This document shows, one piece after another, positions 1-64,000 of a DNA stretch of 64,000 bases. Source of the DNA: Stagnimonas aquatica (GTDB lineage: Bacteria; Pseudomonadota; Gammaproteobacteria; Nevskiales; Nevskiaceae). The DNA lies in contig NZ_RJVO01000007.1 in assembly GCF_003730135.1 (NCBI RefSeq), positions 62,001-126,000 of the forward strand, given 5' to 3'. Below the pieces are notes generated by a model. That model was not told the DNA's origin. It saw only the letters and a program-made list of their open reading frames with translations, and ran no database searches. The translations under genes were made by a program, and so were the position numbers. How positions within the stretch are numbered: position 1 is the stretch's first letter; each line of letters begins with the position of its first letter.

Positions 1-1
1 C

Positions 2-364
2 CTCAACGAGGCCGGCATCATTCCGCGCGCCAACCTCGCCACACTGCTGATGAAGCAGAAGCGCCTCGCCGAGGCACGCGACCAGTACCGCGAGGTACTG
101 GTCGATGCCCGTGCCCGCTACGGCAGCGACGACTGGCGCACCGCCGCCTTCGGCGCCAACTACGGCGACTGTCTTTTCCAGTTGGGCGATGCGGCCGGCG
201 CGCGTACCGAGCTGGAGGCGAGCCTGAAGGTGCTCACCGAGCATCTCGGCGCCGACCACGACCGCAGCCGCGACACCCGCGAGAAGCTGCGCAAGGTCTA
301 CCGGGCGCTCGGTCTGCAGGCCGAAGCGGATGCCCTGCCGACGGCGGCGACACCCAAAAACTGA
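2..364 (+). CDS. C-terminal end of a tetratricopeptide-repeat protein (partial)
   Basis: The reading frame is already open at the left edge, so the gene begins outside the window and only about 120 residues are visible. The sequence shows alternating amphipathic helices of TPR type (for example LAEARDQYREVLVDARARYG, and later the segment around DAAGARTELEASLKVLTEHL). In this group of bacteria such tails are often found on serine/threonine protein kinases with TPR repeats, but the kinase part, if any, is not in view. It ends 25 bases before the downstream histidine kinase start and may be cotranscribed with it. The function cannot be assigned from this fragment. Confidence 0.75.
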   Translation, partial: LNEAGIIPRANLATLLMKQKRLAEARDQYREVLVDARARYGSDDWRTAAFGANYGDCLFQLGDAAGARTELEASLKVLTEHLGADHDRSRDTREKLRKVYRALGLQAEADALPTAATPKN

Positions 365-389
365 GACCGCAAGCTGGCATCATCGGGGC

Positions 390-1100
390 ATGTCCTGGCT
401 TGCTCTGATCATCACCGCCGCCCTGGCCCTGGTCGCCGCCCTGCTCTGGCGGCGGCAGCGCCGACTCCAGGACGAGCTGGTGCGGTTGCGCGGCGCCCTG
501 GCGACCGACGTCGCCAGCGAGCGCCTGAAGGCCGCCGCCGAGGAACGCCGCCGCCTGCTCGCTGACCTGCACGACGACATCGGCGCCAAGCTGCTGAATC
601 TGGTGCATGCGCTGGAACGGCCCGAGCAGGCCGACCTGGTGCGCTCGGTGGTGCAGGACTTCCGCGACGTGGTCAGCCGCACCAATCAGGACGCCTGCAC
701 GCTGCTGCAGGCACTCGGCCAGATCCGCGAGGAAACCGAGGCGCGGCTGGAGGCTGCCGGCAGCCGCCTGGACTGGCAGCAGGCACCGGACACGCCCGAC
801 CCCGACCTCGACGAAGCACAGGTGCTGCACCTGTTCCGCATCGCCCGCGAGGCGGTGACCAATGCCCTGCGCCATGGTCAGGCGACCCGCATCCGCATGC
901 GCGTGCGCGCCATCGCCCGCACGCTGGTCTTCGATGTCACCGATGACGGCCCCGGACTAGCCGCCGCCGAGCTGACGCAGGCCAGCGGTCGCGGCACCGC
1001 CGGCATGCGGCACCGGGCGGAAGCGCTGCACGGCAGCATCGACTGGGCGCCGGGCACCACCGGCGGCACCAAGGTGATCCTGCAGTTTCCACTGCACTGA
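390..1100 (+). CDS. Small membrane sensor histidine kinase (HisKA_3 type)
   Basis: A 236-residue kinase of the NarX/DesK-like class. Residues 3-20 form one hydrophobic segment. A HisKA_3 dimerisation helix follows with the phosphoacceptor His61 in the motif LHDDIG, then a HATPase_c domain with the N-box around EAVTNALRHG and the G1 box DDGPGL; the C-terminus carries GTTGGTKV, typical of this class. There is no periplasmic sensor domain, so it probably senses through the membrane or through a partner. The ATG at 390 was chosen because the membrane segment starts directly after it; an upstream ATG at 330 overlaps the previous gene. It is a clear paralogue of the minus-strand kinase at 3689-4399, and the NarL-type regulator at 4543 is the obvious candidate partner. 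Confidence 0.85.
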   Translation: MSWLALIITAALALVAALLWRRQRRLQDELVRLRGALATDVASERLKAAAEERRRLLADLHDDIGAKLLNLVHALERPEQADLVRSVVQDFRDVVSRTNQDACTLLQALGQIREETEARLEAAGSRLDWQQAPDTPDPDLDEAQVLHLFRIAREAVTNALRHGQATRIRMRVRAIARTLVFDVTDDGPGLAAAELTQASGRGTAGMRHRAEALHGSIDWAPGTTGGTKVILQFPLH

Positions 1101-1136
1101 CCGCAGCCGGTCGGTGCACCCCAGGAATGAGGAATA

Positions 1137-2498
1137 ATGCCGCGCATGCCTACCGCCCCATACCCTGCGGCCCTGGAGGCCAACTTCGACGGCCTCGTCG
1201 GCCCCAGCCACAACTACGCCGGCCTGGCCCAGGGCAATGTCGCCTCGGCGAAGAACGCGGAAAAACCCAGCAATCCGCGCGAGGCCGCGCTGCAAGGGCT
1301 GGCCAAGATGCGGGCGCTGGCCGCGCTCGGCCTGCCGCAGGGCGTGCTGCCGCCGCAGGAGCGGCCGCACATCCCCACCCTCAAGGCCCTGGGCTTCAGC
1401 GGCCGCGACGGCGAGGTGCTGGCCAAGGCCGCCCGTGAGGCGCCGGGCCTGCTGGCGGCGGTGAGCAGCGCCAGCAGCATGTGGACCGCCAATGCCGCCA
1501 CGGTTTCTCCCGGCGCCGACACCGCCGACGGCAGGGTCCACTTCACCCCGGCCAATCTCGCCTGCCACCTGCACCGCTCGCTGGAGCCGGCGACCACCGC
1601 GCGGGCGCTGACGGCGACCTTCCCGCCCGGCACCCATTTCGCCCATCACGCGCCGCTGCCGGCGACGCCGGCCATGGGCGACGAAGGTGCCGCCAACCAC
1701 ACCCGCCTCTGCGCCGACTACGGCGCACCGGGGCTGGAGCTGTTCGTCTACGGCGCCGCCGGCGACACCGAGCCGAAGCCGCAGAAGTACCCGGCACGCC
1801 AGACCCGCGCCGCCGGCGAAGCGCTGGCGCGACTGCACGGGCTCGATCCCGCGCGCGTACACCACCAGCAGCAGCGGCCGGAGGTAATCGACCAGGGCGT
1901 GTTCCACAACGACGTGATCGCGGTCGGCAATCGCGAACTGCTGTTCTTCCACGAAGAGGCCTTCGTCGATGCCCGCGCGCAGCGCGACTGGATCCGCGCC
2001 CGGCTGCCCGAGGCCGCGTTCGTCGAGGTGGCGACGAAGGACGTCAGCGTCGCCGACGCGGTGTCGAGCTACCTGTTCAACTCGCAACTGGTCTGCCTGC
2101 CGGGCACACCGGGCCATACGCTGATCGTCGCGCAGGAATGCCAGGAAAACCCCAGGGTCTGGGCCTGCATCCAGCGGCTGATCGCCGACCCGGCCTGCCC
2201 GATCACGGCGGTCCGCGTGTTCGACCTGCGCCAGTCCATGCACAACGGCGGCGGGCCGGCCTGCCTGCGTCTGCGGGTGGTTCTGGACGAGGCCCAGCGC
2301 GGCGCGGTGAATGCCCGGAGCTGGATCACGCCCGAACGCGCCGACGCGCTGGAAACCTGGGTGCGCCAGCACTACCGCGACCGCCTGGTGCTGGCCGATC
2401 TGGCCGACCCGGCTCTGCTCGACGAATGCCGCACGGCGCTCGACCGGCTCACGCAGATTCTCGCGCTGGGCTCGATCTACGACTTCCAGCGCGCCTGA
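1137..2498 (+). CDS. astB: N-succinylarginine dihydrolase
   Basis: Hydrolyses N2-succinylarginine to N2-succinylornithine, CO2 and ammonia, the second step of the arginine succinyltransferase (AST) catabolic pathway in the cytoplasm. The protein is 453 residues, the usual family length (about 445-450), and starts with the family-typical [17 protein letters not shown] segment. Other conserved stretches include [18 protein letters not shown] and the C-terminal [17 protein letters not shown] good ribosome site (GAGGA) lies just upstream of ATG 1137. The other AST genes are not adjacent; the only related gene nearby is the aminotransferase at 10212, which could act as either ArgD or AstC. Confidence 0.95.
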
Positions 2499-2506
2499 AC
2501 GACAAG

Positions 2507-2526
2507 GCCCCGGCGGTGGCCGGGGC
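2507..2526. terminator. GC-rich hairpin between convergent genes
   Basis: A 7-bp perfect stem (GCCCCGG / CCGGGGC) with a short loop lies in the 48-base gap between astB and the convergent gene that ends at 2547. There is no T-run on either side, so it is only a weak candidate for bidirectional termination. Confidence 0.3.
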
Positions 2527-2546
2527 GTCGGCGCCGCCGCTCCCGA

Positions 2547-3620
2547 CTACTGGCCCGCGAGCGCCTTGGCGACCTCGGCGTTGAAGCTGGCGAAGCCGTT
2601 GAGGGCGGCCGCGCTGTAGGCGGCCTGGTCGATGGTGTAGGTGTATTCGGAGGAGCTGGACGAGATCGAGCCGCCGCCGCCCATCAGCGACAGCGCCTTG
2701 CTGAGCGCGTTGGCACCGGTCGGCGAGGTATCGACGCTGCTCAGCGTCCCGGCCTTGTCGCTGATGTTGACCACCGGCGCCTTGGTGACCACCCCTGGCA
2801 GGTTCCGGCCGCCCATGCGCACCTTCGGGGCGCCCATCCACATCGCGCTGGCATGCTGAAGGTTCATGCCCGGGGACACGCTCACCGAGGCCTCGATGCG
2901 GTTGAAGCCGCTGTCGGTCTCGCCCGCCGCCAGCGGGGCGTTGATGGTGTAGGTCGGGATCACGATCGCCGCGTCGGTGAACTTCGGCCGGCCGTACTTG
3001 ATGAACTCGGCGAACACGCCGGTGAAGCCGACCTTGAACGCCATCTCGTCGCTGGGTGCGGCCACCACGTAGGTGTCGCGGCTGCCGACCACTTTCTCGG
3101 TCGGCATGCCCCAGTCGCCGCCGCCGGTATCGCGCGCGGCGGAGGCGACGTAGTCGCGGGATTTCACGTCGTCATAGGTCAGCACCGTGTAACCGGCGTC
3201 GCGCAGCCGCGCGACGAAATCGTCATAGGCCTGCCGGGCCAGACCCTGGGCATAGGCCTTGTCGATGCCGGCCACCTTGTAGCTGCCCTTGGCCTTCACC
3301 GAGTTGCCGCTGGCGCCGCCCAGCGAACCCAGGCCGCCGCCCTGCTTGGCGACGAAGACGCTGCCATCGACCAGCAGCTTCACATAGGCGGTTGGCACCA
3401 CCACGACCTTGGCGTAGCTGGCCATGTCCTCGGGATAGCCGACGTTGACCGGCACCGACAGCGACGCGGTCAGCACGGCGGCGGGGGCCGCAGCCGTCGG
3501 CGCGGCCTCGACCGCGACCGTCGTCTCGGCACTGGCGGCGGCCTCGACGGCGGCATCCTGGGCATGGGCGGCTCCCAGCGGCGCGAGCAGGGCAAGCAGC
3601 AGCAGGCGGGACAGGGACAT
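2547..3620 (-). CDS. Exported protein of unknown function
   Basis: 357 residues. The N-terminus is a Sec signal peptide (LLLLALLAPLGAAHA-QDA), followed by a low-complexity Ala/Val/Thr/Glu stretch to about residue 50. The rest is globular, with no family I recognise. It has regular beta-rich segments (VVVPTAYVKLLVDGSVFV, YTINAPLAAGETDSGF) and a glycine/serine-rich loop near residues 312-325. It is probably periplasmic or surface associated. It is convergent with astB and is separated from the kinase at 3689 by about 70 bases. The coding call is secure from the long open frame, signal peptide and amino-acid composition; the role is unknown. Confidence 0.75.
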   Translation of the reverse strand: MSLSRLLLLALLAPLGAAHAQDAAVEAAASAETTVAVEAAPTAAAPAAVLTASLSVPVNVGYPEDMASYAKVVVVPTAYVKLLVDGSVFVAKQGGGLGSLGGASGNSVKAKGSYKVAGIDKAYAQGLARQAYDDFVARLRDAGYTVLTYDDVKSRDYVASAARDTGGGDWGMPTEKVVGSRDTYVVAAPSDEMAFKVGFTGVFAEFIKYGRPKFTDAAIVIPTYTINAPLAAGETDSGFNRIEASVSVSPGMNLQHASAMWMGAPKVRMGGRNLPGVVTKAPVVNISDKAGTLSSVDTSPTGANALSKALSLMGGGGSISSSSSEYTYTIDQAAYSAAALNGFASFNAEVAKALAGQ

Positions 3621-3688
3621 GGACGAACTCCGGCTTCGAGGGGCGCCGACACCCTAGGGGGCGCCCCGGAGCGACGCCTATCGCCGGA

Positions 3689-4399
3689 TCAGGGGAGCGC
3701 CGGTGGCGCGAACACCCGCGCCCGCAGGATCACCTTGGTGCCGCCGAGCGTGCCCTCGTTCCAGCGGATGTCGCCGCCGAGGTCGGCGGCGCGCTCGCGC
3801 ATGCCGCTGGTGCCGGCCCCCGCCCCGATCCGCGCGGCCTCGAACTGGCCGTCGTCGGTAATTTCCAGCATCAGCTCGACGCCGGCGCGGAACGCCCGCA
3901 CCCGCAGCCAGCCGGCCTCGCCGTGGCGCAGGGCATTGCTCACCGCCTCGCGGCAGATGCGGATCAGGTGCAGGGTCTGGCTCTGGTCCAGCGCGACCTC
4001 GGGCAGCGCCGCGTCCTGCTCCCAGACCAGCTCGGCGCCGGCGGCCGCGAGCCGCTGACGGGTCTCGGCTTCGATCTCGGCCAGCAGCTGCCCCAGCGCC
4101 GCAGGCGGCCGCCGCGAGCGCGACACCACGTCGCGCAGGTCCTGCAAGGCGGCGCGGGCGAGGTCGGCCTGCGGCGCGGTCGCGGCGCCGTGCACCAGTT
4201 GCAGCAGCTTGGCGCCCAGATCGTCGTGCAGATCCTTGTAGATGCGCTCCCTTTCCCGCGCGGCGCCAAGGTCGGCGCTGGCGCTGGCTGCCGGCGTCAC
4301 TGGCGGCGGGACGCGGCGCGCGCTGCGCCGCCCCAGCCACCAGCCCAGGCCGGCAGCCAGGATCAGGCCGATCAGCAGTCCGGGGATAGAGCCGTTCAT
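3689..4399 (-). CDS. Small membrane sensor histidine kinase, paralogue of the one at 390
   Basis: 236 residues, the same length and layout as the kinase at 390-1100. It has one membrane segment (residues 5-22, GLLIGLILAAGLGWWL), the phosphoacceptor His58 in LHDDLG, an N-box around CREAVSNALRHG, a degenerate G1 box (DDGQFEAARIG) and the C-terminal GTLGGTKV. It is divergent from the NarL-type regulator at 4543, with a 143-base intergenic space that probably holds both promoters. Kinase and regulator probably form a two-component pair. The signal is unknown. The two kinases may compete for or converge on the single regulator. Confidence 0.85.
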   Translation of the reverse strand: MNGSIPGLLIGLILAAGLGWWLGRRSARRVPPPVTPAASASADLGAARERERIYKDLHDDLGAKLLQLVHGAATAPQADLARAALQDLRDVVSRSRRPPAALGQLLAEIEAETRQRLAAAGAELVWEQDAALPEVALDQSQTLHLIRICREAVSNALRHGEAGWLRVRAFRAGVELMLEITDDGQFEAARIGAGAGTSGMRERAADLGGDIRWNEGTLGGTKVILRARVFAPPALP

Positions 4400-4542
4400 G
4401 CCGGAGGCGGTGTTGCGGGTGGAGCCATGTGTGCTGCTCGCCGTTCGCTGCCCAAAGGGAGTGCAGACTTGCCGAAGCCGACACGGCGATCAAGCCCGCC
4501 GGCCGGACATGAGGCCGCCACGATGGGTTAGCCTTCCCGCCC

Positions 4543-5184
4543 ATGGACGCCGTGCCTGCCCACATCCTGATCGTCGAAGACCTGGCCAGCAGCCGCGAAT
4601 GGCTGGCTGCCGCTGCCCGGGAAGCCTTCCCCACCGCTGACATCCGCCTGGCGGCCAACGCCGCCGAGGCGCTGGCGGCGATCCAGGCGCCGGTCGATCT
4701 GGCGCTGCTCGATCTCGGCCTGCCCGACGCCCCCGGCCTGGGGGTGCTGCAGCGCCTGCGCCTGGCCCAGCCGCAGGCCAGCTGCGTGGTCACGACCATC
4801 TTCGACGACGACGAGCACCTGTTTTCGGCGCTCAAGCTGGGCGCCCGGGGCTACATCCTGAAAGACCAGTCGCGCGAGCAGCTGGCGGCGATGCTGAAGG
4901 CGATGCTCGACGGCCAGCCGCCGCTGTCGCCGAGCATCGCCCGCCGCCTGCTCTCGCAGTTCGCGGCCCCCATCCCCAGCGCGGCCGCCAACGACTCGCT
5001 CACCGAGCGCGAGCGCGAGGTGCTGTTGCTGGTCTCCAAGGGCTACTCGGTGCCGCAGGCGGCCAGGGCCATGGCGATCAGTCCGCACACCGCGCATACT
5101 CATATCAAGGGCGTCTACCGGAAACTGGCCGTAGCCAGTCGGGCCGAAGCGGTACTCGCGGCCAACCGACTCGGTCTGGTGTGA
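4543..5184 (+). CDS. NarL/FixJ-family response regulator
   Basis: 213 residues. The N-terminal receiver domain has the acidic pair E12-D13 and phosphoacceptor Asp57 (LALLDLGLPD); the conserved Lys lies in GYILKD. The C-terminal LuxR-type helix-turn-helix covers about residues 150-205 (LTEREREVLLLVSKGYSVPQ, then ISPHTAHTHIKGVYRKL). It is a DNA-binding transcription regulator activated by phosphorylation. The gene is divergent from one histidine kinase (3689-4399), and a second paralogous kinase lies 3.4 kb upstream. Its targets are not evident; the downstream outer-membrane gene is the nearest candidate. Confidence 0.9.
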   Translation: MDAVPAHILIVEDLASSREWLAAAAREAFPTADIRLAANAAEALAAIQAPVDLALLDLGLPDAPGLGVLQRLRLAQPQASCVVTTIFDDDEHLFSALKLGARGYILKDQSREQLAAMLKAMLDGQPPLSPSIARRLLSQFAAPIPSAAANDSLTEREREVLLLVSKGYSVPQAARAMAISPHTAHTHIKGVYRKLAVASRAEAVLAANRLGLV

Positions 5185-5295
5185 AGGCCACCCGCATCGC
5201 CCGGTGAGGAATACCGGGAACGGGGGATAGGCCGGACCGGCAACCGCCACTACGCTGCTGGCGACATTTCACCCACTTCTTCTTGAGGCCTGACC

Positions 5296-5946
5296 ATGCG
5301 ACTAAACGGATTTACCGCACTGCGTAGCCTGTTCCCCCTGGTGGCACTGAGCTTGTCGGCTCTGGCGCAGGCGGCGCCGGTCGGCGGCTGGACACTGGGC
5401 CTGCGTGGCGGCCTCAGCCTGTCGGACGCGCAGAGCGCCAAGCTCGACAGCCAGCTGGCGGCGCGCGGCCACGCCGTCAGCACCCGCATCGACAAGCGCG
5501 ATACCGCGTTGATCGGCAGCCTGGGCTATCAGCTCAGCCCGCTGTTCAGCCTTGAAGCCTCGGGCGGCAGCCTGGGCAACTACGATGTCCGCCTCAGCGG
5601 CAGCAGCACCCGTCCGGCGGCGCTGCCAGGCGACCTCGCCGAACTCAAGCCCGCCGGCGGCCTGTTCATCGGCCTCGGCGTCCGCCAGGACCTGCCGATC
5701 ACCGGCAAGCTCTCGCTGACCACGCGCCTGGGCGGCATCGCCTGGCGGCAGGAGTCGGAGGTCACCGGTACCAGCGGCAGCGAGAAGATCGACGACCAGG
5801 GTCTGGGTGTGATGACCGGCGCCGCGCTGAAGCTGGCGCTCGGCGGCCACTGGGGCCTGAGCCTGGGCGGCGACTGGTTCTACCAGAACGAGCGCGGCTC
5901 CATCGGCGTCGCGCAGGCCGGGCTGGAATACCGTTTCGGCCAGTAG
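5296..5946 (+). CDS. Outer-membrane beta-barrel protein (OmpA/OmpW-like barrel)
   Basis: 216 residues with a signal peptide (to about residue 26, ALSLSALAQA-APVG). Alternating short beta strands ending in aromatic/Phe follow (WTLGLRGGLSLSD, GLEYRFGQ at the C-terminus), the pattern of an 8-stranded barrel with a terminal phenylalanine-type signature. A TTGAGG ribosome site precedes ATG 5296. It probably sits in the outer membrane; the ligand is unknown. A strong terminator follows the stop codon. No enzymatic motif is seen. Confidence 0.75.
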   Translation: MRLNGFTALRSLFPLVALSLSALAQAAPVGGWTLGLRGGLSLSDAQSAKLDSQLAARGHAVSTRIDKRDTALIGSLGYQLSPLFSLEASGGSLGNYDVRLSGSSTRPAALPGDLAELKPAGGLFIGLGVRQDLPITGKLSLTTRLGGIAWRQESEVTGTSGSEKIDDQGLGVMTGAALKLALGGHWGLSLGGDWFYQNERGSIGVAQAGLEYRFGQ

Positions 5947-5976
5947 CCGCCCTTACAATCGCTCACCGTTCTCCCG

Positions 5977-6006
5977 ACGGCGCGGCTCACCCCGCGCCGT
6001 TTTTTG
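5977..6006 (+). terminator. Rho-independent terminator after the outer-membrane gene
   Basis: A 9-bp perfect stem (ACGGCGCGG / CCGCGCCGT) with a 6-base loop is followed directly by TTTTTT. It sits 30 bases after the stop of the barrel gene. Confidence 0.85.
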
Positions 6007-6020
6007 TTGTGGCCGCCGCG

Positions 6021-6479
6021 ATGACCGAACACTACGCCTGGAAGCGCTTTCCCGAACTCCGCAACAGCGAGCTTTACGCCCTGCTCAAACTGCGCAGCGA
6101 GGTGTTCGTGGTGGAGCAGAACTGCGTGTTTCTCGACCTCGACGACCACGACCAGAACTCCGAGCATCTGTTGATGTGGGACGCCGACGGCGCGCTGATC
6201 GGCTACTCGCGGCTGCTGCCGCCGGGCGAGAAATACCCGGAATGCTCGATCGGCCGGGTGGTGGTGCCGCTGTCGGTGCGCGGCAGCGGCGCCGGCCGAA
6301 GGCTGATGGCGGAGAGCATCCGTGGCAGCCGCGAGCGCTTTCCCCAGGGCGCGATCCTGATCTGGGCCCAGCAGCGGCTGGAAGAGTTCTACGCCAGCTT
6401 CGGCTTCGTCCCCGTCTCCGAGCCGGAGCTGGAGGACGGCATCCTGCACGTGAAGATGCGCTTGCCAGCGCCGCACTGA
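6021..6479 (+). CDS. elaA: GNAT-family N-acetyltransferase, ElaA type
   Basis: 152 residues, the usual length for ElaA. It begins with the family-typical WKRFPELRNSELYALLKLRS, followed by EVFVVEQNC and YLDLD-like segments (FLDLDDHDQNSEH). The acetyl-CoA binding loop is VVVPLSVRGSGAGRRLM. It is predicted to transfer an acetyl group from acetyl-CoA to an unidentified amine. ATG 6021 is preferred over a GTG at 6009 because the conserved region starts right after it. The gene starts within 15 bases of the preceding terminator and is likely a separate unit. Confidence 0.85.
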   Translation: MTEHYAWKRFPELRNSELYALLKLRSEVFVVEQNCVFLDLDDHDQNSEHLLMWDADGALIGYSRLLPPGEKYPECSIGRVVVPLSVRGSGAGRRLMAESIRGSRERFPQGAILIWAQQRLEEFYASFGFVPVSEPELEDGILHVKMRLPAPH

Positions 6480-6533
6480 GTCGGTAGAGGCCGGCTGCGG
6501 CTAGAATCCAGCTTCACCACTCCGCCTGCTGCC

Positions 6534-8288
6534 GTGTACACCAGCTTCTTCAACCTGCGGGAAGTCCCGTTCTCCATCGCCCCGGACCCCGCGTACCTCT
6601 ACATGAGCCCGCGCCACCAGGAGGCGCTCGGGCACCTGCTGTACGGCACCGGCCAGTACGGCGGCTTCGTGCAACTGACCGGCGAGGTCGGCACCGGCAA
6701 GACCACCATCATCCGCACCCTGCTGGCGCAAAAGCTCCAGAACGTGGATGTGGCGATGATCCACAACCCGCGTCAGTCGGAGCAGGAGTTCGTGCAGAGT
6801 ATCTGCGACGAACTCGGCGTGCGCTACGGCGAGCGCCCGAGCCTGAAGACGCTGGTGGACGCGCTCAACGCCTACCTGCTGGAGCAGCACGCCGGCGGCC
6901 GGCGCACGGTGCTGATCATCGACGAGGCCCAGCAGCTGGCGCCCGAGGTGCTCGAGCAGGTGCGCCTGCTCACCAACCTGGAAACCACCAAGGAAAAGCT
7001 GCTGCGGATCATGCTGATCGGCCAGCCGGAGCTGGCCGAGCTGCTGGCCCGCCAGGACCTGCGCCAGCTCGCCCAGCGCATCACCGCCCGCTACCACCTG
7101 ACGCCGCTGGACGCGCTGGAGACCGGCGAGTACATCGCCCACCGCCTGCAGATCGCCGGCGGCGCCCGCGACCTGTTCTCGCCGGCGGCGATGAAGGCGG
7201 TGCACAAGCACGCCGGCGGCGTGCCGCGCCTGGTCAACGTCATCTGCGACCGCGCCCTGCTCGGCGCCTATTCGCAGGGCCTGCGGCAGGTAACGCCGGA
7301 GATCGTCCACAAGGCCGCCGAGGAGGCACTGGGCAAGCCGGTAGCTCCGCCGCGCCGCCAGCGCGACTGGCGTCTACCCAGACTGCCGCGTTTGCCACGG
7401 CCCTCGCTGCGCAGCCTGGAGATCGGGCTGGCGGCGGTTGGCCTGCTGGTGGCGGGCCTGCTGCTGCGCCAGTACTGGCCGAGTCCAACACCGGGCGTCG
7501 AGCCGGCGCCCGAGGTCGCGGCCGAGGCCGGCGCCGTGCCAGCGGCCGAGCCGCCGGTGGTGGTGACCGCGCCAGCGCCCGCCCCGGAAACTCCGCCCAG
7601 CGTCAGCCAGCCGACAGCGATCTCGCCCGCGCCCGCGAGTCTTCCCGTCGCTGCGCCGGTGACCAAGCCGAAGCCGGCGGCAGCGGCGGGCGTGCTGGAG
7701 CGGGTCCAGGCCGCCAGCGCGCCGCTCAGCAGCCTGATGCCGCGCCTGGGCAAGCTCTGGGACAAGGAATTCCGTGTCGGCAACGAGAAGGCCTGCCGCG
7801 CTCTGCACCGCTACCGCCTGGAATGCCTGAAGGGCAATGGCGAGTGGAGCGACCTGAGCGCGATGAACGCGCCGGCGGTGCTGACCCTCTCGGTGGGTGG
7901 CGAGCTGCGTTACGTGCTGCTGCGCGAGTTGAGCAGCGAGCGCGCCGTGCTGCTCGGCAGCCAGGGCAGCGGCAGCTTCGCGCTCAGCGAACTGGATCCG
8001 CTGTGGACCGGCGAATATCTGCTGCTGTGGAAGCGCGAAACCGACGAGATCAGCATCGGACCGGAGATTCGTGGCGAACCGATCCAGTGGCTGCGCCAGC
8101 GCCTGGCCGAGCGGCTCAAGCGCAGTCTCGGCGACCCGCTGGACGGCCGCTGGGACGCCGAACTGCGCGAGGCGGTGCAGAGCTTCCAGACCATTCACGG
8201 CATCCGGCCGGACGGCATCGCCGGCGCCCGCACCCTGCAGGCGCTGTCCGACCGTCGCGGCAGCCCCCAGCTTCGGACCCGCCCATGA
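6534..8288 (+). CDS. gspA: GspA/ExeA-type ATPase with C-terminal peptidoglycan-binding domain
   Basis: 584 residues, GTG start. The AAA ATPase domain (residues 1-270) has a Walker A at 50-57 (GEVGTGKT) and a Walker B around LIIDEAQQL. A linker rich in Pro/Ala follows, then one transmembrane segment near residues 301-321, a Pro/Ala-rich periplasmic stretch, a central domain, and a C-terminal PG_binding_1 domain (about 530-575, FQTIHGIRPDGIAGART). In Aeromonas the ExeA-ExeB pair remodels peptidoglycan so the type II secretin can assemble. It overlaps the GspB gene by 4 bases (ATGA). No other type II secretion gene is in the window. Confidence 0.9.
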   Translation: MYTSFFNLREVPFSIAPDPAYLYMSPRHQEALGHLLYGTGQYGGFVQLTGEVGTGKTTIIRTLLAQKLQNVDVAMIHNPRQSEQEFVQSICDELGVRYGERPSLKTLVDALNAYLLEQHAGGRRTVLIIDEAQQLAPEVLEQVRLLTNLETTKEKLLRIMLIGQPELAELLARQDLRQLAQRITARYHLTPLDALETGEYIAHRLQIAGGARDLFSPAAMKAVHKHAGGVPRLVNVICDRALLGAYSQGLRQVTPEIVHKAAEEALGKPVAPPRRQRDWRLPRLPRLPRPSLRSLEIGLAAVGLLVAGLLLRQYWPSPTPGVEPAPEVAAEAGAVPAAEPPVVVTAPAPAPETPPSVSQPTAISPAPASLPVAAPVTKPKPAAAAGVLERVQAASAPLSSLMPRLGKLWDKEFRVGNEKACRALHRYRLECLKGNGEWSDLSAMNAPAVLTLSVGGELRYVLLRELSSERAVLLGSQGSGSFALSELDPLWTGEYLLLWKRETDEISIGPEIRGEPIQWLRQRLAERLKRSLGDPLDGRWDAELREAVQSFQTIHGIRPDGIAGARTLQALSDRRGSPQLRTRP

Positions 8289-9049
8289 GCTTCATCCTCG
8301 ACGCCCTGCAGAAGTCCGAGCGCGAGCGCCACGCGGGCCAGGCGCCGGCCATCGACGAGGCGCTCAGCCGTCCGCCGCCCGATCCACGCCGTGCGCGCGG
8401 CCGCAGCGAAGCCGCCTTGATGATCCGCACCGCGCTGGCGGTGGTGGCGGTGTTTCTGGTCGCGGGCCTCACCTGGTGGCTGCTCGGCACCAGCCGCCAT
8501 AAGCCTGTGCCGGTGCCGGCGACCGCAGACGCGGCACCGGCGGCTGCGGCTGCGGCGCAACCGGCCGACAGCCCCGCCGAGTTGCTTGCCGAGGCGCCAA
8601 CGGCCCTGCGGATTGATCCCGAACGCCTGGCGGTGCCCGTCGATGCCGAGGTCGGGCCGGACGCCGCCACCCTCGACGAGGTGCTCGACGACAGCCCCGA
8701 GACGGCGACTGACAGCGTGCCGCCGCCGGCGACCGAGCGCGCCGAGGTGTCGCCCGCCGTTGCGGCCGCTCCGGTGGTCGCGACTCCCACGCCTCCTCCG
8801 GCCGTGCGTGCGCCGGAGCCGATGCCGCTGAAGGACATGCCGCCCAGCTTCCGCAGCGAGTTCCCGGCGCTGAGCGTGCAGGTGCATGTCTACGACGCCA
8901 ATCCGCTGCGTCGCTTCGTGCTGATCAACGGCAAGAAGTACCGCGAGACCGACACCCTGGTCGAAGGTCCGAAGGTGGTCGAGATCGTGCCCGAGGGCGT
9001 GGTGCTGGAGCATCGCGGCACCCGGGTGTTGCAGGAGATGCCGCGCTGA
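8285..9049 (+). CDS. gspB: GspB-type secretion assembly protein
   Basis: 254 residues. It begins [16 protein letters not shown], the signature start of GspB/ExeB. A membrane segment follows near residues 45-65 ([19 protein letters not shown]), then a Pro/Ala-rich periplasmic linker, and finally a T2SSB domain (from about residue 195, [21 protein letters not shown]). It is the partner of the ATPase encoded immediately upstream with a 4-base overlap, and its stop overlaps the next start (TGATG), so the three genes form a tight operon. Confidence 0.88.
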
Positions 9050-9378
9050 TGGACCTGGCCCGCACGCTCGGGCTGTTCACGCTGACCGCGCTGGCCGAGA
9101 TCGTCGGCTGCTACCTGCCCTGGCTGTGGCTGCGCCAGGGTCGCAGCGCCTGGCTGCTGCTGCCGGCGGCGCTCAGTCTGGCGCTGTTCGTCTGGCTGCT
9201 GACCTTGCATCCAACCGCTGCCGGCCGGGTGTATGCGGCCTACGGGGGCGTCTATGTGGCGGTGGCGCTGGTCTGGCTCTGGCTGGTGGACGGGGTGCGA
9301 CCCTTGCTGACCGACTGGCTGGGGATTGCGGTCTGTTTGCTGGGCATGGGGATCATTCTGTTGGCGCCCAGGAGTTAG
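9049..9378 (+). CDS. ynfA: YnfA/UPF0060-family small membrane protein
   Basis: 109 residues with four predicted transmembrane helices. It carries family signatures: [18 protein letters not shown] near the start, [18 protein letters not shown] in the middle and [14 protein letters not shown] at the end. It belongs to the UPF0060 group, related to small multidrug-resistance-type transporters; the substrate is unknown. The start overlaps the gspB stop by one base, so it is probably translationally coupled to it. Confidence 0.92.
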
Positions 9379-9438
9379 GGGCTTTCCGCGCGACGGCGAG
9401 CTGGTGTTGTTGGCTCGCCATCGAGGGTGGCGGTTTCA

Positions 9439-10112
9439 GTGATTCGCGCGCTCGCGCTCTGCTTTGTTCGTGCTGTTTGAGGTCTTTTTTTCGCCTATTG
9501 GCGACTCACTTTTCTTTGCTCCTGCAAAGAAAAGTAAGCAAAAGAAAGCAGGCCCCTGCGCAGCGCCCCCTGCGGGGGTTCCCTGCGATGCTCGGTCTCC
9601 GGGGGACGCCGGCGAACTCGGCGCCCTATAGGCGCCTCAAACAGGCGCCGGCTTCCATACCCCCGGAGACCTGCGCTTCTCGGCGCTACGAAGGGGACCG
9701 GAACGTCCACAGCACGGCGGTCTCCGCCCGCCGCCACCGCAACATCACCAACAACAGCAGACGCGCGCTTCGCTCGCGCGAGGTTGGCGAAGCCGACGAG
9801 CCGGAGTGCTTTTGATGTGGCTGTGGCTGGTGATGTGGCTTTTGACTTGCCCTCCCCCTTCGTGGCGCCGAGAAGCGCAGTGGTCGGGGAGTATGGAAGC
9901 GCCCGCATGTCTGAGGCGCCTATAGGGCGCCGAGTTCGGGCGCGTCCCCCCGGCCACGAGCATCGCAGGGACCCCCCGAAGGGGGCGCTACGCAGGGGCC
10001 TGCTTTCTTTTGCTTACTTTTCTTTGCAGGAGCAAAGAAAAGTGAGTCGCCAATAGGCGAAAAAAAGCTCGCACCAACAGCAGACTCAGCAGAGCGCGAA
10101 CGCGCGAACCAC
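9439..10112. repeat. Large palindromic module, copy A (about 670 bp, nested inverted repeats)
   Basis: The two outer arms (about 9484-9578 and 9973-10066) are near-perfect inverted copies beginning CGCCTATTGGCGACTCACTT. Beyond them, further inverted flanks share a motif around TTCGCGCGTTCGCGCTC. Inside, a second pair of inverted arms contains GCGCCCTATAGGCGCC and CTTCTCGGCGCTACGAAGG. The centre is non-palindromic with CGCGCGCTTCGCTCGCGCGA. A second copy is at 26152-26794 with the same order of segments. Open frames inside are by-products of the repeat. I associate this kind of module with Xanthomonadales genomes; its function is unknown. It fills almost all of the 833-base gap between ynfA and argD. 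Confidence 0.85.
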
Positions 10113-10143
10113 AACCCAGCAGCAGGCGAAGAAAGACAGAGAA

Positions 10144-10177
10144 ACAAAAAAACGCCGCGCTAATCAGCGCGGCGTTT
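10144..10177 (-). terminator. Rho-independent terminator of argD
   Basis: A 12-bp stem (AAACGCCGCGCT / AGCGCGGCGTTT) with loop AATC; on the minus strand it is followed by a run of T. It lies about 35 bases after the argD stop. Confidence 0.85.
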
Positions 10178-10211
10178 CGTTACCAACTCAGGCACCCCAA
10201 CCTCAATCCAG

Positions 10212-11417
10212 CTAAACCGAGGCCGTCAACTCCGCGCAAGCCGCGTCGAGCCGCTTCAGCCCCTCGGCAACCTCCGCCTCGGTGATGTTCAAAGCCGGCG
10301 CCAGACGCAACACATCCGGCCCCGCCACCAGCGTCCAGACCCCGTGCTTGAGTCCGGCGTTGACGATCTCCTTGGCCTTGCCCTTCCAGGCGGCGGTCAC
10401 CGGCGCGCCCAGCAGCAAGCCCAGGCCACGCACTCCCTCGAACACCCCGTGGCGCTGACCGATGGCCAACAGGCCTTCGCGCAACTGAGCACTGCGGGCA
10501 GCAACATTGGCGCGAATCTCCGCAGTATTGATGGCGTCGAACACCGCCTCGGCCACCGCGCAAGCCAAGGGGTTGCCGCCATAGGTGCTGCCGTGGGTGC
10601 CGAAGGCCAGGGTCTCGGCGACCTTGGCGATAGCCAGCATGGCGCCGATCGGAATACCGCCGCCCAGACCCTTGGCGGTGGTCAGCAGGTCCGGGGTCAC
10701 GCCGTAGTGCTGGTAGGCATAGAGCTGGCCGCTGCGGCCGTTGCCGGACTGCACCTCGTCGAACACCAGGAGGGCGTTGTACTTCGTCGCCAGCGCGCGG
10801 GCGCCCTCGATGAATTCCTGCGAAGCCGGCAGAATGCCGCCCTCGCCCTGCACCGGCTCCAGCACGATGGCGCAGACCTCGTCGCTCATCGCCGCTTCCA
10901 GCGCCTTGAGATCGTTGAACGGCAGGTGGCGGATGCCGCCCGGGATCGGCTCGAAGCCCTGGGTGTACTTGGCCTGGCCGCCGACGCTGACGGTGAACAG
11001 CGTGCGGCCGTGAAAGGCGTTGAAGAACGAGAGGATCTTGTTCTTGTGTGGGCCGATGTTGTTGCCGTAGCGGCGCGCCAGCTTGAACGCCGCCTCGTTG
11101 GCCTCGGCGCCGGAATTGCAGAAGAACACCCGCTCGGCGAAGGTCGCCTCGGTGAGCTTCTTGGCCAGCCGCAGCGCCGGCTCGTTGGTCATCACGTTGG
11201 ACAGATGCCAGAGCTTGCCGGCCTGTTCGGTGAGCGCCTGGATCATCGCCGGATGGGCATGCCCCAGCACGGTGACGGCGATGCCGCCGGCGAGATCGAG
11301 GTAGTCACGCCCCTGCTGGTCCCAGAGTCGCGAGGCCAGCCCGCGCACCGGGATGATCTCGGCGGGCTGATAGTTGGGGACCATGACCTCGTTGAAGGTC
11401 TGACGGCTGACTTCCAT
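10212..11417 (-). CDS. argD: Acetylornithine/succinylornithine aminotransferase
   Basis: 401 residues, a class III PLP-dependent aminotransferase. It transfers an amino group between glutamate and N-acetylornithine in arginine synthesis; homologues also act on N-succinylornithine (AstC). Visible features are [15 protein letters not shown], the phosphate-binding [32 protein letters not shown], and the PLP lysine region [14 protein letters not shown] 11417 was chosen because the conserved region follows closely and GGAG lies upstream; a longer open frame exists but runs through the leader. A terminator follows. The leader upstream contains a terminator-like hairpin (see separate entry), suggesting attenuation. 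Confidence 0.92.
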
Positions 11418-11432
11418 GGGCGACTCCGCAAC

Positions 11433-11460
11433 GCAAAAACCCGCGTACGGCACGCGGGCT
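11433..11460 (-). promoter_or_regulatory. Terminator-like hairpin in the argD leader (candidate attenuator)
   Basis: On the minus strand the sequence reads CCCGCGT, a 5-base loop, ACGCGGG and then TTTTTGCG. That is a 7-bp perfect stem (9 with flanking pairs) plus a U-run, ending about 18 bases before the argD start codon. No gene ends upstream on that strand, so it is not a leftover terminator of another gene. It could be an attenuator or the expression platform of a cis-regulatory RNA. The upstream part of the leader (11460-11545) was not recognised as a known riboswitch. Confidence 0.5.
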
Positions 11461-11549
11461 GGGGTGGATGACCTCGCCGTCGGCAGAGGCGGCGAAGACA
11501 GGGGCGAAATCAGTAAAAACAGCTGCTTATCGGCGACTTCGCGTAGCGA

Positions 11550-11577
11550 ATTATAGCGGAGCCGGCCGGCCGGAAAC
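11550..11577 (-). promoter_or_regulatory. Candidate sigma-70 promoter for argD
   Basis: A perfect TATAAT (minus strand, 11550-11555) sits in otherwise GC-rich DNA. The -35 element is poor (GTTTCC at 16 bases spacing). Transcription would start near 11543 and give a leader of about 125 bases containing the hairpin above. Confidence 0.4.
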
Positions 11578-11995
11578 GGCACTGGCGGCGGCCAAGAACC
11601 GACGGCGGGAGGAATGGCGGCGGCGAGGAAAACTGCCGGCTGGGCGAGCGGATTGGGGTTGCGCGCCCTAAAACGCCTGCGAATGGCAAAAAGCCGACGC
11701 CCGATTCATGTAAAAAACCGCCCAGCACCTGACAAATAGTTCATCGAAAACTATTCCAAACAAGGGCTTAAGCGGCGAATATAAGGATATACCAAACATC
11801 CCGGACGACCTCGGGGCTCAAAGCGAAAGTTTGGAGGAGATTCGCCGCAGCCGCGTTCGCTGCGTACACAAGGAATGTGGATGGTCCGCCACCACGCTGA
11901 CAAACCGTATCCGGCCGTCATCGGCCCAGGCGGGTTTTGCGCGCACGACAGCACGCCGATCCTGACAGCTGCACCAAGCCACTGTTGAAAATGGA
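11578..11995. other. Non-coding, AT-richer gap upstream of the lipid locus
   Basis: About 420 bases without a convincing gene. The part 11690-11800 is markedly AT-richer than its surroundings and includes TATAAGGATATACC near 11780, a possible -10 region for the gene at 11996; no good -35 was found. Because the plus-strand genes start here, this is the likely control region of the synthase locus. Confidence 0.4.
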
Positions 11996-12811
11996 ATGAG
12001 CAACAACCTGGTCTTCATCGTCATGGATAGCTGCCGCTACGACAGCTATGCCCGCGCCAAGCGCTCCAACATGGACGCGATCGGCGTCGGAGAACGACGC
12101 TACTCCTACGCCTCCTGGACCTCGCCCTCGCACTACACCTATCTGATGGGCATGGTGCCGCACCAAAGCCCGCAGGGCGTGTTCGCCAGCGAGGTCTACA
12201 AGAAGGAATTCGCGCAGTGGGTGGACCGGCTCGGCATCGACGATCTGTCGTTCAAGAGCTTCGTGCCGCAGCTGTCGCTGCCCTATGTGCTGCAGCAGCA
12301 GGGCTATCGCACCTGCGCCAAGGTCTCGCTGCCGGTGCTGAATCCGCTCTCGCACCTCAACCGTCACTTCGACGACTACAAGCTGATGGCGAACCACAAC
12401 GACTTCGCCGGGATGATCAAGGAGATCGAGTTCGACGCCGACGAGCCCAGCTTCTACTTCCTCAATCTCGGCGAGACCCACTACCCCTACATGCTCGACC
12501 CCAAGAGCCTGCCGCACATCTCCGGCGTGCACGGAGTGTTCAAGCGCATGGACGACGAGCTGGGCCGCGAGACCAGCGACCGCTTCTTCGACGACGAGCA
12601 GATGCGCGAGCTACACAGCCAGCAGGTGCGCACCGTGGAGCACGTCGACACCGTGCTGGAAGGCCTGATCGAGAAGGCGCCGGTAGGCACCCACTTCATC
12701 ATCACCGCCGACCACGGCGAGTGCTTCGGCGAAGGTGGCTACTTCGGCCATGGACCGATCGTCCACGAGAAGGTGATGGAAGTGCCGTTTCTGGAAGGAC
12801 GCAAGCGCTAG
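11996..12811 (+). CDS. Alkaline-phosphatase-superfamily hydrolase (sulfatase-like fold), soluble
   Basis: 271 residues, short for the superfamily. Metal-site motifs are visible: Asp11 in FIVMDSCRYDSY, the nucleophile region TSPSH (residues 42-46) and ITADHGE (Asp239, His240), followed by GHGP. The nucleophile position has Thr rather than the Cys/Ser of formylglycine sulfatases, which is more usual in phosphoryl-transfer members of the superfamily. There is no signal peptide or membrane helix, so it is probably cytoplasmic. It ends 36 bases before the first synthase gene, with which it is very likely cotranscribed. Substrate unknown; a phosphate, phosphodiester or sulfate ester on the lipid product or a precursor is an inference from context. 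Confidence 0.75.
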   Translation: MSNNLVFIVMDSCRYDSYARAKRSNMDAIGVGERRYSYASWTSPSHYTYLMGMVPHQSPQGVFASEVYKKEFAQWVDRLGIDDLSFKSFVPQLSLPYVLQQQGYRTCAKVSLPVLNPLSHLNRHFDDYKLMANHNDFAGMIKEIEFDADEPSFYFLNLGETHYPYMLDPKSLPHISGVHGVFKRMDDELGRETSDRFFDDEQMRELHSQQVRTVEHVDTVLEGLIEKAPVGTHFIITADHGECFGEGGYFGHGPIVHEKVMEVPFLEGRKR

Positions 12812-12847
12812 CCGCGCCCGCGCGCCCGCTCAGCAGGGAGCCGAGTC

Positions 12848-15800
12848 ATGAGCAAGAGTTTCGAGATCCTGGTGTATTCGCCCGCCGGACTGGGCACGCC
12901 GGATCTGGCAGTCGCCGCCAGCCGCGCCGGCGCGCTGGGCGTGCTGGACCTGGTCGGCACCGCCAGCGAGGACTGCCTGCCCGCGCTGCAAGGCCTGCTG
13001 GAACAAACCGAGGGCGCGCTCGGCCTGCGCCTGGGCGCCGAACAGCAGCCGCTGCTGCCGGAGTTGCTGTCGCGCCTAGGGACCCGCCCCTTGAACCTGA
13101 TCGTCTGCGGCGGCGCTCCGGCGCTGGATGCGCTGCTGCCGGCCATCGCCGGTCGCGCCGATCTGCGCCTCTTGGCCGAGATCACCGCCGCCGAACAGCT
13201 CACCGGGCTGCCCGCCGGCATCGACGGCCTGATCGCGCGCGGCCACGAAGCCGGCGGCTGGGTCGGCGAGGACGGCAGCTTCCTGCTGCTACAGAAGCTG
13301 CACGGCAAGACCGCGTTGCCGGTCTACGCGCTGGGCGGCATCGGCGAGCACAGCGCCGCCGCCTGCCGGGTCGCCGGCGCCGCCGGCGTGGTGCTCGACG
13401 ATCTCGCCCTGCTGCTGCCGGAAAGCCCGCTGCCGGCCACGCTCAAGACCGAACTCGCGCGCCTCAACGGCGCCGAATGCCGCCTCTACGGCGAGCTTGG
13501 CGGCCAGTCGTTCCGCGCCTACGCGCGCCCGGCCTCGCCGGCCATCAAGACGGCCGAAGACTTGCAGCGCCGGCTGGAAGCGGAGTCGCTGCCCGAGGGG
13601 ACGCAGGCCATCGCCCACCTCGCCGGCTGGCAGGACAGCCAGCGCCAACTGCTGCCGCTGGGCCAGGGCATCGGTCTGGCCGCTGCGGCCGCCGCCGCTC
13701 ACGGCAGCCTGGCGGCGCTGATCGCCGCCGTGCAGCGCGCCAGCCTGCGCCAGATCGAGCAGGCCGCCGCGCAGGGCGCGCTCGCCGAGGGCGCGCCGCT
13801 GGCGCTCGCCCACGGCTGCCGCTACCCCATCGTCCAGGGTCCGATGACCCGCGTCTCCGACCATGCCGGTTTCGCCGCCGCCGTGGCCCAAGGCGGCGCG
13901 CTGCCGTTTCTCGCCCTGGCCCTGATGCGTGGCCCACAGCTCGGCAGCCTGCTGGAGGCGACCCGCGAACAGGCCCAGGGCCGCGCCTGGGGCGTGGGCC
14001 TGCTCGGCTTCATCCCCGAGGCGCTGCGCCAGGAGCAGTGCGCGGCGATCTGGGACTGCCCGCCGCCGTTTGCCCTGATCGCCGGCGGCCGCCCCGACCA
14101 GGCCGCCGAATTCGAGTCGCGCGGCATCGCCACCTACATCCACGCACCGGCGCCGGCGCTGCTAACGCTGTATCTCGAACAGGGCGCGCGCCGCTTCGTG
14201 TTCGAGGGTCGCGAATGCGGCGGCCACGTCGGGCCGCTGTCCAGCTTCGCGCTCTGGGGGCAGATGATCGACGTGCTGCTGGCGGAAGTCCCGGCTGGCG
14301 CCGAGAAGGACATCCAGGTCCTGTTCGCCGGCGGCATCCACGACGCGCTGTCCTCGGCGATGGTGGCGGCGATGGCCGCGCCGCTGGTGGCGCGCGGCAT
14401 GCGGATCGGCGTGCTGATGGGCACCGCCTACCTGTTCACCGAGGAGATCGTCGCCAGCGGCGCGGTGGTGCCCGGCTTTCAGGAGCAGGCGCTGCGCTGC
14501 ACGCGCACGGTCAATCTGGAATCCGGCCCCGGCCACGCGACGCGCTGCGTCGCCACCGACTTCGCCCGCGACTTCCAGGACAGCCGCCGGCGCCTGCTGC
14601 GCGAGGGCAAGAGCGTGGAGGAAGTGCGCGACGCGCTGGAAGACTTGAACCTCGGTCGCCTGCGCATCGCCTCCAAGGGCCTGGACCGCAACCGCGACGG
14701 CCAGCTCTCGCCGGTGACCGCCGAGGTCCAACAGCGCGAGGGCATGTACATGATCGGCCAGGTGGCGACCCTGCGGGATCGCAGCCTGAGCATCGCCGAG
14801 CTGCACGCGGCCGTCTCTGGCGAATCGCAGCAGACGCTCGCCGCCGCCATCCCGGCGCGCGCGGCGCGGCCCCAGCCGCAGCCCAGCGACATCGCCATCG
14901 TCGGCATCGGTCTGGTACTGCCGGGCGCCGATGATGCCGAGCAGTACTGGCGCAATCTGCTCGACCAGAAGAGCGTGATCCGCGAGGTGCCGGAGTCGCG
15001 CTGGGACTGGCGCCTGTACTTCGACGAAAACCCCAAGGCGCGCGACAAGATCTACTCGCGCTGGGGCGGCTTTCTCGACGAGATCCGCTTCGACCCGACC
15101 CGCTTCGGCATTCCGCCGAAGTCGATGAAGTCCATCGACCCGGCGCAGATCCTCACCCTGGAGGCCGCCAGCCGCGCGCTCGCCGACGCCGGTCTCGCGC
15201 AGGGCGGCTACGACCGCGAGACCACCTCCATCGTGCTCGGCGCCAGCGGCGGCTCCGGCGATCTCGGCGCCCAGTACGCGCTGCGCGCGGAGCTGCCGCG
15301 CTATGTCGAGAGCCTGACGCCCGAGGCCTGGGACCGGCTGCCGGAATGGACCGAGGAATCCTTCGCCGGCACCCTGCTCAATGTCGCCGCCGGCCGGGTC
15401 GCCAATCGCCTGGACTTCGGCGGCATCAATTGCACGGTCGATGCCGCCTGCGCCTCCTCGCTGGCGGCCATCGCCATGGCGGTGCAGGAACTCGAAACCG
15501 GCAGCAGCTCGCTGGTGCTGGCCGGCGGCTTCGACACCACCCAGTCGGCCTATGCCTATACCGCCTTCGCCAAGACCTCGGCGCTGTCGCCGCAGGGCAA
15601 GGCGCGCACCTTCGACCAGGCCGCCGACGGCATCGTGATCTCCGAGGGCGTGGCGATGGTGGCGCTCAAGCGCCTGGCCGACGCCGAGCGTGACGGCGAC
15701 CGCATCTACGCGGTGATCAAGGCGGTCGCCGGCTCCAGCGACGGCAAGGCCCTGGGTCTGACCGCGCCGCGCAGCGAGGGCCAGGTACGCGCACTCGACC

Positions 15801-18800
15801 GCGCCTACGCCAAGGCCGGCTTCGCGCCGGCGACCCTGGGCCTGGTGGAAGCACACGGCACCGGCACTCCGGTCGGCGATCTCGCCGAGGCGCAGACCAT
15901 CTGCAAGGCGCTGAGCCGCAGCGGCGCCGCCCCGAAGAGCGTGGCGCTGGGCTCGGTGAAGACCCTGCTCGGCCACACCAAGGCCGCCGCCGGCACCGCC
16001 GGTCTGGTCAAGGTGGCGCTGTCGCTCTACCACCGCAGCCTGCCGCCGCACTACGGCGTCGAACAACCCATAGCGCCGCTCGCCGACGCGGCGGCGCCGG
16101 TGTACCTGCTCAAGGAGCCGCGCCCCTGGCTGGCCAGCCCCGCGCATCCGCGCCGGGGCGCCGCCTCCGCCTTTGGTTTCGGTGGCACCAATTTTCATGT
16201 GGTGCTGGAAGAGCATCCGCGCAGCGGTGGTGCCGCTGGCGCCAGCCGCTGGCCGGCAGAGCTGTTCCTGTTCCGCGCCGGGGATGCCGAGGCGCTCGCC
16301 TACGAGCTGAGCCAACTGCAAGCGCAGCTCGGCGCTGACAGCCGCGTGCCACTCGCCGAGCTGGCGCTGAGCCTGGCCCTGCAAGCCGAGGCGCGGGGCC
16401 GGCTGCCGGTGTCGCTGGCCGTCGTCGCCGCCGACCGCGCGGCGCTGGCCCGCGATCTCGGCCTGGTGCTGGGGCATCTGAAGGACGGCAAGCCGCTACC
16501 CGGCAGCGCCCGCCTGCAAGGGGCAACGCCGGCCGAGGCGCCGGCCATCGCCTTCCTGTTCCCGGGCCAGGGCGCGCAGCAGCTCAACATGGGCCGCGAG
16601 GCGGCGCTGTACTTCGAGGAAGTGCGGCAGGCGCTGGAATTCGCCGAGCGCAGCTTGCAGCGCGAACTGCCGCAGGGCCTCGTGCCGCTGATGATGCCGC
16701 CCGCCGCCTTTGACGAGGCCAGCGAGACCGCGCAGGCCCGCGCGCTCACCGACACCCGGGTGGCGCAGCCGGCTATCGGTGCGCTGTCGCTGGGCTATCT
16801 GCGCCTGGCCGAGCGCCTCGGCCTGCGCGCGGTTGCCAGTGCCGGCCACAGCTACGGCGAATACAGCGCGCTGATGGCCGCCGGGGTGATCGCGCCGGAT
16901 GATTTTCTGCGCCTGTCGGCCGCGCGCGGCGCGGCAATGGCGGCCGCCGCCAGCGCCGGCACGCCCGGCGGCATGGCGGCGGTGCAGGCGCGTCGCGAGC
17001 AAGTGGTCGCCCGGCTCGCCGACTACCCCGGCGTGGTGGTGGCCAATCACAACGCCCCCGAGCAGTGCGTGATCTCCGGGCCGAAGCCGGCACTGGACGC
17101 CGCCGTCGCCGCGCTCAACGAACAGGGCCTGCGGGCGATGCCGCTGGCGGTGTCCGGCGCCTTCCACACCGCACTGGTGGCGCCGGCGAAGACCGCGCTG
17201 GCGGCGGCGATCCTGGCCACGCCGTTCCGCGCCGCGCGCTTCCCGGTGTACTCCAACAGCAGCGCGCAGCCCTACCCTTCCGAGCCGGCGGCGATGCAGG
17301 CGCAACTCGACGCGCATCTCCTGTCCAGCGTCGAGTTCGTCGCCGAAATCGAGGCCATGCAGGCGGCCGGCTGCCAGTTGTTCGTGGAGCTGGGGCCGCG
17401 CGGCATCTGCGCCAACATGGCGCGGCAGACCCTGGTCGGTCGCGCTGGCGCGCAGGCCGTCTCGCTGGACGGCAACGGCGGCGGCCTGCGCGGTCTGCTG
17501 CTGGGCCTGGCCGAGGTCTTCGTCGCCGGTGCCGACTGGCGGCCGAGCGCGCTCTACAGCGGTCGCGGCCTGAAGGCGCTGAGCAACGCGCAGCGCGCCG
17601 CACTGGCGCAGCCGCTGCCCAGCCCGGCGCATCTCTGGATGGTCAGCGGCGGCTGCGCGCGGCCGATCCACGACCCGCTGATCCGCACCGGCAGCCAGCC
17701 GGCGCTGACCCTCGCCAGCCGCGAGGCAGCACGCGCGGCGCTGCCGACGGTGGCGCCCGCGTCTGCCGCACCAGCGATCACGCCGCCTGTCAGCGCAGCG
17801 CTGCCAGCCGCGAATGGCACGCTCAGCAGCGAGGCCCTGCTCGCCTATCAGCAGACCATGCGCCAGTTCCTGAGCTTGCAGGAGCGGGTGATGCAGCAGG
17901 CTCTGGGCGCCGGAGTGTCGGCCACCGCGTCACTGCCAGCGCTGCCGGTAGGAGCGGGCCTGCCCGCGACCAGCCGCCTCCAGCCACCGCCGCCAGCCGT
18001 CGAACCCGCGCCCGCGCCGGTCGCGGGCAAGTCCGCCCCTACGCCGGATGCGGCGAGCGTGGTGGCGGCACCGTCGGTGACGGTGGATGCACAGGCGCTG
18101 CTGCTGTCGCTGGTCGCCGAGCGCACCGGCTATCCCCCCGAGATGCTCGGCCTCGACGCCGATCTGGAAGCCGACCTCGGCATCGACTCGATCAAGCGCG
18201 TGGAAATTCTCGGCGCCTTCCGCAAGGCACATGCGGGCGCCGCCAGCCTGCCGATGGAAAAGCTCAGCAAGACCAAGTCGCTGCGCGCGATCCTGGCGGC
18301 GTTGCCAGCGATCTCGGGCGCGCCGGCAGCGCTGAGCACGGCGGTCGCGGGCGAGCCCGCTCCTACGGCGGGTGCGGCGACAGCGCCGATGGCGACGGCG
18401 GATGCGCAGGCGCTGCTGCTGTCGCTGGTCGCCGAGCGCACCGGTTATCCCCCCGAGATGCTCGGCCTGGATGCCGATCTGGAAGCCGACCTTGGCATCG
18501 ACTCGATCAAGCGCGTCGAAATTCTCGGCGCCTTCCGCAAGGCCCATGCGGGGGCCGCCAGCCTGCCGATGGAAAAGCTCAGCAAGACCAAGTCGCTGCG
18601 CGCGATCCTGGCGGCGTTGCCAGCGATCTCGGGCGCGCCGGCAGCGCTGAGCACGGCGGTCGCGGGCGAGCCCGCTCCTAAGGCGGGTGCGGCGACAGCG
18701 CCGATGGCGACGGCGGATGCGCAGGCGCTGCTGCTGTCGCTGGTCGCCGAGCGCACCGGTTATCCCCCCGAGATGCTCGGCCTGGATGCCGATCTGGAAG

Positions 18801-21139
18801 CCGATCTCGGCATCGACTCGATCAAGCGCGTGGAAATCCTCGGCGCTTTCCGCAAGGCGCATGCGGGGGCTGCCAGCCTGCCGATGGAAAAGCTCAGCAA
18901 GGCCAAGTCGCTGCGCCTGATTCTGGCGGCGCTGCCGGCGGCGTCGGCTGCGGTGGTCGCGGGCAAGCCCGCGCCTACTGTGGATACGGCGAGCATGGTG
19001 GCGACACCGGCCGGCGCCCCGGCCACCAAGGTCATCGGCACCAGCACCAACACCGCGCCACCCAGCGGGCAGCCGCTGCCGCGCTACCTGATCCGCTCGC
19101 GCCCGGCGCCGCTGGACGAGCGCAGCGTTGCCCTGGTCGGGCTCGCCCTGATCCTCGGCGGCGGCGCGCTCGCCAACGGCCTGCGTGACCGCCTCGCGGC
19201 ACGCGGCCTGCACGCGGTCACCATCGACAGTCTGGAACCCGCCGCGCTGCGCGCCGCCATCGCCGCCGCGCGTCAGAGCCATGGGCCGCTGCGGGCGCTG
19301 ATCCACCTGCACGGCCTGAACCCCGGCCCACCGCGCCTCACTGCGCAGGCGGCGGAGCAGCAGGTGCTGCACCTGTTCCACAGCCTGCAAGAGGCCGACG
19401 GCGATCTCGCCGCCGCACGGGTGCTGGTCGCCAGCCGACTGGGCGGCAGCTTCGGCCGCGACCGCGCGGGTACGGCCGCCGCCGTGGCCGGTGCCGGCAA
19501 CGGCCTGCTCAACTGCCTGCGCTACGAGTTTCCGCAGGCGGTGCTGCGCGCGGTGGACTTCGGCGAACAGACCGAGTCCTTCATCGCCGAACGCCTGGTC
19601 GCCGAGCTGTTCGCCGACAACCACGATCCGGAAGCCGGCTATCTGGGCGAGACCCGCGTGCGCGGCCTCACCCAGAGCGCGCCGCTGCTCGCAGGCACGG
19701 CGGCGCGGCTGGAGCCGGGCAGCGACTGGCTGGTGCTCGCCACCGGCGGCGCGCGCGGCATCACCGCCGAGTTGCTGGAGGCGATGGCACGGCCGGGCAT
19801 GCGGCTGGTGCTGGTCGGCCGCAGTCCGCTGCCCGGGCCGGAAGCGCCCGAGCTGGCGGCGCACGCCGACGCGGCCGCCCTGAAGTCCCACCTGCTGCGC
19901 AGCGCCCTGGCGCGCGGCGAGCAGCCACGCCCGGCCGACATCGACCGCGCCTTGCAACAGCTACTCACCGAGCGCGAGATCCGCGCCAATCTCGCCCGCC
20001 TCGCCGCCACCGGCGCGACGCTCGACTACTGCGCCTGCGACGCCCGCGACGAGACCGCCTTCGGCGCGCTGATCGAACGCCTGTACGCGCAGCACGGCCG
20101 CATCGACGCGGTGCTGCACGCTGCGGGCGTGATCGAGGACAAGCGGCTCGCCGACAAGCGTGCCGACTCCTTCGCCCGCGTGCTCGGCACCAAGCTGGCA
20201 CCGGCCCTCACCCTGCGCGACAAGCTGCGGCCGGAGAGCCTCAAGCTCCTGGCCTTCTTCACCTCGGTGGCCGGCCGCTACGGCAACCTCGGCCAGGGCG
20301 ACTACGCCGCCGCCAACGAAAGCCTCAACCGCCTGGCCTGGCAGCTGCACCGACAGTGGCCGGCGACCCGGGTGCTCGCCTTCAACTGGGGCCCCTGGGA
20401 TGCCGGCATGGCCAGCGAGGCGGTGAAGACGCAGTTGCGCGCGCGCGGCATGGAGCCGATCCCGCTCGCCGAAGGCCGGCGCTACTTCCTCGACGAGTTG
20501 CGGCACGGCGCCCACGACGCAGTGGAAGTGGTCGCCGGTCGCGGCACCTGGGGGCTGGACGCGCTGCCGCCGGAGCTGGAAGCCGCCGGCCCAGCCATCG
20601 AGACCGCCAGCCGCTGGCCGCTGCTGCCCGGCCCGCCGGCACTCGGCGAAGGCGGCCAGGTCAGCCTGCAACTGCCCTTCCCCGCAGAGCCCGGACTGCC
20701 GCCGCTGGCCAGCGCGCTGGAACTGCTGGCGCAGTTCGTCTGCGCCGCCTGGCCGCAGTGGACGCTGGCGGAGCTGGGCGACGCCCGCCTGCTGCGCGCG
20801 CCACAGCCCGGCCAGCCGGTGCTGCTGCGCGCGCGTGCCGCCAGCCACTCCGAACCCGGCGTGCAGGCGGTGAGTCTGGAGCTGCTGGACGCCGGCAGCC
20901 GCGAGCTGCTGGTCCGGGTCGGCGCCCTGCTGCGTCCGGGCAGCGAGGCACTCATAGCGCCGCTGCTGGACACCAGCAGCCTGCGCGACGCCCTGGAGCG
21001 CCAGCCGCTGCGCGTCGCCCGTCTGCAACGCGGCCCGGGGCAGCCGCTGCTGGCAGCGCTGGTGGAAGACATCGCCTGGCAGGCCGAGGACGGCGGCACG
21101 CGGCGGCGGCACGCGCAGGCCGGCGGGGAACAGCCGTGA
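12848..21139 (+). CDS. Pfa-like (PUFA synthase type) multienzyme: ER*-ER-KS-AT-ACP-ACP-ACP-KR-hotdog tail
   Basis: 2763 residues with an AGGGAG ribosome site. Two tandem nitronate-monooxygenase/PfaD-like flavin domains come first: residues 1-195, where the usual catalytic His of GxEAGGHxG is Trp138, and about 320-620, with GRECGGHVG and His460 intact. KS covers 679-1123 (Cys868, His1003, His1043). AT covers about 1234-1545 (GHSYGE, Ser1335). A helical linker (1663-1690) precedes three near-identical ACPs (LGIDSIK; Ser1781, Ser1886, Ser1991, spaced exactly 105 residues). KR follows (about 2090-2550: TGGARG from 2299; Ser2473, Tyr2486, Asn2490). The last 180 residues resemble a hotdog (dehydratase-like) half without an obvious HxxxG motif. 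Linkers around the ACPs contain REP palindromes. Order and tandem ACPs match polyunsaturated-fatty-acid and 'secondary lipid' synthases (PfaA type). Predicted role: iterative synthesis of a polyketide-like fatty acyl chain; product unknown. Confidence 0.9.
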   Translation: MSKSFEILVYSPAGLGTPDLAVAASRAGALGVLDLVGTASEDCLPALQGLLEQTEGALGLRLGAEQQPLLPELLSRLGTRPLNLIVCGGAPALDALLPAIAGRADLRLLAEITAAEQLTGLPAGIDGLIARGHEAGGWVGEDGSFLLLQKLHGKTALPVYALGGIGEHSAAACRVAGAAGVVLDDLALLLPESPLPATLKTELARLNGAECRLYGELGGQSFRAYARPASPAIKTAEDLQRRLEAESLPEGTQAIAHLAGWQDSQRQLLPLGQGIGLAAAAAAAHGSLAALIAAVQRASLRQIEQAAAQGALAEGAPLALAHGCRYPIVQGPMTRVSDHAGFAAAVAQGGALPFLALALMRGPQLGSLLEATREQAQGRAWGVGLLGFIPEALRQEQCAAIWDCPPPFALIAGGRPDQAAEFESRGIATYIHAPAPALLTLYLEQGARRFVFEGRECGGHVGPLSSFALWGQMIDVLLAEVPAGAEKDIQVLFAGGIHDALSSAMVAAMAAPLVARGMRIGVLMGTAYLFTEEIVASGAVVPGFQEQALRCTRTVNLESGPGHATRCVATDFARDFQDSRRRLLREGKSVEEVRDALEDLNLGRLRIASKGLDRNRDGQLSPVTAEVQQREGMYMIGQVATLRDRSLSIAELHAAVSGESQQTLAAAIPARAARPQPQPSDIAIVGIGLVLPGADDAEQYWRNLLDQKSVIREVPESRWDWRLYFDENPKARDKIYSRWGGFLDEIRFDPTRFGIPPKSMKSIDPAQILTLEAASRALADAGLAQGGYDRETTSIVLGASGGSGDLGAQYALRAELPRYVESLTPEAWDRLPEWTEESFAGTLLNVAAGRVANRLDFGGINCTVDAACASSLAAIAMAVQELETGSSSLVLAGGFDTTQSAYAYTAFAKTSALSPQGKARTFDQAADGIVISEGVAMVALKRLADAERDGDRIYAVIKAVAGSSDGKALGLTAPRSEGQVRALDRAYAKAGFAPATLGLVEAHGTGTPVGDLAEAQTICKALSRSGAAPKSVALGSVKTLLGHTKAAAGTAGLVKVALSLYHRSLPPHYGVEQPIAPLADAAAPVYLLKEPRPWLASPAHPRRGAASAFGFGGTNFHVVLEEHPRSGGAAGASRWPAELFLFRAGDAEALAYELSQLQAQLGADSRVPLAELALSLALQAEARGRLPVSLAVVAADRAALARDLGLVLGHLKDGKPLPGSARLQGATPAEAPAIAFLFPGQGAQQLNMGREAALYFEEVRQALEFAERSLQRELPQGLVPLMMPPAAFDEASETAQARALTDTRVAQPAIGALSLGYLRLAERLGLRAVASAGHSYGEYSALMAAGVIAPDDFLRLSAARGAAMAAAASAGTPGGMAAVQARREQVVARLADYPGVVVANHNAPEQCVISGPKPALDAAVAALNEQGLRAMPLAVSGAFHTALVAPAKTALAAAILATPFRAARFPVYSNSSAQPYPSEPAAMQAQLDAHLLSSVEFVAEIEAMQAAGCQLFVELGPRGICANMARQTLVGRAGAQAVSLDGNGGGLRGLLLGLAEVFVAGADWRPSALYSGRGLKALSNAQRAALAQPLPSPAHLWMVSGGCARPIHDPLIRTGSQPALTLASREAARAALPTVAPASAAPAITPPVSAALPAANGTLSSEALLAYQQTMRQFLSLQERVMQQALGAGVSATASLPALPVGAGLPATSRLQPPPPAVEPAPAPVAGKSAPTPDAASVVAAPSVTVDAQALLLSLVAERTGYPPEMLGLDADLEADLGIDSIKRVEILGAFRKAHAGAASLPMEKLSKTKSLRAILAALPAISGAPAALSTAVAGEPAPTAGAATAPMATADAQALLLSLVAERTGYPPEMLGLDADLEADLGIDSIKRVEILGAFRKAHAGAASLPMEKLSKTKSLRAILAALPAISGAPAALSTAVAGEPAPKAGAATAPMATADAQALLLSLVAERTGYPPEMLGLDADLEADLGIDSIKRVEILGAFRKAHAGAASLPMEKLSKAKSLRLILAALPAASAAVVAGKPAPTVDTASMVATPAGAPATKVIGTSTNTAPPSGQPLPRYLIRSRPAPLDERSVALVGLALILGGGALANGLRDRLAARGLHAVTIDSLEPAALRAAIAAARQSHGPLRALIHLHGLNPGPPRLTAQAAEQQVLHLFHSLQEADGDLAAARVLVASRLGGSFGRDRAGTAAAVAGAGNGLLNCLRYEFPQAVLRAVDFGEQTESFIAERLVAELFADNHDPEAGYLGETRVRGLTQSAPLLAGTAARLEPGSDWLVLATGGARGITAELLEAMARPGMRLVLVGRSPLPGPEAPELAAHADAAALKSHLLRSALARGEQPRPADIDRALQQLLTEREIRANLARLAATGATLDYCACDARDETAFGALIERLYAQHGRIDAVLHAAGVIEDKRLADKRADSFARVLGTKLAPALTLRDKLRPESLKLLAFFTSVAGRYGNLGQGDYAAANESLNRLAWQLHRQWPATRVLAFNWGPWDAGMASEAVKTQLRARGMEPIPLAEGRRYFLDELRHGAHDAVEVVAGRGTWGLDALPPELEAAGPAIETASRWPLLPGPPALGEGGQVSLQLPFPAEPGLPPLASALELLAQFVCAAWPQWTLAELGDARLLRAPQPGQPVLLRARAASHSEPGVQAVSLELLDAGSRELLVRVGALLRPGSEALIAPLLDTSSLRDALERQPLRVARLQRGPGQPLLAALVEDIAWQAEDGGTRRRHAQAGGEQP
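17948..17971 (+). repeat. REP palindrome inside the synthase gene (linker before ACP1), forward
   Basis: 24-base REP-like unit starting GTAGGAGCGGGC and ending GCCCGCGACC; its core is an inverted repeat. It is read in frame as part of the linker VGAGLPAT. Confidence 0.75.
18019..18042 (-). repeat. REP palindrome inside the synthase gene (linker before ACP1), reverse
   Basis: Same unit in opposite orientation (on the plus strand it starts GGTCGCGGGCAAG), 47 bases after the forward copy, so the two form an inverted pair like a bacterial interspersed mosaic element. Read as VAGKSAPT. Confidence 0.75.
18343..18366 (-). repeat. REP palindrome in the ACP1-ACP2 linker
   Basis: Full match to the reverse-oriented REP unit (GGTCGCGGGCGAGCCCGC then TCCTAC), read in frame as VAGEPAPT. 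Confidence 0.75.
18658..18681 (-). repeat. REP palindrome in the ACP2-ACP3 linker
   Basis: Identical to the unit 315 bp upstream except for the final base; read in frame as VAGEPAPK. Confidence 0.7.
18955..18978 (-). repeat. REP palindrome after ACP3
   Basis: The same unit with small changes (GGTCGCGGGCAAGCCCGC then GCCTAC), read in frame as VAGKPAPT, at the start of the ACP-KR linker. Confidence 0.7.
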
Positions 21140-21177
21140 GCGGGCGAGCGGCAGGCCAGACACCGCCCCCATCCCAG

Positions 21178-21201
21178 CCCTCCCCCGCTTGCGGGGGAGG
21201 G
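21178..21201. repeat. GC palindrome (CCCTCCCCCGC family) between the two synthase genes
   Basis: A perfect palindrome CCCTCCCCCGC-TT-GCGGGGGAGGG in the 82-base gap between the two synthase genes. The same family occurs at 31495, 32709, 41324 and (degenerate) 41445. Here it could form a hairpin in the message between the two cistrons. Confidence 0.8.
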
Positions 21202-21221
21202 AGTTCGCGGCAGTCGCGGGC

Positions 21222-24200
21222 ATGAGCGCGCGGCTCGACATCGCCATCGTCGGCATGGCCGGCTGCTACCCGCGCGCGCGCGGCATCCGCCAGTACTGGC
21301 AGAACATCCTCGACAAGGTCGATGCGGTGGCCGAGGCCGAGCCGGAATGGGTGGGCCACTACCACCAGGAGGCCGGCGACGCCCAGGCGCAGGCCGAGGA
21401 CCGCATCTACACCACCCGTGGCGGCTTTCTGCGCGATCTCGCACAGGTCGATCCGATGCGCTACGGGGTGACGCCGATGGTCGCCGCCGGCAGCGATCCC
21501 GACCATCTGCTGGCCCTGCACTACGCCGGCGAAGCGCTCGCCGATGCCGGCTATCTGCACCGTGACTTCAACCGCGAGCGCGCCGGCGTGATCCTCGGCC
21601 GTGGCACCTACGGCAACCGCGCGCTGGCCAGCACCATGAGCCGAAACCTGTTCCTCGACCAGGCGATGGCGATGGTGCAGGGCCTGCGACCGGACTTCAG
21701 CGGCGCCGACCTGGCGCGCCTGAAGGACGCCTTCAAATCCCAGTTGCCGCCGTTCCAGGCCGAGCATATCGGCGTGCTCACGCCCAATGTCATCGCCGGC
21801 CTGATCTGCAACCGCTTCAACCTGATGGGGCCGAGCTGCATCGTCGATGCCGCCTGCGCCTCCTCGCTGATCGCGCTGGAACAGGCGATCACCCAGCTCC
21901 GCCACGGCCATTGCGATCTGATGATCACCGGCGGCATCCACGCCCACACGCCGCCGCAGATCTTCATCCAGTTCTGCCGCATCAACGCGCTGGCGCGCGG
22001 TCAGTTGCGACCGTTCCAGGAAGGCGCCGACGGCACCCTGCTCGGCGAGGGCCTGGGCCTGCTGGTGCTCAAGCGCCGCGCCGACGCCGAGCGCGATGGG
22101 GACCGCATCTACGCGCTGATCCAGGGCATCGGCTCGGCCAGCGACGGCCGCGCCAAGGGCCTGCTGGCGCCACGTCTGGAAGGCGAGGTGCTGGCGCTGC
22201 GTCGCGCCTACGAGAGCAGCGGCATCAACCCCGCCAGCCTCGGCTTCATCGAGGCACACGGCACCGGCACCGCGCTGGGCGATGCCACCGAGGTGCAGGC
22301 CCTGTCCGAGGTCTTCGGTGATCGCGGCGCCGGCGCCCACATCGGCATTTCGGCGGTGAAGTCGATGATCGGCCACTGCATGCCCGCCAGCGGCTCGGCG
22401 GCGCTCATCAAGTCTGCGCTGGCCCTGCACCACCGGGTGCTGCCCCCGATGCTCTGCGAGCGGCCGGACCCGGCGCTGAAGCTGGAGCAGACGCCGTTCT
22501 ACATCCTCAACGAGGCGCGGCCCTGGATTCATGGCGGCCCGGAGCCGCGCCGCGCCGGCGTCAATGCCTTCGGCTTCGGCGGTATCAACAGCCATTTGAT
22601 TCTGGAGGAGTACCGCCCCCCACGTAGCGTGCAGGCGCAGGTGCTGCACCGACCCGGCGGCGGCGAGCTGCTGCTGGTCGCCGCAGACTCGGCGGCGGCG
22701 CTGCGCGAACGCATCGCGATGCTGCGCCTGCATCTGGCCGCGCCGGACGCCGAGCTGGCCGCCATCGCCCAGGCCAGTGCCGCACGCGCCCAGGGCAGCC
22801 ATCGCCTGGCGCTGGTCGCCGTCGACAGCGCCGAGGCGCTGCGCAAGCTCGATAGCGCGCTGGAAAAACTCGGCGACGGCAGCCAGCCGTTCAAGACCCG
22901 CAACGGCATCCATTACGGGCTCGGCGCGGCGCCGGGCAAGCTCTGCTTCCTGTTCCCCGGCGAGGGCTCGCAGTACCCGGGCATGCTCGCCGAGGCCTGC
23001 ACGCAGTGGCCGGTATTGCGCGAGTGGTTCGACATCATCGAGGCCGGGGCGGTGGAGCGCGGCGCGCCCTCGCGGGCGCAGGCCTTGTTCCCGCCGCCCA
23101 GCGTGCTGAGCGAGGCCGCACGCCAGGCGCTGGAAGCGCAGCTCTACGAGGGCGACAGCGCCGCCGAGAGCGTGTTCGCCGCCAGCCTCGGACTGCAATC
23201 CTTCTACGACGACCTAGGCCTGGTGCCGCAGGCCATGCTCGGGCATTCCACCGGCGAGAACACCGCGCTCTCGGCCTGGTGCGACAGCCACCGCCACAAC
23301 CGCGCGCAGGTGGTCACCGCGATCCGCGAGGTCAACGCCCGCTACCGCGCGCTGGAGGCCGAGGGCCGCATCGCCCAGGGCACGCTGCTCACCGTCGGCG
23401 CGCTGGATGCCGAGAGCCGCGCCGCGCTGCTCGCCGACCTGGGCGGGATGGTGGTGGCGATGGACAACTGCCCCAATCAGCTGGTGCTGTTCGGCAGCGC
23501 CGAGCAGGCCGAGGCGATCCGCGTGCGGCTGTCGCCGCAGGGCGCGATCTGCGCCGCCCTGCCCTTTGGCCGCGCCTACCACACACCGCTGTTCGCGCCG
23601 ATGGCCGAGGCGGTGCGCGCCTACTACCCGAGCCTGCAATGGCAGCCGCGTGCCGGCATCAGCCTCTACAGCGCCTGTAGCGTCGGTGAATTCCCGCGCA
23701 CGCCCGAGGGCATCGTCGCACTCACCGCCGAGCAATGGCAGCGGCCGGTGCGCTTCACCGAGACCCTGCACCGGCTCTACGAGGACGGCTACCGGGTGTT
23801 TCTGGAGGTCGGCCCCAGCGCCAATCTCACCGCCTTCGTCGAAGACACGCTGCGCGGTCGGCCCGGCCTGCTGGCACTCGCCAGCGACAGCCGCCGCAAA
23901 TCCGGCTGCCTGCAATTGCAGCAGACGCTGGCGCAATTGTTCGCGGCCGGCTGCGCCTACGACGGCGCCGCGCTGTTCGCGCAGCGCGCGCTTCCCGAAG
24001 TCGATCTGGCCGCGCCACCGCCGGCGCAGAAAAATACCGGCATGCAGCTCAAGCTGCTGATGCCGGAGCTGAAGCTGCCGGAAGAATTCCGCCGGCCGCT
24101 GCCGACCACGGCCGCGACGCCGGATGCGCAGGCAGAGCTGGCGCCCAGTCAGGAAGACGCCCGCGACGCCGCGCTGCGCATGCACTTCTCGCTGATGCAG

Positions 24201-26090
24201 GAGTTTCTCGACTCGCAAGCCCGGGTGCTGGGTCTCGCCGGGGTGCTGCCAGCGACGGCAGTCCCGCGCGAGCAGCCCGCCGTTCCGCCGGCACCGTCGC
24301 CGATGCCGATGCCGATGCCGGCGGCGGTCACCGCCGATGGCAGCCGCTATCCCCTGCTCGGCGAGATCCGTCTGCGCGAACGCGAGCGGCTGCAAGCCGA
24401 GCGCCTGCTCGATCTCGCCAGCGATGTGTTCCTCAACGACCACGCCATCGGCACCGCGCCGACGCCGCGCGACCCCGGCCTGCGGCCACTGCCGGTGCTG
24501 CCCTTCACCTTCAGCATGGAGCTGATCGCCGAGGCCGCCGCCGCACTCTGCGAGGGCGAGGGCCTGAAGCTGATCGGCATCGACCAGGCGCGCGGCAGCC
24601 GCTGGCTGGCGCTGGATTCCGGCCGCCTGCGGCTGCGCATCCAGGCCGAGCGCCTGCCCGGTCGCGCCGGCGAGCCCGGCGGCCCGCAGCGCATCGCCTG
24701 CCGCGTCCATGCCCCCGACGAGGGCAATGCGCCCGGCGGCCTGCTGGTGTTCGAGGGCGAGGTGCTGCTCGCCGCGCAGTACCCGTCGCCACCGATTCTG
24801 GCCGCCAACTCGCGACCGCTACAGCCGCCGCGTCTGCACACGCCGGAGGCGATCTACCGTCACGGCATGTTCCACGGCCCGCGCCTGCAAGGCTGCACGC
24901 GCATCGCCGGCTGGGACGCCGAGGGCATGGACGCTGAGCTGCGCGCACTGCCGGTGCACGACTATTTCCGCGACCGGCCGACACCCGCCTTCCAGTTCGA
25001 CGCCGCCCTGCTCGACGCCGCCGGCCAGCTCGCCGGCTTCTGGCTGCGCGAGAAGTACACCGAGCAGGTGCTGAACTGCTTCCCCTACCGGGTGCGCAGC
25101 CTGCGCCTCTACGGTCCACCGCCGGCGGCCGGCCAGAGCCTGCTGTGCCAGGGGCTGATCCGCCTGGACGGCGAGGCCCAGCAACTGGAAGCGCGCTGGG
25201 AGATCGCAGACCGCGAGGGGCAGCTGCGGATGCGCGCCGAGGGCTGGGAGGACCGCGTGTTCGCGGTGCCGGCGCGCCTGCACGCCTTCCGCCAGAACCC
25301 GGCCGCCGCGCCCTTGAGCGAGCCGCTGCTGCGCGAGCGCCTGCCGCCGGAGCTGTGCATCCGCCGCCTGGCGCCGCTGGAGGAAGGTCTACTCGACGAG
25401 GGCGGCGCAATCTGGAAGCGGGTCACCGCCCACCAGGTGCTGAGCGCCGCCGAACGCGGCCGCTGGTATGCGCTGCCGGCGCAGGGCCCGCGCCGCGAGG
25501 AATGGCTGATGGGCCGGCTCTCCGCCAAGGACGCAGTGCGCGACTGGGTACGCCTGCGTCACGGCCTGGAACTCGCGCCCGCCGACATCGAGATCGCCAG
25601 TTTGGACAGCGGCCGCCCGGTGGTGCGCTGCGCCGCCCTGCAAGGCCGGCTGCCGCCGGCGATCTCGCTGGCGCACAGCCGGCGCTGGGCCTGCGCGGTG
25701 GCCAGCGATCCCGGTGTCAGCCTGGGCCTGGACTATCAGCGCATCGAACCGCTGCGCACCGAAGACCTGATCCACGGCGCCTTCGCCGCCAGCGAGCAGC
25801 ACTGGCTGAGCGCGCCCGCCGGCGGCCCCGAGCGCGCGCGTCAGGCGGTCGCGCTCTGGTGCGCCAAGGAAGCCGCCGCCAAGGCCGCCGGCACCGGTCT
25901 TCAAGGCCGTCCGCAGGACTGGCGGGTGGTCGCCGCCCAGCTCGACCGCCGTGGCGGCAGTCCGACCGTGGCGCGGGTGCGCCAGGGCGAGCGCGACTAC
26001 GACGTGGCGCTGCACTTCGAAGGCGACGAGGCGGTGCTGGCCTTGTGCGTGGCGACCGACGCGGTGCCGGCGGTGGCGGTGTCGGATTGA
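21222..26090 (+). CDS. Pfa-like multienzyme: KS-AT-DH-phosphopantetheinyl transferase
   Basis: 1622 residues. KS covers 1-465 with the complete triad Cys212 (VDAACASS), His346 and His385. AT covers about 570-880 (Ser676 in GHSTGE, His787 in AYHTPLF). A helical linker near 980-1005 is like those of Pfa proteins. The PS-DH-type double-hotdog dehydratase covers about 1035-1340, with His1074 in NDHAIG and the DxxxQ motif Asp1265/Gln1269. An Sfp-type 4'-phosphopantetheinyl transferase covers about 1425-1622 (Asp1504 in GLDYQ; WCAKE at 1546-1550). ATG 21222 was chosen because the KS begins right after it (LDIAIVGMAGCYP). There is no ACP here, so it must work on the ACPs of the first protein, and its PPTase probably activates them. 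The fused PPTase plus DH replaces the separate PfaE and FabA-like DH pair of classical PUFA clusters. Confidence 0.9.
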   Translation: MSARLDIAIVGMAGCYPRARGIRQYWQNILDKVDAVAEAEPEWVGHYHQEAGDAQAQAEDRIYTTRGGFLRDLAQVDPMRYGVTPMVAAGSDPDHLLALHYAGEALADAGYLHRDFNRERAGVILGRGTYGNRALASTMSRNLFLDQAMAMVQGLRPDFSGADLARLKDAFKSQLPPFQAEHIGVLTPNVIAGLICNRFNLMGPSCIVDAACASSLIALEQAITQLRHGHCDLMITGGIHAHTPPQIFIQFCRINALARGQLRPFQEGADGTLLGEGLGLLVLKRRADAERDGDRIYALIQGIGSASDGRAKGLLAPRLEGEVLALRRAYESSGINPASLGFIEAHGTGTALGDATEVQALSEVFGDRGAGAHIGISAVKSMIGHCMPASGSAALIKSALALHHRVLPPMLCERPDPALKLEQTPFYILNEARPWIHGGPEPRRAGVNAFGFGGINSHLILEEYRPPRSVQAQVLHRPGGGELLLVAADSAAALRERIAMLRLHLAAPDAELAAIAQASAARAQGSHRLALVAVDSAEALRKLDSALEKLGDGSQPFKTRNGIHYGLGAAPGKLCFLFPGEGSQYPGMLAEACTQWPVLREWFDIIEAGAVERGAPSRAQALFPPPSVLSEAARQALEAQLYEGDSAAESVFAASLGLQSFYDDLGLVPQAMLGHSTGENTALSAWCDSHRHNRAQVVTAIREVNARYRALEAEGRIAQGTLLTVGALDAESRAALLADLGGMVVAMDNCPNQLVLFGSAEQAEAIRVRLSPQGAICAALPFGRAYHTPLFAPMAEAVRAYYPSLQWQPRAGISLYSACSVGEFPRTPEGIVALTAEQWQRPVRFTETLHRLYEDGYRVFLEVGPSANLTAFVEDTLRGRPGLLALASDSRRKSGCLQLQQTLAQLFAAGCAYDGAALFAQRALPEVDLAAPPPAQKNTGMQLKLLMPELKLPEEFRRPLPTTAATPDAQAELAPSQEDARDAALRMHFSLMQEFLDSQARVLGLAGVLPATAVPREQPAVPPAPSPMPMPMPAAVTADGSRYPLLGEIRLRERERLQAERLLDLASDVFLNDHAIGTAPTPRDPGLRPLPVLPFTFSMELIAEAAAALCEGEGLKLIGIDQARGSRWLALDSGRLRLRIQAERLPGRAGEPGGPQRIACRVHAPDEGNAPGGLLVFEGEVLLAAQYPSPPILAANSRPLQPPRLHTPEAIYRHGMFHGPRLQGCTRIAGWDAEGMDAELRALPVHDYFRDRPTPAFQFDAALLDAAGQLAGFWLREKYTEQVLNCFPYRVRSLRLYGPPPAAGQSLLCQGLIRLDGEAQQLEARWEIADREGQLRMRAEGWEDRVFAVPARLHAFRQNPAAAPLSEPLLRERLPPELCIRRLAPLEEGLLDEGGAIWKRVTAHQVLSAAERGRWYALPAQGPRREEWLMGRLSAKDAVRDWVRLRHGLELAPADIEIASLDSGRPVVRCAALQGRLPPAISLAHSRRWACAVASDPGVSLGLDYQRIEPLRTEDLIHGAFAASEQHWLSAPAGGPERARQAVALWCAKEAAAKAAGTGLQGRPQDWRVVAAQLDRRGGSPTVARVRQGERDYDVALHFEGDEAVLALCVATDAVPAVAVSD

Positions 26091-26151
26091 GCATGGGTAG
26101 AGCCATGGTGGGTTTGCGGGGGGCTCGAGCGGCTCGGCTGGGGCTGGGGCT

Positions 26152-26794
26152 GCGGTTCGCGCGTTCGCGCTCTTTTGGCTTTGCAGGGTTTGAGGTCTTT
26201 TTTTCGCCTATTGGCGACTCACTTTTCTTTGCTTGTGCAAAGAAAAGTAAGCAAAAGAAAGCACACCCCTGCGTAGCGCCCGCTGCGGGGGCAAGCCTGC
26301 GATGCTCGGCCCAAAGGGGCCGCTCGCGAACTCGGCGCCCTATAGGCGCCTCAAACAGGCGCTCGCTGTTATCCCCCTTTGGTCCTCCGCTTCTCGGCGC
26401 TACGAAGGGGACCGGAACGTCCACAGCACGGCGGTCTCCGCCCGCCGCAACATCTACAGCAGGCGCGCGCTTCGCTCGCGCGAGGTCGGCGAAGCCGACG
26501 AGCCGGGGTGCTGTTGATGTGGCTTTTGACGTTCCCTCCCCCTTCGTAGCGCCGAGAAGCGCAGGGCTCCGGGGGTATGGAAGCCGGCGCATGTCTGAGG
26601 CGCCTATAGGGCGCCGAGTTCGCCGGCGTCCCCCGGAGACCGAGCATCGCAGGGTACCCCGCAGGGGCGCTACGCAGGGGCCTGCTTTCTTTTGCTTACT
26701 TTTCTTTGCAGGAGCAAAGAAAAGTGAGTCGCCAATAGGCGAAAAAAGGACCTCAAACAGCACACACAAAGCAGAGCGCGAACGCGCGAACCAC
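26152..26794. repeat. Large palindromic module, copy B (about 640 bp)
   Basis: Second copy of the module at 9439-10112, with the same outer arms, inner arms and central segment but more substitutions inside. Its outer right end reads GCGAACGCGCGAACCAC as in copy A. It occupies most of the 813-base gap between the second synthase gene and the gene at 26904. With copy A it brackets argD, the first phosphatase-like gene and both synthase genes. No protein gene is supported in this gap. Confidence 0.85.
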
Positions 26795-26903
26795 ACAGCC
26801 AAGCAGAGCAGCACGAAGGCGCGACCCACAAACAAAACAGCACGAAAGCACCGCCCCCAAGCGACAGCTTTCCCAAAACCCCCTTCAGCCAAGTGACCAC
26901 AAC

Positions 26904-28505
26904 ATGACCACCACCCTCTTCATCGGCCTCGACGGCTGCACCTACACCGTCCTCGACCAGATGACCCGCGAGCTACCGGGCGAAGGCCTGACCATGCCGT
27001 TCATGAAGTCGCTGATGGAACGCGGCGTGCGCGCCAAGCTGCGCTCCACGCCGAATCCGCTGACGCCGCCGGCCTGGACCTCGATCATGACCGGCAAGGG
27101 CCCAGGCGAGCACGGCGTGTTCGACTTCATCCGCGCCGAGGACCACGGCGGCGAGGTCTACTGGACGCTCTACGACGCCCGCGACATCGACAGCGAAATC
27201 ATCTGGGCCATCCTCTCGCGCAAGGGCAAGTCGGTGGCGGCGCTCAACTTCCCGCTCACCGCGCCGGCGCCGGAAGACCTGAAGGGCTCGATCGTGCCCG
27301 GCTTCATCCCGGCCAAGCACCTGCGCCGCAACACGCATCCGCGCGAGCTGTTCGAGCGCATCAAGCAGCAGATCCCGGGCTTCGACCCCAAGGAACTCGC
27401 CTGGGATTTCGACAAGGAGAAGCAGGCGATGGAATCGCTCTCCGCCGACGAGACCGCCAAGTGGGTGCGCTATCACCTGCCGCGCGAGGAGCAGTGGTTC
27501 AAGGTCGCCGAGTTCATCCTCAAGAACGACCGGCCCGACGTGATGGCGGTGATGTTCGACGGCACCGACAAGATCCAGCACCAGGCCTGGCCCTGGCTGG
27601 ACGCGGCCCTGCTGAAGGCCGAGCCGACGGAGCACGACCGCGAGATGCGCGCGGTCTGCCTGGAATATTTCCGCAACCTCGACGGCTACATCGAGAAGCT
27701 GGTGACGCTGGCCGGGCCGGAGGCGCAGGTGTTCTTCGCCAGCGACCACGGCTTCACCGCCTCGACCTTCGTGCTGCGCATCAACGCCTACCTGGCCGAG
27801 AAGGGCTATCTGAAGTGGGCGGAGAACGACGGTAGCGAGCAGGCGATCCGCCGCGAGGCCAGCGATTTCGCCAACCTCGACTGGGCGCAGACCACCGCCT
27901 ACTGCCGCACGCCGTCCTCCAACGGCATCCACATCCGCGTCGCCGCCAAGCCCGGCGATCCGGGCATCCAGCCGAAGGACTACGAGAGTTTCCGCGAACG
28001 CCTGATCGCCGACCTGCTGGCCCTGCGCGATCCCGACAGTGGCGAGCCGGTGATCGTCGACGTGCTCAAGCGCGAGGACTGGTTCCCGGGCCAGCACATG
28101 AACCGCGCCTGCGACCTCACCCTGGTGCTGCGCGATCACGGCTTCGTCTCGATCCGCAACCTCACGCCGGCGGTGGCGCAGCGCCCGCAGGCCATCGGCA
28201 CCCACCACCCGGACGGCATCTTCATGGCGGTCGGCCCCGGCATTCCGGCCGCCGGCATGGTCGGGCTGCGGCAGATCGTCGATGTCGCGCCCACCCTGCT
28301 CTATAGCGCCGGCCTGCCGGTGCCGGCCGACTTCGAGGGCGCCGCTGCTGAGAGCTTCTTCACCGCCGAGCAGCTCACCGCCCGACCGCCGAAGAAGGGC
28401 GCGCGCACCCGCGTCACCGAGCGCCGACAGCTCGGGCAGGAGATGGATGCCGGCGAGAAGAAGCAGATCATCGAGCAGCTGCAGATGCTCGGCTACATGG
28501 AATGA
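26904..28505 (+). CDS. Alkaline-phosphatase-family phosphodiesterase/pyrophosphatase-like enzyme
   Basis: 533 residues of the type I phosphodiesterase/nucleotide-pyrophosphatase branch. Metal and nucleophile motifs: Asp10 in FIGLDGCTY, Thr59 in PPAWTSIMTGKGPGEHG, DGTDKIQHQ in the middle, Asp281-His282 in FASDHGF, and His434-His435 in GTHHPDG. No signal peptide or membrane helix is visible. It likely hydrolyses or transfers a phosphate ester in the cytoplasm. It starts a tight plus-strand group with the acyltransferase (14-base gap) and ACP (22-base gap), placing it in the lipid locus. The substrate is unknown; it is the second member of this superfamily in the locus. Confidence 0.82.
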   Translation: MTTTLFIGLDGCTYTVLDQMTRELPGEGLTMPFMKSLMERGVRAKLRSTPNPLTPPAWTSIMTGKGPGEHGVFDFIRAEDHGGEVYWTLYDARDIDSEIIWAILSRKGKSVAALNFPLTAPAPEDLKGSIVPGFIPAKHLRRNTHPRELFERIKQQIPGFDPKELAWDFDKEKQAMESLSADETAKWVRYHLPREEQWFKVAEFILKNDRPDVMAVMFDGTDKIQHQAWPWLDAALLKAEPTEHDREMRAVCLEYFRNLDGYIEKLVTLAGPEAQVFFASDHGFTASTFVLRINAYLAEKGYLKWAENDGSEQAIRREASDFANLDWAQTTAYCRTPSSNGIHIRVAAKPGDPGIQPKDYESFRERLIADLLALRDPDSGEPVIVDVLKREDWFPGQHMNRACDLTLVLRDHGFVSIRNLTPAVAQRPQAIGTHHPDGIFMAVGPGIPAAGMVGLRQIVDVAPTLLYSAGLPVPADFEGAAAESFFTAEQLTARPPKKGARTRVTERRQLGQEMDAGEKKQIIEQLQMLGYME

Positions 28506-28519
28506 CGGCAGTTCTGTAG

Positions 28520-29302
28520 ATGAACACCGCGACCACCCAACTCAGCGCCACAGAACTGGTCGAACACGGCCTCTATGTCGGCGAGGGTCGTGGCTTGCTG
28601 ACGCCGCTGGTCTGCGAGCGGCCGGTGTGGCTGTTCGACCCGCGACGGATCAAGGACTGCGCCTTCGGCGCCTACGCCTACGTCAACGGCCAGTACACCA
28701 GCAGCCTCTACGACTGCGCAGTCGGCCGCTATACCTCGATTGCCGAGGCGGTAGTGGCCGGCGCCTACGAGCATCCGACCGAATGGCTCAGCTCGCATCC
28801 CTTCCTGTTCGCCGAGCCGCAGCAGTTCAAGGCCTTTCTGCGCCAGCCGGAATTCGCAAGGCTGGCGCCGGAGCCGCCGACGCAGAAGCAATGGCCTACG
28901 CATCAGACCACGATGATCGGCCACGATGTCTGGATCGGCGCCGGTGCCTTCATCAAGCGTGGCGTGCGCATCGGCGATGGCGCGGTGGTGGCTGCGCACG
29001 CGGTGGTGACCCGCGACGTGCCGCCCTACAGCATCGTCGCCGGCCAGCCGGCCAAGATCCTGCGCGGCCGCTTCGACAGCCGCAGCATCGAGCGCCTGCA
29101 GCGCCTGCAGTGGTGGCGCTACGACCTGGCGCCGCACAAGGCGACCATCGACTTCCGCCACATCCAGGGCGCGCTCGACGCCCTGGAGCAGCTGCTCGCC
29201 GAGGGCCGGCTGCTGCCCTACCAGAGCCAGACCAGCCGCATCACTCCGCAGCCGGACGGCCACTACGCGCTGACGGTGGTGGAGCCCCTGTATTCCTTCT
29301 GA
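28520..29302 (+). CDS. Left-handed beta-helix (hexapeptide) acyltransferase, CatB/Vat type
   Basis: 260 residues. Hexapeptide repeats run from about residue 50 to 175 (CAFGAYAYVNGQYTSSLYD, IGHDVWIGAGAFIKRGVRIG, VVAAHAVVTRDVPPYSIVAGQPAKILRGRF). The insert with SSHPFLF and the His before the last coils match xenobiotic/chloramphenicol-type O-acetyltransferases. It uses acetyl-CoA or an acyl-ACP donor; given the adjacent free-standing ACP, an acyl-ACP donor is possible but not shown. It sits between the phosphodiesterase-like gene and the ACP in a probable operon. Confidence 0.82.
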   Translation: MNTATTQLSATELVEHGLYVGEGRGLLTPLVCERPVWLFDPRRIKDCAFGAYAYVNGQYTSSLYDCAVGRYTSIAEAVVAGAYEHPTEWLSSHPFLFAEPQQFKAFLRQPEFARLAPEPPTQKQWPTHQTTMIGHDVWIGAGAFIKRGVRIGDGAVVAAHAVVTRDVPPYSIVAGQPAKILRGRFDSRSIERLQRLQWWRYDLAPHKATIDFRHIQGALDALEQLLAEGRLLPYQSQTSRITPQPDGHYALTVVEPLYSF

Positions 29303-29324
29303 CGATTGTTCACGGACAGCACCC

Positions 29325-29612
29325 ATGCCGCTCAGCAGCGACGACTACACCCAGAAGCTCATCACGCTCCTGGAAGACTTCACCCAGGACTGGGACCACG
29401 ACTACCGTGGCGCCATGCAGCGCGACACCCGGCTGTTCGCCGACCTCGCCTTCGAGTCCATCGACATCATCCAGCTGGTGGTGGCGATCCAGGAGGAGGT
29501 ACTGCGCGCCAAGGCGCCGTTCGAGAAACTCCTGATGCGCGAGGGCCGCTACGTGGACGACCTCTCGATTGGCCAGATCGCGGATTTTCTGGCGGTGCAG
29601 GCGGCGGGCTGA
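29325..29612 (+). CDS. Free-standing acyl carrier protein
   Basis: 95 residues, acidic, four-helix ACP. The phosphopantetheine site is Ser45 in LAFESIDIIQLVVAIQE, the usual xxSxD(I/L) pattern. An insertion of charged residues precedes it (DWDHDYRGAMQRD). It probably carries an acyl group for the hexapeptide acyltransferase upstream or for a CoA-to-ACP transfer step. It would be activated by a PPTase, perhaps the one fused to the second synthase. It is the last plus-strand gene before a convergent methyltransferase; a repeat pair lies in between. Confidence 0.88.
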   Translation: MPLSSDDYTQKLITLLEDFTQDWDHDYRGAMQRDTRLFADLAFESIDIIQLVVAIQEEVLRAKAPFEKLLMREGRYVDDLSIGQIADFLAVQAAG

Positions 29613-29625
29613 GATGTCCTTGACC

Positions 29626-29700
29626 CTGTCATTCCCGCGTAGGCGGGAATCCAGTTTTTCTCACGGCAGAGGACTGGATCCCCGCTTGCGCGGGGATGAC
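29626..29700. repeat. Pair of inverted palindromes (GTCATTCCCGCG family)
   Basis: Left unit: GTCATTCCCGCGTAGGCGGG then AATCCAG. Right unit, opposite orientation: CTGGATCCCCGC then TTGCGCGGGGATGAC. This is a widely distributed proteobacterial repeat. It lies between the convergent ACP and methyltransferase genes and may double as a bidirectional terminator. Confidence 0.8.
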
Positions 29701-29709
29701 GAAAACGGA

Positions 29710-30534
29710 TCAGCGCGCCTTGCGCGCCGCGACCAGCACGTAGTCCTCGCCGAGGTCGATGAACTGCTGGATACGCCGCGCCGAGCGCAGGATCGCCTCC
29801 CTCTTTTCGCCATCCAGCTGTGCCGCCACACGGTGCAGCGCCTGCACGAAGCGGACACGGGTCCAGTCGACGATGGACTCGATGCGGATGTCGGTGAAGC
29901 CGGCGGCGCGCAGGTGCGCGGCATAGGCGTCGGCGTCGTAGGCATTGGGATGATTGTCGAGCACCACGCCGCTGTTGACGGTCTGCTCGCCGCGCAGATA
30001 GACGGCGGGGTCGACTCCGCGACGCGGAATCATGTCGGTCAGCGCCAGACTGCCGCCGGGCTTGAGCACCCGCGCCGCCTCGCGCAGGAAGTCCGCACGG
30101 GTGTCGAAGTGAAAAGCACATTCCACCGACACCAGCTTATCGAAGCTGGCGTCGGCGAAATCCATGGCGGTGGCATTGCCCAGCTGCAAGCTGATGCGGT
30201 CGGCGTAGCCCTGCTCGGCGACGTAGCGGTGACCTTCATCAATACGCACCGGAGTGACGTCGATGCCGATGATCCACTCCGGCCGGCTGCGCCGTGCATA
30301 GACCACCGCGCCGGCGCCGTAGCCGCAACCGACATCCAGCACGCGATCACCGGGCGCGAGACCGGCGGTGGTCGCCACCAGCTCGGTGAGTGCCTCGCTC
30401 GCCTGCTCCAGCGTCAGATCGTCGCGGGTCCAGTAGCCGTAGTTGGCAAACGGCTGATTGCCGAACAGATCACCGCGCTCGCCGTGGCGGCGGGTGTAGT
30501 GGGTCACCACATCCTGGGTGTGGGCGGAAAGCAT
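29710..30534 (-). CDS. Class I SAM-dependent methyltransferase
   Basis: 274 residues. The Rossmann SAM-binding motif I is VLDVGCGYGAGA (about residue 75-86), motif II region IIGIDVTPVRI, motif IV/post region ISVECAFHFDTRADFLREAARVL with the downstream PGG. The NYGYWTRDD segment near residue 30 and the overall layout resemble O-/C-methyltransferases of specialised metabolism (sterol/tocopherol/macrolide type). ATG 30534 is preceded by AGGGAG and was preferred to a longer frame. It is divergent from the hydrolase at 30630 with a 95-base shared control region. A tailoring role on the lipid product is inference. Confidence 0.85.
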   Translation of the reverse strand: MLSAHTQDVVTHYTRRHGERGDLFGNQPFANYGYWTRDDLTLEQASEALTELVATTAGLAPGDRVLDVGCGYGAGAVVYARRSRPEWIIGIDVTPVRIDEGHRYVAEQGYADRISLQLGNATAMDFADASFDKLVSVECAFHFDTRADFLREAARVLKPGGSLALTDMIPRRGVDPAVYLRGEQTVNSGVVLDNHPNAYDADAYAAHLRAAGFTDIRIESIVDWTRVRFVQALHRVAAQLDGEKREAILRSARRIQQFIDLGEDYVLVAARKAR

Positions 30535-30629
30535 GCTCGACTCCCTGTCGTTGTTCGCCGTCTCTCCTCGGCTAGGGCGCAGTGTAGGCGGCAGCGCGGA
30601 ACGCGGCGAGTCCACCCGGCGCTTCGGCC

Positions 30630-31460
30630 ATGAGTCTTCCGCGACTCGCGCACCAACAGCTCGGCAGTGGACCCGAGGTGATCCTGGTTCATGGTCTGGG
30701 CGCCAACCGCGCCTTCTGGTTCGGCAATCTGGCGCTGAACCTCGCCGCCGACCACCGCGTCACGCTCTACGACCTGCGCGGCCACGGCTATAGCGAGCGC
30801 CCGGCCAGCGGCTACAGCGTCACCGACCACGCCGCCGACCTGCTGGCGCTGATGGACGAGCTGGCGATCCCGCAGGCGGCGCTGATCGGCCACAGCCTGG
30901 GCGGCGCGGTGGCGCTGGAACTGGCGGTGCAGGCCCCGCAGCGGGTGCGCCAGCTCGCCCTGCTCGACAGCCGCATCCAACGTCTGCAAGCCAGCATGTA
31001 TCTGCACGAAGTCGAACCGCTCTCGGCCTACGAGCAGGATGTCGCCCGTCGCGCCGGCGGCGACTGGCGGCAGGAGCCGGAAGTGGGCCTGCGCTTCATC
31101 GAGGCTGCGGCGCGGCTGATGCTGGCGAATCCCGGCGAAGGCCTGCGCGACGACTACACGCCGTTCGGCGAGGGCCGTGGCGCGCGGCGCGCGGCGCGGC
31201 AGTTCGTCGAACTGCTGGAGCGGACCACGTTGCGCCAGGACTTTCCCCAGCCCGGCGCCGAGCCGGCGCGTTACGGCGCGGTCGAAATGCCGACGCTGCT
31301 GCTCTACGCCCAGCCGAGCCGGGCGCTGAAATCCGCCGCCGCCCTGGCCGCCGCGCTGCCGCAGGCACGACTACAGACGCTCGCTGGCGTCGGGCACTTC
31401 TTCCCCATCACCCATCCGCAAGCCACCGCCGAGGCGGTGCGCGCGCTGCTGGCGCGCTAG
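30630..31460 (+). CDS. Alpha/beta-hydrolase
   Basis: 276 residues. Oxyanion region VHGLGANRAFW (from residue 20), nucleophile elbow GHSLGG with Ser89, C-terminal catalytic His in GVGHFFPI; the acid is probably the Asp/Glu after strand 6. No signal peptide is visible, so it is cytoplasmic. It could act as an editing or releasing thioesterase for the synthase, which has no thioesterase domain of its own; this is suggested only by position and by the absence of a releasing domain. It is divergent from the methyltransferase. Confidence 0.82.
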   Translation: MSLPRLAHQQLGSGPEVILVHGLGANRAFWFGNLALNLAADHRVTLYDLRGHGYSERPASGYSVTDHAADLLALMDELAIPQAALIGHSLGGAVALELAVQAPQRVRQLALLDSRIQRLQASMYLHEVEPLSAYEQDVARRAGGDWRQEPEVGLRFIEAAARLMLANPGEGLRDDYTPFGEGRGARRAARQFVELLERTTLRQDFPQPGAEPARYGAVEMPTLLLYAQPSRALKSAAALAAALPQARLQTLAGVGHFFPITHPQATAEAVRALLAR

Positions 31461-31494
31461 CCCCATGCACGGACGCCCTCACAAGCCTTGTGTT

Positions 31495-31518
31495 CCCTCC
31501 CCCGCTCGCGGGGGAGGG
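31495..31518. repeat. GC palindrome (CCCTCCCCCGC family)
   Basis: CCCTCCCCCGC-TC-GCGGGGGAGGG, followed by CTAGGGTGGGGG, between the hydrolase and the CoA-transferase. Same family as at 21178. Confidence 0.75.
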
Positions 31519-31631
31519 CTAGGGTGGGGGCGTTCCGCGCCACCAAGCACACCTCCTCAAAAGCTCGTCCCTGTCCCTCAGGGACTCCCTGCGTTCGCAG
31601 GCCAGAAGAGCCGTTCAAGTCTGAGCCCACC

Positions 31632-33947
31632 ATGAGCGATCTCTCCCACCTGCAAGTGCTGGAACTCAGCGGCCATCTCGCCGCCGCCGCCTGCGGCCAG
31701 TTGTTGCAGGGCTTTGGCGCGCGGCTGCTGCGGGTGCCGGTGAGCGCCCCCGGCTTCGAGTTGGATGCCGACGAAGACGCCTTCTACCACCAGGGCAAGG
31801 CCAAGGCGGTACTGGCCTACGAGAGCGCGGAATTCGCGCAGCGTCTGGCGCAGGCCGATGTGCTGCTCGACGGCGCTGGCCACGGCGTGCTGGCCGCCGC
31901 CGGCTGGAGCGCCGAGCGCCTGCGCGCGCTCAACCCCGGCCTGGTGCTGGTGCAGATCACGCCCCACGGCCAGGCCGGGCCCCTGGCGGCGGCACCGGCC
32001 AGCGATCTCACGCTCTACGCCGCCAGCGGCCTGATGCGCAGCACCGGCAGCGGCGAGCGCGAGCCGCTCAACGCCCGGCCGCGCATCGTCGAACTCACCG
32101 GCGGCATGAATGCCTTCTTCGCGGTGATGGCGGCGCTGCTGCGGCGCACGCGCGAAGGCGGCGGCGACTGCATCGACCTCGCGCTGCGCGAGTCGGCCAT
32201 GGAAAACATCGAGGTCGCACTCGCCGAATATCTCGCCAACGGCAAGATCGCCCGTCGCAACGGCGACCAGCACGCGATGGTGCCCTGGCGTACCTACCCC
32301 TGCGCCGACGGCGAGATCGCGGCGCTGGGCGGGCCGATCCGCCACTGGCTGAAGGCTGCCGCGCAGTTCGAGGCTCCGGCGCTGCTGAGCGAGAAGCTCG
32401 CCGACATGGGCGGCCGCATCGCCCACCGCGCCGAGACCGAGGCCCTGCTCAAGCCCTGGCTGGCGACACGCAGCCGCGAGCAACTGTTCCACTGGGGCCA
32501 GCAGCAAGGCCTGGCCTGGGCGCCGCTGCGCAGCCTGCCCGAGGCGCTGGCCGATCCGCAGCACGCGGCGCGCGGCTACTTCCACGAGCGCGTCGGCGCC
32601 GACGGCCAGAGCCGCCGACTGCCGAGCGCGCCGTTCCGGCCCGAGCGCTGCGCCTGGTCAGAACGATCGCGCGGAGCCGAGTCGTGGAGCACGCGCTCTA
32701 CCACAGAGCCCCTCCCCCCTCGCGGGGGAGGGGTTGGGGAGAGGGGGGACTTTGATTCACAGGCCGCACCGTTTGCCGGCCTGCGGGTGCTGGACTTCAG
32801 CCACGACTGGGCCGGCCCGCATGCGGCGCGGCTCTATGCCGACTACGGCGCCGAGGTCATCAAGATCGAATATCCGCGCCGCCTCGACGGCATGCGCGGC
32901 GGCTATCCCGACAAGATCAACGCCCACCCGCGCTTCTGGCAGCTGCACCGGGGCAAGCGCTCGCTGACCCTGGATCTGAAGCTGGAAGCGCACCGCGCGG
33001 TACTTGATGCCCTGGTCCGCGACGCCGATCTGCTGATCGAGAACTCCCGCCCCGGCGTGATGGCGCGCAAGGGCTATGGGCCGGAGCGCCTGCGCGCGCT
33101 GAATCCCAGGCTGGTGACGGTGGCGCTGTCGGCCTTCGGCGCCAGCGGCCCCTATGCGAGCTACGCCGGTTACGGCGGCACCCTGGAGGCGGCCAGCGGC
33201 CTGCAATCGCTCACCGCCTATGCCGAGGGCGGCCCGGCCTACCGGGTGCGCGAGATGGACGTGATGAACGGCCTGATGGGCGCCTGCGCCGCCGCGCTCG
33301 GGCTCTACTGCCGCACGCTCGATGGCCAGGGTCAGTGGATCGACGTTTCCGAATGCGAGACCACCGCCTGGTTCGTGGCGCCGCTGTTTGCCGAGGCGGC
33401 GCGCCACGGCCAGCCGCCGCCGCTGGGCAACCACCATCCGCAATGGGCGCCGCAGGGCTGCTATCCGGCCGCCGGCGAGGATCAATGGCTGACGCTGAGC
33501 GTGCGCAGCGAGGCCGAGTGGCAGGCGCTGGCACGGCGGCTGGGCGGCGCCGGGCTGGCCAGCGATCCGCGCTACGCCAGTGCCGAACGGCGTCGTCAGA
33601 ACCATGCCGAACTCGATGCGCGGATCGCCGACTGGAGCCGGGGCCGCAATGCCGGCGAGTCGGCGGCCCTGCTGAATGCCGACGGCATCGCCGCCGCGCC
33701 GGTGGCCAGCGTCGCCGACCTCGCCAGCGACCCGCAATTGCAGGCGCGCGGCTGGTTCGCGGAGCTGGACGCGGGCCTGCGCCTGCCCGGCCTGCCGTTC
33801 CGCCTGGCACGCGGCGGCGGCGCGGTACGCTCGCGCGGCCCCGACCTGGGCGAGGCCAATGCCCACTACTACCGTGCGGCCGGCCAAGAGGCCGCGCTGC
33901 CCTCGCTGAACCCGGCACAACTGGGCACCGCCTATGCCCGCGACTAA
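31632..33947 (+). CDS. Tandem (fused) family III CoA-transferase, CaiB/BaiF type
   Basis: 771 residues made of two complete CaiB/BaiF-like halves (about 1-345 and 375-771). Family III enzymes move CoA between carboxylic acids through an aspartyl intermediate. The second half has the expected Asp543 (REMDVMNGLMGA) and typical motifs (FSHDWAGPHAARLYADYGAEVIKIE, GQWIDVSECE). In the first half the equivalent position appears to be Glu154 (IVELTGGMNAF), so that half may be inactive. The linker contains a palindromic repeat read as PLPPRGGGVGERGD. ATG 31632 was chosen since the first domain starts right after it. It may activate a carboxylic acid as a CoA thioester starter or remove a product from CoA in the lipid locus. 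Confidence 0.85.
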   Translation: MSDLSHLQVLELSGHLAAAACGQLLQGFGARLLRVPVSAPGFELDADEDAFYHQGKAKAVLAYESAEFAQRLAQADVLLDGAGHGVLAAAGWSAERLRALNPGLVLVQITPHGQAGPLAAAPASDLTLYAASGLMRSTGSGEREPLNARPRIVELTGGMNAFFAVMAALLRRTREGGGDCIDLALRESAMENIEVALAEYLANGKIARRNGDQHAMVPWRTYPCADGEIAALGGPIRHWLKAAAQFEAPALLSEKLADMGGRIAHRAETEALLKPWLATRSREQLFHWGQQQGLAWAPLRSLPEALADPQHAARGYFHERVGADGQSRRLPSAPFRPERCAWSERSRGAESWSTRSTTEPLPPRGGGVGERGDFDSQAAPFAGLRVLDFSHDWAGPHAARLYADYGAEVIKIEYPRRLDGMRGGYPDKINAHPRFWQLHRGKRSLTLDLKLEAHRAVLDALVRDADLLIENSRPGVMARKGYGPERLRALNPRLVTVALSAFGASGPYASYAGYGGTLEAASGLQSLTAYAEGGPAYRVREMDVMNGLMGACAAALGLYCRTLDGQGQWIDVSECETTAWFVAPLFAEAARHGQPPPLGNHHPQWAPQGCYPAAGEDQWLTLSVRSEAEWQALARRLGGAGLASDPRYASAERRRQNHAELDARIADWSRGRNAGESAALLNADGIAAAPVASVADLASDPQLQARGWFAELDAGLRLPGLPFRLARGGGAVRSRGPDLGEANAHYYRAAGQEAALPSLNPAQLGTAYARD
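32709..32734. repeat. GC palindrome inside the CoA-transferase gene
   Basis: CCCCTCCCCCCTCGCGGGGG then AGGGG, followed by TTGGGGAGAGGGGGG; a member of the same family as 21178, 31495 and 41324, but located within the coding sequence exactly in the interdomain linker. Confidence 0.8.
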
Positions 33948-33960
33948 GGAGAAACCCACC

Positions 33961-34857
33961 ATGACCCGTCTACGGCTGCACAGCCTGCTGCTACTCGGCG
34001 CCCTGCTCGCCAGCGCCTGTTTCGACCGTGGCGCGCTGCCCAGCGCCGGCGCCGCCGAGACCACCGCCGGAACCGTCCTCGAACGCGAACTGGGCGAGCG
34101 CAGCTACCGCCTGGTCCTGCCGCCGGGCAAGGCCAGCCAGCCGCGCCCGCTGATCGTCGCACTGCACGGCGGCTGGGGCAGCGGCAAGAACATGCAGGAC
34201 ATCAGCGGCCTCGACGACCCCGCGCTCGCCGCCGGCTTCGTGGTCGCCTATCCGGACGGGGTGATGAAGGCCTGGAACGCCGGCAGCTGCTGCGCCACGC
34301 CGATGAAGAAGAACATCGACGATGTCGGCTTCCTGAAGGCGGTGGTGGACGACATCGCCCAGCGCGACGGCATCGACCGCAAGCGCGTCTACGGCACCGG
34401 CTTTTCCAACGGCGCGATGATGCTCTACCGCGTCGCCTGCGAGGCGCCGGGCCTGTTCAAGGCCATCGCGCCGGTCTCCGGCGGGCCGATGTTCGAGGGC
34501 TGCAAATCGCCGCAGCCGATCTCCGCCTACCTGATCCAGGGCCGCGCCGATCCGCGCATCCCCTTCGACGGCGGCGAGTTCGAGGGCAACTACCGGCCGG
34601 GGCTGCTGAGCATCGTCAGCCAGCTCGGCCAGCGCGCCGGCTGCGGCAAGGAGCAGAAGCAGACCTGGCAGGACGGCGATACCTCCTGCGCCACGGTGCA
34701 GGGCTGCCCGGGCGGCATCGAGCTGAGCTGGTGCGGCCTCGGCGGCGTCGGTCACCAGTGGGCCGGCGGCCGCACCCTGCTGCCCGGCCTGCTCGGCCAG
34801 AACACCAGTCGCTTCAATGCCTCGCGGCAGATCGTGCTGTTCTTCCAGAGGCACTAA
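33961..34857 (+). CDS. Exported PHB-depolymerase-family esterase (lipoprotein)
   Basis: 298 residues, with an AGGAGA ribosome site before ATG 33961. The N-terminal signal with a lipobox-like LLASAC (Cys at about 20) suggests a lipoprotein; otherwise it is simply exported. Alpha/beta-hydrolase of the LpqC/feruloyl-esterase-like branch (COG3509): oxyanion region VALHGGWGSGKNM, nucleophile Ser149 in GFSNGAMM, catalytic His in GVGHQWAGG near the end. It would cleave esters outside the inner membrane. It is 13 bases after the CoA-transferase and probably cotranscribed with it and the next dehydrogenase. Confidence 0.85.
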   Translation: MTRLRLHSLLLLGALLASACFDRGALPSAGAAETTAGTVLERELGERSYRLVLPPGKASQPRPLIVALHGGWGSGKNMQDISGLDDPALAAGFVVAYPDGVMKAWNAGSCCATPMKKNIDDVGFLKAVVDDIAQRDGIDRKRVYGTGFSNGAMMLYRVACEAPGLFKAIAPVSGGPMFEGCKSPQPISAYLIQGRADPRIPFDGGEFEGNYRPGLLSIVSQLGQRAGCGKEQKQTWQDGDTSCATVQGCPGGIELSWCGLGGVGHQWAGGRTLLPGLLGQNTSRFNASRQIVLFFQRH

Positions 34858-34890
34858 CCGGTTCGCGACTACAGGCCCTAAGCTGCCGCG

Positions 34891-35649
34891 ATGACCTCTT
34901 CCTCATCCAAACCCGTTGCGCTGGTCACCGGCGGCGGCGGCGGCATCGGGCTGGCCGCCTGTCTGCAGTTCGCCCGCCGTGGCTATCGCGTCGCCCTCTG
35001 CGACCTCGACGGCGCGCGCGCAGAGGCCAGTGCCGAAGCAGTGCGCGCGGCCGGCGGCGAGGCCCTGCACCTGGTCACCGACATCGGCGACTCGGCGCAG
35101 GTGCAGGCCCTGCTCGCCGAACTGCGCGGCCGCTGGGGCCGGCTCGACGCGGCCTTCAACAACGCCGGCGCCAGCGCCCTGCGCACCGCGCTGGCCGACA
35201 CCGAGGAGGCCGACTGGGAGCGGGTGATCCGCACCAACGTCACCGGCAACTTCCTGCTGATGAAGTACGAGATCCGCTGGATGCTCGAACAGGGCGGCGG
35301 CTGCATCGTCAACAACGCCTCGGTGTTCGGCCTGGGCGGCAGCACCAGCGCCGCCTACACCGCCAGCAAGCACGCGCTGGCCGGCCTCACCCGCAGCGCC
35401 GCGCTCAGCTACGCGGCCCAGGGCCTGCGCATCAACGCCGTGTGCCCAGGCCTGATCGACGCCGGCATGGGCGCGCGCTTCATCGAACGCAGCCCTGAGC
35501 AAGTGACCGCCGCGCTCGCCCTGCATCCCGCCGGCCGCGCCGGCACCGCCGAGGAAGTCGCGCAGGCGGTGGTCTGGCTGTGCTCGGACGAAGCGCGCTA
35601 CATCCACGGCCATCTGCTGCCGGTGGATGGTGGTTACGGCGCGCGCTAG
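34891..35649 (+). CDS. Short-chain dehydrogenase/reductase
   Basis: 252 residues, classical SDR. NAD(P)-binding TGGGGGIG (residues 13-20), NNAG motif, catalytic Ser in NNASVFG, Tyr156 and Lys160 in YTASK, C-terminal VDGGYGAR. The acidic Asp after strand 2 (LCDLDGARAE) suggests NAD(H) preference. It oxidises or reduces an alcohol/ketone substrate, unknown. It is the last plus-strand gene of the group 30.6-35.6 kb. Confidence 0.85.
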   Translation: MTSSSSKPVALVTGGGGGIGLAACLQFARRGYRVALCDLDGARAEASAEAVRAAGGEALHLVTDIGDSAQVQALLAELRGRWGRLDAAFNNAGASALRTALADTEEADWERVIRTNVTGNFLLMKYEIRWMLEQGGGCIVNNASVFGLGGSTSAAYTASKHALAGLTRSAALSYAAQGLRINAVCPGLIDAGMGARFIERSPEQVTAALALHPAGRAGTAEEVAQAVVWLCSDEARYIHGHLLPVDGGYGAR

Positions 35650-35679
35650 GGCAATTTCGATTGAAGTTCCTACACCCTC

Positions 35680-35815
35680 ACCCGACGCTGTCTCTCCTAC
35701 GAAGTAGGGGAGATGTCGCGTAGCGACAGAGGGGTTCCCGTCGACGGCACAGACCCCTCCGGCTCTTCGAGCCACCTCCCCTACTTCGTAGGGGAGGCAG
35801 CGGGGATACCCGTAG
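35680..35815. repeat. Inverted repeat pair around CTACGAAGTAGGGGAG
   Basis: Two copies of a palindrome (TCCTACGAAGTAGGGGAG at about 35695 and CCCCTACTTCGTAGGGGAGG at about 35780), with further inverted segments between (AGGGGTTCCC / GACCCCTCC). This fills most of the 248-base gap between the SDR and the TerB-like gene; no gene is supported here. Confidence 0.65.
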
Positions 35816-35897
35816 TTAAACCAAAAGTACTCTTGCTCGCGCGCATCGCTTCTCGCATCTGCGGCGGTAGCCACGGGAAGCCCATTAAAATCCCGGC

Positions 35898-36344
35898 ATG
35901 AAATCCATCCTCAGCCGCCTGTTCGGCCCAGCCAGCGGTGCCGCATCCGCCCATACCGCGCAATCCGCCGCCCTGGTGGTCGCGCAACTGCTGATCGAGA
36001 TCGCCCGCTCGGATCTGAAGGTGCAGGACGCCGAACTGGCCGTGGTGCGCGAGCACCTGGCGCAGGCCTATGCGCTGAGCGGCGCCGAACTCGACGGCCT
36101 GATCGCCGAAGCCGGTCGCCGGGTCGATGCCGCCACCTCGCTCTACGACACCGTGAAGCGGATCAACGATGCGTTCAGCCACGAACAGAAAGCCGGGCTG
36201 ATGCAGGCGCTCTGGCAGGTGGCCTATGCCGACGGCCGCCTCGACGCCTATGAGGAAGCGCTACTGCGGCGCATGGCCGAACTCCTGTACGTGCCGCACG
36301 AGGTGTTCATCGGCGAGAAGCTGCGCTTGCTGGAAGCGCAGTAG
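35898..36344 (+). CDS. TerB-like cytoplasmic protein
   Basis: 148 residues, all-helical. Two repeats with acidic metal-site-like motifs: VAQLLIEIARSDLKVQDAEL and ALWQVAYADGRLDAYEEALL. This is the tellurite-resistance TerB fold (COG4103 group). The biochemical function is unknown, though the family is often linked to membrane stress. It has its own start after a repeat-rich gap and is convergent with the minus-strand gene at 36367. Confidence 0.85.
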   Translation: MKSILSRLFGPASGAASAHTAQSAALVVAQLLIEIARSDLKVQDAELAVVREHLAQAYALSGAELDGLIAEAGRRVDAATSLYDTVKRINDAFSHEQKAGLMQALWQVAYADGRLDAYEEALLRRMAELLYVPHEVFIGEKLRLLEAQ

Positions 36345-36366
36345 CCGCAGGCCGGGAGGGCGGTGC

Positions 36367-37080
36367 TCAGCGCACCGCCTCGACATCGCCGCTGCCATTG
36401 ACCTCGCTGCGCAGCTTGGCCGGCGAGCCGCGATAGCGGATGTCGCCGCTGCCGTTGATCTCGGCGCGCAGTTCCTCGCTGGCAGCGACGTCGATGTCGC
36501 CACTGCCATTGAGCTCGGCCTCGACGTGCTTGGCCCGCAGGCTGCCGAGGTCGGCGTCGCCAGAGCCGTTGACCTCGACCTCCAGCTCATCCACCTCGCC
36601 GCTGGCCTCGATGTCGCCGCTGCCGTTCAGCTCCACGCCCAGGCGCTCGCCACGGATGCCGCTGAGGCGGGCGTCGGCGCTGCCGTCGAGCGCGAAGTGA
36701 CGCAGGCGGGGCAGTTGCACCTCGACCACCAACGGCGTCTTGGTGCGGTAGGAGCCGCGCGATTCGATCACCAGGGTGTCGCCCTCGACGCGGGTTTCGA
36801 CCAGCTCCAGCAGATTGTCGTCGCCGCTCACTTTCACGCTGTGCTTGCCACCGACTCGCACCTCGACGTTCTCCGCCGAGCGCAGCGCGATGCGCTCGAA
36901 GGCCGGCAGCGTGCGCTCGACGCTGGCCGGTTTGCCGGAGCCGACCTGCACCGGGCGGTGATCGACATGCACAACCAACTCGCCGGCCAGGCGGTGGAAC
37001 TCGACCTGGCTGGCGCCGGCCCAGGCGAGCACGCTGAGCAGGGTCATGGTGGCGGCGAAGGCAAGCAGGACTTTTTTCAT
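36367..37080 (-). CDS. Exported DUF2807 (head GIN) domain protein
   Basis: 237 residues with a signal peptide (MKKVLLAFAATMTLLSVLAWA). The body is a right-handed beta-helix-like repeat with LNGSGDI/VNGSGDA motifs repeated about every 18 residues, the hallmark of DUF2807. ATG 37080 was chosen for the signal peptide. Likely periplasmic or outer-membrane attached; role unknown. It lies 79 bases downstream of the PhoD-like gene on the same strand. Confidence 0.88.
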   Translation of the reverse strand: MKKVLLAFAATMTLLSVLAWAGASQVEFHRLAGELVVHVDHRPVQVGSGKPASVERTLPAFERIALRSAENVEVRVGGKHSVKVSGDDNLLELVETRVEGDTLVIESRGSYRTKTPLVVEVQLPRLRHFALDGSADARLSGIRGERLGVELNGSGDIEASGEVDELEVEVNGSGDADLGSLRAKHVEAELNGSGDIDVAASEELRAEINGSGDIRYRGSPAKLRSEVNGSGDVEAVR

Positions 37081-37159
37081 GGCGACGGCCGGTGGCGGGT
37101 TCCAGCCTCCGATGGCGCAAGGCCAGGAAAGGTTTGCGCCGCCGTGCGTTTGCCCGCGT

Positions 37160-38848
37160 TCAGAGCCGCCGCAACTCGGTGCTGCCGGCGGCAACCGCGA
37201 AGCGCGCCAGCTCGGTGGAGGCATTGGCGAACGGCAACTGCGCCAGCATCGCGCGCATCGTCACCGTGCAGGCGGCGGGCGTGAACTCCACCTCCAGCCA
37301 GCCGTTGCGGGTGCCGTCCCAGAGCGCGAAGTGCGGATTGTTCTGCACGATGCTCGGGCTTTGCAGGAACAAGGTCGCCGGCAGATTGATCGGACTGGCA
37401 ATGGGCGTGGCGGCGGCGCAACTGCTGGTGAACTCGACGCCCACCGCCGGCCCGTCGGGATAGCCGTCACGAAGGGTGGCGGCGGCGAAGGCGTGCATAT
37501 CGCCGGCCAGCACCACCAGATTCGGCAGGCCGTTCAAGGCCGACAGCAGCTCGGCGCGCTCGGCGGTGGTGCCGTCCCAGTGATCGACCTCGTAGAGCAG
37601 CGGTGGCTGCGTGAGCGCGCGGATCGGCGAGAACGGAATCGGCAGGCCCAGCACCCGCCACTGCGCGTCGCTGCCTTTGAGCGTGTCGAGCAGCCAGCGC
37701 TTCTGCGCGCCGCCCAGCAGCGTGCGACCGGAGTCCTGGCGCGCCTCGCAGCCGCTCTCCGGCACCAGTTGCCGCTGGCCAAAGTTACCTTCGCCGCAGG
37801 GATGCGGGCTGCGCTGCATGCGCAACTCGGTGAGCGCGAGTTCGGCGAGGCGGCCGAAGCGGAAGCTGCGTTCGATCTGCATCACCTCCGGGAACGCCGC
37901 CTTGGGCCGGTAGCGCACCCGCACCGGCAGGTAGCGGTACCAGACATCGAGCGCCTCGCGGACATAGGCGCTCATCGCCACCGGGTCTTCGTCCAGCGGA
38001 TGGTCGGGGCCGCGCGGCCGGCTGCCGTCGAAGTAGAGATCGTTGGCGAACTCGTGGTCGTCGAAGGTCGCGAGCAGGGTGTGGCGTTCCAGCGCCGCGC
38101 GCAGGTCGGCGTCGCTGCGATGGGCGCGGTAGATGGTGAGCAGATCCTCGCGGCTGCTGGCATAGCTGGCGCCGGAGGGCAGTGGCAGCCGCCGCAGCGG
38201 CGCGATCGCGCTCTCGTAGATGAAGTCGCCCAGGTGCAGCAGGTAGTCGGCCTCCACGGTGGCCATTTCGGCGAAGGCGTGGAAGTAGGCGAAGGTGTAG
38301 TCCTGGCAGCAGGTGACCAGCAGCTTCAGGCGCTCCACTGCCTCGTCCTCGCGCGGCAGGGTGCGCAGGCGCCCGACCCGGCTGGAGGTGCCGGCGTAGG
38401 CGAAGCGGTAGTAGTAGTAACGGTTGGACTGCAACAGCCCGTCGGTGTCGAGCTTGATGCAGCCGTCGTGGCGCGGATCGAGTGCCGCGAGCGAATGGCT
38501 GCCCGCCACCACCGGCCGGGTAAAGGCCTCGTCCTCGGCGATCTGCCAGAGCAGATCGACACCGGGCTGCAACTGCTGCGGATTCAGCCGCGTCCACAGC
38601 ACCGCGCCGCTGGAGCTGGGATCGCCGCTGGCCAGCGAGGCGGGAAACACCGCCGCCGCATCGCCGCTGCCCAGCGCCGGCAGACTGAGCGCCTGCGGTT
38701 GCGCGCGCGGGATCACCTCCAGTTCGGCCCCACCCTCGCCGCCCACGCCGGTCTCGGCGGGACTGGACTCGCCACAGGCGGAGAGACCACCGCCCAGGGC
38801 GAGAGCGGCGGCGGCCTTGAGCAATTCACGTCGGCGCTGTTGGGTCAT
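37160..38848 (-). CDS. PhoD-like alkaline phosphatase/phosphodiesterase
   Basis: 562 residues. The N-terminus RRRELLKAAAALALGGGLSAC combines a Tat-type twin-arginine motif with a lipobox cysteine, so it is probably exported folded. The PhoD N-terminal Fn-like domain is followed by the metallophosphatase core: YLLHLGDFIYE, ATFDDHEFANDLYFDG and VVLAGDMHAFAAA supply the metal ligands. PhoD enzymes hydrolyse phosphate mono- or diesters at the cell surface. ATG 38848 was chosen for the Tat motif. A role for the lipid locus is possible but phosphate scavenging is the simpler explanation. Confidence 0.88.
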   Translation of the reverse strand: MTQQRRRELLKAAAALALGGGLSACGESSPAETGVGGEGGAELEVIPRAQPQALSLPALGSGDAAAVFPASLASGDPSSSGAVLWTRLNPQQLQPGVDLLWQIAEDEAFTRPVVAGSHSLAALDPRHDGCIKLDTDGLLQSNRYYYYRFAYAGTSSRVGRLRTLPREDEAVERLKLLVTCCQDYTFAYFHAFAEMATVEADYLLHLGDFIYESAIAPLRRLPLPSGASYASSREDLLTIYRAHRSDADLRAALERHTLLATFDDHEFANDLYFDGSRPRGPDHPLDEDPVAMSAYVREALDVWYRYLPVRVRYRPKAAFPEVMQIERSFRFGRLAELALTELRMQRSPHPCGEGNFGQRQLVPESGCEARQDSGRTLLGGAQKRWLLDTLKGSDAQWRVLGLPIPFSPIRALTQPPLLYEVDHWDGTTAERAELLSALNGLPNLVVLAGDMHAFAAATLRDGYPDGPAVGVEFTSSCAAATPIASPINLPATLFLQSPSIVQNNPHFALWDGTRNGWLEVEFTPAACTVTMRAMLAQLPFANASTELARFAVAAGSTELRRL

Positions 38849-38923
38849 CGGGTAAGTCTGACGAAACTCTGTTGCAGTTCCTGCGGGTGCCTCGCGCAAA
38901 CTCCGCACCAGCGCCGCGAGAAC

Positions 38924-39850
38924 TCAGCAATAGCCCAGGCGTTTTGCCAGCGCGAGCACCTCGGGCGCAAAGCCCTGGCGGTCGCGCCGCCAGGGCAGCG
39001 GCGCATCGAGGCGGGGCTGCGCCGCCAGCGCCTCCAGTTCGGGCGCAAAGTCGGCCCAGACCTCGGCCTCCAGCCCGCCGCGTACCGAGCCCTCCGGCGT
39101 CTGCGCATACAGCCACTCGGCCGGCCGCGCCATGGCCTCGAGATCGGCGCGCGCCAGCGGCAGTTCCAGCCAGTCGCAGAGTCCGCCCAGGCTGCCGGCG
39201 AAGTCGGTGTCGAAAGCCTCGCTGTGCAGTCGCCGCCACTGCGACTCTGGCCAGTCGGCAGCCGCCTGCAACAGGTTCTGGTTGCTGCGCAGCCAGGGCA
39301 GTTGCGGCTCGGGCAGCGGTGGCGTCTGCGCGTGGTCGCGGAAGTCCACCGGCACGAACAGCTGCTCGCGCAGCCAGGCGGCGTGCAGGCAGCCCTGGCT
39401 CCAGGGATGACGGACCAGATGCAGCCAGCGCGCCTGCGGCAGGCGGTCGCGAAAGCCCTGCAGCTCATGCGGACGCAGCGGCATTTCCGCATCAGGGATG
39501 ACTAGGCGGCGCGGCGCCACCTGTGCAGCCAGCCAGTCGATCAACTCCGTCGTGCTCCAGCCGCGCCGCGCCTGTAGCCAGGCGTCGGCAGCGGCGATCT
39601 GCACCGCGCCCTGGCCGCCGAAAGCAAGCTGAGCGACGCTGCGGCGCAGGCCATCGCCATGACTGAGCTGGCTGAGCGCGAAAAGCTCCAGCAGTTCGCC
39701 GACCTCCTCGGCCATGCCGGGAAACACCTGCGGCAGCGCGTACAGGCCCGGATGCCGGCCCAGCACGCCGGCCAGCCAGCTCGCGCCGGAGAACGGCGCG
39801 GCCAGGATGAACAGAGGCGCGGGTGGGGGCGGCGGCGCGGGCGTGCTCAT
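38924..39850 (-). CDS. Sulfotransferase-family protein
   Basis: 308 residues. The N-terminal PAPS 5'-phosphosulfate loop is visible (LAAPFSGASWLAGVLGRHPG, about residues 16-35; the usual Lys/Arg of the loop is replaced by an FSGAS variant), and the 3'-phosphate loop is LHLVRHPWSQG. Such enzymes transfer sulfate from PAPS to a hydroxyl. Its start overlaps the stop of the gene at 39847 by 4 bases, so both are translated together. Substrate unknown. It may sulfate the product of the nearby lipid locus, but the genes face the other way and this is inference. Confidence 0.75.
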   Translation of the reverse strand: MSTPAPPPPPAPLFILAAPFSGASWLAGVLGRHPGLYALPQVFPGMAEEVGELLELFALSQLSHGDGLRRSVAQLAFGGQGAVQIAAADAWLQARRGWSTTELIDWLAAQVAPRRLVIPDAEMPLRPHELQGFRDRLPQARWLHLVRHPWSQGCLHAAWLREQLFVPVDFRDHAQTPPLPEPQLPWLRSNQNLLQAAADWPESQWRRLHSEAFDTDFAGSLGGLCDWLELPLARADLEAMARPAEWLYAQTPEGSVRGGLEAEVWADFAPELEALAAQPRLDAPLPWRRDRQGFAPEVLALAKRLGYC

Positions 39851-41301
39851 GTCGCCGCTCCCGGCGGATTCTGGCCCAGCCAGACCTCGCAGCCGCCGCG
39901 CGGGTTGTCGCGGTATTCCCAGGCGCCGTTGCGCTGCACCGCCACCCGGGGGCCGAAGGGATTGGCGGTGCCGACGAACAGACCCTGCGGCGTCGAGCCG
40001 AAAGTGCGGATGCCCCAGTTGAACTTGTTGCCGAAGCCGTCGCGCGTCACCGGCTGCCAGTGCACACCGTCGGCGCTGCGCCAGAGCTGGCAGCCGCCCC
40101 GCTCGCTGAGCCGCTCCAGACCCCAGTGGCGCACCAATCCGGCCACCGTCGCCGGCCAGCGGTGCAGCGGCAGATAGGGCAAGAGGCTGGCCCAGGACAT
40201 GGTCCCGGCGTAGAGGTGGTCCTCATGCACGGCCATGCGCCAGATGTAGCCGTTGAACAGGTTGTCGAAGCCGGCCGAGTAGCCGGACAGCGGCACCTTC
40301 GCGCCCTGCTCGGTGATCCGCGACTCGCCGACGATCACCTCGTAGCTGTCGTCCGGCCAGACCCGCAGCAGCTCGGCGGCGGCCGGGCCGATGCGGTGCG
40401 CACGGTGGTAGCCGCCGTTGATGATCCCGCAGCCGACATAGAGCGCGCCCTTGAACTCGCACATGGCGCCGATCACTTCGTTGTGCAGGCCACGGCCGGC
40501 GCCACGGTCGAAGACCTTGGTCCAGGTGTAGGGCGGCTGACCGCCACGGGTCTTCCACAGCTCGCCGCCGGTGGCGGCGTTGACCGTGCCGCCGTAGAGA
40601 TGGCCGTCGTAGACCGCCATCTCGAAGATGGTGGCGTTGTCGGGGTTGCCGAAGCCCTCGGGATTGCTCGGCGTCCAGCCGCCTTGGGCGAGATCGTCGC
40701 TGGCGTAGATCACCGCCTCGGAGCCGATGTCCTGCACGAAACCCTTGGCGGTGCCGGAGGCGGTGGGGCTCAGGTGCACGCGGCCATCGAAGGGCTGGAT
40801 GGTGCGGCAGGCGCGCACCGACGGGCCGAACGGCGGGCGCACCACCGGCGCGAAATGACGGCCGTCCTCGCTGCGCAGCACGTCCGGCGAGTGCGCCAGA
40901 TGCGGCGACCAGGTGGAGACGTAGAGGCAGGGCGCGCTATCGCTGGCGCCCTGGAACACGGTCATGCCGCGATAGCCGATGTAGCTGGGGATGCCGGCGC
41001 GGCCGTTGACGCCGACCACCTCCGGCGAGCGATAGACCCGCAGCCAGGTCTCGGTTTCCGGCGTGTACTCCCAGATCTCGGCGCGGCGGTCGATGCTGTA
41101 GAGGTCGGCGGGACTGTCGATGGGCCAGGGTTTGAGGTCCGGCGCCGGGGCGCCGATCTTCAGCGCCGCGAAGCTGCCGCGCATGGTGCCGACGTACACC
41201 CGGCCCCGGAACACCGCCATGCTGTGGGCATAGTGGTTCCAGCCGTCGCCGAAGCCGTTGCGGCAGGTGAGGCGGAAGTCATCGAAGCGCAGGCCGCTCA
41301 T
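39847..41301 (-). CDS. Propeller-like protein of unknown function
   Basis: 484 residues, no signal peptide. Recurring segments of the form VYVGTMRGS, LYVSTWSP, LYGGTVNAATGGELWKT, LYVGCGI, LYAGTMSW and LFVGTANPFG are spaced about 50-70 residues apart and often followed by W or a 'sequence-of-events' strand, which fits a beta-propeller of six or seven blades. I do not recognise the family. It is coupled by a 4-base overlap to the sulfotransferase, so it is likely a partner or substrate-related protein of that enzyme. Confidence 0.7.
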   Translation of the reverse strand: MSGLRFDDFRLTCRNGFGDGWNHYAHSMAVFRGRVYVGTMRGSFAALKIGAPAPDLKPWPIDSPADLYSIDRRAEIWEYTPETETWLRVYRSPEVVGVNGRAGIPSYIGYRGMTVFQGASDSAPCLYVSTWSPHLAHSPDVLRSEDGRHFAPVVRPPFGPSVRACRTIQPFDGRVHLSPTASGTAKGFVQDIGSEAVIYASDDLAQGGWTPSNPEGFGNPDNATIFEMAVYDGHLYGGTVNAATGGELWKTRGGQPPYTWTKVFDRGAGRGLHNEVIGAMCEFKGALYVGCGIINGGYHRAHRIGPAAAELLRVWPDDSYEVIVGESRITEQGAKVPLSGYSAGFDNLFNGYIWRMAVHEDHLYAGTMSWASLLPYLPLHRWPATVAGLVRHWGLERLSERGGCQLWRSADGVHWQPVTRDGFGNKFNWGIRTFGSTPQGLFVGTANPFGPRVAVQRNGAWEYRDNPRGGCEVWLGQNPPGAAT

Positions 41302-41323
41302 GCGCGCAGGCCCACAACTTCTT

Positions 41324-41467
41324 CCCCTCCCCCCTCGCGGGGGAGGGTGGCGCGTAGCGTCGGGAGAGGGGGCGGTGGGCTGGAGCGCCTAGGCTCGCAA
41401 TCCGAGTCAAGCCTGCAAAGAAGAGAAGCACCCCCTCTCCCTAGCCCTCCCCCACCAGGGGGGAGGG
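41324..41467. repeat. Two GC palindromes (CCCTCCCCC family) in inverted arrangement
   Basis: One unit at 41324-41347 (CCCCTCCCCCCTCGCGGGGG then AGGG), followed by GGGAGAGGGGG, and a second at 41445-41467 (CCCTCCCCCACCAGGGGGG then AGGG) preceded by CCCCCTCTCCCTAG. They fill the 222-base gap between the exporter gene and the propeller-like gene. Confidence 0.75.
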
Positions 41468-41523
41468 AACTGGAGAGCGCTGAATGGCGATCCCGCGCGG
41501 CCATCAACACCAGACGGCCCCCC

Positions 41524-43845
41524 TTACGGAATCCACGACCACAGCTCGACGAACAGGAAGCGCAGCAGCGCGCGGCTGAACACCACGATGGCCGGGTGCC
41601 AGTCGCCCTGCAGCTTGGCGTTGCCGGTCATGCCCGGCAGCAGGCGGCGTTCGGGATCGTCCAGCGCCACCTGCACCCGCACTACCTTGCCGTAGGGGCC
41701 GTCCTCGGCGGCCGGCGCGATGCGCCGCACCTCGCCGACGAAGCTCGACGCCGGAAACGCCCAGACCCGCGCCCTTGCCTCTTTGCCCGGGGCGATCTCG
41801 CCGATGGCGGATTCGGAGATGCGTACCTCGGCCAGGCGCTGCTGGCTGTCCTCGATCACCGCCAGCAGGTCGCCCCGGTTGAGAAACTGGCCGCGCGCGA
41901 ATTGCAGCGAGCCGGACACCACCACGCCGGCAATCGGTGCCTTCACCTCGGTGTAGGCGAGCTGCTGGCGGTGGTAGACCAGTTGCGCCTGCACGTCACG
42001 GATCTGCGCCTCGATGGCGGCGATGCGGTCGGAGACCGCCGGGCTCTTCACCAGCTCCAGGCGCCGGCGCGCTTCCTCCAGCGCCTTGCGGTCGACATCG
42101 GCCTGGCCGCGCGCGCGGTCGTATTCCTGGGCGGTCACCGATTTGCGGCGGAAGGCCTCCTGCACCCGCTGCGCCTGCGCGGCCGATACCTCGGCGCGCT
42201 TGCTGGCGGTATCGAGCGCGCTGCGGGCGACCTCGACCTCTTCCAGCTTGCCGCCCTTCCCCGCCAGCGACAGATCGGCGCGCAACTGCGCCAGCCGCGC
42301 TTCGTTGGAGGCGACCTGGGCGCGCGGCTCGTCGGCGGCAATGCGGGCCAGCACCTGGCCAGCCTTCACCGTCTCGCCCTCCTGCACCAGCACCTCGCGG
42401 ACATCGCCGGCGGTGAGCGCGCGCACATCGGCGCGGTCGCCCGGCAGCACCAGGAAGTCGCCACTGGGGTGATAGCGGTACGGCAGGCAGGCCAGCACCA
42501 GCAGGGCGATGCAGATCGCCCAGAAGCGCCGTGAGCGCTGCCACCAGGGCGGCGGCTGCAACTGGCCGAGATTGAGGTTGCTGGCGCCGGAGCGCGCATT
42601 GCGGAAGGACTGCGTCACGATTACCCCCAAGACCACCATCAACGGAACGAGACCGAGCGCGCCGTAGCGCGCGGTCAGAGCTTGCAGCGGAATCAGCATC
42701 AGGCCCAGCAACAGCAGCAGGTTGCCGGTGGCGAGAAAGCGGAACAGGTAGAGCAGCGGCTTGGGCAGGCTGCGCTGCGCCGGCGACCAGCCGGTGCCGC
42801 GCCGCTGCTTGCTGGCGGTGAAGGCCTGTTCGCGCAGATTGGGAATGCCCAGCCATTGCGCGAGCAGGAAGTAGCCGTCGAGCCGCAGCAGCGGATTGGC
42901 GCGCAGCAGCAGACCGAACAGAGCGATGAAGCCGATCCCCAGACTGTAGGGGCTGAGCGCGGTGGCGCTGCCACGGCTCAGGAACCAGGTCAGCGCCGCC
43001 AGCGTCACCAGCACCATGGGCGCGGACAGGCCGGCGCCGACGATGCGGGTGCGGGTGGCGCGGTCGCCGGCTTCGGCCGGGCCACGGCTGTCGACATAGA
43101 GCATCGGCTGACCGAACAGGCCACGGATCAGACCCAGCTTCGGCTCCAGGCCGGCGTAGCGGCTGATCGCGGCGGCGCGCGCCGAGACCGTCGCCAGGTG
43201 CACCAGAGTCCAGCCCAGCAGCATGTTCAGCGCCAGCATGCCGGGGCCGCTCAGGTGGGCGAGGTCGGATAGTACCGCCAGCCGGTGCCGCCACAGTCCA
43301 TACAGCAGCAGCAGGAACAGCACGACCGAGACCAGCAACGCCGGCGGGCTGGACAGCGGCGCGATCAGCGGCGCGCCGAGGCGGGTCCAGGGCTGCGCCG
43401 ACACCGCCCGGTAGGGCTTGTAGCGCAGCGTCGAGCGGTCGGTGACCAGGCGCAGCAGGCTGCCCATCAGGCCCGGCCCGGCCAGCGAGCCGGGCATGGT
43501 CGAGGGCGGGATCGCCTGGCTGCCGTAGGCACTGCCGCGCACATCGCTGATCGGCGGCGACGGCAGGGGCTCGTCGCGGCCCGGCTCCAGCAGGCCAGCC
43601 ATCGCCAGTTCGGCGGCGTAGCGCTCCAGGCTCTCGGCGTCGATGTCCAGCCCGCGCGCGCGGGCGGCGTCGAGTATCTCGGCGCCGGAGCGCTGGCCGT
43701 CGAACAGCTCGGCGAGTTCGCGCTCTGGCGGCGTCAGCGCCAGCGGCGCCTGCTCGCGACCGGGCGCAAACGCGAGCCAGCCCGGGCGCCGTGGCTGCGG
43801 GCGCAGGCTGCCGGGCGCGAAGCGACGGCGGGGATGAGCGCTCAT
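41524..43845 (-). CDS. Exporter subunit: PqqD-like domain, degenerate M50-type membrane domain and HlyD adaptor in one chain
   Basis: 773 residues. Residues about 28-85 form a PqqD-like winged helix (LTPPERELAELFDGQRSGAEIL). A multi-pass membrane part follows (about 150-470) that looks like an M50/site-2-protease core: the NPLLRLDGYF motif is kept, but HExxH is replaced by VHLATVSAR, so no proteolysis is expected. The C-terminal part is a HlyD/RND-type adaptor with a lipoyl-like hairpin (VREVLVQEGETVKAGQVLARI), coiled coil and beta-barrel. It is likely to form an envelope-spanning conduit with the TolC-like protein encoded 22 bases upstream. ATG 43845 is preferred; a GTG at 43896 would overlap the tolC-like gene. 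The cargo is unknown: a peptide or lipid is possible. Confidence 0.78.
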   Translation of the reverse strand: MSAHPRRRFAPGSLRPQPRRPGWLAFAPGREQAPLALTPPERELAELFDGQRSGAEILDAARARGLDIDAESLERYAAELAMAGLLEPGRDEPLPSPPISDVRGSAYGSQAIPPSTMPGSLAGPGLMGSLLRLVTDRSTLRYKPYRAVSAQPWTRLGAPLIAPLSSPPALLVSVVLFLLLLYGLWRHRLAVLSDLAHLSGPGMLALNMLLGWTLVHLATVSARAAAISRYAGLEPKLGLIRGLFGQPMLYVDSRGPAEAGDRATRTRIVGAGLSAPMVLVTLAALTWFLSRGSATALSPYSLGIGFIALFGLLLRANPLLRLDGYFLLAQWLGIPNLREQAFTASKQRRGTGWSPAQRSLPKPLLYLFRFLATGNLLLLLGLMLIPLQALTARYGALGLVPLMVVLGVIVTQSFRNARSGASNLNLGQLQPPPWWQRSRRFWAICIALLVLACLPYRYHPSGDFLVLPGDRADVRALTAGDVREVLVQEGETVKAGQVLARIAADEPRAQVASNEARLAQLRADLSLAGKGGKLEEVEVARSALDTASKRAEVSAAQAQRVQEAFRRKSVTAQEYDRARGQADVDRKALEEARRRLELVKSPAVSDRIAAIEAQIRDVQAQLVYHRQQLAYTEVKAPIAGVVVSGSLQFARGQFLNRGDLLAVIEDSQQRLAEVRISESAIGEIAPGKEARARVWAFPASSFVGEVRRIAPAAEDGPYGKVVRVQVALDDPERRLLPGMTGNAKLQGDWHPAIVVFSRALLRFLFVELWSWIP

Positions 43846-43867
43846 ACCGGAGTCGGCGGCGGGATGC

Positions 43868-45277
43868 TCAGGGCGTGGCGGCAGCCGGCTCGGCACGCAG
43901 CAGGCGGTTGACCTGGGCGAGATCGGCGTTGAGAAGCGCGCCGGCGGCGCTCTTCAGGTGCAGGCTGTCGATGATGAACTTGTAGCGGGCGCCGCTGAGA
44001 TTGGTTTCCGCCTCGGCGAGCTGCTCGATGGCGTCGAGCACCTCGGCATTGGTGCGGGTGCCCACCTCGAAGCCGGCGCGGTTGGCCTCCTCGGCGGCGC
44101 GGGCGGCACTGACCGCCTTTTGCAGGGCCAGCAGGCGCTGCGTACCGGCGCTGAGATTGAGCCAGGCGACCTTGGCCTCGCGCTCGGCCTGGGCGCGGGC
44201 ACTGGCGAGGTCGGCCTCGGCGCGTTTGACCTGCTGTACGCCGCGTTCGATCTCGGCGCTGAGGCGACCACCGGTGTACAGCGGCAGGGTCGCGGCCAGG
44301 CCGATGCGCTGGTCGCTCTCGTCGCGCTCGCCGCTGATGCCGCCGCCGTTGTCGATCTCGTAGACGCTGCCAACCAGATCCAGCTGCGGCCAGCGGCCAC
44401 GGCGCAGGCGCTCGGCTTCGAGCTTGGCGATTTCCAGCTCCAGCACACGCACGGCGACGCCGAGGTTCTGCTGCGCAGCGCGCTCGGTCCAGACCGACAT
44501 CTCGTCGGGTTGCGGCCGCTTGAGGCTGGCATTGGCGGCCAGCGGCAGCAGCTCCCGGTAGGCCTTGCCGGTCAGCGATTCCAGCAGCGCGAAGGCTGCT
44601 TCCACCTGGGTCTGCGCGCTCAGCTGCTCGGCCGAGGCCAGCTCGGCGCCGGCCTGGGCGGTCTTCAGCTCGGCATCGAGCGCGAGACCGGCGGCGGCGC
44701 GGCCGGCCACCTGCTCGGCCTGCTGGCGCAGGGTGCGCAGCTTGATGCCGGCGATGCGCTCGCGGTCCTTCACCGCCAGCAGTGCGAAGTAGGCGTCGGC
44801 GACGTTGAGCAGCAGGGCTTCCTGCTTGCGCTCGGCCTCGGCCTTGGCGCGCGCCACCCGCTGCTCGGACTGGTCGAGCGCGCTGCGCAAGGGGCCGCTG
44901 TACAGCGACTGCCGCAGGGTGGCGCCGTAGGCAAAGCGCGGATAGGTGTCGCTGCGGTCGAAGTTGACCAGACCGTAGTAGTCGCCTTCCACCGAGTCGC
45001 GCACCCAGTCGGCGGTGCCGAACAGCGAGAGCTGCGGATACAGCCGCGCGCGGGTCTCGGGCAGCAGCTGCTTGGCCGCCGCGTACTCGGCACGCGCCGA
45101 TTGCAGTTGCGGGCTGGCGAGCAGCGCGTCGTTGATCACCTGCAGCAGATTGGCCGGCCCGGCCACGGTCTCGGCCGCCTGCGCGCCAGCCCTGGGGGCG
45201 GCGACCACGGCCAACAGCAGCAGCCCGCAGGCCACCAGGGCCGTTGTGTGCCGGCCTGAATCATTTCTCCTCCGCAT
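43868..45277 (-). CDS. TolC-family outer-membrane channel protein
   Basis: 469 residues with a signal peptide (LLLLAVVAAPRAGAQA). The two TolC repeats of long coiled helices are visible (ASPQLQSARAEYAAAKQLLPETRAR; the second starts near VRVLELEIAKLEAERLRRG). It forms the outer-membrane exit duct of a type I or RND-like export system. It is followed by the HlyD-containing exporter gene on the same strand, without any ABC ATPase in the window. Confidence 0.88.
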   Translation of the reverse strand: MRRRNDSGRHTTALVACGLLLLAVVAAPRAGAQAAETVAGPANLLQVINDALLASPQLQSARAEYAAAKQLLPETRARLYPQLSLFGTADWVRDSVEGDYYGLVNFDRSDTYPRFAYGATLRQSLYSGPLRSALDQSEQRVARAKAEAERKQEALLLNVADAYFALLAVKDRERIAGIKLRTLRQQAEQVAGRAAAGLALDAELKTAQAGAELASAEQLSAQTQVEAAFALLESLTGKAYRELLPLAANASLKRPQPDEMSVWTERAAQQNLGVAVRVLELEIAKLEAERLRRGRWPQLDLVGSVYEIDNGGGISGERDESDQRIGLAATLPLYTGGRLSAEIERGVQQVKRAEADLASARAQAEREAKVAWLNLSAGTQRLLALQKAVSAARAAEEANRAGFEVGTRTNAEVLDAIEQLAEAETNLSGARYKFIIDSLHLKSAAGALLNADLAQVNRLLRAEPAAATP

Positions 45278-45432
45278 ACCTGCTCCCTGGTATTCCGGCG
45301 CCGGTGCGCGCCGTCCATGCGCGGCGCTACAACGGCAATCCTGCGATTGTCGCCGCTTGCGCGCGCAAGTGCGAGATGAGTCTTGTCTTGGCGTGCAGGC
45401 CGGTGCCGCCGGGGCCGGGCGCCAGAAACAGA

Positions 45433-45454
45433 AAAGCCCGCACTGGCGGGCTTC
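45433..45454 (-). terminator. Terminator after tRNA-Glu
   Basis: An 8-bp stem (AAGCCCGC / GCGGGCTT) with a 4-base loop; on the minus strand it is followed by TTTTC. It lies 20 bases beyond the tRNA 3' end. Confidence 0.75.
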
Positions 45455-45474
45455 GGGCGGCGGCAGTATGCAGT

Positions 45475-45550
45475 GGCGTTCCCACGGGGATTCGAACCCC
45501 GGTTACATCCGTGAAAGGGACGTGTCCTAGGCCTCTAGACGATGGGAACG
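45475..45550 (-). tRNA. tRNA-Glu (anticodon TTC)
   Basis: 76 bases including an encoded CCA. The acceptor stem pairs GTTCCCA with TGGGAAC; the anticodon loop CTTTCAC gives TTC; the T-arm carries GGTTCGAATCC. Confidence 0.97.
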
Positions 45551-45648
45551 AGGCGTACTGCATGTCATCAGTGCTGGACTGATCTCGCCCGTTTCATGGT
45601 CGCTCAATGCAGCCTTGCGAAGCCAAAAAACGGGAAACCAAAAAAATT

Positions 45649-45724
<76 letters not shown>

Positions 45725-45739
45725 TTGCGGAGGCCGCGA

Positions 45740-45767
45740 ATTATACGCGGCCGATACCGAAACGCAA
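45740..45767 (-). promoter_or_regulatory. Promoter of the tRNA-Ala/tRNA-Glu unit
   Basis: On the minus strand: TTGCGT, 16 bases, then a perfect TATAAT, about 15 bases before the tRNA-Ala 5' end, followed by a GC-rich start region typical of stringently controlled stable-RNA promoters. Confidence 0.75.
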
Positions 45768-45818
45768 CCACTATTTTTCACGCTGCCTGCCACAGCGCAA
45801 AGACCACCCGGCGCGGCA

Positions 45819-47039
45819 CTAATCCCGGTAGTCGAGGTCGCGGCCATAGCTCTCCGGCAACCGCCGCAAGGCCAGCAGCGCCAGAGCGAAAACCAGGCCA
45901 CCGATTACCAGCGTGGCGCTGACCAGGCCAAGCAAGGGCCAGAGCAGCTTCACCCCCAGCGTCACCGGCACCGTGGCGGCGCGCACCAGGTTGGGCACGA
46001 TGGTGGTCACCGTGGCGCGCAGGTTGGTGCCGAACTGCTCGGCTGCCAGGGTCACGAAGACCGTCCAGTAGCCCTGGGCGAGTCCGATCAGGAACAGCAG
46101 CTGGCAGTACCGCTCGGGACCGTCGCTGCGCATCAGGCCCAGGCTCAGCGCCAGCAGTGCCAGCAGCGCCACCGCCAGCACCCGCCGCCGCGAGCGCAGC
46201 CATTCGCTGACCAGGCCGGAGCAGCCGCTGCCCAGGGCCAGACCCAGCGCCTGCCAGCGCAGCGCCTCGCCGACCAGCAAGGGCTGCGCGTGGCCCAGGG
46301 CCTTGCCGTACTCCGGCGCGAAGTTCACGAACAGTGCCGAGGCGTACCAGATCGGCACGCCGATCCAGGTCACCGCCAGGAAGCGCCGCCGCAACCTGCG
46401 GCTCCCAAGCAGGCGCCGCAAACCCTCGCCGCCCCGGACGCCCGGCAGGCCCCGCTCGCGCAGGAACAGCGGCGACTCGGAGAGCACCTGCAGGCGCAGC
46501 AGCAGCACCAGCAGGCCGGCGCCGCCGCCCAGCAGGTAGGCGGTGCGCCAGGGCAGCCACTGGCCGGCGTAGGAGGCAGCCAGGGCGCCGACCAGGCCCA
46601 GGAAGGAGATCAGCGTGGTGCCATAGCCACGCAGCCGGCGTGGCAGGGATTCGGAGATCAGGGTGATGCCGGCGCCCAGCTCGCCGGCCAGGCCGATGCC
46701 GGCCAGCAGCCGCAGCAGCGCGTACTGCTCGACACTGCTGACGTAGGCATTGGCGATATTGGCCAGCGAGTACAGCGCGATGGTGGCGATCAGCGCCTGC
46801 CGGCGGCCGTAGCGGTCGCCGAACCAACCCCAGAACACCCCGCCGATAAGCATGCCGCTCATCTGCAGGTTGAGCAGGGCGATGCCCCAGTCGGTATTGG
46901 CCGCGCCGTCCAGACCCAGCTCACGCAGCGAGGCGACCCTAACGACGCCGAACAGCACGATGTCGTAGAGATCGACGAAATAGCCCAGCGCCGCCGCCAG
47001 CACCGCCAGCAGCTGCGCCTTGCGCGTGGCCGGGTTCAC
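45819..47039 (-). CDS. Major facilitator superfamily transporter
   Basis: 406 residues from the preferred GTG at 47039; about 12 transmembrane helices. The MFS loop 2-3 motif reads GWFGDRYGRRQAL, and the loop after helix 4/5 has SESLPRRLRGYG, as in metabolite:H+ symporters. The open frame extends to an ATG at 47141, but the extra 34 residues are Cys/Arg-rich and unlike the family, whereas VNPATRKAQLLAVLAAALGYFVDLYD is a normal start. It moves a small organic solute with protons across the inner membrane; substrate unknown. Confidence 0.85.
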   Translation of the reverse strand: MNPATRKAQLLAVLAAALGYFVDLYDIVLFGVVRVASLRELGLDGAANTDWGIALLNLQMSGMLIGGVFWGWFGDRYGRRQALIATIALYSLANIANAYVSSVEQYALLRLLAGIGLAGELGAGITLISESLPRRLRGYGTTLISFLGLVGALAASYAGQWLPWRTAYLLGGGAGLLVLLLRLQVLSESPLFLRERGLPGVRGGEGLRRLLGSRRLRRRFLAVTWIGVPIWYASALFVNFAPEYGKALGHAQPLLVGEALRWQALGLALGSGCSGLVSEWLRSRRRVLAVALLALLALSLGLMRSDGPERYCQLLFLIGLAQGYWTVFVTLAAEQFGTNLRATVTTIVPNLVRAATVPVTLGVKLLWPLLGLVSATLVIGGLVFALALLALRRLPESYGRDLDYRD

Positions 47040-47230
47040 TGAGCCCAAAGCCCGTGAAGAAATCCCAGCGAGCACGGCCTGCTGCAAGGAACAGCCGCAC
47101 AGCAACCGCAGCGCACCGACGTGCCTGAGGACTGCGAGCACCGCATGGCACTTGCGCCGGCGCTGGCGTTACCGCCCCGGCTTGGGCCAGGGGCGCAGCA
47201 GGACAGCGCAGTCGATTTATTCACGGGCTT

Positions 47231-47968
47231 TCACGCCGACATATACAAGCCGCCATTCACCGGGATGTTGGCGCCGGTGATGTAGGCCGACTGGGCGTCG
47301 CAGAGAAAGCACACCACCCTTGCGATCTCCGCCGGCAGCCCCAGTCGACCGAGCGGGATCTGCGCGCGGATCTTGGCCAGCGCCTCGGGCTTGATGGCGG
47401 CGGTCATCGGCGTCTCGATATAGCCCGGTGAGACGGTGTTGACGGTCACACCCTGTGCCGCCCCTTCCTGCGCCAGGGCCATGGTGAAACCGTGCAGCGC
47501 CGCTTTCGCCGCCGAATAGTTGGCCTGGCCGAACTGGCCTTTCTGGCCGTTCACCGAGGAGATGTTGACGATACGGCCGTAGCCGCGCGCGCACATGGCG
47601 GTGAACAGCGGCTGGCTTAAGTGGAAGGCGGCGTCGAGATTGGCGGCCATCACCTCGCGCCATTGTCTCAGGCTCATTTTCACGAAGCGGGCATCGCGGG
47701 TGATGCCGGCGGCGTTCACCAGCACGTCGACAATCTCGAATGGCGTCGGCAGACCGGCCAGCAGCGCGGCACAGGCCTCGGGGTCGGCGAGGTCGCAGAA
47801 ACGGATGGCGATCTCCGGCCCAAGCCGCGCCTGCAACTCGGGCAGGCGCGCGGCTTCGGCGGGGTGCCCGATGGCCAGCACGTCGAAACCTGCGGTCCGC
47901 AGCTGCCGGCAGATTTCTCCGCCGATGGCGCCAGTGCCGCCGCTGACCACGGCCGTCGGTAAGCGCAT
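47231..47968 (-). CDS. phaB: Acetoacetyl-CoA reductase-like SDR (PhaB type)
   Basis: 245 residues. SDR with SGGTGAIGGEIC at the N-terminus, NAAGITRD, and the PhaB hallmark NISSVNGQKGQFGQANYSAAK containing the catalytic Ser, Tyr and Lys; it ends VNGGLYMSA. PhaB reduces acetoacetyl-CoA to (R)-3-hydroxybutyryl-CoA with NADPH for polyhydroxyalkanoate synthesis. No phaA or phaC is in the window. It starts 4 bases after the lipase gene stop, so it belongs to that operon; a role in turning over hydroxyacyl units released by the lipase is possible. Confidence 0.85.
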   Translation of the reverse strand: MRLPTAVVSGGTGAIGGEICRQLRTAGFDVLAIGHPAEAARLPELQARLGPEIAIRFCDLADPEACAALLAGLPTPFEIVDVLVNAAGITRDARFVKMSLRQWREVMAANLDAAFHLSQPLFTAMCARGYGRIVNISSVNGQKGQFGQANYSAAKAALHGFTMALAQEGAAQGVTVNTVSPGYIETPMTAAIKPEALAKIRAQIPLGRLGLPAEIARVVCFLCDAQSAYITGANIPVNGGLYMSA

Positions 47969-47972
47969 CGCC

Positions 47973-49418
47973 TCAACGCCCCTTCTTGCGCCGGCCCGCG
48001 TACGGCTCCGGCACTTCAGGGTCGAGCTGCCGCTCCAGGGTATGCGCGGCCTCGACCTTCTCCAGGCTGATGTCGTAGTCGAGCACCAGCGGCGGCGAGC
48101 GGCGGCCATCGGGCGTGATCGCCACGGCTTGCAGCCGCAACGGCGCGGCGACGTAGAGCGGATGCTCCGGCCGATACAGCGGCGAGCCGCTGTCGGGCGA
48201 GGTGCCGCTGGTGGTGTAGACGATGAAGGCGGCGGGGTCGCTGGCGGTCAGCCGCACTTGCTGCGGTTGCTCGTAGACGCCGCCAGCCGGACTGGCGCTC
48301 AAGCTCAGCTCGCCGGCCGGCTGGTAGCCCTCGGCGCCAGCGTAGCGCGCCAGCGGACTGGCGAGGCCAGACCCGGCGTGCGCGGCATAGCAACTGCTCA
48401 CCCGGCCCGGCTTCAGCGGCCAGACCTGCGCGGGCACGACGGCGGCGCCCGGCTCCAGGCCATCGTCGGCACAGTAGAGCCGCGCATCCGGCTGGTCGCT
48501 GCGCAGCTGCTCACCCTCGCGCAGCAGCTGCGGCGGACTGGCGCGCGGCAGCGGCTCGTGGACCTCGGACAGGAAGGCCAGCACCGGTTGCAGGGTTTCC
48601 GGCCGGCGCGGCAGGTCCATGTGGTCGAACCAGGCGCCGTGTTCGCGGTTGTACGCGAGGTTGCGCGCGCCCTCGAGGGCCGGGCTGTCCTGACTCGGCT
48701 TGGGATAGAACACGTCGGCCCAGCCGCCGCCGTCGTAGAGCATGAAGTAGCGCGTCGGCCCCGGCGTTTCGCCACCACGGTTGAGCTGCGCCAGCCAGGG
48801 GCTGCCGGGCGCCAGCTCCCAGGCGGTCAGCCGCTGCTGGCCACGGCTGTCGCTGGAGGCGGTCCAGGTGCCGTGATTGGCGCCGGCGATGCCGACGAAG
48901 TTGCGCACCCGGTGGTAGCTGTTGGTCTGCTTGAGCCATTGCCGCACCACCGTCACCCCCAGCGAATGGGCGACGATGTCGACCTGCCGCACCGGCACGC
49001 CGCGCTTCTTCGACAGGTAGTTGATGACGCTGTTGACGCTGCGCTCCAGGCTCGGCACCGACAGCTCGTTGGAGTCGAAGTAGCGGACATTGTCCCAGCC
49101 GTAGCCGAAGGCCCAGAGCTCGTCCCGGCTGTAGCCCTGATGCAGGAAGTAGTCGCGGGTCGGCAGCCAGTAGCGGGCCGAGACGGTGTTGCCGTGCACG
49201 AAGATCACCGGCGTGCGGTAGACGCCGCTGGCCTGGTCGCTGCCGAAGCCCGGCATGGGCTGGCCGGTCTCGGCCGACAGCGGCGGCCGGAAGTCGGCCG
49301 GGAAGTCGTGCAGGCCGGGCACCGTCATGCCCAGGCGCGGCAGCAGGGTCTCGCGAGCCGGCAGGCAGGCCGCCAGCAGCGGCAACAGCAGCAGGGCGAC
49401 GAAACGGGACCGGCTCAC
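47973..49418 (-). CDS. Lipoprotein lipase/PHA-depolymerase-like hydrolase
   Basis: 481 residues. The lipobox LLLLPLLAAC at the start indicates a lipoprotein. Alpha/beta-hydrolase fold: oxyanion region VIFVHGNTVSARYW, nucleophile elbow IVAHSLGVT, conserved GANHGTW. The C-terminal 90 residues carry a chitobiase/hexosaminidase C-terminal-like beta domain (FIVYTTSGTSPDSGSPLYRP). This resembles secreted triacylglycerol lipases and PhaZ7-type PHB depolymerases. Its start overlaps the upstream outer-membrane gene by 4 bases and it precedes the phaB-like gene, forming one operon. Confidence 0.8.
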   Translation of the reverse strand: MSRSRFVALLLLPLLAACLPARETLLPRLGMTVPGLHDFPADFRPPLSAETGQPMPGFGSDQASGVYRTPVIFVHGNTVSARYWLPTRDYFLHQGYSRDELWAFGYGWDNVRYFDSNELSVPSLERSVNSVINYLSKKRGVPVRQVDIVAHSLGVTVVRQWLKQTNSYHRVRNFVGIAGANHGTWTASSDSRGQQRLTAWELAPGSPWLAQLNRGGETPGPTRYFMLYDGGGWADVFYPKPSQDSPALEGARNLAYNREHGAWFDHMDLPRRPETLQPVLAFLSEVHEPLPRASPPQLLREGEQLRSDQPDARLYCADDGLEPGAAVVPAQVWPLKPGRVSSCYAAHAGSGLASPLARYAGAEGYQPAGELSLSASPAGGVYEQPQQVRLTASDPAAFIVYTTSGTSPDSGSPLYRPEHPLYVAAPLRLQAVAITPDGRRSPPLVLDYDISLEKVEAAHTLERQLDPEVPEPYAGRRKKGR

Positions 49419-50647
49419 GGCGCCCAGAACAGGTAGACGAAGCGGAGTTCGAGGTAGGGCGAGGCCGAGGTGGCCGCCGCCTCGCCGACCCCGAACAGGG
49501 TCGCCACTTCCTGGGCGAAGGCGTTGTCGCCGACCCCGGTGTTGTTGCGGTCGGGGCCCGGGCAGTTGCTCACCGCGCAGACGTCGTAGACCACGTCGAT
49601 CTGGCTGCCACGTCCGGAGATCGGCTGCACCACCCGCGCCTGCAGCACCGTCGAAGTGCGGTAGACGTAGTAGATGCCGGCGCTGACCAGACTGGCCTGC
49701 ACGCCGTTGTCCTGGTAGGGGCCGCTACGCGGCTGCAGGTAGAAGGAGTCCAGCAGCGGCGAGTTGCAGAGCGTGCTGCCAATACCCAGCGCGGCGCACA
49801 GGGTCTCCGGCGCCAGCGGCTGATCCTTGAAGTTGATGCTCACCTGGTCGTAGTAATTGGGCCCCACCGACTTGTGCCAGGAGTAGCCGAGATCGGCATA
49901 CCAGCGCTCGCTGAACTTCCAGGTGAAGTTGACCTCGGCATTGATCCAGTCGGCGATGCGGGTCGGCGAGGTGCCGCCGAAGGCCGGCTTGTCGTTGTCG
50001 CCATTGATCTGGTAGGCCAGCGTGCCGTCGATGCTCAGCCGGCCGTAGAGGTTGGCGTTGAAGGCGAGTTGCGGGGTGATCGTTCGGTAATTGGTGCCGA
50101 CGTTGAGCATCGCGTCGGGATCGTACTGGCCGATCGGCTCCTTCAGCGTCGCCGACAGCAGGCCGTTGAACTTCAGCGGTCCGTAGCGGTGCTCGCTGGT
50201 GTAGAGCCCGCACAGCGCGAACAGATCGGAGAGGCCATTGCTGCCGGCCTGGGCGCCGAACTGGCGGCCGCGTTCGGCCACCTGCGAGGTGTTCTGCTGG
50301 TAGCCAAAACCACCGATCAGGCGGCAGAACTGGTCGTGATCCTTGAGGTAGGGGACGCCAGTGTCGCGAAACACGTTGCCCACCCACAGCACCTTGAACA
50401 GCGCCAGCGCGGTGTCGGTACTGGCGCCGGCCGGCACGAACGGCCGCCCCAGCTCCACCCGTCCGCCATCGCGGTCGAACACCTCGTTGATCTGGCTCAG
50501 GATCAGCGTGCCCTCGGTGTAGGTGCCGTTGGGCTTGACCGAATACTCGTCGAGGTGCGGCGTGAACAGCACGCCGGCCTGCGCCAGCGCCGGGTAGGCG
50601 ACCAGCGTCAGGCCCAGGGCCAGACTCAGCGTTTGCAGCCAGCGCAT
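49415..50647 (-). CDS. Outer-membrane barrel protein (MetA-pathway/transporter-like), first
   Basis: 410 residues with a signal peptide (LSLALGLTLVAYPALA-QAG). Many amphipathic beta strands (GYQQNTSQVAERG, LAFNANLYGRLSIDGTLAYQING, WYADLGYSWHKSVGP) and a terminal LELRFVYLFWAP fit an outer-membrane barrel of the phenol/alkane-uptake group. Probably takes up hydrophobic molecules. It overlaps both neighbours (22 bases with the barrel gene at 50626, 4 bases with the lipase). Confidence 0.75.
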   Translation of the reverse strand: MRWLQTLSLALGLTLVAYPALAQAGVLFTPHLDEYSVKPNGTYTEGTLILSQINEVFDRDGGRVELGRPFVPAGASTDTALALFKVLWVGNVFRDTGVPYLKDHDQFCRLIGGFGYQQNTSQVAERGRQFGAQAGSNGLSDLFALCGLYTSEHRYGPLKFNGLLSATLKEPIGQYDPDAMLNVGTNYRTITPQLAFNANLYGRLSIDGTLAYQINGDNDKPAFGGTSPTRIADWINAEVNFTWKFSERWYADLGYSWHKSVGPNYYDQVSINFKDQPLAPETLCAALGIGSTLCNSPLLDSFYLQPRSGPYQDNGVQASLVSAGIYYVYRTSTVLQARVVQPISGRGSQIDVVYDVCAVSNCPGPDRNNTGVGDNAFAQEVATLFGVGEAAATSASPYLELRFVYLFWAP

Positions 50648-51864
50648 GCGTAGGGGTCTCCCTGACCGAATTGATAGCGCAGGCTCAGCGTCCAGCGGTC
50701 CGAGGCGAACACCCGCGCCGCTCCCAGGCCGTCCACCAGCACGGTGTCGCCGGCGCTGACATTGCAGCCGAGTCCGCCCGGCGTGCAGCCGGCTGGCGCG
50801 CGGTTGGTGTAGGGCAGCAGGAACTGGCCACTCTTGCCCGACAGCGGGTGGCTGTACTGCAGGCCGATCAGTACCCGCTGGCTGGCGAACCAGTGCAGCC
50901 CGAGCCCGGTTTCGCGCAGGGCGCTGCCCTCGTCCTGGTAGTTGCCGGGCGTGGGGAAGGTGTCGACGCTACCGGGAATGCCGCCCGGCGAAGGCGGGTT
51001 GGGCGAGTAGCGCGGATTCAGGTAGCGGTTGTGCCCGCCCTGGCGGTCCAGCCCGTAGACACTGGCGTACCAGCCGCTGACCAGCCGCTGGGCAAGGCTG
51101 AGGTCGATCAGCCGGTCGCTGCCCTGGCGCGCCGGATCCAGGGCGCCGAACGCCGGCTCCTCGTTGTCGAAGTAGTGGCGCCAGGTGAAGCCGGCGTCGA
51201 CCAGGCCGCCGCTCCAGGGCTGCCAGTGCCCGCCGAGCTGCAGCTGCGCTGCGGCGGTGTTGCTGCCGGCATTCACCGGCGCATCGCGGTCGTAGCGGCC
51301 GAACGGCAGGCGGACGCCGACCGTGGCCAGCAATGCGTACGGCGGCCGCTCGCCCGAGCGCCAGCCACTGCTGGGCGAGCCAAGCAGGAAGCTGCCGAAC
51401 TCGAAACCGAGGTCGCCGACGCCGCTGCCGTTGTTGCGCAGGTCGTCGGCATCGGTACTGGCGTCGTCGCTGGCGTCGGCGGCGAACTCGGCCAGCCGGC
51501 CGTCGGTGCGGACGCTGGCCTGGTTCAGGCTGACCCGCAGCAAATGGGTGCGGCTGGAGAAAAACGGCAGGTCGCGGCCCTCGAACAAGGGCAGATGCCA
51601 GGTCAGGCTGGCGCGCAGACGGCGCTCCGGAAAAGCCGTGTGGCCGCCGGCCTGCGGCGCGGCGCTGCCCTGGCGGTCGCCATTGCGGTCGTAGCTGCTG
51701 TCGGCCGGATCCAGGGCGTAGCTGGCGTCCAGATAGAGACCGGGATACAGCGGCAGGTAGCGCCCGAACTGCGGCGCCGGCTCGGCGGCCTGGGCCGGCG
51801 GTAGCGCCAGCCAGACCAGCAGGGCCAGGCCGGCACAGCGGGCGGACAATCCGGTACGACTCAT
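50626..51864 (-). CDS. Outer-membrane barrel protein, second
   Basis: 412 residues. Signal peptide (LALLVWLALPPAQA), then strands such as GLYLDASYALDP, LLATVGVRLPFGRYD, GLGLHWFASQRVLIGLQYSHPLSG and a C-terminal WTLSLRYQFGQGDP. ATG 51864 was chosen for its ribosome site (AGGAGAGTCAAGG) and signal peptide; the frame opens earlier. First gene of the probable operon barrel-barrel-lipase-phaB-like, suggesting uptake and hydrolysis of a hydrophobic ester or polymer. Confidence 0.75.
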   Translation of the reverse strand: MSRTGLSARCAGLALLVWLALPPAQAAEPAPQFGRYLPLYPGLYLDASYALDPADSSYDRNGDRQGSAAPQAGGHTAFPERRLRASLTWHLPLFEGRDLPFFSSRTHLLRVSLNQASVRTDGRLAEFAADASDDASTDADDLRNNGSGVGDLGFEFGSFLLGSPSSGWRSGERPPYALLATVGVRLPFGRYDRDAPVNAGSNTAAAQLQLGGHWQPWSGGLVDAGFTWRHYFDNEEPAFGALDPARQGSDRLIDLSLAQRLVSGWYASVYGLDRQGGHNRYLNPRYSPNPPSPGGIPGSVDTFPTPGNYQDEGSALRETGLGLHWFASQRVLIGLQYSHPLSGKSGQFLLPYTNRAPAGCTPGGLGCNVSAGDTVLVDGLGAARVFASDRWTLSLRYQFGQGDPYACAGCKR

Positions 51865-52013
51865 CTGGCCTTGACTCTCCTGCTGCGACGCGCCACCGAT
51901 CTGCGGCGACAGGGCCCGGCCACTTCCCGGTGGCGACAGGCCAGTTTCTTCCGTGAACGGGCTCTTGAGGGCCAAGCTTATCGCGCCCGCCGCCCTCGCG
52001 GGCGAGTCCATGC

Positions 52014-52940
52014 TCATTCCAAAACCAGGCCGCGCGCCTTGAGCTTGGCACGCAACTCCGGCAAGGCCGCCTGGGCGGCGCGCTCGCCGGCCAGGATCGC
52101 CCGGTGCTTGCCCTCGAAGTCGGTGGAGGTGACATCGCGCATGTCCGGCACCACCACCACGTCGGCCAAGGGGTATTCCGACTCGCGGATGGTCTTGCCC
52201 ATGATCCCGAAGGTGCGCATCACCACGTCGAGCTTGCCCTGCGCCTCGCGCTGGTCGGGCGGCGCGGCGACATCCACCGCGATCACGAAGTCCGCCCCCA
52301 TCTGCCGGGCATAGCGGATCGGCACCACGCTGACCAGGCCGCCGTCGACATAGTCCTCATCCCCGATCCGCGCCGGCGCGAACACGCCGGGCACCGCCGA
52401 GGAGGCCTGCACCGCCAGCCCGGTTTCGCCGCGCTCGAACAGCACTGCCTCGCCGGTCTTGAGCTTGACCGCCACGCAGGCGAAGCGCGGCTTGAGCTGC
52501 TGGATGGTCTTGTTCTTGACCGCGCCGTTGATGAAGTGGCGCAGGGCGTCGCCCTTGATCAGGCCCTTGCCGAACAGCGTCCAGTCGGAAACCGTGGCGC
52601 GGTCCAGATCGAAGGCCATCTGCTGCAGATCGAAGCCCGAATAGCCGGCCGAGTACAGGGCGCCGGCGACACTGCCGGCGCTGGTGCCGACCACCATCTC
52701 CGGCTTCAGGCCGTGGCTTTCCAGCACCTTGATGACGCCGATGTGGGCGAAGCCGCGCGCGGCGCCGCCGCCCAGCGCCAGGGCGATCTTCGGCGGCGGC
52801 GGTGGCGGTACGGTCGGCGCCACGACCGGCGGCAGCTCCGGGGCCGGGGGCGGCTTGCCGCCGAACAGGCCGCAGGCCGCCATCGGCAGCGACAACAACA
52901 GAAGCAGGCCCCGCCAGCGGCGGAACGGGAGCGCAGTCAT
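52014..52940 (-). CDS. Patatin-like phospholipase (RssA type), lipoprotein
   Basis: 308 residues. Lipobox LSLPMAAC near residue 23, then a Pro-rich linker. Patatin core: glycine-rich oxyanion loop ALGGGAARGFAHIG, nucleophile GTSAG, catalytic Asp in DGGLVSVVP. Predicted to hydrolyse acyl chains from lipids in the periplasm or at the outer membrane. Separated from the operon at 50626-51864 by 149 bases and divergent from the gamma-glutamyltransferase. Confidence 0.9.
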   Translation of the reverse strand: MTALPFRRWRGLLLLLSLPMAACGLFGGKPPPAPELPPVVAPTVPPPPPPKIALALGGGAARGFAHIGVIKVLESHGLKPEMVVGTSAGSVAGALYSAGYSGFDLQQMAFDLDRATVSDWTLFGKGLIKGDALRHFINGAVKNKTIQQLKPRFACVAVKLKTGEAVLFERGETGLAVQASSAVPGVFAPARIGDEDYVDGGLVSVVPIRYARQMGADFVIAVDVAAPPDQREAQGKLDVVMRTFGIMGKTIRESEYPLADVVVVPDMRDVTSTDFEGKHRAILAGERAAQAALPELRAKLKARGLVLE

Positions 52941-53053
52941 GGGAGCAATCTAGGGAACGTGGGATGCGCCCGATTCTAAGCCGCCCGCCAGCCGACTTTG
53001 CGGCCGCCCCGGCATGGGCGATGCTGCCGCCCTACCCGCCCCCGAGACTTGCC

Positions 53054-54757
53054 ATGCGCTCCCTGCTCGTGCTGCTGCTGACCCTCGGCGCCCTGCCCGC
53101 GACGGCCGGCGACCGCATCACCGGCAAACCGTTCGCCAGCCGCAGCGAGGTGATCGCCCTGCACGGCATGGCCGCCACCAGCCAGCCGCTCGCCACCAAT
53201 GCCGCACTGGACATCCTCAAGGCCGGCGGCAGCGCGGTGGACGCGGCGATTGCCGCCAACGCCATGCTCGGTCTGGTGGAACCGACCGGCAACGGCATCG
53301 GCGGCGACCTGTTCGCCCTGGTCTGGGATGCGCGCAGCCAGCGCCTGTACGGGCTCAATGCCAGCGGCCGTTCGCCCAAGGGGCTGACGCTGGCGACGCT
53401 GCGCGAACGCCTGAAGTCCGAAGGCCTGGAGCGCCTGCCGCCGCTGGGCCCGCTGCCGGTGAGCGTCCCGGGCGCGGTCGATGGCTGGTTTGAACTGCAC
53501 GGCAAGTTCGGCCGGCTGCCGATGAAGCAACTGCTGGCCCCGGCCATCCGCAGCGCCCGCGAGGGGCATCCGGTCAGCGAGCTGATCGCCTACTACTGGG
53601 CGCGCAGCGTGCCCAGACTCGCGAAGTTCCCCGGCTTCCGCGAGCAGATGACCCTGAACGGCCAGGCGCCGAAGAAGGGCGAGATCTGGAAGAACCCCCA
53701 TCTCGCCAACAGCCTGGAGGCCATCGCCAAGGGCGGGCGCAAAGCCTTCTATCAGGGCCGGATTGCCCACACCATCGCCGACTACGTGCAGGCCCAGGGT
53801 GGCTATCTGAGCTACGAAGACTTGGCCAGCCACCGCAGCGAATGGGTGGAGCCGGTCTCCACCAACTACCGTGGCTACGAAGTATGGGAGCTGCCGCCCA
53901 ACTCGCAGGGCATCGCGGTCTTGCAGATGCTCAATCTGCTCGAAGCCTATGACCTCGCCAAGGCCGGCTACGGCAGCCCCGAGCATCTGCACTGGTTCAT
54001 CGAGGCCAAGAAGATCGCCTTCGAGGACCGCGCCAAGTTCTACGCCGACCCGGCCTTCAACAAGCTCCCGGTCGCCGAACTGATCAGCAAGCCCTACGCC
54101 CAGGAGCGCCGCAAGCTGCTCGACCCGACCAGGGCGGCAAAGCGCATCGAAGCCGGCAACCCGGCGCTACGCCAGGGCGACACCATCTACCTCACCACCG
54201 CCGATGCCGAAGGCAACATGGTGTCGCTGATCCAGAGCAACTACCGTGGCATGGGCAGCGGCATGACGCCGCCGGGCCTGGGCTTCGTGCTGCAGGACCG
54301 TGGCGAGATGTTCAGCCTGGAAGACGGCCACGCCAACGTCTATGCGCCGGGCAAGCGGCCGTTCCAGACCATCATCCCAGCCTTCATCAGCAAGGACGGA
54401 AAACCCTGGGTGAGCTTCGGCGTGATGGGTGGCGACATGCAGCCGCAGGGGCATGTGCAGATCGTCATGAACCTGATCGACTTCGGCATGAACCTGCAGG
54501 AAGCCGGCGACGCGCCGCGCATCTACCACACCGGCTCCAGCGAGCCGACCGGTGAGCTGATGACCGATGGCGGTGTGGTGAATCTGGAAAGCGGTTTTCC
54601 CGCCGAGTCGGTGCGCAGCCTGCTCGACAAGGGCCACCAGCTCGGCTGGGACCTGGGCGGCTACGGCGGCTACCAGGCGATCCTGCGCGATCCCAAGACC
54701 GGCGTGTATTACGGGGCTTCGGAGTCGCGCAAGGATGGGATGGCGGCGGGGTATTGA
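53054..54757 (+). CDS. ggt: Gamma-glutamyltransferase
   Basis: 567 residues with a signal peptide (LLVLLLTLGALPATA-GD). An Ntn-hydrolase proenzyme that cleaves itself before a threonine: the predicted N-terminal nucleophile of the small subunit is Thr377 in GDTIYLTTAD. Other conserved parts are GGSAVDAAIAANAMLGLVEP, NGIGGDLFALV and PFQTIIPAF. Transfers or hydrolyses the gamma-glutamyl group of glutathione and related peptides in the periplasm. ATG 53054 was chosen for the signal peptide. Confidence 0.92.
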   Translation: MRSLLVLLLTLGALPATAGDRITGKPFASRSEVIALHGMAATSQPLATNAALDILKAGGSAVDAAIAANAMLGLVEPTGNGIGGDLFALVWDARSQRLYGLNASGRSPKGLTLATLRERLKSEGLERLPPLGPLPVSVPGAVDGWFELHGKFGRLPMKQLLAPAIRSAREGHPVSELIAYYWARSVPRLAKFPGFREQMTLNGQAPKKGEIWKNPHLANSLEAIAKGGRKAFYQGRIAHTIADYVQAQGGYLSYEDLASHRSEWVEPVSTNYRGYEVWELPPNSQGIAVLQMLNLLEAYDLAKAGYGSPEHLHWFIEAKKIAFEDRAKFYADPAFNKLPVAELISKPYAQERRKLLDPTRAAKRIEAGNPALRQGDTIYLTTADAEGNMVSLIQSNYRGMGSGMTPPGLGFVLQDRGEMFSLEDGHANVYAPGKRPFQTIIPAFISKDGKPWVSFGVMGGDMQPQGHVQIVMNLIDFGMNLQEAGDAPRIYHTGSSEPTGELMTDGGVVNLESGFPAESVRSLLDKGHQLGWDLGGYGGYQAILRDPKTGVYYGASESRKDGMAAGY

Positions 54758-54793
54758 GGCAGGGTTTAGCTGCGACCACACAACTGGATATTT

Positions 54794-55240
54794 ATGGCAA
54801 CGCCGAAACAACAACTAGGGGCTTTGGGAGAGCAGCTCGTTGCAAAAATCTGCGCCTGCCCAAAATGCAAAAAGCCTAAAACCCTCAAGCGGCTACCAAC
54901 CAACTTCAAATGTGCCGATTTGATCTGTGACTTTTGCGGGTTCCTCGCTCAAGTCAAAACAATGTCCACAGCTGCCGTGTCACCGCTACCTAAACAAATT
55001 TTGGGAGCCGCATGGGGACCGCAGAAAGCCAGGATGGATGCAGCCATCTACTTTCCCCTCTTCCTTGTCCTCAAGACTCCGTCGGATTACGCCGTCTATT
55101 ACTTACCAACCGATTTTCAAAGCCCAGCATTGTTTTCAGTGAGGAAACCGCTCTCTCAAACTGCACGACGAAAGGGATGGCAGGGCTTTATGTACGTCCT
55201 TGAATCCCTGCCGGAGGGGGCTTTTGTCCGACTTGCATAG
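54794..55240 (+). CDS. Small DpnI-like nuclease-domain protein
   Basis: 148 residues with base composition clearly lower in GC than its neighbours. It starts LGALGEQLVAKICACPKCKK, and two CxxC knuckles (Cys22/25, Cys45/48) flank the active-site-like Asp42 with Gln53-x-Lys55: the order and spacing D-x10-(E/Q)-x-K match the PD-(D/E)XK site of DpnI-type nucleases, with Gln in place of Glu. The C-terminal methyl-DNA-binding winged helix of DpnI is missing. It may be a DNA- or RNA-cutting domain or a remnant. No methyltransferase is adjacent. Probably acquired by transfer. Confidence 0.6.
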   Translation: MATPKQQLGALGEQLVAKICACPKCKKPKTLKRLPTNFKCADLICDFCGFLAQVKTMSTAAVSPLPKQILGAAWGPQKARMDAAIYFPLFLVLKTPSDYAVYYLPTDFQSPALFSVRKPLSQTARRKGWQGFMYVLESLPEGAFVRLA

Positions 55241-55294
55241 CGGCGTAAGGTGGGCAAAGTGCAGCGTGCCCACGCGGCTGCCGGCAGATTGAGG

Positions 55295-55317
55295 GGTGGG
55301 CTGAAGCCCACCCTACG
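55295..55317. repeat. Palindrome GGTGGGCTGAAGCCCACC
   Basis: A proteobacterial repeat type that overlaps the stop codon of the minus-strand gene at 55313; together with the related GGTGGGCAAAG / TGCCCAC at 55250-55272 it may act as a terminator. Confidence 0.65.
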
Positions 55318-55594
55318 CCGCCAAATCGCGCAAAGCCTCATTGAGCACCCGATCAGAAACACCACGCTTCTTGAGCGCCTTCTTGAGCTTCTCGACCGCA
55401 TCGTCGTTATGTGCCGCCTCGTCGCGGCGCAGCCCCTCGCTGATGTAAGCCTTGAGCAAGGTCTGATAACCGGTATAGCCCTTGTGCGGGGCAATCGACT
55501 TGAGGCTTTCCACCACGTCCACTGGGATGCGCAGCGTGATGCTGGTGGTAGGGCGGTCCTTGGTCAGGCGCTTCTTGATGGATTCACTCAGCAC
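55313..55594 (-). CDS. BrnA-like / ribbon-helix-helix antitoxin-type protein
   Basis: 93 residues. The central segment ITLRIPVDVVESLKSIAPHKGYTGYQTLLKAYISEGLRRDE has the strand-helix-helix shape of BrnA/CopG-type DNA-binding antitoxins, followed by a basic-acidic helical tail. No BrnT toxin is adjacent. It is the third gene after the DUF4258 and DUF2283 genes on the same strand (19-base gap), suggesting one small cassette. Confidence 0.7.
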   Translation of the reverse strand: MLSESIKKRLTKDRPTTSITLRIPVDVVESLKSIAPHKGYTGYQTLLKAYISEGLRRDEAAHNDDAVEKLKKALKKRGVSDRVLNEALRDLAA

Positions 55595-55613
55595 GGGAAC
55601 GGCGACCGGTTAG

Positions 55614-55814
55614 CTAGGCTGCTTTTAGCGCCGGGCTGATCTCCAGCGGCAGGTAACCCGCGCTCTTGGCATCGAGGATCTCGATCTCGGCGATTTCACC
55701 ACTCTCGGTCATGCCCAGATTGACATTCCAGTTCAGCGACACATCGCGCACCACAGCACCGCCGGCGAGCCGGATCAGCAGTACGTCGTCCTGGGCGTTG
55801 TAGTCCATCTTCAT
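55614..55814 (-). CDS. DUF2283 family small protein
   Basis: 66 residues: MKMDYNAQDDVLLIRLAGG, then DVSLNWNVNLGMTESGEIAEIEILDAKS, the typical DUF2283 pattern. Its ATG overlaps the DUF4258 stop by 4 bases, so the two are coupled. Such pairs are frequent near toxin-antitoxin genes; this one is likely the antitoxin-like partner. Confidence 0.8.
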   Translation of the reverse strand: MKMDYNAQDDVLLIRLAGGAVVRDVSLNWNVNLGMTESGEIAEIEILDAKSAGYLPLEISPALKAA

Positions 55815-56095
55815 GTTGGAACCTCCTGAAGCTGCCAGTTGATCATGACCGTCTTGACGATCAAGGCGGAATCCAGATGAACCGCCGTGCACACAAGATT
55901 ATCCTCCCTTCCGGCCAGGGATCTGTAAATCCAGCAATGGCTCGCGTCCTTGTGGCGCAGCTCGCCAGTCTCAATCAAGTTGAGCAATTCGACTTGGCTG
56001 ACACTCCGCTGGAGCATGCGCAAGGCGGCATGCGAAGTGATCCAGACCCGCTTCTGAAAGCGCTCGCTGAAACCGGCTGGCTCGGTAGCGCTCAT
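55811..56095 (-). CDS. DUF4258 family protein (possible RelE/BrnT-like toxin)
   Basis: 94 residues: ITSHAALRMLQRSVSQVELLNLIETGEL, then DNLVCTAVHLDSALIVKTVMI, matching DUF4258. The H-A-x-x-R-M-x-x-R motif resembles the helix of small RNase-like toxins, but activity is not shown. Coupled to DUF2283; it starts 4 bases after the ffh stop, possibly read through from ffh. Confidence 0.75.
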   Translation of the reverse strand: MSATEPAGFSERFQKRVWITSHAALRMLQRSVSQVELLNLIETGELRHKDASHCWIYRSLAGREDNLVCTAVHLDSALIVKTVMINWQLQEVPT

Positions 56096-56099
56096 CCGC

Positions 56100-57464
56100 T
56101 CAGCGCCTAGGCATCATCCCCGGCGGCAGCTTGCCGGCCAGTGAGCGCATCATCTTGGCCATGCCGCCGCCGGCCATCTTCTTCATCATGTCGCGGGTCT
56201 GATCGAACTGGCGCAGGAGTTGGTTCACCTGCTGCACCTCGACGCCGGAGCCGGCGGCGATGCGGCGCTTGCGGCTGGCCTTGATGAGGTCGGGGAACTG
56301 CCGCTCCTGCGCCGTCATCGAGTTGATGATGGCGATGGTGCGCTTGACCTGCTTTTCCGGGTTGGCGTTCTTGAGCTGCGCCTGCAGATTGGCGCCGCCC
56401 GGCAGCTTCTCCAGCAGCGAGTCGAAGCCGCCCATGTTCTGCATCTGCAGCATCTGCTCGCGGAAGTCGGCGAGATCAAAACCCTTCTTGCTCTTGAGCT
56501 TGGCGGCGAGCTTGGCGGCCTTTTCGGCATCGACCCGCTGCACGGTCTCTTCGATGAGGCCGAGCATGTCGCCCTGGCCGAGGATGCGCGCGGCGATGCG
56601 GTCGGGGTGGAAGACTTCCAGCTTGTCGCTCTTCTCGCCGACGCCGATGTACTTGATCGGCGCGCCGGTGACCTGACGCACCGAGAGCGCGGCGCCGCCA
56701 CGCGAATCGCCGTCGGCCTTGGTCAGCACCACGCCGGTCAGCGGCACCCGGTCGGCGAAGGCGCGCGCAGTCTTGGCGGCGTCCTGGCCGGTCATGGCGT
56801 CGACCACGAACAGGGTTTCGACCGGATCGAGCGCGGCGTGCAAGCCGGCCAGCTCGACCATCATGTCCTCGTCCACCGTGGTGCGGCCGGCGGTATCGAC
56901 GATCAGCACGTCGGCATAGGTCTTCTTCGCCTGCTCGACGGCGGCGCGGGCAATCGCCTGCGGCGACTGGCCGACTTCCGAGGGGAAGAACTCGACACCG
57001 ACCTGGCCGGCGACGATGCGCAACTGTTCGATGGCCGCCGGGCGGTAAACGTCGCAGGAGACCACCAGCACGCTCTTCTTCTCGCGCTCCTTCAGGAGCT
57101 TGGCGAGCTTGCCGACGGTGGTGGTCTTGCCGGCACCCTGCAAACCGGCCATCAGCAGGATGGCGGGCGGCTGGGCACGCAGATTGAGCGGCACCACTTC
57201 GCCACCCAAGGTGTCAGTCAGCGTCTGCTGCACCAAGCGCAGGAAGGCCTGACCCGGGGTGAGGCTCTGGGTGATCTCGGCACCCAGCGCCTTGGCCTTG
57301 ACCGCGTCGACGAAGCCCTTGATGACCGGCAGGGCGACGTCGGCCTCCAAGAGCGCCATGCGCAACTCGCGGGCGGCGCTGTTGATCTGGTCTTCGGTCA
57401 GGCGGCCCTGGCCGCGCAGGCTGTCGAGCACGCCGGACAGGCGCTGGCTGAGTGATTCGAACAT
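56100..57464 (-). CDS. ffh: Signal recognition particle protein Ffh (SRP54)
   Basis: 454 residues. N domain helix bundle, then the GTPase G domain with GLQGAGKTTT (G1, about residue 106), DTAGR (G3) and TKADGDSRGG (G4/G5), and the methionine-rich M domain (FREQMLQMQNMGGFDSLLEKLPG, GSGVEVQQVNQLLRQFDQTRDMMKKMAGGGM) that binds 4.5S RNA and signal sequences. Cotranslational targeting of membrane proteins with FtsY. Essential housekeeping gene. Confidence 0.98.
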   Translation of the reverse strand: MFESLSQRLSGVLDSLRGQGRLTEDQINSAARELRMALLEADVALPVIKGFVDAVKAKALGAEITQSLTPGQAFLRLVQQTLTDTLGGEVVPLNLRAQPPAILLMAGLQGAGKTTTVGKLAKLLKEREKKSVLVVSCDVYRPAAIEQLRIVAGQVGVEFFPSEVGQSPQAIARAAVEQAKKTYADVLIVDTAGRTTVDEDMMVELAGLHAALDPVETLFVVDAMTGQDAAKTARAFADRVPLTGVVLTKADGDSRGGAALSVRQVTGAPIKYIGVGEKSDKLEVFHPDRIAARILGQGDMLGLIEETVQRVDAEKAAKLAAKLKSKKGFDLADFREQMLQMQNMGGFDSLLEKLPGGANLQAQLKNANPEKQVKRTIAIINSMTAQERQFPDLIKASRKRRIAAGSGVEVQQVNQLLRQFDQTRDMMKKMAGGGMAKMMRSLAGKLPPGMMPRR

Positions 57465-57618
57465 GGGCTTCGAGGTATTCGGAAAAAGGTCGAGAAGCGT
57501 CGCGAGCGAAGGGAGTTCGCGATCCGCCAGCGCGCAGAAACCGCAGCGTACTTAAAAGTACGTGAGGATTTCGAGCACTGCCGGAGCGCGAAATACCGAG
57601 CGCAGCAGCTTCCTGCGC

Positions 57619-58398
57619 TTACAGCATGAAGATTTCGCCGGATTCGAGATGATGATAATTCCAGCCGACCAGCAGCGCCGCGCACTGGCGCTGGATCAGG
57701 GCCTCGGTGCCAGGCTTGTGATGGGTCAGCAGCAGCTGCGGGCGGTGCCGGAGCTTGCCCAGCTCGCGCGCCAGGAGCGAGGGCGTGAAGTGCTTGGAGG
57801 CGGCGCCCAGCTCTTCCTGCTCGTCGGGGAAGGCGATCTCGATCATCAGCAGATCCAACCGAGGCAGGGCGTTGAGCGCATCCCACAGGCTGTCGCAGGC
57901 CCAGGTGTCGCCGCTGAAGGCGAACACGCCGGTCGGCGACTGCACCGCCAGTCCGACCGCAGGCACGGTGTGCAGCACCTCGAAGCTGTGCAGCACCCGC
58001 TGCTCGCCCAAGTCCAGGCGCTGACCCACCGGCAGGGGCTCCCAGCGGAGCAGGGGCTGTTCGGGATTGGGCAGCTGGGAGAAATCCGGCCAGATCTTCC
58101 AGTTGAAAATGTGATCGCGGATCGCGCTCAGCGTCGCCTCGCTGGCGTGGACGCGGATCGGCGAGTCGATCAGATCAAACAGGTTGTCGGCCATGAAGGC
58201 CAGGCCGCAGACGTGATCGAGATGCGCGTGGCTGAGCACCACGTGGCGGATGCGCCGCATCTGCGACAAGGCCAGATCGCCGACGCCAGTGCCGGCGTCG
58301 ATCAGGATCTCGTCGTCTATCAACAGACTGGTGGTGCGCAGGCTCGGCCCCACCCCGCCGCTGCACCCCAGGATTTTGATCCGCATCGGAATTCGCAA
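57619..58398 (-). CDS. Metallo-beta-lactamase-fold phosphodiesterase-like hydrolase
   Basis: 259 residues. HxHxDH metal motif in VVLSHAHLDHVCG, further ligands in FSGDTW and LLTHHKPG. Layout resembles class II cAMP phosphodiesterases and related MBL hydrolases. Two in-frame ATGs (58398, 58386) are possible starts. Lies divergent from the CcsA-like gene and 154 bases upstream of ffh on the same strand. Substrate unknown, cyclic nucleotide possible. Confidence 0.8.
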   Translation of the reverse strand: MRIPMRIKILGCSGGVGPSLRTTSLLIDDEILIDAGTGVGDLALSQMRRIRHVVLSHAHLDHVCGLAFMADNLFDLIDSPIRVHASEATLSAIRDHIFNWKIWPDFSQLPNPEQPLLRWEPLPVGQRLDLGEQRVLHSFEVLHTVPAVGLAVQSPTGVFAFSGDTWACDSLWDALNALPRLDLLMIEIAFPDEQEELGAASKHFTPSLLARELGKLRHRPQLLLTHHKPGTEALIQRQCAALLVGWNYHHLESGEIFML

Positions 58399-58483
58399 GC
58401 CCCTGATTAACGACGATTTGAGTCTAGCATGCAGCCCGTGGAGCCCCGGCCGCAGGCCAGGGAGCCAGTGCTATCCTGCGGCC

Positions 58484-59278
58484 ATGTCGCTGCCCATCCT
58501 GCCCCTGGCGCTGATTGCCCTCGTTGCCTATGCGCATGCCTCCTGGCGGGCGGCGGGCGCCCGGCAGGACCGCTCCGGGCTGATCTCGCTGCTGCTGGCG
58601 CTCGGCTGCCACGGGCTGGCCCTGGTCGGCAGCCTGCAAGAGGCCGATGGCCGGCTCGGACTCACCCAGGCGCTGTCATTGGTCACCTGGCAGACCGCCC
58701 TGCTGCTGGCCCTGCTCTGGCGGGTCAATACCCTCTGGCCGCTGCGTACCGCGATCTATCCCCTGGCGGCGGCTGGCGCCCTGCTGGTGGCGGTCTGGCC
58801 TTCGCGCTCGGGTGCCGAGGCGCCGCACGACTGGAAGATCGCCCTGCACGTGGCCTTGTCGATCTTCGCCGCCGGCCTGCTGACCCTGGCGGCCGCACAG
58901 GCGGTGGCGCTGTCGGTGCTCGACCGCCTGCTGCACAAGCCGGAGCAGCTCAACCGGGTATTGCGGATGCCGCCCATGCAGTCGGCGGAGGACTGGCTGT
59001 TTCAGCTGATCGGCGCCGGCTTCTTCGTGCTGTCCCTGGCGCTGCTGTCGGGACTGATCTTCGTCGACAACCTGTTCGACCAGCACCTGGTGCACAAGAC
59101 CCTGCTGTCGATCCTGGCCTGGGCGATCTTCGGCGCCCTGCTGCTGGGCCGTCGCCGCTGGGGCTGGCGTGGCCGCCGGGCGGTGCGCTGGGCGCTGAGC
59201 GGCTACGGCCTGTTTCTGCTCGCCTATTTCGGCAGCAAGCTGGTGCTGGAGCAATTTCTAGGCCGCCACTGGAGTTAG
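58484..59278 (+). CDS. CcsA/YpjD-type inner-membrane protein
   Basis: 264 residues with about eight transmembrane helices, related to the cytochrome-c assembly CcsA domain (segment IALHVALSIFAAGLLTLAAAQAVAL, then NLFDQHLVHKTLLSILAWAIFGALLLGR). ATG 58484 is preferred because the first membrane helix follows. Its position next to ffh and a CorC-like gene is a common gammaproteobacterial order (ypjD). Exact role unknown. Confidence 0.85.
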   Translation: MSLPILPLALIALVAYAHASWRAAGARQDRSGLISLLLALGCHGLALVGSLQEADGRLGLTQALSLVTWQTALLLALLWRVNTLWPLRTAIYPLAAAGALLVAVWPSRSGAEAPHDWKIALHVALSIFAAGLLTLAAAQAVALSVLDRLLHKPEQLNRVLRMPPMQSAEDWLFQLIGAGFFVLSLALLSGLIFVDNLFDQHLVHKTLLSILAWAIFGALLLGRRRWGWRGRRAVRWALSGYGLFLLAYFGSKLVLEQFLGRHWS

Positions 59279-59303
59279 CCACCCGCCGTGGGTTCGGTTT
59301 GGC

Positions 59304-59334
59304 TTGACACCCCGCCCCGCCGTTCGCTAACTAT
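59304..59334 (+). promoter_or_regulatory. Candidate promoter of the CorC-like gene
   Basis: A perfect TTGACA at 59304-59309 is followed after 18 bases by a weak -10 (TAACTAT at 59328). It would give a short leader before the start at 59368. Confidence 0.4.
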
Positions 59335-59367
59335 GGTCGCCCTTGTGGTCACCGGCTGTAGCCGCAC

Positions 59368-60645
59368 TTGAACGAATTGTCCCTGGGCCTGGAGATGGCG
59401 CTCCTGGTCTTCCTGCTTGCTCTTTCGGCGTTTTTCGCGGCCTCGGAAACCGGCCTGATGACGCTGAACCGCTACCGCCTGAAGACCCGCGCCCAGCAGG
59501 GCGACCGTGGCGCCAGGCTGGCGCAGAAGCTGCTGGACCGGCCCGACCGGCTGATCGGTCTGCTGCTGCTGGGCAAGAACTTCTCCGACAACGCCGCCAC
59601 CGTGGTCGCCACCCTGGTCGCCATCGAGCTGTTCGGCGATAACGAAGTGGTGCTGGGCATCACCACCGTGAGTCTGACCGTGGTCATGCTGGTGTTCTCC
59701 GACGCCGCGCCGAAGACCCTGGCGGCGCTGTATCCGGAGCGGGTCGGCATTCCTTCCGCCTACATCAACTACCCGCTGCAATGGCTGCTGACGCCGGTGG
59801 TATGGACGGTGAGCCTGCTCAGCAACGGCGTGCTGCGCGCCATCGGCGTGACCAAGGAAGACGCCGCCACCCACTCGCTGTCCACCGAGGAGCTGCGCAC
59901 GGTGGTGGTCGAAGCCGGCGCGATGATCCCGCAGCGCCACCAGCGCATGCTGCTGTCGATCCTCGATCTTGAGCACGCGACGGTCGAGGACATCATGATC
60001 CCGCGCAACGAGATCATCGGCATCGACCTCTCCGAGCCCTGGGAACAGATCCACGAGGTGATCGTCGCCAGCAGCCACACCCGGCTGCCGGTGTTCAACG
60101 GCTCCATCGACGACCTGAAAGGCGTGGTGCACCTGCGCAAGCTGGTGCGCGCCGCCGCCCAGGGTCAGCTCAACCTCGACAGTCTGATGGGGCTGGTGCG
60201 CGATCCCTACTTCATCCCCGAGGGCACGCCTCTCAACCAGCAGTTGCTCAACTTCCAGGACCAGAAGCGGCGCATCGGCTTCGTGGTCGACGAGTACGGC
60301 GACATTCAGGGCCTGGTGACGCTGGAAGACATCCTGGAAGAAGTGGTCGGCGAGTTCACCAGCGACCCAGCCACCCGCCAGAAGCACGTGACCCTCGACC
60401 ACGACGGCTCCGCACTGGTCAGCGGCAACGTCACCATCCGCAGCCTCAACCGCAGCCTGCAATGGAAGCTGCCCACCGACGGCCCGAAGACGCTCAACGG
60501 TCTGGTGGTGGAGCAGCTCGGCGACATCCCCAAGACCGGGCGCAAGCTGCGCATCGCCGACTACGAGTTCGAGATCATCGAGGCACGCGCCAACGCGGTG
60601 AAGACCGCGCGCATCCGGCCGGCGCCCAGCGAAGAACTGCTCTAG
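59368..60645 (+). CDS. HlyC/CorC-family membrane protein (CNNM, two CBS domains)
   Basis: 425 residues; TTG start (an in-frame ATG at 59395 is an alternative). DUF21/CNNM membrane domain with SAFFAASETGLMTLNRYRLK and LLGKNFSDNAATVVATL, then two CBS domains (MIPRNEIIGIDLSEPWEQ; FVVDEYGDIQGLVTLEDILEE) and a C-terminal CorC_HlyC domain. Members export magnesium or affect cobalt/magnesium balance. Follows the CcsA-like gene on the same strand. Confidence 0.9.
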   Translation: MNELSLGLEMALLVFLLALSAFFAASETGLMTLNRYRLKTRAQQGDRGARLAQKLLDRPDRLIGLLLLGKNFSDNAATVVATLVAIELFGDNEVVLGITTVSLTVVMLVFSDAAPKTLAALYPERVGIPSAYINYPLQWLLTPVVWTVSLLSNGVLRAIGVTKEDAATHSLSTEELRTVVVEAGAMIPQRHQRMLLSILDLEHATVEDIMIPRNEIIGIDLSEPWEQIHEVIVASSHTRLPVFNGSIDDLKGVVHLRKLVRAAAQGQLNLDSLMGLVRDPYFIPEGTPLNQQLLNFQDQKRRIGFVVDEYGDIQGLVTLEDILEEVVGEFTSDPATRQKHVTLDHDGSALVSGNVTIRSLNRSLQWKLPTDGPKTLNGLVVEQLGDIPKTGRKLRIADYEFEIIEARANAVKTARIRPAPSEELL

Positions 60646-60648
60646 AAC

Positions 60649-61950
60649 CTAGAGCCAGATCCAGCCGAGCACCGCGCTCAGGGCCAGCAGCGGCACCACG
60701 CCCAGCCAACCGCGCACCAAGGCCAGCAGACCGAGAGAGGCCAGCAGCGCCGAGCGGGCATCGAAACCCGAGGCCGGCCAGAACTGCTGTACCGCCAGCA
60801 CCACCGCCAGGTGGGCGATAGCCGCCAGGACCACCGCGCCGATGGCACTCAGCGGCGCGGTCAGCGCACTGAAACTGCGGCTGCGCTCCACCCAGGGCGC
60901 GCCCAGCAGGATGAACAGGAAGGACGGCAGAAAGGTGAAGAAGCTCGCCACCAACGCGCCGGCGATACCCGCCGCCCAGTGCTGCTCGACACCCGCCGCG
61001 CCGAGGTAGCCGATGAAGGCGACCACCATGATCAGCGGCCCCGGCGTGCTCTCCCCCAGGGCCAGGCCGTCGAGCATCTGCGGCGCGCTGATCCAGCCAT
61101 AGGTCTGCACCGCGTTGTGGAACACATAGGGCAGCACCGCATAGGCGCCGCCGAAGGTCAGTAGCGCGGCCTGGGTGAAGAAGGCCGCCATGTCGGTGAG
61201 CCGGCCCTCCGCGCCATCCAGCAGCCGCAGCAGTCCCCATACCGCCAGGCCCAGCCCCAGGCCCAACAGGGCGATGGCCAGCAGGCGGTGGGGACGAATC
61301 TCGGCATGCGCCGGCGTCGGGCTGTGATCGTCGATCAGCGCCGGCCGCCGCTCCTCGGCCAAGGCCGGCGTCGCCGCAGGCGCGGCAAAGGCGTCGCGCC
61401 AGAGCCAGCCGCAGAGCGCTGCCAGCGCCAGCAGCAAGGGAAAGGTCCAGGCTTGGACCGGCAGCAGGCTCAGTACCGCGAACGCGAGCAGCGCCAGCCA
61501 GCGCGCAGGCGGGCGCCGCAGACTGCGACTGCCAACCCGCCAGGCAGCGTGGGCGATGACGGCGATCACCGCCGGCTTGACCCCGGCCAGCAGCGCGGCG
61601 GAGGCGGTGCTGCCCAGCGCCAGATAGGCCCAGGACAGCGCGATCAGCAGCAACAATGAGGGCAGTACGAACAACAGACCGGCGGCAATCCCACCACGCA
61701 CGCCGTGCAACAGCCAGCCCAGATAGGTCGCCAGCTGCTGGGCTTCCGGGCCGGGCAGCAACATGCAGTAGTTGAGTGCGTGAAGAAACCGGCCCTCGGA
61801 GATCCAGCGCCGACGTTCCACCAGTTCCTGGTGCATCAGCGCCACCTGCCCGGCGGGGCCGCCGAAGCTGATGCAGCCCAGTTGCAACCAGTAGACCAGC
61901 GCACGGCGGAAGCGCGGCGCCTCGGGCGCCCCGGCTTGTTCAGGAGTCAT
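60649..61950 (-). CDS. chrA: Chromate-efflux-type transporter
   Basis: 433 residues with two homologous CHR halves. Half one has CISFGGPAGQVALMHQELVERRRW and LLPGPEAQQLATYLGW; half two has LLTFGGAYAVLPYVFHNAV and STPGPLIMVVAFIGYLG. This is the long-chain ChrA type, 10-13 membrane helices, chromate (or sulfate-like anion) extrusion. ATG 61950 was chosen since the first CHR motif follows shortly. Convergent with the CorC-like gene. Confidence 0.92.
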   Translation of the reverse strand: MTPEQAGAPEAPRFRRALVYWLQLGCISFGGPAGQVALMHQELVERRRWISEGRFLHALNYCMLLPGPEAQQLATYLGWLLHGVRGGIAAGLLFVLPSLLLLIALSWAYLALGSTASAALLAGVKPAVIAVIAHAAWRVGSRSLRRPPARWLALLAFAVLSLLPVQAWTFPLLLALAALCGWLWRDAFAAPAATPALAEERRPALIDDHSPTPAHAEIRPHRLLAIALLGLGLGLAVWGLLRLLDGAEGRLTDMAAFFTQAALLTFGGAYAVLPYVFHNAVQTYGWISAPQMLDGLALGESTPGPLIMVVAFIGYLGAAGVEQHWAAGIAGALVASFFTFLPSFLFILLGAPWVERSRSFSALTAPLSAIGAVVLAAIAHLAVVLAVQQFWPASGFDARSALLASLGLLALVRGWLGVVPLLALSAVLGWIWL

Positions 61951-62005
61951 CGGACCACGGCAGGTTGAATTCGCGGGCAGGGCGGTCTTAGTCTGCACGC
62001 GCCCC

Positions 62006-62557
62006 ATGAAGCTGATATTGCCCTTCCTCGCCGGCATCGCCACCGCCGTGACCGTGTCGCTGTACTTCCGACACCCTTCGGCGGAGGCGACGGCGCAGGG
62101 CGCGCCCCGCTTCGCACCCAACTTCCCCAGCCAACAGGCCGAGGACTGGCTCAACTCGCCGCCGCTGAGCTGGCCCGCCCTGCGCGGCAAGGTGGTACTG
62201 CTGGCGGTGGTCGCGCCGGCCTGCATCGACTGCGCGAACTCCCGGCCCTGGCTGACCTCCTTGCTGGAGCGCTACCGACACCGGGGTTTGCGGGTGATTG
62301 TCATCGGCTCGACCGACACCGGCGCTGGCGCAGCGCCCTCGCCCGACCCCGCCACCGGCTACGGACCGGAATTCCCGGTGCTGCTGGATGCCGGCGCCGC
62401 TTACAGCCGCCAGCTCGGCAGCCCGGACCGGCCGGCCTGGTATCTGATCGGCAAACACGGCCTGATCCGGGGGCTGTTTGTCGGCGAGACCCTGGAAGAC
62501 AGCCGCCAGGCCCAGGCCATCGAAGCGGAGCTGGAACAGCTACTGCAAGAGCACTGA
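62006..62557 (+). CDS. Thioredoxin-like membrane-anchored protein
   Basis: 183 residues. One N-terminal hydrophobic anchor (LILPFLAGIATAVTVSLYF). Thioredoxin/TlpA-like fold with a CxxC-type site CIDC in VVAPACIDCANSRPW, then VIVIGSTDTG and the cis-Pro region DRPAWYLIG. Likely a periplasmic thiol oxidoreductase; partner unknown. Divergent from chrA with a 55-base gap and convergent with radA. Confidence 0.8.
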   Translation: MKLILPFLAGIATAVTVSLYFRHPSAEATAQGAPRFAPNFPSQQAEDWLNSPPLSWPALRGKVVLLAVVAPACIDCANSRPWLTSLLERYRHRGLRVIVIGSTDTGAGAAPSPDPATGYGPEFPVLLDAGAAYSRQLGSPDRPAWYLIGKHGLIRGLFVGETLEDSRQAQAIEAELEQLLQEH

Positions 62558-62567
62558 GCGGCCGGGC

Positions 62568-63932
62568 CTAGATCAAGCCCAGCGCCTGGTCGAGCCGGCC
62601 CACCGGCAGCACCTCCAGATCAATCGACGTTGCCTTGCGTGGGCGGTTGCCCTCGGGGACGATGGCGCGCTTGAAGCCGTGCTTGGCGGCCTCGATCAGC
62701 CGCTCCTCGCCGTTCGGCACCGGCCGGATCTCGCCGGCCAGCCCGACCTCGCCGAAGATCACCAGATCATTGGCCACCGCCTGGCCTCGGAAGCTGGACA
62801 GTGCCGCCACCAGGAGCGGCAGGTCGGCGGCGGTCTCGGAAATCTTCATGCCGCCGACGACGTTGGCGAACACGTCCTGATCGCCGAGCGCGATGCCGGC
62901 GTGGCGGTGCAGCACCGCCAGCAGCATGTGCAGGCGGTTGCCTTCCAGCCCCAGGGTGACCCGGCGCGGATTGCCGAGCGCGGAGGAATCGACCAGCGCC
63001 TGCACCTCCACCAGCAGCGGCCGGCTGCCCTGGCGGGTGACGGTGATGACGCTGCCAGGCACCGGCTGCTCGTGGCGCGACAGGAACAGCGCGGACGGGT
63101 TGCTGACCTCCTTCAGCCCGGCATCGGTCATCGCGAACACGCCCAGCTCGTTGACCGCGCCGAAGCGGTTCTTGATCGCCCGGATGATGCGGTAGCGACT
63201 GCCGACATCCTGCTCGAAGTACAGGACGGTATCGACCATGTGTTCCAGCACCCGAGGGCCGGCAATGGCGCCTTCCTTGGTGACATGGCCGACCAGGATG
63301 ATCACGCAGCCGCTCTGCTTGGCGTGGCGCACCACCTGCGCCGTGGTCTCGCGCAGCTGGCTCACCGAGCCGGGCGCGGATTCCAGGCTGTCGGTATAGA
63401 GCGTCTGGATCGAGTCGAGCACCACCAGGCCGGGCTTCTCTCGTGTGAGCACACCGAGAATCTGCTCGACGCTCGTTTCTGCCAGCACCGGCAAATCCAG
63501 GCGCGGCAGGCCGAGGCGCCGGGCACGCAGATGCACCTGGGTGAGCGACTCCTCGCCAGTGATGTAGAGCGTCTTCAATCGCCCTTCCACCGCCGCCAGC
63601 ACCTGCAGCAGCAGGGTGGACTTGCCGATGCCGGGGTCGCCGCCGATCAGGATCACCGCCCCCGGCACCAGGCCGCCGCCCAGCACCCGGTCCATCTCGG
63701 AGAGCTCGGTGGCGACGCGCGGCGAGTCCTCGGCCGAGACCTCGGAGAGCCGCTGCACCCGGCCGTCGCCCGCGAGTCCAGCCATGCCGCCGCTGCGGGC
63801 ACTGCGCGGCGTCGCCGACACCGTTGCCTCGACCAGGGAATTCCAGGCTCCGCAGTCGCCGCACTGGCCGGCCCATTTCGGAAACTGGCCGCCGCATTCC
63901 TGGCACACGTACGCGGTCTTAATCCTGGCCAT
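62568..63932 (-). CDS. radA: DNA repair protein RadA
   Basis: 454 residues, full length. N-terminal C4 zinc finger (CQECGGQFPKWAGQCGDC), RecA-like ATPase with Walker A GGDPGIGKSTL, the KNRFG motif, and a C-terminal Lon-protease-like P domain. A branch-migration helicase-type ATPase in recombination and repair. The 68 bases from 63933 to the window end contain no complete gene. Confidence 0.97.
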   Translation of the reverse strand: MARIKTAYVCQECGGQFPKWAGQCGDCGAWNSLVEATVSATPRSARSGGMAGLAGDGRVQRLSEVSAEDSPRVATELSEMDRVLGGGLVPGAVILIGGDPGIGKSTLLLQVLAAVEGRLKTLYITGEESLTQVHLRARRLGLPRLDLPVLAETSVEQILGVLTREKPGLVVLDSIQTLYTDSLESAPGSVSQLRETTAQVVRHAKQSGCVIILVGHVTKEGAIAGPRVLEHMVDTVLYFEQDVGSRYRIIRAIKNRFGAVNELGVFAMTDAGLKEVSNPSALFLSRHEQPVPGSVITVTRQGSRPLLVEVQALVDSSALGNPRRVTLGLEGNRLHMLLAVLHRHAGIALGDQDVFANVVGGMKISETAADLPLLVAALSSFRGQAVANDLVIFGEVGLAGEIRPVPNGEERLIEAAKHGFKRAIVPEGNRPRKATSIDLEVLPVGRLDQALGLI

Positions 63933-64000
63933 GGGGCGTGCTGCAAGTCATGTCTGGGGCTCGGAAATCTGGGTTAGTATCGGTTTCATTACAACGCAAA

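Follow-up and report, generated by a model that had tools for sequence, protein, structure and literature searches.

A two-protein ER-fused lipid synthase locus in Stagnimonas aquatica with linked head-group and export candidates

Secondary-lipid synthases are widespread, and for 14 of the 20 types in the classification of Shulse and Allen no product was known (PMC3098273). The same classification lists Type F, the heterocyst glycolipid synthases, with an hglC of the layout KS-CLF-AT. The ArsA-ArsD system of Azotobacter is described as forming phenolic lipids through a type III polyketide synthase that is primed with long acyl chains (PMC4824345, PMC3098273). A cluster of Ottowia is described as carrying a PfaD-PfaA fusion together with a homologue of PfaBC that lacks the KS-CLF pair (PMC13291983). 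We analysed a 64,000-nucleotide stretch of Stagnimonas aquatica contig NZ_RJVO01000007.1, called the window here, in which a first-pass annotation had described a PUFA-synthase-like lipid locus with an unusual domain partition at positions 11996-29612.

Architecture and phylogeny of the synthase

Apart from the free ACP, treated below, the Pfam search of the proteins recovered the genes and domains of this annotation, including the hexapeptide gene and two phosphatase-superfamily genes, one sulfatase-type and one Phosphodiest (Table 1).

Table 1 Features of the synthase locus and its neighbourhood, in window coordinates
Feature	Position	Strand	Description or evidence
AP1	11996..12811	+	Sulfatase PF00884, Pfam 34.5 bits
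FAS1	12848..21139	+	2763 aa: degenerate ER, ER (NMO/FabK-like), KS, AT, 3 tandem ACP, KR, decayed PS-DH tail
FAS2	21222..26090	+	1622 aa: KS (Cys-His-His), AT, PS-DH, PPTase
Nested inverted-repeat element	26151..26795		between FAS2 and AP2; no strand
AP2	26904..28505	+	Phosphodiest PF01663, Pfam 149.6 bits
LbH, hexapeptide O-acyltransferase (CatB/Vat-like)	28520..29302	+	Pfam match
Stand-alone acyl carrier protein, Ser45	29325..29612	+	weak ACP matches
ABH, alpha/beta hydrolase	30630..31460	+	Pfam 110.5 bits
PHB-depolymerase-type esterase, partly conserved neighbour	33934..34857	+	11/40 family stretches
Sulfotransferase (Sulfotransfer_3)	38924..39850	-	Pfam 34.9 bits, cut-off 27
U484, no recognised family	39847..41301	-	absence of profile matches
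HlyD-type membrane-fusion protein	41524..43896	-	HlyD_3 66 bits; TIGR01730 115.7 bits, cut-off 94.9
TolC-family outer-membrane channel	43868..45277	-	OEP 158.1 bits; TIGR01844 226.9 bits, cut-off 225.15

In Pfam terms, FAS1 consists of two NMO stretches, KS, AT, three PP-binding stretches, each of which retains the serine motif, and KR. The two flavin-ER-like domains claimed for its N-terminus correspond to the NMO stretches, but only the second motif is intact, since the first has lost the His of GGH; the same was seen in 65 of 65 frames with two recognisable ER motifs, some of which share a genome. The tail described as hotdog-like exists as well, but its nature is that of a truncated or decayed PS-DH, of which relatives including L010 and L019 retain a complete copy.

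FAS2 reads KS, AT, PS-DH and ACPS (PPTase) in Pfam, and its start is best taken as ATG 21222 rather than TTG 21189, judging by the onset of KS homology. Both KS domains contain DAACASS, EAHGTGT and the second His, which confirms the proposed Cys-His-His sites and the lack of a chain-length factor in FAS1 and FAS2, and both AT domains keep GHSxGE. In the PPTase, motif searches found P1a (by a loose pattern, with SGRP among its matches) and P1b' (ISLAH) and found neither P0 nor P1b, (F/S)NxSH. The presence of P1a and P1b' without P1b is the combination described for secondary-lipid Types M-T (PMC3098273), and the FAS2 PPTase falls into this motif class. What had looked like an in-frame TGA within FAS2 of three genomes (G038, G040 and G047) is, in each of the stretches read, simply the stop codon that ends the gene.

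One pattern-based scan yielded 534 relatives of the ER stretch, of which the best 80 were retained. In 77 of these 80, which span several phyla, a single reading frame encodes both ER and KS, and in 37 a KS of the FAS2 clade lies nearby. The partition is therefore not unusual, because the fused ER-KS plan typifies a large clade and the Ottowia fusion is already in print.

For the KS phylogeny, 134 of 203 KS stretches entered the large tree; same-locus second copies and stretches below 440 model positions were left out, with the FabF outgroup exempt. The KS of FAS1 (KS1) falls into one group with the ArsA-type KS of Azotobacter and those of other ER-fused synthases, and all 24 sampled rows of this ER-fused group lie on one side of a branch with support 90/97. 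The group adjoins a PfaA/HglE-type clade of 12 rows (support 100/99), and KS1 falls outside the clade that contains the high-scoring PfaA rows. Only two of the 134 rows deviate from Cys-His-His, namely the second KS of L084 (Ser) and the second KS of L160 (Glu). The tree carries no labels for PfaC KS or certified CLFs.

Linked genes and their conservation

The gene neighbourhood is common to gammaproteobacteria, an alphaproteobacterium and cyanobacteria, the basal cyanobacteria being covered by Aphanocapsa lilacina only (L047, L131). Within the family of the window, the Nevskiaceae, AP1, FAS1, FAS2, AP2, LbH, the free ACP and ABH form a unit. AP1 stands directly upstream of FAS1 in 20/20 upstream family stretches, which were selected by FAS1 position; FAS2 immediately precedes AP2 by coordinates, and the order AP2-LbH-ACP is kept in 16/20 family stretches, AP2 itself being present in 20/20 downstream stretches by construction, as these were selected for it. 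In cyanobacteria, Haliea and Lamprocystis, the adjacent genes are FAS2, ACP and AP2. AP1 was found in 46 of 58 family genomes and is missing from 12; its presence or absence agrees with that of AP2 in 57/58 genomes and with that of U484 likewise in 57/58; since the genomes compared are related, such counts do not represent independent events. The AP1-AP2 pairing is broken in three genomes (AP1 only in G021 and G064, AP2 only in G068). Outside the family, 17 genomes that contain loci of other groups were hand-picked from the set of 80, several of them for an AP1 already seen there; AP1 and AP2 occur together in 11 of these, not always close to each other. Named loci and family genomes overlap in part (L007 in G052, L008 in G055, L010 in G025). 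A search of plasmid records with FAS2 gave none with at least 80% covered at one place.

In the window, FAS2 is now split from AP2 by a dispersed genomic repeat. Its nested arms pair 26151-26281 with 26665-26795 (88%) and 26289-26427 with 26522-26660 (78%), 31 BLAST pieces of it were found in the genome, and it is probably not part of the locus function.

All 16 aligned AP1 rows keep D11, W41-T42-x-P44-S45-H46, E160, H162, D239, H240 and H252. Thr42 takes the place of the nucleophile, and identity across 15 aligned relatives is 63-97%. The protein (271 aa) has no TM-like segment and no 19-residue window above 1.6 hydropathy. Its structure model (pTM 0.79) matched phosphoethanolamine transferases and sulfatases equally well as the best folds, for instance EptC with Z 15.5, rmsd 3.3 over 210 residues and 15% identity, and a sulfatase with Z 14.8, rmsd 4.1 over 225 residues and 18% identity; overall, identity to the fold matches is only 11-19%. 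In fold, the AP1 model resembles both the EptA/EptC/MCR-1 enzymes and the S1 sulfatases; no membrane domain was seen in AP1. Formylglycine sulfatases carry Cys or Ser at the nucleophile within the motif C/S-x-P-S-R, whereas AP1 has Thr there, and with Thr42-x-Pro44-Ser45-His46 in 16/16 rows we rejected such a sulfatase. In AP2, D10, D222, H226, D281, H282 and H434 are kept in 36/36 aligned rows and T54 in 97%; neither a TM-like segment nor a hydrophobic N-terminus was detected, and its single-sequence structure model has a mean pLDDT of 39.5. Neither AP1 nor AP2 matched sequences of solved structures at E ≤ 0.01. No title or abstract opening among the top-ranked literature matches placed AP1, AP2 or U484 next to a synthase of this kind.

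The free ACP gave no Pfam match at E ≤ 0.01, a weak NCBIfam ACP match (22.5 bits, cut-off 65) and weak ACP matches among solved structures that ranked under two unrelated repeat proteins. Its identification stands on these weak profile scores together with Ser45, which is kept in 31/31 compared rows. Matches to it occur in 20/20 family stretches and in 11/12 stretches of other groups. LbH is nearly confined to the family (19/20 stretches, 0/12 in other groups), the one match outside being weak (L061, 41%, 45 bits). ABH, present in 18/20 family stretches and 9/12 others, had been overlooked by the first-pass annotation, and because of this linked gene the statement that no thioesterase or release enzyme exists is doubtful; ABH is a candidate thioesterase or acyltransferase for chain release.

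Some 7-14 kb past ABH, genes of the opposite strand encode a sulfotransferase, U484, an HlyD-type protein with TM-like segments in its N-terminal half and a TolC-family channel; these genes recur with the synthase locus. Among the 20 downstream family stretches, the sulfotransferase was found in 12 and the HlyD and TolC genes in 11 each; in 8 or 9 of these stretches, genes of the set gave no match. U484 matched nothing in Pfam at E ≤ 1e-5, in NCBIfam at E ≤ 0.01 or among PDB sequences at E ≤ 1, and it has no TM-like segment. It is encoded in 45/46 family genomes with AP1 and in 0/12 without; the exception, G006, has AP1 and AP2 and is left out of the comparison of 44 family genomes, of which 32 have U484 and AP2 no more than 25 kb apart. 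Beyond the family, U484 was found in the examined stretches of 8/12 genomes. Of 27 genomes from other families of the order, 6 encode U484, and all six lack AP1. The sulfotransferase was matched at few of the examined loci outside the family (L015, L032, L038, L075/L136, L086 and L128).

Proposed product and alternative readings

We propose that FAS1 and FAS2 together are an iterative type I synthase from the ER-fused, ArsA-like branch and that the locus makes an anionic long-chain envelope lipid for export, a reading to which we give roughly even credence. The FAS1/FAS2 complex would build a long acyl chain, mostly saturated because a FabA-like isomerase that could introduce cis double bonds is lacking, and would hand it to the free ACP. 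ABH, in this family together with LbH, might transfer the chain to a polar acceptor. As Thr-nucleophile members of the alkaline-phosphatase superfamily, AP1 and AP2 could transfer or trim a phospho head group, phospho transfer being only one possibility among others, and the linked sulfotransferase may add sulfate. Heterocyst glycolipids are exported via a membrane-fusion/TolC-type system, and the HlyD and TolC proteins would here carry the lipid outward. The cell envelope would thereby gain an anionic lipid with a long chain, and this would characterise most sampled family members, unlike a sporadic antibiotic. Both the product and its head-group chemistry are our inference. The earlier expectation of a modified lipid is plausible, and its view that EPA or DHA is unlikely is upheld. 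More speculatively, and with clearly less confidence, the locus might represent a phylum-crossing, undescribed envelope-lipid pathway, in which the ER-fused synthase makes a very long chain, soluble AP1 and AP2 install or remodel a phospho head, the sulfotransferase may sulfate it, and HlyD/TolC with U484 bring it to the outer surface.

Among the alternatives, an accessory secondary-metabolite cluster for an antibiotic or signalling lipid, common in the family by chance, survives best, and we consider it unlikely. It would agree with the 12/58 family genomes without AP1 and with the scatter of related clusters over phyla, which suggests transfer; against this, the occurrence of AP1 in the other 46 and its 63-97% identity among aligned relatives argue for a stable, constrained role. 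AP1 and AP2 might also act on the carrier instead of a head group, for example by cutting the ACP-phosphopantetheine phosphodiester or clearing stalled acyl groups. AP2 does belong to a phosphodiesterase family, and its gene is found beside that of the free ACP in cyanobacteria and Haliea; however, two distinct enzymes would be required for a single housekeeping task, and to our knowledge all known ACP hydrolases belong to another superfamily, which makes this quite improbable. In CurM/Ols synthases, sulfotransferase and alpha/beta hydrolase domains fused to the synthase chain yield a terminal alkene. Conversion of a beta-hydroxyacyl chain in the same manner would make use of the sulfotransferase and ABH, both linked to the locus, but here the sulfotransferase is a separate gene among export genes and, outside the family, is seldom matched, and we regard this route as very improbable.

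A true PUFA synthase of the EPA/DHA type with rearranged genes is a rejected candidate that retains hardly any probability. FAS1 does exceed the cut-off of the NCBIfam PfaA model TIGR02813 (1156.5 bits, cut-off 1010.1) and has tandem ACPs, in line with the description PUFA-synthase-like, which holds. However, no PfaD (TIGR02814) scores above its cut-off genome-wide, the best match of 26.6 bits (cut-off 449.25) lying in the genome's second locus; the second ER of FAS1 failed to match TIGR02814 at E ≤ 0.01 and matched FabK just weakly (60.4 bits, cut-off 453.1). In Pfam at E ≤ 0.01, FAS1 and FAS2 show PS-DH and no FabA-like dehydratase/isomerase, and both the Cys-His-His sites and the position of KS1 argue in the same direction. 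Equally scant credence is left for a role as in Azotobacter, where long acyl chains prime a type III polyketide synthase for phenolic lipids. The locus shares the ER-ER-KS-AT-ACP-KR and PS-DH-PPTase modules and the KS1 clade with Azotobacter, but a genome-wide search for the type III family PF00195 found nothing at E ≤ 0.001, on which ground alkylresorcinol supply was rejected, and the Azotobacter locus differs in its second protein and its interposed type III genes (see below).

Gene order and co-occurrence in distant groups tie the synthase to a constant set of candidate genes for head-group formation and export, and most sampled family members carry the locus. A concrete gene list is at hand, and the product of this orphan class should be findable by lipid comparison between congeneric strains that have the locus and strains that lack it.

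Relation to described systems

With the PfaA-E PUFA synthases (Types A and B), the locus shares the KS-AT-tandem ACP-KR core of FAS1. It differs from them by the missing PfaD, FabA-like dehydratase and chain-length factor, by the fusion of ER and PPTase to the synthase chains and by the separate clade of KS1. The HglE synthases of Type F are likewise long-chain type I enzymes, but HglE-candidate KS rows, picked by frame size only, fall into the PfaA-type clade, unlike KS1. The swf synthases of sponge symbionts were set aside, since they are described with a different plan, a single KS-AT-DH-ER-KR-ACP protein with swfB and swfC (PMC3908369). The Ottowia thiooxydans hybrid cluster resembles the locus in its fused PfaD-PfaA and its PfaBC homologue without a KS-CLF pair, but is reported as joined to PKS-NRPS genes (PMC13291983), of which none occurs among the window genes around FAS1 and FAS2 given to Pfam.

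A characterised synthase from the clade of KS1 is that of Azotobacter (Type P), represented by A. beijerinckii locus L080, whose genes, annotated here by Pfam, we take to be ArsA and ArsD. As in FAS1, ER-ER-KS-AT-ACP-KR lie on one chain, and as in FAS2, PS-DH and PPTase lie on a second. The first-pass annotation had held that firm grouping of the KS domains with a characterised synthase of identical architecture would speak against it; half of this was found, as KS1 belongs to the ArsA-type clade but the architecture is not identical. The second protein of L080 has PS-DH and ACPS only, whereas FAS2 additionally has KS and AT, and L080 has one ACP stretch where FAS1 has three. Two type III polyketide synthase genes lie between the Azotobacter synthase genes and have no counterpart here, and the A. 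beijerinckii genome has neither AP1 (E ≤ 1e-30) nor AP2 (E ≤ 1e-10), both of which the locus encodes. As a whole, the earlier interpretation is thus partly supported.

Among classes without known product, Type O of Shulse and Allen (2011), described from Gloeobacter and two alphaproteobacteria (PMC3098273), fits the locus in its taxa and in the PPTase motif class M-T, and CF-3 (Calteau 2014, PMC4247773) is a cyanobacterial cluster family likewise listed without a product. The locus may correspond to Type O or to CF-3, a likeness drawn from taxa and PPTase class.

Gene content and catalytic state of the synthase

The window (G000:C7:62001-126000) belongs to a genome that comprises 3.80 Mb in 15 contigs. 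A Pfam search agrees with the domain content that the first-pass annotation had assigned to the two multienzymes, FAS1 and FAS2, which are flanked by two alkaline-phosphatase-superfamily enzymes (AP1, AP2), a hexapeptide transferase (LbH) and a small ACP, with an alpha/beta hydrolase (ABH) beyond an opposite-strand methyltransferase gene. The same methyltransferase placement was seen in 4 of 20 downstream family stretches (L087, L088, L093, L095).

Features of the locus and its wider neighbourhood (window coordinates)
Feature	Position	Strand	Content
Nested inverted-repeat element	about 9443-10117 and 26151-26795		
AP1	11996-12811		Sulfatase (Pfam)
FAS1	12848-21139		NMO x2, KS, AT, 3 PP-binding, KR (Pfam)
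FAS2	21222-26090		KS, AT, PS-DH, ACPS (Pfam)
AP2	26904-28505		Phosphodiest (Pfam)
LbH	28520-29302		hexapeptide O-acyltransferase
ACP	29325-29612		free carrier protein
Methyltransferase	29710-30615	-	
ABH	30630-31460		alpha/beta hydrolase
Wider neighbourhood	38924-45277		sulfotransferase, U484, HlyD-type protein, TolC-type channel
U484	39847-41301	-	484 aa
HlyD-type protein	41524-43896	-	

The earlier reading that both ketosynthases keep Cys-His-His stood in a comparison of 134 KS, the residues being intact in KS1 and KS2 and likewise in 132 of the compared set. In all 65 frames bearing two enoyl reductase (ER) motifs the first lacks His and the second is GGH, so the first of the two ER domains probably has a structural role. 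FAS1 carries its three ACP units at a spacing of 105 residues, and their pairwise identity (81 to 93 of 105 residues) looks like recent duplication. In relatives, L010 and L019 among them, the FAS1 tail has as its counterpart a whole PS-DH that includes the “DPYL-DH” stretch; this stretch is missing in the window and in L008, from which we infer that the PS-DH of FAS2 would serve the complex. Chain synthesis by FAS1/FAS2 and in-cis ACP activation are well-supported predictions from the sequence; what can be said of chain length, release, head group and export of the product is inferred.

AP1 is 63-97% identical to the window copy across 15 aligned relatives, cyanobacterial ones included, and its metal-site residues and Thr42 are kept in 16/16 rows. 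The fold matches of its predicted model (pTM 0.79, mean pLDDT 73.8) to phosphoethanolamine transferases (Z 15.5) and to sulfatases (Z 14.8) are tied. Sulfatases convert a Cys or Ser at the nucleophile position; the Thr of AP1 at this place speaks for phosphoryl chemistry. In AP2, residues D10, D222, H226, D281, H282 and H434 are kept in 36/36 rows. Neither enzyme has a TM-like segment, so both are probably soluble.

Conservation within and beyond Nevskiaceae

Among 58 Nevskiaceae genomes, AP1 was found in 46 (E<=1e-60), AP2 in 45 (E<=1e-40) and FAS2 in 48 (E<=1e-100), two of the latter (G054, G056) matching at paralogue level only. AP1 and AP2 disagree in G021 alone, where a contig edge cuts off FAS2. 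No AP1 was found in 27 further genomes of the order. AP1 is present in all 20 upstream family stretches, which were chosen by the place of FAS1; the 20 downstream stretches contain AP2 by construction, ACP in 20, LbH in 19 and ABH in 18. The order AP2-LbH-ACP occurs in 16 of them, with LbH displaced in L099, L105 and L106 and missing from L100.

From other groups, we hand-picked the 17 genomes behind named loci, several because AP1 had been seen. AP2 occurs in 13 (E<=1e-10; 12 strong matches and a weak planctomycete one) and AP1 in 12, both being strong in 11; AP1 stands alone in G064 and AP2 in G068. In 12 stretches around AP2 in outside genomes, ACP was matched in 11 and ABH in nine, and AP2 is adjoined by FAS2 (KS through PPTase) in eight and by the PPTase end in a ninth. 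AP1 is sometimes far off or on a separate contig in these genomes, which would argue for a functional, not merely positional, tie to the cluster. The interval from AP2 to the hydrolase in a Synechococcus relative (L138, 11132-14579) is occupied by genes for a TauD-type dioxygenase, an esterase and a condensation-domain protein, a hint that the head group differs there. Similar proteins of ~340-390 aa stand directly upstream of AP1 or FAS1 in L016, L018, L032, L034, L046 and L075; that of L034 consists of TPR repeats.

Each gene of the wider neighbourhood was found again in 11 or 12 members of the downstream set of 20 stretches. U484, with no Pfam, NCBIfam or PDB match, is present in 45 of 46 family genomes with AP1 and in none of 12 without, lies <25 kb from AP2 in 32 of 44 family genomes compared, and, outside the family, recurs near cluster genes in eight of 12 genomes. 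Its identity is 43-98% over most of the matches, which range across Nevskiaceae, Bosea and cyanobacteria; a few weaker ones reach 22-38%. It also occurs in 6 of 27 order genomes outside the family, all six without AP1; in one (G099), a PfaA-like frame lies 4-5 kb away. The HlyD-type protein has membrane segments in its N-terminal half, which weakly matches NF041824, a model for intramembrane metalloproteases (53.3 bits against a cut-off of 300).

Copies of the inverted-repeat element are dispersed through the genome: BLAST gave 31 pieces, of which several lie at contig ends. The FAS2-AP2 gap measures 817-907 bp in the three congeneric genomes with the locus vs <=200 bp in 37 of 41 other genomes compared; the 772 bp of G018 are the product of a partial FAS2 match. 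The insertion may be genus-specific, the gap sequence having been read in the window.

Relation to known synthases

One pattern-based scan found 534 ER-region relatives, of which the best 80 were kept; among named ones, a Nevskiaceae MAG is closest (94%), followed by a Stagnimonas MAG (85%). A single frame carries both ER motif and KS in 77 of these 80, the exceptions being L034, L054 (the piece examined holds no KS) and L080, which was counted for its divergent ER motif although Pfam shows an ER-KS fusion. A FAS2-clade KS accompanies 37 of the 80, many remaining loci being short pieces. A second, paralogous locus with the same plan, on another contig of the window's genome (L006, G000:C1:818000-837000; 41% identity for FAS1, 38% for FAS2), has its own ACP and alpha/beta hydrolase, and its KS group with myxobacterial and planctomycete clusters. 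It also bears a 407-aa protein without Pfam match and an ABC-2 membrane protein; L006-type KS were also seen in L071, L060, L078 and L083.

FAS1 exceeds the NCBIfam PfaA cut-off (1156.5 vs 1010.1 bits). A whole-genome NCBIfam search gave no PfaD above its cut-off, Pfam found no FabA-like domain in FAS1 or FAS2, and neither KS1 nor KS2 qualifies as CLF. In a 46-row IQ-TREE phylogeny, one branch (support 90/97) sets apart the 24 ER-fused KS1 rows, with representatives from Azotobacter, myxobacteria, planctomycetes and cyanobacteria, and another (100/99) sets apart the 12 PfaA/HglE-type rows, labelled by TIGR02813 scores (PfaA) or frame size (HglE). KS2 rows form one group of 40 in a larger FastTree tree (0.999) and are weakly grouped in the 46-row tree (78/44). 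Bosea, cyanobacteria, Haliea and Nevskiaceae come together in a 13-row KS set (100/98, IQ-TREE), inside which falls every sampled row with AP1 in its locus or genome; L018 is its one member whose genome lacks AP1. Lamprocystis, with AP2 and without AP1, adjoins this set (88/86).

A literature search at the level of listings and passages found no published description that places AP1, AP2 or U484 beside a synthase of this kind, which is weak evidence that this association is new to the literature. Secondary-lipid synthase types and PPTase motifs are already described (PMC3098273), as are cyanobacterial CF-3 (PMC4247773) and a PfaD-PfaA fusion in Ottowia (PMC13291983).
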